Source: a virus
Strand: one strand, 5' to 3'
DNA: 21,961 nt
Virus record (IMG/VR): IMGVR_UViG_3300027123_000011
Coordinates: 1 to 21,961 of that record
Positions 1 to 21,961 of this stretch are shown piece by piece. Numbering within the stretch: position 1 is the first letter of the stretch; the number at the start of each line of letters is the position of its first letter. Both the position numbers and the translations under genes were made by a program. The notes beneath the pieces were generated by a model. The model did not search any database, was not told where the DNA came from, and was given only the letters and a program-made list of their open reading frames with translations.

Positions 1-384
1 AAAAGAATACCAAAGGCCGAATGGGTGGATAACCCCGAAGCGTGGGACAAGTCAAAATTCATTGAGGAAACCTCGGAATTTTTGTACGACGTCTACGGCA
101 TAGGGAATAACCAGGACAAGCATACGCTGGCTATGCTGGCCGACCATATCGATACGTACGTTCAGTGCACCAGGGCGATCAAAAAGGGCGGAATTGTGAC
201 TTCGTTCAACAATGGGCAAACGATTGGCCCGAATCCATATCTAACTGTACGAAACAAAACGATGACGTTAATAATTCAACTCATGAACGAATTAGGGTTA
301 ACCCCCAGAAGTCGGTTGTCGGCTGGTAAAACTGAGGACAACAGCCCTGTGGCTCAATTTCTGCGTGGACCGCTGGCGCAATGA
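1..384 (+). CDS. terS: Phage terminase small subunit, P27 family (5' end outside window)
   Basis: The reading frame is open from the first base to the TGA at 382-384, so the true start lies upstream; the GTG at 25 is internal. The visible 127 residues begin K-R-I-P-K-A-E-W and are rich in short helices. The C-terminal part (residues about 80-115: GPNPYLTVRNKTM, then MNELGLTPRSR) matches the P27-type small terminase pattern, in which a PxxxxRNK helix leads to an LGLTPSSR-like motif. Small terminases bind the packaging site on phage DNA and load the large subunit. The gene overlaps the large terminase start by four bases (ATGA), the usual coupling for this pair. Family assignment is by motif recognition; the missing N-terminus would carry the DNA-binding part. 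Confidence 0.85.
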   Translation, partial: KRIPKAEWVDNPEAWDKSKFIEETSEFLYDVYGIGNNQDKHTLAMLADHIDTYVQCTRAIKKGGIVTSFNNGQTIGPNPYLTVRNKTMTLIIQLMNELGLTPRSRLSAGKTEDNSPVAQFLRGPLAQ

Positions 385-2051
385 ATTGGCAGGACGGGGT
401 GGCGTATGCCCACGCTGTGGCGAAGGGCGAAATTAACGTCTGTAACGATGTGCGGTTGGCGTGTCAAAGATTTATTAACCAACTGGAAAATGCCGAATGG
501 GAATGGGTGTTCGATCCGAGGTTCCCTGCTCACGTTATACAGTTTGCCGCCACCTTGAAGCATACGAAGGGGCCGCAGGCTGGCGAGCCGATCGTTTTGG
601 AACCGTTTCAACTGTTGCTGATTTGCGCCGTGTACGGGTTCAGGTCCAAAAAGGATTTGAACAAACGAATGGTGACGGACGTCATTCTGTTTATTCCCCG
701 GAAGGCTGGTAAGTCGACGCTCACTGCTGTGCTGACTCTTTACGAATTGCTGTGTGGTGAGGCTGGGCCAGAAGTGTTTACGCTGGCGACTAACCGCGAG
801 CAGGCGACGATTGTGTTCGATGCCGCCAAAGGATTCGTTGAGGCTATGCCCAAGGAATTGGCCGACCTGTTTAACCCAAGCAAGTACAGTATTAGCAAAC
901 GGGGCGATTCGCAGTCGATGTTCAAGGCTTTGAGTCGGGATACGAAAAAATCGGGTGACGGAAAAAACCCGTCGTGCGTGGTGGTGGACGAAGCCGCGCA
1001 GATCGTGGATCGCAACTCGATCGAGGTTTTGCACTCTGGTATGGTGGCCCGTCAGAATCCGTTAAGGGTCTATATCACGACGGCCTCGTTTACAAAGGAC
1101 ACTAAGTTTTACGAAGATTTGTCGATGTTGCAGTCGATCCTGAGAGGCGAGGCGTCTGACAATCCAAGGTGGTTTGCCCTGTTGTATGGGCTTGACCTGG
1201 GCGATGACTGGCGCGAGCCGATAAACTGGGCCAAAGCCAATCCGATGCACGGCATATCGGTATTCGAGGACGCGATTCATGCAAGGGCAGAGGAAGCAAA
1301 GCACAAACCAGCCGCACTCAACGAATTCCTGTGCAAAACGCTTAACGTCTGGGTATCTGCAAATGCCGCTTGGCTGGATCGTGCTCATTGGGACGATCCC
1401 GTGTGTCATATCGTGACTCGTAGGCCCGAACCGGAAGCGTCGTTTATTGGGTTTGACTTGGCGGCAACCCGAGATTTAAATTCGGTCTGCACGTTGAATC
1501 GATTCGGGGAGGATGATTACGAGGCGGAATGGCAGTTCTTTTTACCGGAGGAAAGTCTGCAATTCATACCAAAGCATTACCTCGACATTTTCAGGGTGGC
1601 GATTCAGTCCGGTATCCTGAAATTGACCGAAGGCAACGTGATGGACGACCGCGAAATAAGCGATTACATTATCAACCAGCAATGTAATAGATACAACATC
1701 AAGGAAGTCGGGTACGATGCGTACAACGCCGCCTCGCTGGTGGCACGGTTGCACGATGGTGGGGTTCCGGTCAAAAAAGTGGGCCAGGGTATGGCGGTGC
1801 TAAATAACCCGAGCAAATACATCGAAAAATTGATTCTTAACAAAAAAATCAAGCACGATGGCAACCCGTTCCTGGGCTGGCAACTTGGAAACTGCGAATG
1901 CTACACGGACGTCAATGGAAATATCAAAGTTCGCAAGAATGAGGCCGATAAAGCCGCGAAAGTCGACGGAATTATCTCGATGATTATTGCGGCTCATTGT
2001 GCTTTGGACAATCCTTTTGTGAGCAACAGTTTCGGTTTTAGGTCGTTTTGA
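381..2051 (+). CDS. terL: Terminase large subunit (packaging ATPase/nuclease)
   Basis: A 556-residue motor protein that pumps DNA into the prohead and cuts concatemers. The ATPase half carries a Walker A-type loop RKAGKS (residues 107-112) and a Walker B strand CVVVDEA (199-205) with catalytic D203-E204, followed by the coupling segment YITTASFTKD (231-240). The RNase H-like nuclease half starts near 355; its three acidic positions are probably D359 (in GFDLA), D445 (in VGYDAYNA) and D529 (in KVDG). Length and order fit the Terminase_1/HK97-type family. The ATG at 381 overlaps the small subunit stop, so it is probably translationally coupled. No intein or frameshift is visible. Confidence 0.96.
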   Translation: MNWQDGVAYAHAVAKGEINVCNDVRLACQRFINQLENAEWEWVFDPRFPAHVIQFAATLKHTKGPQAGEPIVLEPFQLLLICAVYGFRSKKDLNKRMVTDVILFIPRKAGKSTLTAVLTLYELLCGEAGPEVFTLATNREQATIVFDAAKGFVEAMPKELADLFNPSKYSISKRGDSQSMFKALSRDTKKSGDGKNPSCVVVDEAAQIVDRNSIEVLHSGMVARQNPLRVYITTASFTKDTKFYEDLSMLQSILRGEASDNPRWFALLYGLDLGDDWREPINWAKANPMHGISVFEDAIHARAEEAKHKPAALNEFLCKTLNVWVSANAAWLDRAHWDDPVCHIVTRRPEPEASFIGFDLAATRDLNSVCTLNRFGEDDYEAEWQFFLPEESLQFIPKHYLDIFRVAIQSGILKLTEGNVMDDREISDYIINQQCNRYNIKEVGYDAYNAASLVARLHDGGVPVKKVGQGMAVLNNPSKYIEKLILNKKIKHDGNPFLGWQLGNCECYTDVNGNIKVRKNEADKAAKVDGIISMIIAAHCALDNPFVSNSFGFRSF

Positions 2052-2081
2052 TATACCATTGTCGGAAACTGGGGGTCAAAA

Positions 2082-3485
2082 ATGGGAATTCTGGACATTT
2101 TTAATAGAAAAAAATCGATTCAAAACGAATCGAATACGGTCCTGGGCCAGTTGCAACTCGGTAACCAGGTGCTGTACGGAACCTCGCAAAAGGGGCAACC
2201 GACTCAGCAATTACTGTACGTCACTACGTCGAGCACGACGACCGCTGGTCGAACGCTCGATATGTCTGCTCTGACTCGTAATTCGACCGTGATGGCGTGC
2301 GTTGGAGCGAAGGCTCGAACCTTGGCGCAGTGCGGCATTAGCATTATGTCGAAGCAAGACGACGGCACATTTGTTGACGCGATCAAAGATCCGTCGGTCG
2401 GTGCACGGGATAAAGCAAAGGCCAAGCAAGTCATGAATTTGCTAATGAACCCGAACAATTTCCAAAGCGCGTACGAGTTTTGGTATCAGTGGTGCATGTG
2501 GCAGGATTTGGCTGGCGAATCGTTCACGCTGTGGTGGCGTAAGGATAAAGCGGACTCGATGCAGACTCCGCTGGAAATGTATAACCTGGACGCGACGCTT
2601 ATCACTGTGGTGCTGACGCCTGCTCGTTATCCGTCGTATCGGTTGTCGACGCCTTCGTATGGATTCAGCAAAGATGAACCGCTGGACGCGCACACGGTCA
2701 TGCACATTAAAGAGGCCGCATGGCAGGGTTCGTCTGGTTTTAACAAAGGTATTTTGGCAACGGAATTGGTCGCGCTCGATCAGGACATTGATATTTACGC
2801 CAACTTTATTATGCAGAACGGCGCAAAGCCGTCTGGTATTTTCTACACCGATCAGGTAATTCCTGATGCAAAGTTCAAGGAAATTGCGTCACGAATCAAG
2901 GAAACCTGGAACGCGATGACCGGCAGTCGTGCGGTTGATCCGAGCAAGGCTGGTCAAGGTATGTTGCTCGACCAAGGCATGAAATACTCGGCAATCGATA
3001 TGCTGACTCTGCAAGATGCCGAAGCCGCCGCCCTAAAAGAGCAAACCATGAAGCGAATCTGCGGTTTGTTTGGAGTGCCGCCTGCAATGATTGGTATTGC
3101 CGACCAAAAATATAATAATACGCAAACGATGCTGGATGAGTTCCACAAAACGACGATGTATCCCACCGTCATTAACCTGGAGCAAAAACTCAAACAGCAT
3201 TTGTTTAAGGGCTATCCGACTCTGTGTGTGCGGTTCGATACAAAGGACTTTTTAAAGGGTGCGCCCCTGGATCAGATGAATTTCGTGTCGGCTGGCGTTA
3301 AGGCCGGCATTATGACTCCGAACGAAGCGCGGGAATATCTGAACATGGCAGAGCACGAGGACGGGGACGAATTGTCGAGTGGTGGTGGCGGTGGCGATGG
3401 CCCGATTCCTGGGACTTCGCCTCAAGATACTGGGGGCGGCGGCGGGAATCAGCGTAGTCGGATAAATATCGGGGCAAAACAATGA
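2082..3485 (+). CDS. Phage portal protein, HK97 family
   Basis: A 467-residue portal subunit; twelve copies form the ring at the unique head vertex through which DNA passes. The start MGILDIFNRKK is typical of the family, as are the core stretches around residues 205-250 (HIKEAAWQGSSGF, then IMQNGAKPSGIF) and 320-365 (RICGLFGVPPAMIG, then NNTQTMLDEFHKTTMYP). The C-terminus (about 425-467) is a low-complexity Gly/Pro/Asp tail with runs of glycine, a common disordered portal tail. The GGGGGTC ribosome-binding site just upstream and the 30-base gap after the terminase support the ATG at 2082. The stop overlaps the next small gene by four bases. Confidence 0.95.
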   Translation: MGILDIFNRKKSIQNESNTVLGQLQLGNQVLYGTSQKGQPTQQLLYVTTSSTTTAGRTLDMSALTRNSTVMACVGAKARTLAQCGISIMSKQDDGTFVDAIKDPSVGARDKAKAKQVMNLLMNPNNFQSAYEFWYQWCMWQDLAGESFTLWWRKDKADSMQTPLEMYNLDATLITVVLTPARYPSYRLSTPSYGFSKDEPLDAHTVMHIKEAAWQGSSGFNKGILATELVALDQDIDIYANFIMQNGAKPSGIFYTDQVIPDAKFKEIASRIKETWNAMTGSRAVDPSKAGQGMLLDQGMKYSAIDMLTLQDAEAAALKEQTMKRICGLFGVPPAMIGIADQKYNNTQTMLDEFHKTTMYPTVINLEQKLKQHLFKGYPTLCVRFDTKDFLKGAPLDQMNFVSAGVKAGIMTPNEAREYLNMAEHEDGDELSSGGGGGDGPIPGTSPQDTGGGGGNQRSRINIGAKQ

Positions 3486-3697
3486 ATCGCCTAAAAATGG
3501 CCCTTGCAATTTTGACTTCACAAATAAAGGGGTCCGATGTTACACTCCCAGTCATAGAAAACCCCCATACGATAAAAGACGACAATCAATCTATTCATAA
3601 CGGGGTGGTTAATGAAAAATCTAACGCTGATTTGCGAAGCACAGGTGAAACTGTCGCCGTCCGCAGACGAGGCCGCAAACCCAAGCGGCAAGATTGA
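3482..3697 (+). CDS. Small basic-tailed hypothetical protein between portal and protease
   Basis: A 71-residue ORF starting at an ATGA overlap with the portal stop, with GGGGC about eight bases upstream, the same style of ribosome site as its neighbours. It fills the otherwise empty 126 bases between portal and protease, then runs 86 bases into the protease gene in another frame. The protein has a short hydrophobic start, a polar middle, and a strongly basic C-terminus (RRRGRKPKRQD) resembling an AT-hook core. Small phage proteins ending in RRGRP/RRGRK-type tails are common in head gene clusters, but I cannot name a family. The overlap means it could still be a chance ORF; the coupled start argues for a real gene. 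Confidence 0.5.
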   Translation: MNRLKMALAILTSQIKGSDVTLPVIENPHTIKDDNQSIHNGVVNEKSNADLRSTGETVAVRRRGRKPKRQD

Positions 3698-4439
3698 GGC
3701 CCGAGTCACCACCTGGGGTGCTCGTGAAGGCGAGGACGGTCGTCGATTCAATTATCAGCCGGAAGGCTTCGCCGATTGGGCAAAAGAGTTTGCGGAGAGC
3801 GATAAACCTTTGCCAATGTTCCTGAATCACAATGACCACGGAATGCCGATGGGAGAGTGGACGGAGTTCAATTTCGATGATGAAGGAATGACCGCATCGG
3901 GTCGTTTGTATTTGAATACCGTCGGCGGCTCGGATTTATACAACATTCTGAAAGAGTCGCCGAAAATGTTTGGCGGTGTGTCTGTGGGTGCGTATGCGGA
4001 GGAAGCGCATTACGTCGATGCTGATGGCAATCCGTTCCCGCCTGGGCCTGATGGGACGATGTGGAGCAATCCCGAATTCGATTACGAAAAAGCATTTTTT
4101 CAAATCGTCAAGGGTGGATTGCGCGAGGTGTCGGTCGTGATGTACCCGAACAACCCAAATGCTGAAATTCAAAAACTGGAGTATTTCACCGCTAATGGTG
4201 AGATCGACCTTCGAGTTTTGGAACGATCCCTGCGAGATGCCGGGGTTTCAAAGCAGAATGCGGTCACTGCCGCATCTGTATTCAAACGTGTGATGGAACA
4301 GCGAGATGCCGTTGCATTGCCGGTTGAAAATGCGCCGAGTCGGAGCGATTCTGATGCGGAAGTGACCGAGGCCGACGAACTGCTTGCCGCACTTGAGTTG
4401 CGTCAACTGTCTGAGGCATTATCAAAACGTCTTAAATAA
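3612..4439 (+). CDS. HK97-type prohead protease
   Basis: A 275-residue serine protease that cleaves the delta domains of capsid subunits during maturation. The core spans about residues 25-190. The likely catalytic His is H73 in LNHND and the likely Ser is S124 in GVSVGAY. The following strand REVSVVMYPNNPNAEI (171-186) matches the family's conserved 'EvSvVxxPaNpxA' segment. The C-terminal 85 residues are charged and helical, ending in LSEALSKRLK, and may act as a scaffold-interacting tail. The GGGGTGG ribosome site supports the ATG at 3612, although the upstream small ORF overlaps this start. Position directly before a capsid gene with a delta domain fits the role. Confidence 0.93.
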   Translation: MKNLTLICEAQVKLSPSADEAANPSGKIEARVTTWGAREGEDGRRFNYQPEGFADWAKEFAESDKPLPMFLNHNDHGMPMGEWTEFNFDDEGMTASGRLYLNTVGGSDLYNILKESPKMFGGVSVGAYAEEAHYVDADGNPFPPGPDGTMWSNPEFDYEKAFFQIVKGGLREVSVVMYPNNPNAEIQKLEYFTANGEIDLRVLERSLRDAGVSKQNAVTAASVFKRVMEQRDAVALPVENAPSRSDSDAEVTEADELLAALELRQLSEALSKRLK

Positions 4440-4443
4440 AGGA
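4438..4443 (+). promoter_or_regulatory. Strong ribosome-binding site of the major capsid gene
   Basis: AAAGGA lies seven bases before the ATG at 4451. Most starts in this cluster have G-rich sites such as GGGG; this more canonical one precedes what should be the most abundant virion protein. Confidence 0.6.
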
Positions 4444-4450
4444 CAACATC

Positions 4451-5794
4451 ATGTCGATGGAAAAAGTGCTCGAAAAAGTGGACGAGATTAAAGCGTCCAA
4501 CCTGGAAGAAATCGCCAAAGTGGAAACCAAGGTCGCCGAGACTGTGGAATCCGTGAAGGCCGAATTCACCGAAAAAGTGGCCGCGCTCGAAGCGAAAGTC
4601 TCTGCGATTCAAGTGCCTGAATTGATCCGCGCCCCTGCGAAAACCGTCCGTCAGGACGTAAACCGCATGGTCAAGGAACAACTGCGTAACTTCTACAAAG
4701 AGAACAAGCGCGTTCATCAAGAAATCAAACTGTTCGAGTCTACCGATCAGTACGATGCTTATTTGAATGAAGCGTCGACCCTAACTGGCTCTGGTGCTGG
4801 CATTGGTGGCCGTACTGCGTACGATCCCGTGTTCCACAAACTGCGTTTGATGAACCCGATGCGTGGTTTGTCTCGCAACGTCTCTACCGATGGCGCAACG
4901 TATCAGTTCCGTGCAAAAATCGGCAACGCTGGTGCGGCCTGGGGTTACGCAATTCAAAATAACGGCGCGGCAACAACTGAAGCCACCAGCATTTGGCAAT
5001 TAAACCTGAAAGACGTCAACGTGCAATTCCCGATCCGTACTGCGGCTCTGGATGACATCGACGGCTTGGATGCAAACGTCGTTGATGACATGCTCCAAGA
5101 ATTCAGTCAGGTGGAGGGCCAATCGATGATCCTCAACTCCGATCAGGCTGGCACTACCACCACCGCTTACGGCGGCACTGACGGCCTGCGTGGTCTGAAT
5201 AGTTATCCTGGTGCGAATGCTTCGTACGCTGGCGGTACTATTAGCACTGCGGCCTTCGGCAACTCTGGTACTGCGGCATCTGATGGTCTGCATAGCATCG
5301 CTACGTATGACCAAGCAACCACTAACGGCTTTGGCTCTGCAAACCTCATCACGTTTGGCGACATTGTGACGTTCATTCACAGCCTGCCGCAACAGTACTG
5401 GAGCAACGGCAACTCGTTTATGATGAGTCCGTTGGCCCTGGCTGGCCTGCGTGGTCTGGTGGACGATAACGGCACTCCGGTGTTCGAGCGTATGTCTCCG
5501 TTGGTGTATGACGGCATCGTGGGCAAATTGTTGGGCTTCGACGTTCGCGTTAACGCCTACTGCGACAGCCCCGTTGGGCCTGCTGGCTCTGCTGGCACGA
5601 CCTCGCTGTACCCGATTTATTTCGGTGACTTTACTCGTGGTCATACCATCGTTGATCGTCTCAACATGGTTCTGCGTCGCTACGATCAAACGCAACCAGG
5701 ATTTATCACATACTATGGCGAAAAACGCCTGTGCTCGTCTGTGGTCGATCCTTTCAGCATCATTCGCTATCGTTCGACTGCGACTGCGGCTTGA
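4451..5794 (+). CDS. Major capsid protein 1, HK97 fold with N-terminal delta domain
   Basis: A 447-residue shell protein. Residues 1 to about 100 are helical, Lys/Glu-rich and coiled-coil-like (heptads such as VEKV/VAETVESVKAEF), the usual delta scaffolding domain cut off by the prohead protease. The HK97-fold part begins around EASTLTGSGAGIGGRT (107-122) and contains LDDIDGLDANVVDDM (200-214), GGTDGLRGLNSYPG (241-254), HSLPQQYW (310-317) and a C-terminal PGFITYYGEKR (416-426). These blocks recur in the same order in the next gene. The cleavage site is probably between about 95 and 107 but cannot be fixed by eye. Strong ribosome site; a terminator follows the stop. Confidence 0.93.
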   Translation: MSMEKVLEKVDEIKASNLEEIAKVETKVAETVESVKAEFTEKVAALEAKVSAIQVPELIRAPAKTVRQDVNRMVKEQLRNFYKENKRVHQEIKLFESTDQYDAYLNEASTLTGSGAGIGGRTAYDPVFHKLRLMNPMRGLSRNVSTDGATYQFRAKIGNAGAAWGYAIQNNGAATTEATSIWQLNLKDVNVQFPIRTAALDDIDGLDANVVDDMLQEFSQVEGQSMILNSDQAGTTTTAYGGTDGLRGLNSYPGANASYAGGTISTAAFGNSGTAASDGLHSIATYDQATTNGFGSANLITFGDIVTFIHSLPQQYWSNGNSFMMSPLALAGLRGLVDDNGTPVFERMSPLVYDGIVGKLLGFDVRVNAYCDSPVGPAGSAGTTSLYPIYFGDFTRGHTIVDRLNMVLRRYDQTQPGFITYYGEKRLCSSVVDPFSIIRYRSTATAA

Positions 5795-5809
5795 TAGAGC
5801 AAAAGAGTT

Positions 5810-5833
5810 GCGGGGCTTCGGCCCCGCGCTTTT
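5810..5833 (+). terminator. Rho-independent-type terminator between the two capsid genes
   Basis: A perfect 7-bp GC stem, GCGGGGC paired with GCCCCGC (5810-5816 and 5821-5827), is closed by a TTCG tetraloop and followed by GCTTTT. It lies 16 bases after the first capsid stop and 22 bases before the second capsid start. The T-run is short, so termination may be partial, which would lower transcription of the second capsid gene and everything downstream relative to the first. Confidence 0.75.
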
Positions 5834-5855
5834 AACTTAATAAGGATTCGACGAA

Positions 5856-6878
5856 ATGAGTGCAAACCAAAAAATTATTGATGCGATGAAATTGTCTCTC
5901 GCCGAGGGACGTATGGTCACTGTGGATTTAAGCGAAGCATCGACGATCACTGGCTCTGGTTTGAATATCGGGGGCCGTACTTATTTCGACGACGCCTTTG
6001 CAAAATTGCGTTACGCAAACCCGTTCCGCATGGGTGCTCGTGTGATTAAAACGCCGAACAATTCTGCTGTGCAGTTTGTTGCAAAAACCGGTAATGCGTT
6101 GAATCAGACGAACCCGTGGGACTTTACGCAGTCTCCGAATACTGGAACGCCTGGGACTGCGACGACGACTTGGCAGTTGCCGACTCGTATCCTGCAAGCA
6201 ACTTTGCCGATTCGTATCGCGGCGATGGATGACATTAACGGCTTGCAGGCTGAATTGCTGGAGGACTTGAATTTGGAATTCGCCGAGGCCGAAGGTAACT
6301 CAATGGCTGTTAATAACGATCAGTCTGGATCGTCTACAACGACGACTGGCGGTACGTATGGTCTCCGTGGCCTGGATATGTATACCAGTGCGGCGTCGAG
6401 CGCATACGGCACATCTGGTACGGCTATCACTAACGGAATTCACTCGATTGCGACTGTTTCCCTGGCTGGTGCGACGGTGACGTATAACAAAGTGGTTGAT
6501 ATTGCTAATGCTTTGCCTTCGCAATACTGGGCTTTGCCGACGACGGCGTGGTTTATGACTCCGACGATGATTCAGACTCTGCGTCAGTTGAAGGACAGTC
6601 AAGGTTTGCCGCTGTTCTTGGAATTGGGCGAGCCGGGAGAGGGTGGTGCGGTTGGTTCTATTTTTGGCTGGCCTGTAATACCAAACCCGTTTATGTCGTC
6701 TACGTTCCCGATTTATCTGGCGAACTGGAATCGTTTTCTAACGATTGCCGATGTGGAGGAAATAAACATTCAGATGATGGAGCAAACCGCCCCTGGCTAT
6801 GTGACGCTGTATGCAGAAAAGCGTGTCGCAAGTACGGTGCGCAATCCGTTCGCTGGTGTTCGCGCAAGTGCCGCCTGA
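5856..6878 (+). CDS. Second capsid protein, HK97-fold paralogue lacking the delta domain
   Basis: A 340-residue protein plainly related to the preceding capsid protein. Shared blocks in order: EASTITGSGLNIGGRT (27-42), IRIAAMDDINGL (119-130), GGTYGLRGLDMY (165-176), NGIHSIAT (193-200), LPSQYW (220-225) and PGYVTLYAEKR with RNPF (313-323, 329-332). The aligned start is offset by 80 residues: this copy has only 26 residues before the first shared block, so it lacks the coiled-coil scaffolding domain. AAGGA nine bases before the ATG supports the start. A role as a minor, perhaps vertex (penton), subunit is inferred by analogy with the T4 gp23/gp24 pair. It could instead be a co-assembling second coat protein. 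Confidence 0.9.
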   Translation: MSANQKIIDAMKLSLAEGRMVTVDLSEASTITGSGLNIGGRTYFDDAFAKLRYANPFRMGARVIKTPNNSAVQFVAKTGNALNQTNPWDFTQSPNTGTPGTATTTWQLPTRILQATLPIRIAAMDDINGLQAELLEDLNLEFAEAEGNSMAVNNDQSGSSTTTTGGTYGLRGLDMYTSAASSAYGTSGTAITNGIHSIATVSLAGATVTYNKVVDIANALPSQYWALPTTAWFMTPTMIQTLRQLKDSQGLPLFLELGEPGEGGAVGSIFGWPVIPNPFMSSTFPIYLANWNRFLTIADVEEINIQMMEQTAPGYVTLYAEKRVASTVRNPFAGVRASAA

Positions 6879-6889
6879 TGGGGTGAAGC

Positions 6890-7546
6890 ATGGCAGTTGA
6901 AAACCTAACGCTCGCGCAATTTTTTGCAAACAATCGGGGTCCGTATAACTACGCAAAGATCGAGCAGATCGGGCGCGATGTTGCGACTCCGTGGCTTACG
7001 TTGTCGGAGTGTACGGAGCAACTGAACCTGTTTGATGACGAATCGCAGGATACGTACATCAATTCGCTGGAGTTGGCTGTACGGATGGCCGTCGAGGATT
7101 ATCTCGGCATGGCTATTTTTGCGACTCAGTATCGTACTTATTATGCGAACCTGGGTGTGTATAACACCGAGGTCTTTTTGGACTTGCCAGAGGTGTCGCA
7201 AGGGTCGGCTGGCGTAACGATTGATACGGTGGAGTTCTATGGGGCGGACTCAAATACGATCCCGGTGCTGATTGACCCGACCGAATATTCGTACGATCCT
7301 ACGGGCAATCGTGTGATCCTAAATTCGATCCCAAATAACCTCAATCAGTTTGTTGCAAACCCGATTGTGGTCACTTATACGCAAACGGCAAATACGCTGG
7401 CGTCGTACCCGGTGATAAAGCAGGCGGGGCTGTTATTGCTGACGCACCTGTATAACAATCGCTCGGATACGACTGTGGAACGCCTTAATCAAATTCCGTT
7501 CGGCATTGCCGCTTTGCTTCGTCCGTACAAACCGCTGGTGATGTAA
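6890..7546 (+). CDS. Head-tail connector (adaptor), HK97 gp6-like
   Basis: A 218-residue adaptor expected to dock under the portal ring. The N-terminal half is helical (residues about 30-75: TLSECTEQLNLFDDE, then ELAVRMAVEDYLG), the middle carries beta strands with YDPTGNRVIL, and the C-terminus VIKQAGLLLLTHLYNNR (172-188) followed by IPFGIAALLRPYKPL (201-215) is the classic signature of gp6-like/phiE125 gp8-type connectors. GGGGTGAAG precedes the ATG and the gap after the capsid gene is only 11 bases. The last base of its TAA stop is the first base of the next ATG (TAATG). Confidence 0.9.
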   Translation: MAVENLTLAQFFANNRGPYNYAKIEQIGRDVATPWLTLSECTEQLNLFDDESQDTYINSLELAVRMAVEDYLGMAIFATQYRTYYANLGVYNTEVFLDLPEVSQGSAGVTIDTVEFYGADSNTIPVLIDPTEYSYDPTGNRVILNSIPNNLNQFVANPIVVTYTQTANTLASYPVIKQAGLLLLTHLYNNRSDTTVERLNQIPFGIAALLRPYKPLVM

Positions 7547-7890
7547 TGGCCATCGTCCGATACGAAAACCTGGACGTTAATAATGTGACCAACGGCACGG
7601 ATGCTGTGGGGCAATATACGACGACTATTACAAAATGGTTTTCGACTCGTGGGCTGGTGCACGATGTGGCAAATTCGTTGCGAATCTCTGAGCGTTATCG
7701 GGTTTACACTGACTTGGTGAATATCACAGTCAATTACACGCGCAATACTAAAGAGATGGTCGATAACCAGAATCTGTACAGTATTACATGGCGCAATTTT
7801 GACTGGCGAATCGCTGATGTGCGCGAATCGAATGATCGCCAAAAAGTGACGTTCCTGTGCTATCGCAACGACCCCGAGGTGCCGGTGTGA
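7546..7890 (+). CDS. Head closure / head-tail joining protein
   Basis: A 114-residue, beta-rich protein in the position of HK97 gp7 / SPP1 gp16-type stoppers, which plug the connector after packaging. The ending, with YSITWRNFDWRIADVRESNDRQ (in two blocks, about 78-99) followed by a KVTFLCYRN strand, matches the head closure pattern in which a 'Y.I..V...D' strand leads to a basic strand. The N-terminus is not the usual 'MxAGxLRxRV' form, so assignment rests on C-terminal pattern and gene order. Coupled to the upstream gene by TAATG and to the next by GTGA. Confidence 0.72.
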   Translation: MAIVRYENLDVNNVTNGTDAVGQYTTTITKWFSTRGLVHDVANSLRISERYRVYTDLVNITVNYTRNTKEMVDNQNLYSITWRNFDWRIADVRESNDRQKVTFLCYRNDPEVPV

Positions 7891-8303
7891 GTACGCAACA
7901 GAATCCAACCGTATATGCTCAAGCGATTCAGGCGCAGTTGTCGCTCGTTGTTGCGCCTGTGCCGGTTTATGCTTTATTCAACCGCAATTTTGCTACGCAG
8001 AATCAGTTTTTAACGTGGCAACTGAGGAATGTGCATCAGCCTGTTTATACGGGTCAGACGCAGAGCAATAAGGGTATCGACCGGCCCGTGTTTCAGGTAA
8101 GCGTGTTCGCGCAGGATATGCAGGACGCTTTTAATTTGTCAAACACCATATTACAATCGTTGCACGGTTATTCTGGGCAGTTCGGTGGCGCAGGCGGCTT
8201 TTTTGTAGCCAAGGTCGACGTCGATTGGCTGTATAACACCTACGATAATGAGATCGGTTTGAATCAAATCATTCTCGATTGCACGTTGGATGTTCCGACA
8301 TAA
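7887..8303 (+). CDS. Tail terminator / tail completion protein (DUF3168/gp17-like)
   Basis: A 138-residue protein from the GTG at 7887, chosen because it forms a GTGA overlap with the previous stop and has GAGGTG (7876-7881) five bases upstream; a GTG at 7857 in the same frame would add ten poorly fitting residues. The protein begins STQQNPTVYAQAIQAQL, has a helix-strand-helix layout with FQVSVFAQDMQDAFNLSNTI in the middle and FFVAKVDVDWLYN near the end. This fits DUF3168-type proteins, which cap the tail tube and join it to the head. Assignment is from pattern and synteny. Confidence 0.72.
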   Translation: MSTQQNPTVYAQAIQAQLSLVVAPVPVYALFNRNFATQNQFLTWQLRNVHQPVYTGQTQSNKGIDRPVFQVSVFAQDMQDAFNLSNTILQSLHGYSGQFGGAGGFFVAKVDVDWLYNTYDNEIGLNQIILDCTLDVPT

Positions 8304-8330
8304 GATACGAACGATCAACTCACTTTTGAA

Positions 8331-8338
8331 AAGGAAGG
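8331..8338 (+). promoter_or_regulatory. Strong ribosome-binding site of the tail tube gene
   Basis: AAGGAAGG lies seven bases before the ATG at 8346, inside a 42-base gap. Together with the capsid gene's AAAGGA it is among the most canonical sites in the window and precedes another high-copy structural gene. Confidence 0.6.
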
Positions 8339-8345
8339 CAACAAA

Positions 8346-8867
8346 ATGGCTCTCATTAACAAGGTTTTACCCGGTTACGTTGCAACGATTTGGTGTCAGG
8401 AAGGCGCGACCCCCGTTGCTTTGACTGATGCTGAATTAAGCACTTGGGCTGATATTGAACCGATTATCGGTACGTCGGCTGGTGGTACTGGCACTGCCGG
8501 TATTCAGATTCCGGTAGAGGCTGTGCCTGCGTTTGGTGCTGACGATGCGTTTGCCGCATACTCGGTTGCCGGTGCTCGTACTGGTGCAAAAATCACGACG
8601 CAAAACCAAGTGTCGTCGCTGAATGTGACCTGCGCTTGGAATCCTGCCGATCCTGCTCAGTTGCTAGTTCGTGATGACGGCTACAACGGCACGATCATTC
8701 GTACTTATGTTATTGCCGTGTATGATGGTACGGACACCGTGGCGTATTCGTTTAACGGGCGCATCGGTGGCTTGCAGTGGGATATGTCCCCGAGTGCGGA
8801 AGGCAAGTTTATTTTTACGATCCACCCGACTGGCGGCAATTCCTACGGCTGGTCAAATAACCCTTAA
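8346..8867 (+). CDS. Major tail (tube) protein
   Basis: A 173-residue protein, the size and place of a siphovirus tail tube subunit: after the tail terminator and before the chaperones and tape measure. It is rich in beta strands, small residues and Gly/Thr, with AAYSVAGARTGAKITTQNQVSSL around residues 71-93 and a C-terminal GRIGGLQWDMSPSAEGKF (139-156) leading to FTIHPTGGNSYGWSNNP. Strong ribosome site AAGGAAGG. No C-terminal Ig-like extension is present, unlike lambda gpV. The family cannot be named with certainty, but synteny makes the role likely. Confidence 0.8.
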   Translation: MALINKVLPGYVATIWCQEGATPVALTDAELSTWADIEPIIGTSAGGTGTAGIQIPVEAVPAFGADDAFAAYSVAGARTGAKITTQNQVSSLNVTCAWNPADPAQLLVRDDGYNGTIIRTYVIAVYDGTDTVAYSFNGRIGGLQWDMSPSAEGKFIFTIHPTGGNSYGWSNNP

Positions 8868-8873
8868 TGGGAA

Positions 8874-8887
8874 ACCCCTACGGGGGT
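8874..8887 (+). promoter_or_regulatory. UACG-capped hairpin burying the next gene's ribosome site
   Basis: ACCCC (8874-8878), loop TACG and GGGGT (8883-8887) form a 5-bp stem with a UNCG-class tetraloop seven bases after the tail tube stop. The GGGGGT needed as ribosome site for the ATG at 8895 lies in the 3' arm. No T-run follows, so this is not a typical terminator; a translational brake is the more likely reading (inference). Confidence 0.45.
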
Positions 8888-8894
8888 CGATACG

Positions 8895-9119
8895 ATGACG
8901 ACAATAAACAATTCAAACGAGTTGCTTTCCTACGTTGTCGGATTAGCCGGGACTGGTCAAAAAAACTGGTTCGGCTATCCGCAACAACGTATTGCAGGCA
9001 TTTATCTCTCGTACGAGATTGCAAAACTGCACGCTGATACGATGACGCCTGAGGAAGTCGTCGAATATGTACAGCGGCTGAATACTGCGATTTTTCACAA
9101 GATTCTCAGGGGTGACTAA
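8895..9119 (+). CDS. Small hypothetical protein after the tail tube
   Basis: A 74-residue, probably all-helical protein whose family I do not recognise. The middle contains QQRIAGIYLSYEIAKLHADT and the C-terminal half TPEEVVEYVQRLNTAIFHKIL, an amphipathic helix. GGGGGTC eight bases before the ATG gives a ribosome site, though it is part of a hairpin. The TAA stop shares its last A with the ATG of the next gene. Its place between tail tube and gp10-like genes suggests a tail-assembly accessory role, which is inference only. Confidence 0.7.
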   Translation: MTTINNSNELLSYVVGLAGTGQKNWFGYPQQRIAGIYLSYEIAKLHADTMTPEEVVEYVQRLNTAIFHKILRGD

Positions 9120-9670
9120 TGGCCAAAACCTTCACCGTCGGCATAGTCGGTGCGGATGAATTGGAGGCCATCTTCAAAACCATCGAGGCTGACTTTGGCC
9201 CGAGAGATCAGAGCAAAATCCTGGTGCGTGCGATTAAAGAGGCAATGCAACCGGCGTTGATGCACGCAAAGATGAACGCCCCAATTGACACGGGCGGCCT
9301 GCGTGAGTCTCTGAGGATTGAGGCTAGAAAACCGACCCGTCGTGATAAGCGGTCGAGATATATTAACGAAACCGATACTGTCATCGCAACGGTGACGACT
9401 GCGCCTGGGACTGTCCTGGCGAAGAAAAAATTCCACAACTATCGGGAATCGTACAAGCAGAAAAAGGACGTTAAGACGCTAGGCATTGAAAGTGATGCAA
9501 GGGCGATTGCGATGGAATTTGGGACGGCGCACGTTGCGGCACAGCCGTATTTGCGTCCTGCTCTGGAAAGTCAAACGGGAGTCATTGTTAACAATTTGGC
9601 GACACCTTTGAAAAATGCGCTCGAAAAATATCGAGTGATTCAATACAAAAGACAACAACGAAAGGCATAA
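9119..9670 (+). CDS. HK97 gp10-like neck/tail morphogenesis protein
   Basis: A 183-residue protein with the gp10-like pattern: helix MQPALMHAKMNAPIDTGGLRES (in two blocks, about 47-68) containing the conserved PxDTGxLRxS, a basic loop, then AIAMEFGTAHVAAQPYLRPAL (about 130-150) matching the conserved 'EfGT...P.LRPAl' end. HK97 gp10-type proteins sit at the head-tail neck and are normally encoded between head closure and tail terminator. Here the gene lies after the tail tube, an unusual but unambiguous placement. The C-terminus is very basic (YKRQQRKA). Translation is coupled by TAATG. Confidence 0.85.
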   Translation: MAKTFTVGIVGADELEAIFKTIEADFGPRDQSKILVRAIKEAMQPALMHAKMNAPIDTGGLRESLRIEARKPTRRDKRSRYINETDTVIATVTTAPGTVLAKKKFHNYRESYKQKKDVKTLGIESDARAIAMEFGTAHVAAQPYLRPALESQTGVIVNNLATPLKNALEKYRVIQYKRQQRKA

Positions 9671-9673
9671 GAT

Positions 9674-10162
9674 ATGAATTCATTTGCAAACGCTCTGGGT
9701 AAAGAGTTCGTAAAAAATAAGGATGCGGTACGGGTTCGCTCATTCACTATGGGCGGTCATACATTCAAGGTTCGGGTTCCGCTGACTGTGGAATTCGAGG
9801 CGATGCAAATTCGCATGAAAGAGGTCGACGAGGCAAAGGTCGAAAAGTATTACGCCGAATTGACTGCGGAAATGCCAAAGGTTCGGGAGGAATTGCCAGA
9901 GGATACGCAGGTCGAAATCACGGAAAACGACATTGTGATCGATGGCCGATCCATGCGCGAAGCGGCTCGTAACAAATACATCGTCGAAAATCGAATTACG
10001 GAAATGTTCAAATTGCTCGTGCCCGAGGAAAAGGGGTTCGATATGCAGGCGATTACGTATTCGATGATCGAGGAATTGTTCCCGTTTCCGATCCAGATGC
10101 AGGTAATGGAGGAAATCGCTCACGTTGTTTCGCCGAACTATCAAGAGTCGCGGGGAAAATAA
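9674..10162 (+). CDS. Tail assembly chaperone, lambda gpG-like (unshifted product)
   Basis: A 162-residue acidic helical protein immediately before the tape measure, where lambda gpG sits. An N-terminal beta portion (RVRSFTMGGHTFKVRVPLTVE) is followed by long charged helices and MIEELFPFPIQMQVMEEIAHVV near the end. Such chaperones coat the tape measure until tube assembly. The gene ends in the slippery run GGGAAAA followed at once by TAA, so most ribosomes stop here and a minority shift into the next frame. Assignment is strong because of the frameshift and position, although sequence conservation in this family is low. Confidence 0.85.
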   Translation: MNSFANALGKEFVKNKDAVRVRSFTMGGHTFKVRVPLTVEFEAMQIRMKEVDEAKVEKYYAELTAEMPKVREELPEDTQVEITENDIVIDGRSMREAARNKYIVENRITEMFKLLVPEEKGFDMQAITYSMIEELFPFPIQMQVMEEIAHVVSPNYQESRGK

Positions 10163-10509
10163 CGGGGTCAGTTCGTCGGCAGGTCAAAGCGTATTTGACG
10201 GCTCACGGCACTGACCCTGATTCGGTCGATGAGGAACGGTTCACGGACATTTGTATTATGTGGGCCGATGGGGTAATTGGTAACCGTGGCATCCTCGAAG
10301 TGCTTGGCTCTTTGACGGGGGCCGTCTACAATTACATGAGGTCGGAAAACCAACGGGCGTACAAGTTAAATGACATCATTCCGAGAGCGCACGACTACAT
10401 TTACCCGCCTTTGACTGAGGAACAGAAAAAGGCAAAGGTCAACGAAAGTCTGCTGTCGTATTTGAAGGCAAAACCAAACGTCCCACAAAAACTGTTCGGG
10501 AAGGGGTAA
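9674..10509 (+). CDS. Tail assembly chaperone fusion, lambda gpGT-like, made by -1 frameshift
   Basis: The product joins 9674-10159 to 10159-10509, giving 278 residues: all 162 of the short form plus 116 new ones. The -1 frame is open from the slip site to the TAA at 10507-10509. It starts I-T-G-S-V-R-R-Q-V-K-A-Y-L and contains RFTDICIMWADGVIGNRGIL, which fits a T domain that would bind tail tube subunits. The T part has no good start of its own: the only early candidate is a TTG at 10195 with a weak, distant AGG. The ratio of G to GT is functionally important in lambda. The gap to the tape measure is three bases. Confidence 0.85.
10153..10159 (+). other. Programmed -1 ribosomal frameshift heptamer GGGAAAA
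   Basis: In the zero frame the codons are CGG-GGA-AAA-TAA; the heptamer G-GGA-AAA fits the X-XXY-YYZ rule, differs from the lambda G/GT site (GGGAAAG) by one base, and is followed directly by the stop. I see no convincing downstream pseudoknot. Confidence 0.88.
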
Positions 10510-10512
10510 GCG

Positions 10513-12417
10513 ATGGGAATGTTAGCAAGGCTCGGTGTGGTTCTTGGCCTGGATACGGCAGAGTTCCAAAAAGGGCTATCTGGGGCCAAAAAATCGCTCG
10601 ATCAGTTTGCCCAACAAATCCCGACTGTGGCAGGTGTGGCCGTCGCCGCTTTCACGGCGATGACGTACAAGGCTTTGCAATATGCCGATGCGATTGCGGA
10701 TACTGCAAAGGCCAACGACGTTGCTATCGAATCCGTCCTGGCTCTTTCAAAAGGGTTGCAACAAAACGGTGGCGAGGCTGAAAACGCTGGGAAACTGCTG
10801 TCGTCCTTTACAAACAAAATTGATGAGGCCGCGCAAGGTGGTCTGGATGCTCAAAAGACGTTCGCTCGACTTGGCGTGTCTCTTAAAGATTTAGGGTCGT
10901 TAGGCATACAGGATTTGTTCGATAAGACGGTCAAATCTATTGCGGCGATGGAAGATCCGATCAGCCGCAATGCGCTGGCGATGAACGTATTCGGCAGGGC
11001 CGCAAAAGGGGTTGATTTTGTTGGATTAGCCGCTGACTCAAAAGAGGCTCGTGCTGAGTTTGCTGAATATGCCGCCGCTGTGCAAAAGGCCGCAGACCTT
11101 AACGACAAACTTGCCGCCGCATCCGAAAAAACATTGCTGAAATTTACTACTGCGGTTGCGCCTGCGTTGTCAGTAGTATTTGATGAATTAAATAAATCGG
11201 GTGGTGTTCTTGACAAAATTTCAAGCGGGTTTAAATTCTTTTTGGAAAACATGATTTTTGGGTTCCGTATTTTGACGGATGTAGTCAAAAATACCATCAT
11301 CATGTTTGACCAACTGGGTAAATATTTAGGTGATATTTTCACTTTAAATTTTGCCACTGCCGGCAAACGGTTTGATGAATACATGGCTCGTTCACGGGCT
11401 GTGACTGAGGAAACAAAACAATTCGGCATCAAACTGTTTGGCATGGGGCCGGAGGAAAAGAAAAAACCAACAACGGCTGTTGGCCGTCAGGTAAAAGAGG
11501 CCGTCGATCCGGAGGCTGAACGCAGAAAAAAAGAGGCCGAACGCCTACGTATTGCTTTAGAAATGGCGAGGCAAATATCGGCTGAGTACGAACGTCAATC
11601 GCAGTTTGAATTGGAGCAAGTAGAGCGTCGAGGCAAATTGCTTGGAATGACTGCGAAGCAACGCGAGATCGAGGAAGCGGTTCTCGCTGTGCGTGATCGT
11701 TCAAGCAAACAACAAACTGATATTGAGGACAAAATTGCCGACGCAATTATTAAGCGCGAAACCGAACTGGCTGAAGAATTGCGAAAACAAAAACAGATGA
11801 TTGAGGATCGCACGGAGTTTTTTGTCGAACAAACTCGTCGTGCAATTACTGCTCAACAAGAACAACAGAATTCGTTTTTGTACGGGTGGGAAATGGCGTA
11901 CAAACAGTTTGCCGAGGATTCAGAAAATTATTCTAAATTAGGTCAGCAGTATTTCGATACGATGGCTAATGCAATGACAAATGCCATCACGACTTTTGTC
12001 AAAACTGGCAAATTAAATTTTGCAGACTTTACGCGATCAGTCATTCAGGATTTGATTGCGATTCAGTTGCGTATGCAAGCGATGCAGTTGTTCAAAATGG
12101 GTATGTCTGCACTTGGCTGGAGTATCCCTGGCGTTAGCGCAAAGGCTGGCGGCGGTATGGTTAGCGGCAACATTCCTTATATGGTGGGCGAGAATGGCCC
12201 GGAGTTATTTATCCCGCAGGGGGGCGGCTCAATCGTTCCGACAAACCGGCTTGAATCCTCAATGGGTAATGCGCCGAGCGTGGTTTATAACGGCCCGTAT
12301 ATCGAAAACATGAGTGCTATTGACACACAGTCGGCGGCACAGTTCCTGGCAAAAAACAAAATGAGCGTGTGGTCGGCAAACCAGTCGGCGTCGCGTTCTG
12401 TACCGACGAGCAAATAA
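10513..12417 (+). CDS. Tape measure protein
   Basis: A 634-residue tail length ruler threaded through the tube, possibly released into the host envelope at infection. The N-terminal part has a hydrophobic segment (VAGVAVAAFTAMTYKAL, about 36-52); a second hydrophobic stretch lies near 240-265. Residues about 330-450 form a highly charged Lys/Glu/Arg/Gln coiled coil. The C-terminus carries lambda-type landmarks: VKTGKLNFADFTRSVIQDL (about 495-513) and MVGENGPELFIPQGGG (about 557-572). At roughly 0.15 nm per residue the tail would be near 95-100 nm. Start ATG 10513 has GGAAGGGG upstream; an in-frame ATG at 10519 is also possible. Confidence 0.94.
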   Translation: MGMLARLGVVLGLDTAEFQKGLSGAKKSLDQFAQQIPTVAGVAVAAFTAMTYKALQYADAIADTAKANDVAIESVLALSKGLQQNGGEAENAGKLLSSFTNKIDEAAQGGLDAQKTFARLGVSLKDLGSLGIQDLFDKTVKSIAAMEDPISRNALAMNVFGRAAKGVDFVGLAADSKEARAEFAEYAAAVQKAADLNDKLAAASEKTLLKFTTAVAPALSVVFDELNKSGGVLDKISSGFKFFLENMIFGFRILTDVVKNTIIMFDQLGKYLGDIFTLNFATAGKRFDEYMARSRAVTEETKQFGIKLFGMGPEEKKKPTTAVGRQVKEAVDPEAERRKKEAERLRIALEMARQISAEYERQSQFELEQVERRGKLLGMTAKQREIEEAVLAVRDRSSKQQTDIEDKIADAIIKRETELAEELRKQKQMIEDRTEFFVEQTRRAITAQQEQQNSFLYGWEMAYKQFAEDSENYSKLGQQYFDTMANAMTNAITTFVKTGKLNFADFTRSVIQDLIAIQLRMQAMQLFKMGMSALGWSIPGVSAKAGGGMVSGNIPYMVGENGPELFIPQGGGSIVPTNRLESSMGNAPSVVYNGPYIENMSAIDTQSAAQFLAKNKMSVWSANQSASRSVPTSK

Positions 12418-12418
12418 T

Positions 12419-13099
12419 ATGAGTCTTAATCAAATCCTGGCAATCAGCGAATCGGTAGGGATTAACGACCAGCGTTTTGTTGGTCAAGTTCTCAGCCGAA
12501 ATCAACGGATTACTACGAGCGAAGTGCTGACGGTGGTTCCGTTTCAGTTCACTTTGCGACCGATGCCGTATTTGCTTTATAGCCAAAATCGTGATTTGTT
12601 GAGTTCGTTGCGAGTGCCTGACAAGGCTTTGACGCAATATTTGAATTTTGGCGAAACCGGCTGGCAGGCTTATGTCGATTACATGGGTGATATGACACCG
12701 GCGCAGATTGCTGGTTGTGCATGGCAAACGGATTCGGCAAATAAATCCCTAGTGCTTGGCGATTTGCCTTCGATTGCGTCGACAAAATACATCGTAAAAA
12801 ATGGCGACTTTATGCAAGTCGGCCTGTATTCATACATTGCTACGGCTGACGTTTTGCGTGGCTCTGGCTCAACTGTGACGATTCCGGTGCATCGTAATTT
12901 GCTTACGCCGGTGACCGCTCCGATTGATGCGGTAATCGGTCAGTACGGCACAACTGTCAGTATGGGTGGCGACTCGTATACCGGCATCACTTTCCCGGTA
13001 GTGCTTAAATCTTATCCAACGTATACGCTAATTCCAATGGCAACGGATGCGTATATTCAATGGACTGGTGATTTTGTTGCATACGAGGTGGTGCTATGA
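12419..13099 (+). CDS. Tail tip-proximal protein, putative distal tail component
   Basis: A 226-residue, beta-rich protein directly after the tape measure, where lambda gpM or a distal tail (Dit/DUF2460-type) protein is found. It begins SLNQILAISESVGINDQRF and contains VPFQFTLRPMPYLLYSQNRD (about 40-59), then a Gly/Thr/Val-rich C-terminal half. I do not recognise a defined family, so the role comes from position and strand-rich composition. Its stop overlaps the next ATG by four bases (ATGA), suggesting the two proteins are made in fixed ratio. Confidence 0.65.
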   Translation: MSLNQILAISESVGINDQRFVGQVLSRNQRITTSEVLTVVPFQFTLRPMPYLLYSQNRDLLSSLRVPDKALTQYLNFGETGWQAYVDYMGDMTPAQIAGCAWQTDSANKSLVLGDLPSIASTKYIVKNGDFMQVGLYSYIATADVLRGSGSTVTIPVHRNLLTPVTAPIDAVIGQYGTTVSMGGDSYTGITFPVVLKSYPTYTLIPMATDAYIQWTGDFVAYEVVL

Positions 13100-13737
13100 A
13101 CGTCATTACGCCGGTCGATGGGACAAACAACATTCGTTATGCTGATTTTGTGCGTGTAACAACGCCGTCGGCAGAGTATCGGTTTGCCACCACGCCGATG
13201 GCCATTAGTGTGCCTGCGGTTGATCCGTTGCCGTTTGATGCTGTGGGCCAACTGGTAAAGGTCGGCGAGTCTCAGCGCGACATTAAGAGTACGAGCAACG
13301 AGACAACGGTGTCGTTCGTGGGTATCGACACGGCAATGCTTGGGTGGGTTCTCGGACAGGAAATCAAGGGGTCGCAAATTGAAATGTGGCACGGGTTTTT
13401 CAATACCGATGGCCAGTTGATTACGACGGGCGGCACGGGTGGGCTGTATAAGTTTTTCACCGGATATATTTCGTCGTTCTCAATTTCCGAACAGTGGATG
13501 GAGGAAGTCCGAGCGTTTGCTGGAATGATTACTGTCAGCGCGTCGTCGATTCAGATGATCCTGCAAAACCGTGTAGCGGGTAGATATACCAATGACAACT
13601 CGTGGCAGTTTTTCAATCCTGGCGATACGAGCATGGATCGAGTTGCGTTCGTATCAACAATAAACTACCGCTTCGGTCGGCAAGGTGGTGGCGCACCAGC
13701 GGTCGTGCAACCACCAAGACTTCAATCGCTTGAATAA
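13096..13737 (+). CDS. Minor tail / hub-like protein (DUF2163-like pattern)
   Basis: A 213-residue protein with strands typical of tail hub proteins. STSNETTVSFVGIDTAMLGWVL (about 58-79, in two blocks) and IEMWHGFFNTDGQLI (about 95-109) recall hub proteins in which a strand pair is followed by 'GxxD..G.li'. The C-terminal GRYTNDNSWQFFNPGDTS (about 160-177) matches the 'RRYxxxxQ...PGDxxF' ending seen in phage hub-like and DUF2163-like proteins. Overlaps the upstream gene by ATGA. A compact inverted repeat, ACCG-CTT-CGGT, lies near 13668-13678 inside the gene. Assignment is by partial pattern and gene order. Confidence 0.62.
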   Translation: MNVITPVDGTNNIRYADFVRVTTPSAEYRFATTPMAISVPAVDPLPFDAVGQLVKVGESQRDIKSTSNETTVSFVGIDTAMLGWVLGQEIKGSQIEMWHGFFNTDGQLITTGGTGGLYKFFTGYISSFSISEQWMEEVRAFAGMITVSASSIQMILQNRVAGRYTNDNSWQFFNPGDTSMDRVAFVSTINYRFGRQGGGAPAVVQPPRLQSLE

Positions 13738-13738
13738 A

Positions 13739-14173
13739 ATGATTCGGCAAGCAACAAAATACGATAAAACACAAGTCATCGAAATGATGAAAGCGTTTCG
13801 GGCTGAAAGTCCGATCAGTGCTTTGTACGCAGAGGACGACCCGGAATATTGGGACGCAATGCTGACAAGCATTTTTGCTGGCCGTGGTGCTGTATTCATT
13901 GAGGATGGCAAAGGGTTACTGTTGTCGATGGTTTATCCGAGCATCTGGAGTGGCAAGGTTTTTGGCCTGCACGAGTTGGCGTGGTATGTGTATCCGCAAC
14001 ATCGTGGGGGGACGACTGGATACCGCCTCGTCAGGGCTTATGTGGACTTCGCCAAAGGGTTGAAAGATTCAGGACGAATTGCGTATTTCACACTCAGCAA
14101 GATGGTTTCCAGTCCTGCAATGAAATACGAAAAACTGGGGTTCAGAAAAGTCGATGAAAACTGGATTCAATAA
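13739..14173 (+). CDS. GNAT-family N-acetyltransferase in the tail tip cluster
   Basis: A 144-residue GCN5-related acetyltransferase. It begins MIRQATKYDKTQVIEMMKAF, the usual beta1-alpha1 start. Motif A lies at ELAWYVYPQHRGGTTGYRLV (79-98), whose RGGTTG is the acetyl-CoA pyrophosphate loop. Motif B ends with MKYEKLGF (128-135), where Y130 is the usual catalytic acid. The ATG at 13739 follows the previous stop by one base; an earlier in-frame start at 13685 would add 18 residues overlapping that gene and is less likely. It overlaps the tail tip gene by 20 bases. Substrate unknown; a virion protein, a host surface component or a host protein are all possible. Confidence 0.9.
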   Translation: MIRQATKYDKTQVIEMMKAFRAESPISALYAEDDPEYWDAMLTSIFAGRGAVFIEDGKGLLLSMVYPSIWSGKVFGLHELAWYVYPQHRGGTTGYRLVRAYVDFAKGLKDSGRIAYFTLSKMVSSPAMKYEKLGFRKVDENWIQ

Positions 14174-14222
14174 ATTATTTGCGGTGGTGTTGATGCTGTG
14201 TGCATCGGCTCCGGTGTGGGCC
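14154..14222 (+). other. Signal-peptide-like N-terminus of the tail tip protein
   Basis: The first 23 residues have a basic start (MKTGFNK), a 14-residue hydrophobic core (LFAVVLMLCASAPV) and V-W-A before a Met, satisfying the -3/-1 rule for signal peptidase I. No lipobox precedes the Cys. The next residue, M24 (14223), is itself a possible start preceded by GGTGTGGG. Confidence 0.55.
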
Positions 14223-17200
14223 ATGCCAGCGTCTGTTACGTTGTCCATCATATATGGCGACATGATCCTGGCGGCGAAGGCTTTGGGGGCGACTGGAGTT
14301 GCTGTGGCTTCGTTTGCCATTAACCTCGTGGCGACGGCAATTATCTCAAAGGCTTTTTTCTCTCCAACTCAGCCTGGGATTATTGATTCGCCAAACCCTG
14401 GAAACCGACAGCAGTTGCCGCCTGCTACGGATAACAAATTGCCGATCATTTATGGCACGGCCTGGACCGGTGGCATTGTCACGGATTTGAGCATTTCGTC
14501 AGATAACCAGCAAATGTATTACGTCATTTCGTTGTGCGAAGTGACGGATAACGGGTCGGACACGATTACGTTTGGCGATATGTATTGGGGCGGTAAAAAG
14601 GTTAATTTCAATTCGACAAATCAATATGAGGTGGATAGTTTTACGGATGAGTCGACCGGGGCGGTTGATACTGCCGTTGCTGGAAAAATGCAGGTTTATT
14701 TTTACTCGAATGGCTCGAATTCGCCTGTAAATAGTTCACAGACGGCGATCCAGGTTATGCAAACGCCTGGACTGGTTTACGTTTGGGACGCGACAAAATT
14801 GATGACAAATTGTGCGTTTGCGATTGTGCATTTGTCGTACAACTCGGATGCTGGTACGACTGGACTGCAACAAACAAAATTTCAACTGACAAACTCTCGC
14901 ACAAAACCAGGCGATTGTTTTTTGGACTATTTAACAAATGAGGTGTACGGGGCCGCATTGCCGTTGGCTCAAATCGACATCGCTAGTTTTACTGCTCTGA
15001 ATACTTATTGCGATCAGTCGTTTGCGTATACGGATGCTAGTGGAAACCCGCAAACACAACCACGATTCCGATTCGATGGGCAAATATCACCGGCTCGTAC
15101 TGTCATGCAAAATTTGCAGGATATGCAAAATTGCTGTGATTGTTTGCTGAGATACAACGAAATTCTGGGTAAATGGGGCGCGATTGTTCAGTCATCGACC
15201 TATACGGTTGCGATGGCGTTGGACGATAGCAATTTGGTGTCCTCGATTCAAATTTCACCGATTGACATTGCTGGTTCGTATAACGTGATCGAGGCAAAGT
15301 TCCCAAATTCTACGACTCAAGATACGTTCGACACTGCGACGTTTGACTTGGCAGAGATCGAACCGTCGTTGTTGTTTCCAAATGAACCTGTGAACAAGCA
15401 GTCGGCTTCGCTTGGCCTCGTAAATAATAGCGTTCGGGCGCAGTTAATCTCGATTCGAATGCTGAAGGCTTCGCGGGAAGATTTGCAGGTAATGGTAAAT
15501 ACAAACTTCACCGGCATCCAGTTAGAGGCTGGCGACATTGTGACGATCACAAACACCAATTACGGGTGGGTAGCAAAGCCGTTCCGCATTAACAAAATAA
15601 TTGAGGAATTTGGCGAAGATGCCTCGGTCATTGCAAAATTGACACTGACTGAATTCAATCCGTCTGTGTATGACGATGCGGCGATTACGGAATTTCAGCC
15701 GTCCCCAAATACCGGCTTGGGCGATCCGACTGTGTTCGGTAGCGTACCGACTCCCACTATCGGGACGCAATATGCAAATGCCCCGATCCCGTTTTTTGAG
15801 TTGAACGTAACGGCTAGTTCGGCAGGTATTATTCAATACGCCGAGGTTTGGTATTCGGCGTTTAGCAATCCTACGACGCCGCAGTTGATTTTTGCCGGTA
15901 CTACGGCAGTGCAATCTAATGGGACTCCGTATGCGCCTGGGGCTGTTTTGCCTGTGGTGAATTTGGCAAATATCCCGCAAGGCAACTGGTATTTTTTTAC
16001 GCGAATGATTAACTCGCTCGGGGCTTCGCAGTACAGTCTTGCAAGTACCGTGTTTGCTTGGCGACCGATGACATTCCAGTACGCAGAGCGATGGCTGTCA
16101 ATTAGATATGCCGATACAAGTACGGGTGGGGGATTCAGTACTGATCCGCGAAATAAAACGTACTTCGGCTTGCAAAACGTTTCTGTGGCTACTGGTAGCA
16201 CAAACCCAGATGATTATGTTTGGTATCCTGCGACGTTTGGTACGGATTTTTATTTGCTGTTTGCTAATCGGCAAAACCGCAAGTTCAGTTTTGCTGTGGG
16301 CGGTGCTGGATTCAATAACCTGGGCGGTGCATTTGTGCCTAGCGAAACGACTGTGTATGACACATCGTTGTGGGCCGCTTTGGAGGACGGGTTAAATTAC
16401 ATCGACCTGGATCAGCGCACGGGGCAGTTGACGCAAGCGGGAACGACTTCAACCAGTTCGGCTGATGGTTTGCTGAGTGTGACTAATAATACAAACGGCT
16501 CAATGATCGTCGCTTTGGAAAGATTCTTAAATTTTGGCAGTGGTGTTTATAGTAAAAATTTTACTGCGGCGACTTTGACTGTGGACATTTATGGGCGCGT
16601 AGTTGGATTCAGTTCGCCAGATACGTTCTATTACACCGAAACTGTATTTTCAGCGACGGCGGGTCAAACGACATTTGCCGTGACCCATGTGGTTGGGCAA
16701 ATTTTGGTGTTCCGCAATAGCGTATTGATGCCGACAAGCGAATACACGGAAACAAGTGCAAACTTTGTTTTTACAACCCCATGCGCGGCTGGCGAAATCA
16801 TCGTGGTGATAAATATGCGAGCCGTTTCGACAAGCGATTATTATGAAATTCTGAATACAAGCATTGTCTCTGCTGGCTCAAACACGGTGACATATTATGT
16901 GGCTACGCCTCAACCAATCAATGCTGGCGATTTGCTTTGTTTTGCAAGTACGCAACCAGCATCGACTGACACGCCGACAACATATACGGTTGCATCGGTA
17001 AACACAACGACCAAAGTTATTACTTTTACTGGATCAATTTCAGGGGCAACTGCTGGATTTAATATCTATCGCAAGCGTTCTGCTGGTGCAAGTTATGTTC
17101 CTTTTACTAGATATTCTCAAAGCGTAAGTGGAATTAGCGAATTTACGCCGACAACGTTTTCTATTTTAAACGGCTTTGAAAGCGTGTATATCAATGGCGC

Positions 17201-17543
17201 ACAAATTAACGAGGCTGATTACGACATTGCTGGAGGCTCGTTAAGTGGTTTTCCTGGTTTGGTGACTGGGGATATTGACATCATCATGTATGCGCCAAAC
17301 AACTACAACGTACCGGCAAGCAATGTGACAAACACGACGGTGTATTCTGTCACTGGCGATTTGTCGTATGCTTTCCCGAATAACCCATTGTCGATGGAGG
17401 TGTACGCAAATGGCGCGTTACTAACAAAGGGTGCGGGTTATGACTACACGGCTACGACTGCGGGATACAACTTGACGGTTGCATTCCCAAATAACTTTAC
17501 ATTGCTCAATCAACAAACTTTCGCCCGAGATGGGGCGGCATAA
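14154..17543 (+). CDS. Tail tip / host specificity protein, J-like (Phage-tail_3 type)
   Basis: A 1129-residue central tail tip protein expected to contact the host receptor. After a hydrophobic N-terminus, residues about 70-380 make the hub portion, with LPIIYGTAWTGG near 95. Residues about 380-505 contain the Phage-tail_3-like stretch, with QLEAGDIVTITNTNYGWV and KLTLTEFNPSVYDD. Residues about 545-640 look like a fibronectin-type domain (YAEVWYSAFSNPTTPQL, then GNWYFFTRMINSLGAS). Residues 826-1129 carry three copies of a small beta domain with a 'VYxNGxxL...DY' core. The ATG at 14154 lies inside the GNAT gene; ATG 14223 is an alternative start that would remove the signal-like segment. Confidence 0.9.
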   Translation: MKTGFNKLFAVVLMLCASAPVWAMPASVTLSIIYGDMILAAKALGATGVAVASFAINLVATAIISKAFFSPTQPGIIDSPNPGNRQQLPPATDNKLPIIYGTAWTGGIVTDLSISSDNQQMYYVISLCEVTDNGSDTITFGDMYWGGKKVNFNSTNQYEVDSFTDESTGAVDTAVAGKMQVYFYSNGSNSPVNSSQTAIQVMQTPGLVYVWDATKLMTNCAFAIVHLSYNSDAGTTGLQQTKFQLTNSRTKPGDCFLDYLTNEVYGAALPLAQIDIASFTALNTYCDQSFAYTDASGNPQTQPRFRFDGQISPARTVMQNLQDMQNCCDCLLRYNEILGKWGAIVQSSTYTVAMALDDSNLVSSIQISPIDIAGSYNVIEAKFPNSTTQDTFDTATFDLAEIEPSLLFPNEPVNKQSASLGLVNNSVRAQLISIRMLKASREDLQVMVNTNFTGIQLEAGDIVTITNTNYGWVAKPFRINKIIEEFGEDASVIAKLTLTEFNPSVYDDAAITEFQPSPNTGLGDPTVFGSVPTPTIGTQYANAPIPFFELNVTASSAGIIQYAEVWYSAFSNPTTPQLIFAGTTAVQSNGTPYAPGAVLPVVNLANIPQGNWYFFTRMINSLGASQYSLASTVFAWRPMTFQYAERWLSIRYADTSTGGGFSTDPRNKTYFGLQNVSVATGSTNPDDYVWYPATFGTDFYLLFANRQNRKFSFAVGGAGFNNLGGAFVPSETTVYDTSLWAALEDGLNYIDLDQRTGQLTQAGTTSTSSADGLLSVTNNTNGSMIVALERFLNFGSGVYSKNFTAATLTVDIYGRVVGFSSPDTFYYTETVFSATAGQTTFAVTHVVGQILVFRNSVLMPTSEYTETSANFVFTTPCAAGEIIVVINMRAVSTSDYYEILNTSIVSAGSNTVTYYVATPQPINAGDLLCFASTQPASTDTPTTYTVASVNTTTKVITFTGSISGATAGFNIYRKRSAGASYVPFTRYSQSVSGISEFTPTTFSILNGFESVYINGAQINEADYDIAGGSLSGFPGLVTGDIDIIMYAPNNYNVPASNVTNTTVYSVTGDLSYAFPNNPLSMEVYANGALLTKGAGYDYTATTAGYNLTVAFPNNFTLLNQQTFARDGAA
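16629..17543 (+). repeat. Three copies of a small beta 'knob' domain in the tail tip protein
   Basis: Diverged copies begin near residues 826, 983 and 1061 of the 14154-17543 product. Each has a strand ending in T-T-F, S-E-F or S-Y-A-F, a core ILVFRNSVLM, SVYINGAQIN or EVYANGALLT, then a Y/D-Y turn (SEYTET, ADYDIA, GYDYTA) and a closing strand. Similar small domains are common in phage tip and fibre C-termini. Confidence 0.6.
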
Positions 17544-17552
17544 GGGGAAAAC

Positions 17553-18290
17553 ATGACACAAGCGTATAACCTGTCGCAACTGGCGAATAACCTGGATTCA
17601 TCTGGTCGGCTTGATGCGACCGATGGTTTGGTCAATGCGGTTCCTATTGCTAACGGCGGGACTGGTGCGGCAAACGCAACGTCGGCTCGAAGCAATTTGG
17701 GCTTGGGTAGTTTGGCAACGCTTAACACGATTGACAACGGCAATTGGTCTGGTACTGATTTGAGTGTGTCAAATGGTGGTACTGGAGTATCGTCGTTAAG
17801 TGGACTCGTTTACGGAAATGGAACGTCAGTAATGACAGCGGCAACTGCGGCGCAAATTGTCTCAGCGATTGGTTCTACGGCTGTCGCAAATGCAACCAAT
17901 GCTGTCAATGCACAATATGCTGATTCGTTGTCTGGAATTGGCGCAAATCAAACTGTCAAGGCATGGATTGTTTTCTCGTCTGCGTCAAATATTCCGACGA
18001 TTATTAACTCGTACAACATTAGTTCAATCATTTCGTCTGTTTTGGTAGGACAAAACGGTATTTTTACAATTACATTTTCAAGTGCTTTGCCGAGTTCAAA
18101 TTATGTAATGGCTGGTAGTATGACTGTTAAATATCAAGACTTCACATATTTTGGTCTGCCTTCGTTTACTTCGACAAGTTATTACGGTGCGCCGCAATTA
18201 AAAACCACAACTCAGGTTCAGGTCACGATGGGTGGTTATGGTGGCGCATTGGCGAATTTTTCCTATGGCACAATTTTGTGGATATGTTGA
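17553..18290 (+). CDS. Short tail fibre protein
   Basis: A 245-residue fibre. Residues about 32-62 contain ANGGTGAANATSARSNLGLG, the GGTG...NLGLGSLATLN module frequent in phage fibres, echoed by VSNGGTGVSSLSGLVYGNG near 72-90. The C-terminal half (from about 128) is a strand-rich tip with GIFTITFSSALPSSNYVM (about 168-185), a pattern of phage fibre C-terminal domains in which 'Y.itFssalps.nYav' precedes aromatic loops likely to bind receptor. It starts nine bases after the tail tip stop with AAGGGG upstream. A weak hairpin follows. At this length it may be a side fibre or a tip extension. Confidence 0.78.
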   Translation: MTQAYNLSQLANNLDSSGRLDATDGLVNAVPIANGGTGAANATSARSNLGLGSLATLNTIDNGNWSGTDLSVSNGGTGVSSLSGLVYGNGTSVMTAATAAQIVSAIGSTAVANATNAVNAQYADSLSGIGANQTVKAWIVFSSASNIPTIINSYNISSIISSVLVGQNGIFTITFSSALPSSNYVMAGSMTVKYQDFTYFGLPSFTSTSYYGAPQLKTTTQVQVTMGGYGGALANFSYGTILWIC

Positions 18291-18392
18291 TTGATGCCTT
18301 CGGGCATTTGTGGCAAAATTTATAAAAAGACAAGATACCATCCGAACCCTGCAAGTGTGTAGGGAACGTCACAACCCGAGGGAGGGGAATCT
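18291..18392 (+). promoter_or_regulatory. Structured intergenic leader with two hairpins and a strong ribosome site
   Basis: This 102-base gap has no gene. Hairpin 1 is ATGCC-TTCG-GGCAT (18294-18307) followed by TT, possibly a weak terminator. Hairpin 2 pairs CCCTGCA with TGTAGGG (18347-18364, one G-T pair, loop AGTG). GGGAGGGG (18380-18387) lies five bases before the ATG at 18393. A weak sigma70-like pair, TTGATG (18291-18296), 17 bases, CAAAAT (18314-18319), matches consensus at four of six bases in each box; I do not trust it as a promoter. The layout suggests separate control of the long fibre genes. Confidence 0.4.
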
Positions 18393-18890
18393 ATGGCAGT
18401 CTTTAACAAAAATACACTGTATCAGGTGTCGGGGTTTGATAACCCCATCATTGCTGGCGAATTGGTTTATCAGCAAAAAACGTATTGGAATTTAACGTTC
18501 ACCAACTCTGGTGCAATTCCTGTCGATTTGACTGGCGCAACGATTGATGCTCAGATTGTTCGCCGCCTTTTGTCAAACATTACGGATACCCGCAACGGGC
18601 TGACCTTTGACATTACCGATTATGTCCCTGCGCCTACGCCGGTTCCGCTGACGATTACAAACCGAGATGACCCGACTGGATCGTTTACCCTAGTAATCGA
18701 CCAAGATTCTTGGGACATTATTGCTGGCGATCCTGAATTGGACATTTCGGCTCAAAATCCTGTGGGATTTTCTGGTCGAATCAAAATTGGTTTCCCGTCT
18801 TTTGGCGGAACGCCTGAAGATGATGCGATCATCTTTTTGCTGTTCTTAGTTCGCTCTGATGGTGTCGTGAACACTGCGGCATCTGTGTAA
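18393..18890 (+). CDS. Fibre-associated hypothetical protein, upper-baseplate-like pattern
   Basis: A 165-residue beta-rich protein directly upstream of the long fibre. Residues about 30-60 hold [20 protein letters not shown], matching the 'l...n.[11 protein letters not shown]' strand of small Ig-like phage proteins found before fibres, and the C-terminal half ([19 protein letters not shown], then [12 protein letters not shown]) resembles their 'G.i.v' ending. Such proteins often attach fibres to the tail tip, which is the likely role here, although the family cannot be fixed by eye. Strong GGGAGGGG ribosome site. The next gene starts ten bases after the stop with AAGGGGCG. Confidence 0.7.
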
Positions 18891-18900
18891 GGGGCGAAAA

Positions 18901-21900
18901 ATGGCAAATTTAAATGTCACGGTTGTCGATGGCAACAACATCAATGTCCAAGTAACTCCGACGCCAGATCAAGTTATTAACATCGATCGCGGTGTTGCTG
19001 GCAATGGTGTTTCAAGCATTGAGGTAGTTAACGAGGGCGACTACGCTTATCTGCAAATCAATTACACGGACGGCACAATCGAAACGGTTGGCCCAGTTGG
19101 TGTTAGCAGTGAAATCCTAATAAATATCGATGACAACATGGTCAGCATCGTTGCGGTTGCTGACGACCTGACTGTTATCAACACGGTTTATGACAATTTG
19201 GCCGCAATCAATGATGTAGAGGCAAATATGGCCGCGATCATTGCGGCTCCGACTGCGGCATCTGAAGCGGCGGCTAGTGCGGCGGCGGCATTGACCAGTG
19301 AAACAAATGCGGCTTCATCTGCCGCTGATGCTCTGGCGTCTGAAACTGCGGCGGCAAATTCCGCCACATCTGCCGAAAACTCTGCATCGAATGCCGCTTT
19401 GTCTGCGACTGATGCCGATAACAGTGCTGACATTGCCGCGACTCAGGCAAACAATGCCGCGACGTCTGCTGGTGATGCCGCAACGTCTGCCGCAAATGCG
19501 TTGGCGTCTGAAATGGCGGCGGCTACGTCTGAGTCAAATGCGGCTACGTCTGCGGCTAATGCTTTGGCATCTGAAAATGCGGCGGCGGCTTCAGCGGCTG
19601 ATGCACTTGCATCTGAGACTGCGGCGGCGGCATCTGCGGCGGCGGCTTTGGTTTCGGAAACAAATACGCAAACCCTGTTCGACAATTTTGATGAGCGTTA
19701 CCTGGGCGCGTTTAACTCCGATCCGGCAACGGATAACCAGGGCGACCCGCTGATTGTGGGCGCGTTGTATTGGAATACAGTCAACAATGTGATGCGTACC
19801 TATACGGGTACGGCGTGGATTACCGCATACGTTCCGTCTACAAATTTTGTTGCCAAGTCACCAACGGCAACGGATAACGCTGTTGTTCGTTTTGATGGCA
19901 CGACCGGCTACACGATTCAAAATTCTGGCGTCATTGTTGATGATAGCAATAACGTTGCTGGAAATAGTTTCACTGGCGCGTATGTACAGATTGACACGGC
20001 GGCTACTGAAACACCGGCAGTTGGCAAGATGGTTTGGGATGCCGCGCAGGGAACGATTGCGTTTAATGCTTTGAATGATGGCGTTGTGCGTATCGGTCAA
20101 TCGTTGCTGGCTTATGTCACTAATGCTGATTCGGTCACTATCCAAAAGGGGCAAGCCGTTTATTTGTTTGGGGCGCAGGGTGATCGTGCGACTGTAAAGT
20201 TGGCATCGAACAATGGCGATTCGACGTCTGCAAAAACATTGGGGCTGGCAAACCAATCAATTGCGCCTAATGCTACTGGCTTCATCATGTGCCAGGGCGT
20301 TATCGGCGGCTTAAATTTGTCTGGATTCACTGCTGGTGATTCTTTGTATTTGGGATCAACTCCCGGATCAATTACAAACATCAAACAATACGCCCCCAAC
20401 CATTTGGTCTATATTGGCGTGGTTGAGCGTGCAAATGCTGGCAATGGGCAAATTTATTTGCGCGTGCAAAACGGATACGAGTTGGACGAATTGCATAATG
20501 TGTCGGCTCAAAGTCCGACCAATGGACAAACGCTTGTCTACAACTCTGTTAGCGCACTTTGGGAAAAGTCAAACGCGCCTGTTTTGAGTTCGGCAACTGG
20601 ATTGCCGTTGGAAACTGGCGTCACCGGCGTGTTGGCTGTTGTACATGGTGGCACTGGGGCAAACAATGCTCCCGATGCTCGAACAAATCTGGGTTTGGGT
20701 AGCGCGGCTGTTTTAAATGCTGGCGTTGCTGATGGCGTTGCCACGTTGGACGGTAGCGGCACTGTGCCGCTGTCGCAAATCCCCGCATCCTTGCAAGGCG
20801 CATTGAGTTATCAAGGCACATGGAACGCATCAACTAATACGCCGACTATTACATCAAGTGTTGGCTCAAAGGGTTATTACTACGTGGTGAGTGTTTCAGG
20901 TAACACCACTATCAACGGTGTTTCCAACTGGGTCACTGGCGACTGGATCGTTTTCAACGGCTCTGTTTGGGAAAAGATAGATAACACCGATGCCGTCACT
21001 TCAGTAAACGGGCATACAGGCACTGTGGTGCTTGGATATACCGACGTTGGTGCTCCGTCTACAAGCGGAACAAACGCGACTGGAACGTGGGCGATTGATA
21101 TTTCAGGCAATGCGGCAACGGCTGATTTGGCTGACGTAGCAACGGATTTGAATATCAATGGATTGACTCCCGAAACGGCAATTCAATCTAGCGACTATTT
21201 GGTCGTGTATGACGTTTCGGCTGGTGCTAATCGCAAGGCAACGATCAGCGATGCGGCGATTGTTGGGCCGACCGGACCTACGGGAGCAACTGGGCCTGTG
21301 GGCGCGACTGGCCCCGTGGGTCCAACTGGCGCAACCGGCCCTGCGGCAACGATTGCTGTTGGTACGACTACGACTGGTGCGCCTGGAACAACGGCAAGCG
21401 TTACAAATTCTGGAACGTCTGGTGCGGCTGTTTTTGACTTCACAATACCGCGAGGTGATGTTGGGGTTACTGGGCCAACTGGCCCGACTGGGCCGACTGG
21501 AGCAACAGGCAGTCCTGGACCGACTGGGCCAACCGGACCTGTGGGGCCAACTGGAACAGCGGCAACAGTATCTGTCGGAACAACCTCAACGCTAACCGCT
21601 GGTTCACCTGCGACTGTCACAAATAGCGGTACTTCATCTGCGGCTGTTTTTAATTTTGGAATTCCCAATGGGCCAACTGGTGCGACTGGCCCGACTGGAG
21701 CAACTGGGCCAACGGGTAGTCCTGGGCCGACCGGCCCTACTGGGTTGACTGGTAGTCCTGGCCCTACTGGGCCAACTGGGCCAACCGGACCTAGTGGCCC
21801 ACCTGGGCCAACTGGGCCAACTGGACCGACTGGACTTGGATATGCCGGGCTGACATCAACCACATCAATTTCTATTGGGCTTTCATCAAAGACTTTTACG

Positions 21901-21961
21901 GTTAATCAAGCGCAAGGCACAAACGCTTTTGTTGTTGGTCAATATGTTCGTGCCTTTGGCG
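18901..21961 (+). CDS. Long modular tail fibre with alanine-rich stalk and collagen-like repeats (3' end outside window)
   Basis: The frame from ATG 18901 stays open for 1020 codons to the window edge. Order: N-terminal attachment domain (1-90); [15 protein letters not shown] lead-in and alanine-rich coiled stalk (about 90-258); a chaperone/linker-like domain with [18 protein letters not shown] (about 264-281) and [13 protein letters not shown]; a domain with [14 protein letters not shown] (about 322-335); a larger beta domain (about 375-540); the [19 protein letters not shown] module (583-601); a [13 protein letters not shown] domain (about 637-720); three collagen blocks (789-815, 852-887, 924-980) separated by two related 36-residue modules; then the domain starting YAGLTSTTS. 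Such trimeric fibres recognise the host surface. Upstream AAGGGGCG is the ribosome site. Confidence 0.93.
19318..19629 (+). repeat. Heptad-phased 13-residue alanine repeats in the fibre stalk
   Basis: SAA(D/N)ALASE(T/M/N)AAA occurs four times, at 19318-19356, 19486-19524, 19549-19587 and 19591-19629. Spacings of 56, 21 and 14 codons are all multiples of seven, as expected for a trimeric coiled-coil stalk. Confidence 0.8.
21265..21840 (+). repeat. Collagen-like Gly-X-Y blocks separated by 36-residue modules
   Basis: Blocks of 9, 12 and 19 Gly-X-Y triplets lie at 21265-21345, 21454-21561 and 21670-21840, mostly GPT and GAT. The modules between them (21346-21453 and 21562-21669) are each exactly 36 codons, with shared core TNSGTS(G/S)AAVF(D/N)F. 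Coding DNA repeats units like CCNACTGG, so it can misalign. Confidence 0.9.

Follow-up and report, generated by a model that had tools for sequence, protein, structure and literature searches.

Why does a stretch of phage DNA almost 22 kb long contain not one copy of the tetramer AGCT? The DNA analysed here, called the window below, is the entire IMG/VR record IMGVR_UViG_3300027123_000011 (21,961 bases; IMG/VR class: viral contig, linear), and it encodes the terminase, portal, protease, head, connector and tail proteins of a tailed phage. AGCT is self-complementary, so its count of zero covers both strands, and it is the one tetramer of 256 that is missing from the window. A maximal-order Markov model predicts 42.5 sites, a strand-symmetric order-2 model predicts 47, and 500 codon-preserving shuffles of the 21,360 coding bases, which kept proteins and codon usage, gave 63.8 ± 7.1 (minimum 41). 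A preliminary description had reported the absence, and the counts bear it out together with two further remarks, namely that AGC is followed by A, C or G and never by T (79, 27, 81 and 0 times, respectively) and that CTAG occurs about a dozen times while GATC, GGCC, GTAC and TCGA are frequent (13, 83, 94, 76 and 131 occurrences). Its expectation of about 85 sites assumed even base composition and overshot, AG being scarce in the window (rho 0.54), but the conclusion holds anyway.

AGCT in the window and the assembled genome

The idea that AGCT alone has been lost is rejected, since GCAGC/GCTGC (equivalent to GCWGC on double-stranded DNA; 0 versus 66.3) and AGGAG/CTCCT (0 versus 20.6) are absent from the window as well when set against the same 500 shuffles, and CGCG (58 versus 88.6) and CCGG (58 versus 87.8) are mildly depleted. 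The GCWGC and AGGAG losses are best explained by a separate cause, restriction in hosts. A second contig, L002, overlaps the window and comes from almost the same phage. It extends the phage genome beyond the window, and because it matches both window ends (Table 1) the pair can be closed into about 37.6 kb, contributed by two near strains. The 37,630 non-redundant bases formed by the window and L002 11478-27146 contain no AGCT (83 expected), one GCWGC (110 expected) and one AGGAG (24 expected).

Table 1 Features of the window and of the overlapping contig L002 (window positions unless stated)
Feature	Position	Strand	Basis
AGCT-free stretch, also without GCAGC/GCTGC and AGGAG/CTCCT	1..21961		Word counts, shuffles
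Terminase large subunit (basis for the tree of relatives)	381..2051	+	PHROGs phrog_9, E 1.4e-130
Segment common to L002, 99.99% identity	10485..21961		Overlap alignment
Segment matching the other end of L002 (27147-29253), 93.8%	1..2107		Overlap alignment
Tail-fibre-like gene (collagen-like repeats) that runs off the window end, without AGCT and GCWGC	18901..21961	+	Open frame; ORF in L002; name read from repeats
Nuclease-like gene, 171-aa ORF	L002 15099-15614 (L002 positions; outside the window)	minus	ORF

The nearest isolate found by terminase is Methylophilaceae phage P19250A (68.6%), whose host is a Methylophilaceae bacterium and which keeps AGCT (223/216; here and below, such pairs are sites seen/expected). 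Alignment of the terminase large subunit (TerL) to genome_contigs gave six relatives, of which three were close, all three from metagenome bins; the RuMP enzyme, a Methylophilaceae marker, was not found in these three bins. Methylation of the m4C type with an AGCT core is reported in PMC6329791 for a bin of Ca. Methylopumilus, a member of the Methylophilaceae.

A nuclease-like gene accompanies AGCT loss

A first pass that compared 21 L002 genes over contigs of at least 29 kb pointed to an ORF of 171 aa. This gene is present in 13 AGCT-erased contigs and also in L052 (about 31% identity; AGCT 27/105), whereas searches of 14 AGCT-bearing contigs (at least 15 kb each) did not find it. Twelve AGCT-erased contigs of 15–25 kb, the window included, gave no match; because the L002 gene sits ~25 kb downstream of the terminase, we infer that these short contigs miss the slot. 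When 77 gene clusters from 22 contigs (each at least 29 kb) were scanned without preselection, the nuclease-like cluster topped the ranking for AGCT, occurring in 13 of 14 AGCT-erased and 1 of 8 AGCT-present contigs (P = 0.00035, uncorrected for the 77 clusters). The gene-less erased contig is taken to be L013, whose copy is truncated where the contig stops, and the AGCT-present carrier is taken to be L052.

A larger set of carriers, defined as contigs encoding a relative at 48–100% identity to one of two queries, was drawn from two alignment searches with different lead sequences, one yielding the best 80 of 206 homologous stretches and the other the best 80 of 200, with three more from a later search. 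Within this set AGCT was erased in 105 of the 107 distinct contigs that had sufficient power (pooled over the 107, 52 sites seen versus 3,198 expected), many of which may be close kin, so that contig names do not equate to independent events; L216 (0 versus 5.8) was excluded from the count because it had too little power. Other words trailed well behind AGCT in the same carriers, with erasure in 41 of 47 tested for CCCGG, 75 of 102 for GCAGC, 59 of 98 for CCAGG and 41 of 106 for GATC. In the two exceptions, L223 and L227, AGCT lies almost solely in parts dissimilar to other carriers (confined to the last 0.9 kb of L223; at 743 and from 3761 on in L227), and both look like two-part contigs.

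The pairing of the gene with AGCT erasure recurs on different phage backbones, at least one of them unrelated to that of the window. One carrier, L254 (32.9 kb; AGCT 0/129), has terminase, portal and head (capsid) proteins of PHROG families other than those of the window, and another, L263 (AGCT 0/104), has a TerL 72% identical to that of L002. The immediate neighbours of the gene vary as well, being Ref-like with or without a g153-like gene in 63 of 105 contigs, YqaJ in 32 and neither in 10. Contigs without the gene include L297 (36.9 kb; TerL 86% identical), with AGCT at 140/181, and L079, which has the g153 and Ref neighbours and AGCT at 118/175.

Among the best 80 of 585 YqaJ loci, all eight with the gene were AGCT-erased, and AGCT was present in 60, intermediate in 2 and erased in 10 of the 72 without a detected gene (P = 1.5e-6, Fisher test; rows not independent). 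These ten erased non-carriers fall among carriers on the YqaJ tree. In four (L388, L391, L394 and L403) the slot behind YqaJ is filled by another ORF of a kind found also in AGCT-bearing phages, and profile searches of the full records of all ten found no diverged copy of the gene; they fit both a host cause and a gene that disappeared recently, with AGCT yet to return. Three independent pairs on supported branches of the YqaJ tree, about 1.8 of them in the same direction and none in the opposite one, are too few for significance.

The link between gene and AGCT is limited to a close subfamily, because diverged homologs (30–32% identity) coexist with AGCT, as in MEP301 (30%; 189/205), L409 (80/94) and L052. 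MEP301 and two Antsirabe records (27–30%) were the sole matches in 50,697 phage records, and the screen used found no erased 4- or 5-mer palindrome in MEP301. GAGCT is absent from L052-type carriers (0/31, and 0/5 in each of three others), and was dropped as evidence of a word specific to the diverged homologs because L068, where the gene went undetected, likewise has just 2/26. The nuclease-like protein had no match in the plasmids searched and none in 398 Pseudomonadota genomes, the latter being an empty outcome that carries no weight.

Predicted fold of the 171-aa protein and search for methylases

Across the 12 rows of an alignment E58, D81 and K93 are invariant and position 91 is D or E, which gives the helix glutamate, PD-like aspartate and (D/E)xK of the PD-(D/E)XK active-site layout that PMC11347163 describes for restriction enzymes. 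The predicted model of the L002 protein (pLDDT 85.2, pTM 0.84) retrieved Eco15I first (E = 1.5e-4) and then NhoI (E = 3.4e-3) in Foldseek, with just one match at E ≤ 0.001 and TM-scores of 0.43–0.49, and VIA-align gave Z values of 9.3 for Eco15I, 8.9 for NhoI, 8.3 for the Holliday-junction resolvase Hjc and 8.2 for DpnI. The L002 protein thus has the residues of a PD-(D/E)XK protein and is predicted to adopt a restriction-endonuclease-like fold, a fold that alone proves neither activity nor site. A profile search of PDB sequences returned solely two lectin chains (E = 0.31 and 0.34), and PADLOC had no match to the six proteins searched. Pfam PF19161 (DUF5843), a family of unknown function, matched 9 of the 12 alignment members (E up to 0.01, best 1.5e-7), with the L002 protein itself at 23.2 bits, under the curated cut-off of 25.

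The methylase families PF00145, PF01555 and PF02086 had no match in the L002 record, the part of the phage genome that these searches covered; the proteins scanned in window positions 1-10484 are structural. A type II restriction–modification system encodes a methyltransferase with its nuclease, and L002 has none of these three Pfam families. In the metagenome contigs, PF00145 matched L007 and L022 of 40, PF01555 matched L068 of 38 and PF02086 matched none of 38. Family and PDB searches gave no target sites for these enzymes (cytosine methylases in L007 and L022, an N4/N6 methylase in L068), which were considered as an alternative to erasure.

A candidate phage nuclease and proposed immunity by site erasure

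We favour, with a probability of about 0.6, the interpretation that the phage bears an AGCT nuclease without a methylase and is immune through removal of AGCT from its own genome. The phage would encode a small PD-(D/E)XK endonuclease that cuts AGCT, or AGCT carrying a host methyl group; it would have no partner methylase, its own genome being immune since every AGCT has been removed; and the nuclease would act on host or rival-phage DNA during infection. This supposes an active protein with AGCT as its target, and it supposes that the gene seen in L002 is also present in the window phage. Erasure is near-universal in carriers and common in non-carriers only beside carriers, as an AGCT-cutting gene product would enforce, and such a product would keep carriers site-free because it would damage any phage that had the gene and still contained AGCT. 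More generally, it is probable that solitary restriction-type nucleases spread among unrelated phages, with the AGCT-cutting one serving as a weapon against host or rival-phage DNA and the erased word as immunity.

One form of this explanation, improbable in itself and with its share already contained in the figure above, is that the nuclease is modification-dependent like BisI or DpnI, with AGCT-methylated host DNA as its substrate. Phage DNA synthesised in an AGCT-methylating host would then be methylated and cut too, and AGCT would therefore have to be absent. The structures nearest to the predicted model (Eco15I, NhoI and DpnI) are methyl-dependent enzymes and one Methylophilaceae bin is reported to have m4C at AGCT (PMC6329791), but PD-(D/E)XK folds are common to many enzymes.

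An alternative to a phage nuclease is that hosts carry an AluI-like system acting on AGCT and their phages shed the site, with the nuclease-like gene simply circulating among phages of the same hosts. We regard this as a serious rival, if an unlikely one. It keeps its weight because other words are erased, because AGCT-core methylation is reported (PMC6329791) and because ten of the 72 YqaJ loci without a detected gene (best 80 of 585) are AGCT-free. The same phages have erased GCWGC, CCWGG, GGCC, GATC, CGCG, CCGG, ACGT and CASTG in varying sets, and in the 77-cluster scan no gene cluster accounts for these other words as well as the nuclease-like cluster does for AGCT. The preliminary description had asked whether relatives share the absence, and the answer is mixed: of 82 terminase-relative sequences, 47 have AGCT erased and 32 retain it, while 2 are intermediate and 1 has too little power. 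On the terminase tree (a quick tree of phages whose genomes recombine), the state of AGCT changes at least seven times, and GCWGC, CCWGG, GGCC, CGCG, GATC, CASTG, CCGG and ACGT are likewise gained and lost, with 6–11 changes each. The 41 family records (each at least 15 kb; four are overlapping versions of the window phage, and some erased words overlap each other) have a median of 4 erased palindromic words, versus 0 in 20 control phages bearing a related terminase, 16 of which have none erased (Enterococcus LM99 has 6, Serratia Bonzee 3 and Vibrio 1216 3). Such changing sets of erased palindromes are as expected from escape from host restriction.

For AGCT itself, however, carriers that vary in the other words are without it in 105 of 107 cases and on more than one backbone, and host restriction leaves unexplained why carriers with AGCT are missing, unless only phages of AGCT-restricting hosts have the gene. 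Moreover, P19250A, the closest phage isolate to the AGCT-methylated bin, keeps its AGCT sites. The preliminary description had attributed the loss to a host system recognising AGCT; an AGCT-cutting activity is still the natural cause, but the erasure of AGCT in nearly all gene carriers means that the host is no longer the obvious source of the cutter.

Selection rather than mutation or composition

AGCT loss reflects selection on the word, not mutation bias and not codon or dinucleotide bias. Comparison of AGCT-bearing with AGCT-free relatives showed that none of 126 aligned AGCT sites was kept, and the 69 single changes were of 12 types at all four positions, with 37 transitions versus 33.3 expected; pairs share contigs and site pairs overlap between comparisons, so these counts are not independent. 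Sites of other words were nearly as rarely kept in erased relatives (GCWGC 0/91, GGCC 1/152, GATC 3/120, CCWGG 0/38, CCGG 1/43, CGCG 0/83 and ACGT 0/15, here as kept/total).

Mutation without selection, through deamination of methylated AGCT to AGTT or AACT, is rejected because the substitution types are so widely spread. C>T plus G>A account for just 25 of the 69 changes, and GCWGC is lost mostly through its central W (49 of 70 losses). The one word with a transition excess is GATC (62 of 74 single changes versus 35.6 expected, mostly T to C), a pattern that lends nothing to AGCT, and we give deamination almost no credence. Chance, or the codon or dinucleotide bias raised in the preliminary description, has the scarcity of AG in the window in its favour but is just as implausible, as the lowest of the codon-preserving shuffles still held 41 sites and erased tetramers in the family numbered 77 in 650 palindromic tests versus 2 in 4,908 non-palindromic ones. 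Selection against a single palindromic tetramer, as the preliminary description had it, is therefore upheld as to selection, by the shuffles and by the spread of substitutions, but not as to 'single', given that GCWGC and AGGAG/CTCCT are gone too.

Relation to known systems

The usual view is that a restriction enzyme requires a partner to mark the DNA of its owner; in this phage the edited genome alone is probably that partner, and the phage could afford a cutter because its own DNA has no target. Viral nucleases that cut host DNA include the restriction enzymes of chlorella viruses and T4 endonuclease II, with self-protection by methylation or modified cytosine, whereas L002 has no methylase of the three Pfam families and its AGCT sites are gone.

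The BisI family (NhoI, Eco15I) cuts methylated GCNGC (PMC11347163). The L002 protein resembles the enzymes described there in its predicted fold, in the PD-(D/E)XK residue layout and in an AD motif as in Eco15I, but the word linked to the phage gene is AGCT, the L002 protein has D/E-x-K where the BisI family has Q-x-K, and identity in the structure alignments is 12–19%. Rusinov et al. 2018 (PMC6286503) report that site avoidance in prokaryotic viruses mostly concerns the sites of orthodox Type II systems, and that roughly a tenth of viral genomes have eliminated sites completely or almost completely. The losses here are alike in that short palindromes disappear and depletion exceeds what composition gives; they differ in that the cutter is the host's in that account whereas AGCT loss here tracks a phage gene, and in that several words are lost together (the median of 4 per family record). 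A literature search, mostly at abstract level and with few subscription journals, found no description of the gene and none of a phage nuclease whose carrier is immune because its sites are erased.

If the phage-nuclease interpretation is true, missing words in phage genomes may flag a phage's own weapons besides the defences of its hosts, and a gene that forces whole-genome rewriting would limit its own spread and which phages can recombine. The varying sets of other erased words also serve as a readable record of restriction in hosts.

Residual sites

Among 22 long contigs with at least three leftover sites, these sites cluster within 1.5 kb beyond chance in five (L005, L007, L054, L059 and L075; simulated P ≤ 0.003); L065 gave P = 0.02, and the other 16 were not clustered. 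The leftover clusters of L005, L007, L054 and L075 lie inside long repetitive ORFs that read as tail-fibre-like, and they resemble recent imports, being distributed as imports would leave them.

Other words missing from the window

GCAGC/GCTGC (GCWGC, where W is A or T) was absent from positions 1-21961 of the window against 66.3 copies expected from codon-preserving shuffles of its coding bases, an absence that is clade-wide; W-to-S changes (S being G or C) accounted for 49 of the 70 singly changed GCWGC sites. The asymmetric word AGGAG/CTCCT was also missing from positions 1-21961 (20.6 expected), and the 37.6 kb of non-redundant sequence that the window forms with L002, an overlapping contig of nearly the same phage, held a single copy, at L002 position 18780. 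Single-base neighbours, in contrast to the word itself, were common, and ribosome-binding sites appeared AAGGGG-like in place of AGGAG.

Word losses and associated genes in other contigs

Homologs, about 31% identical, of the 171-aa PD-(D/E)XK nuclease-like gene of L002 that is linked to AGCT erasure were carried by the metagenome phage contigs L052 (GAGCT, 0/31) and L337, L338 and L339 (0/5 each), all of them lacking GAGCT; the word was likewise low (2/26) in L068, where the nuclease-like gene was not found. Three adjoining genes (L028 5687-7748 and relatives) were present in 6/7 contigs from which CASTG is erased versus 1/14 that bear it (P = 0.00085, uncorrected).

The trinucleotide ACG/CGT was nearly gone from L077 (36 kb; 34 seen versus 304 expected), which had no ACGT and no ACGC. 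AGCT-keeping phages (L297, L318, L069, L076 and others) were without the 6-bp words AAGCTT, CAGCTG or GAGCTC, the pattern that host 6-bp restriction would be expected to give.

Methylases, possible base-modification genes and islands of residual sites

Glucosyltransferase-like and 2OG-Fe(II) oxygenase-like proteins are both encoded by the phage of L002 and may have a role in base modification. DNA methylases are encoded by L007, L022 and L068. The islands retaining otherwise erased sites look as if receptor-binding modules had recently been imported.

Possible base-modification genes and islands of otherwise erased sites
Contig	Positions	Feature	Detail
L002	25552-26496	Match to PHROG beta-glucosyl-HMC-alpha-glucosyltransferase	E = 1e-76
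L002	12280-13050	2OG-Fe(II) oxygenase match	E = 3.5e-39
L005	1-1232	Island	Tail-fibre-like ORF
L075	6530-8518	Island	Tail-fibre-like ORF
L054	18075-19428	Island	Tail-fibre-like ORF
L007	14879-18304	Island	Tail-fibre-like ORF

Follow-up and report, generated by a model that had tools for sequence, protein, structure and literature searches.

Why should a phage with an HK97-type head encode two capsid proteins? HK97-type phages are the textbook case in which one protein builds both hexamers and pentamers by quasi-equivalence, and the phage described here carries two capsid genes in tandem.

A capsid gene pair in an ordinary head module

The window, by which we mean the whole stretch of DNA analysed, is a virus record 21,961 bases long that holds the structural portion of the genome of a siphovirus. 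terS (25-384), terL (381-2051) and a portal gene (2082-3485) precede a prohead protease with a Peptidase_S78 domain (3612..4439, + strand; PF04586, phrog_80). MCP1 (4451..5794, + strand, 447 aa) and MCP2 (5856..6878, + strand, 340 aa) are placed between this protease and a gp6-like head-tail adaptor, the first gene after MCP2 (6890..7546, + strand; PF05135, phrog_442). A junction of 61 nt separates the two (5795..5855, + strand). The head module around the pair is otherwise that of an ordinary HK97-type siphovirus. Small head and tail genes and tail proteins, including a lambda-type tape measure (10513-12417), are also encoded in the window.

Two tail genes upstream of the tape measure (9674-10162 and 10195-10509) resemble a lambda G/GT-type -1 frameshift pair. 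The second ORF lies in the -1 frame relative to the first, and a canonical slippery heptamer, G GGA AAA (10153-10159), is located directly 5' of the TAA stop of the first. Among the tail genes, an ORF at 13685-14173 weakly resembles a GNAT acetyltransferase (Acetyltransf_7, 1.1e-3, below the cut-off). The window ends within a tail-fibre-like ORF (18901-21961) that is open at the contig end and encodes 1020 aa so far, with long Ala-rich repeats and collagen-like GPTGPTG repeats; an ORF on the opposite strand (21195-21863) mirrors these repeats.

MCP1 and MCP2 are paralogues that differ at the N-terminus

Both capsid ORFs begin with ATG, and both proteins match the Pfam family PF05065 above its curated cut-off of 24.2 bits (MCP1, 100.6 bits; MCP2, 81.4 bits) as well as the PHROG family phrog_10, 'major head protein'. 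This confirms the coordinates and the capsid assignment of the two tandem ORFs given in a preliminary description. The proteins share 129/340 identities (38%, E 3e-66, BLASTP) and, judged by this alignment, the ordered motifs common to both are therefore true homology rather than chance. The earlier proposal that the genes are paralogues arising by duplication is thus upheld, also by the phylogeny described below.

The alignment of MCP2 to MCP1 begins at MCP1 residue ~105. Ahead of the common EAS(T/A)xTGSG motif there are about 25 residues in MCP2 versus about 105 in MCP1. Alignments and an indel map assign the additional delta-like N-terminal region to MCP1 residues ~1-104 (4451..4762, + strand; boundary approximate). 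In a low-confidence predicted model this part is mainly helical (3-52, 66-83), as expected of a delta domain. MCP2 indeed lacks the delta domain, as the preliminary description had claimed; the delta-like extension amounts to ~100 residues.

The predicted structure of MCP2 (AlphaFold2 from a 67-sequence alignment; pLDDT 75.8, pTM 0.74) has an HK97 fold. Its best fold match is the capsid protein of the Rhodobacter capsulatus gene transfer agent (GTA; 6tb9_A5, Z 21.4, rmsd 4.0 over 256 residues); it also aligns with HK97 (1ohg, Z 16.1) and with many other phage capsids and encapsulins. The model of MCP1 is poor (pLDDT 62.2), too weak for residue-level comparison with MCP2, yet it retrieves the same top entries. 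By sequence profile, too, the R. capsulatus GTA capsid protein is nearest to both.

The pair is retained throughout a family of mainly freshwater phages

A search of IMG/VR identified 482 relatives of MCP1 and at least 596 matches to the MCP2 profile. Both copies occur in tandem in other genomes among the hundreds of related IMG/VR contigs searched and in Methylophilaceae phage P19250A. Frequent loss or disruption of the second copy, which the preliminary description had named as evidence against a distinct capsid role, was looked for and none was found: MCP2 is present in 141 of 141 distinct loci located via MCP1 that continue for at least 300 nt downstream. These loci were fetched by MCP1 queries or through the joint alignment (the retained loci all match MCP1), and counting from the MCP1 side reduces the bias that MCP2 queries would introduce. 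Apparent MCP1-only loci were rejected, as all of them end soon after MCP1 and those whose sequence was inspected beyond it show the start of MCP2. Wherever both genes are present, MCP1 lies 5' of MCP2 on the same strand.

Among the relatives, the MCP1-MCP2 junction has taken up inserts of at least two kinds, and MCP2 was left in place each time. One locus (L345) has an HNH endonuclease gene (7357-7680; PF01844) in the junction with MCP2 behind it. Four others (L218, L228, L237, L322) retain MCP2 after a larger ORF that opens with a GIY-YIG-like motif, MFYTYIHF...FYIGKG. Six loci (L091, L095, L299, L300, L302, L303) carry a conserved ORF of ~100 aa between the two genes (MPKPTDxMKAEARRGLDWRKEFGRGGTEVG...; 5946-6245 in L091), for which a Pfam search returned no match. 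In L091 this ORF is in frame and continuous with MCP2 and may be fused to it.

P19250A (KX815270, genome 38.7 kb) is the only isolate in the phage collections found to carry both genes. Its genes 5 and 6 are 57% and 54% identical to MCP1 and MCP2; gene 6 is annotated as 'hypothetical protein', and the capsid duplication is unrecognised in the record. The accessible portions of the literature naming P19250A, a set outside which its original description falls, do not describe a second capsid protein. A broader search for second major capsid proteins in HK97-type tailed phages, in literature consisting largely of papers free of subscription, led to T4-like gp24 and cases outside the tailed phages, and nothing closer. 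The OM43 phage Venkman may, according to PMC8163748, be a marine variant of P19250A. It was rejected as a second isolate with the pair: its record (MT375522, 30815-36563) is annotated with a scaffolding protein and a single MCP, and tblastn found no match to MCP1 or MCP2. At this position the outgroup phages VW-6S, D14E, Bcep176, K272, MW462191 and RHph_X2_25 are each annotated with one MCP, and VW-6S is a true single-MCP outgroup. The family carrying the pair is little known and consists mainly of freshwater bacterial viruses.

One probable old duplication, with equal constraint on both copies

Each paralogue forms one clade in a maximum-likelihood tree (54 MCP1, 54 MCP2 and six outgroup proteins; SH-aLRT 84 and 99), with a long branch to the outgroups that makes the exact root uncertain. 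Because of this topology, the tree supports the view that one duplication of a single HK97-type capsid gene, predating the sampled radiation, would suffice. Over 534 pairs, the median pairwise dN/dS of MCP1 is 0.110 and that of MCP2 is 0.112; by this estimate, purifying selection on the two is equal. MCP2 diverges faster, with a mean pairwise identity of 62% versus 69% for MCP1. Gene conversion between the copies has left no sign, since MCP1-MCP2 identity is 41.6% within loci and 41.1% across loci.

Loss is common among duplicated genes, and a redundant recent copy on its way out is one account of MCP2. We give it next to no credence: the duplication predates the family, MCP2 evolves at a dN/dS of 0.11 and there are zero losses in the 141 testable loci. 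A recent or decaying duplicate is rejected on these grounds.

The MCP2 tree conflicts in places with that of MCP1. Two loci, L050 and L052, have near-identical MCP1s and quite different MCP2s, and some MCP2s appear, from such cases, to have been exchanged between lineages. Given these disagreements, the pair is, as far as the trees tell, not tightly co-inherited.

A terminator-like hairpin separates the two genes

The window junction contains, between the MCP1 stop and the MCP2 start, the sequence TGCGGGGC-TTCG-GCCCCGCG-CTTTTAACTT, a terminator-like hairpin followed by a T-rich tail (5809..5828, + strand). It was listed first of 22 terminator-like sites in a scan of the window; across the whole scan, such sites were no more numerous than in shuffles. 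Of 193 distinct junctions, each no longer than 90 nt, 99.5% contain a GC-rich hairpin with a T-rich tail behind it. The same test was positive for 2.6% of shuffled junctions and, in flanking stretches of equal length to the junctions, for 1.1% around the MCP1 frame start and 1.1% downstream of MCP2. Stem sequences vary among junctions while pairing is preserved. A consensus fold of the junction alignment (MAFFT) yielded only three pairs, the hairpins being out of register, and for this reason hairpins were tested per sequence in place of consensus folding. The conserved terminator-like element between MCP1 and MCP2 is new here.

A difference in ribosome binding was considered as the dosage control and rejected, as the predicted strengths are nearly equal for the two genes; dosage would therefore be set at transcription. 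The junction element suggests that MCP1 would be made in excess over MCP2. It may also be an old feature behind a major capsid gene rather than a ratio-setting device: in two of six outgroup phages tested (Bcep176 and K272), the single MCP is trailed by a terminator-like hairpin. The simplest history is that a duplicate settled behind an old post-MCP terminator. The outgroup hairpins weaken the case for a selected ratio, and an excess of MCP1 is still predicted.

Contrasting loops on a shared fold

Among positions conserved to at least 85% in both paralogues, 71 hold the same residue and 15 are fixed for different residues. That so many identical positions are spread across the mature fold would suit a mixed shell, in which hexamers contain both proteins, MCP2 for instance alternating with MCP1 or taking fixed positions, and the MCP1 delta domain scaffolds both. 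Two-component HK97-fold shells exist: judged by their entry titles, the Family 2B encapsulin structures from Streptomyces lydicus (9bje, 9bix) consist of two such proteins, although these form a bacterial compartment rather than a phage head and share 10-12% identity with the proteins described here. The terminator-like element between the genes speaks against equal amounts, however, and intimately mixed capsomers would make it harder for lineages with near-identical MCP1 to swap their MCP2. We regard a mixed shell as unlikely, though the likeliest of the alternatives.

The QTxPG...EKR turn motif of a long C-terminal beta-hairpin is conserved in both paralogues (MCP1/MCP2 residues Q413/310, T414/311, P416/313, G417/314, E424/321, K425/322 and R426/323). 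In HK97-fold shells this region touches neighbouring capsomers. Its conservation, the surface-type insertions at the E-loop described below and the position of MCP2 inside the head operon in all loci argue against a protein that acts outside the virion, in assembly (nucleation or size control) or as a separate small shell. The fold is nevertheless common to encapsulins, and in rudiviruses a second MCP paralogue is absent from the virion (PMC10848311); such a role for MCP2 strikes us as improbable.

MCP2 lacks 8, 6 and about 9 loop residues of MCP1, after MCP2 residues 176, 205 and 281, and its E-loop is 3 residues longer. The first two deletions fall in the A domain, as assigned from the MCP2 model and from what is known of HK97 folds in general. 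This domain lines the capsomer centre. The shortened loops are also compatible with a hexamer.

In three relatives, MCP2 has a ~66-aa beta-type insert (..VGQYITGTGVTAGTTITALGTGTGGTGTYTVS..) at the tip of the E-loop that is absent from their MCP1 (L092, MCP2 at 6450-7688; also L100 and L332). The inserts are similar and occupy the same position in L092/L100 and in L332, two lineages widely separated in the tree. Insertions restricted to MCP2 are as expected if it is exposed on the particle surface. They would also suit a minor capsid protein placed elsewhere, for example in the ring of capsomers next to the portal, or serving as an insert-carrying component that varies the surface, and so would the low predicted dosage and faster divergence of MCP2. 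Pentamers, however, are where a minority HK97-fold paralogue is classically found, and nothing points specifically to the portal. We consider this placement doubtful, slightly less so than a role outside the virion.

MCP2 as a probable vertex protein

We propose that MCP1 forms the hexamers and MCP2 the pentameric vertices, a division of labour like that of T4 gp23 and gp24 with an independent origin, and assign this reading a probability of roughly 50%. Weighing against it are the loose co-inheritance of the pair, the hairpins of the two outgroups and loops that would also suit a hexamer. By analogy, MCP2 fits the pattern of a vertex protein in being a universally retained paralogue with a short N-terminus, a probably lower dosage, altered A-domain loops and a conserved outer contact motif. 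The preliminary description had offered a dedicated vertex protein or a mixed shell. The vertex protein is now the best reading, favoured indirectly by the conserved terminator-like element, the short N-terminus, the shortened A-domain loops and the MCP2-only insertions; the mixed shell keeps the smaller share given above.

MCP1 would be the main lattice protein, with a delta domain that scaffolds the prohead and that the S78 protease would be expected, from knowledge of its family, to cut. Transcripts of the head operon may partly stop at the hairpin after MCP1, so that less MCP2 is made. MCP2, which is predicted to retain the mature HK97 fold without a delta domain, could occupy, as pentamers, the eleven vertices other than that of the portal, in a shell that is probably T=7, and dock on MCP1 hexamers via the conserved P-domain hairpin. 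Such a particle would hold about 55 copies of MCP2 and about 360 of MCP1, an estimate that, like the T number, draws on the 38.7 kb genome of P19250A and general knowledge.

On a wider reading, a family of small HK97-type siphoviruses independently divided its capsid gene between a hexamer protein and a pentamer protein lacking the delta domain, with a conserved attenuator setting their ratio, in convergence with gp23/gp24; we hold this tentatively, at somewhat under even odds. Such a family, with its invariably retained delta-less copy, would demonstrate that shell proteins have specialised in a small head and by an evolutionary route separate from that of T4. The pair would offer a simple two-gene system in which to study how a capsid protein is directed to five-fold or to six-fold rings, and how one partner can be templated by a scaffold carried on the other. 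Behind the label 'hypothetical protein', these freshwater phages have a probable shell component, and phylogenies based on the MCP must keep the two paralogues apart.

Comparison with known systems

The closest solved relative of both proteins, by profile and by fold, is Rcc01687 of the R. capsulatus GTA (6tb9/6tsu), whose entries name a single capsid protein, in contrast to the two encoded here. P19250A has the same gene pair, in genes 5 and 6, in the same order as the window. Pseudomonas phages VW-6S and D14E and Burkholderia phage Bcep176 share the order portal, prohead protease, MCP and adaptor, but they have a single MCP and a small HeH/LEM or other ORF in the place of MCP2.

The functional comparison is with T4. 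There, gp24 forms pentamers at eleven vertices, and the propeptide removed from it is 10 residues long versus 65 in gp23 (PMC9958956). The particle contains 55 copies of gp24 and 960 of gp23 (PMC5694885). Mutations in gp23 can bypass gp24, and some of these map to the intra-capsomer interface of the A domain (PMC9958956). Both systems have two HK97-fold paralogues, the second with a much shorter N-terminal part, and the second protein is less abundant in T4 and probably here too. They differ in the head, which is large and prolate in T4, versus a 38.7-kb genome in P19250A. The duplication here is independent, in an HK97-type siphovirus with a delta domain and an S78 protease, and MCP2 belongs to a different sequence family: Pfam (E <= 0.001) reports only PF05065 and no match to the gp23/gp24 family. 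MCP2 is for this reason not classed as a gp24 homologue, and by analogy it would work like gp24 without being one.
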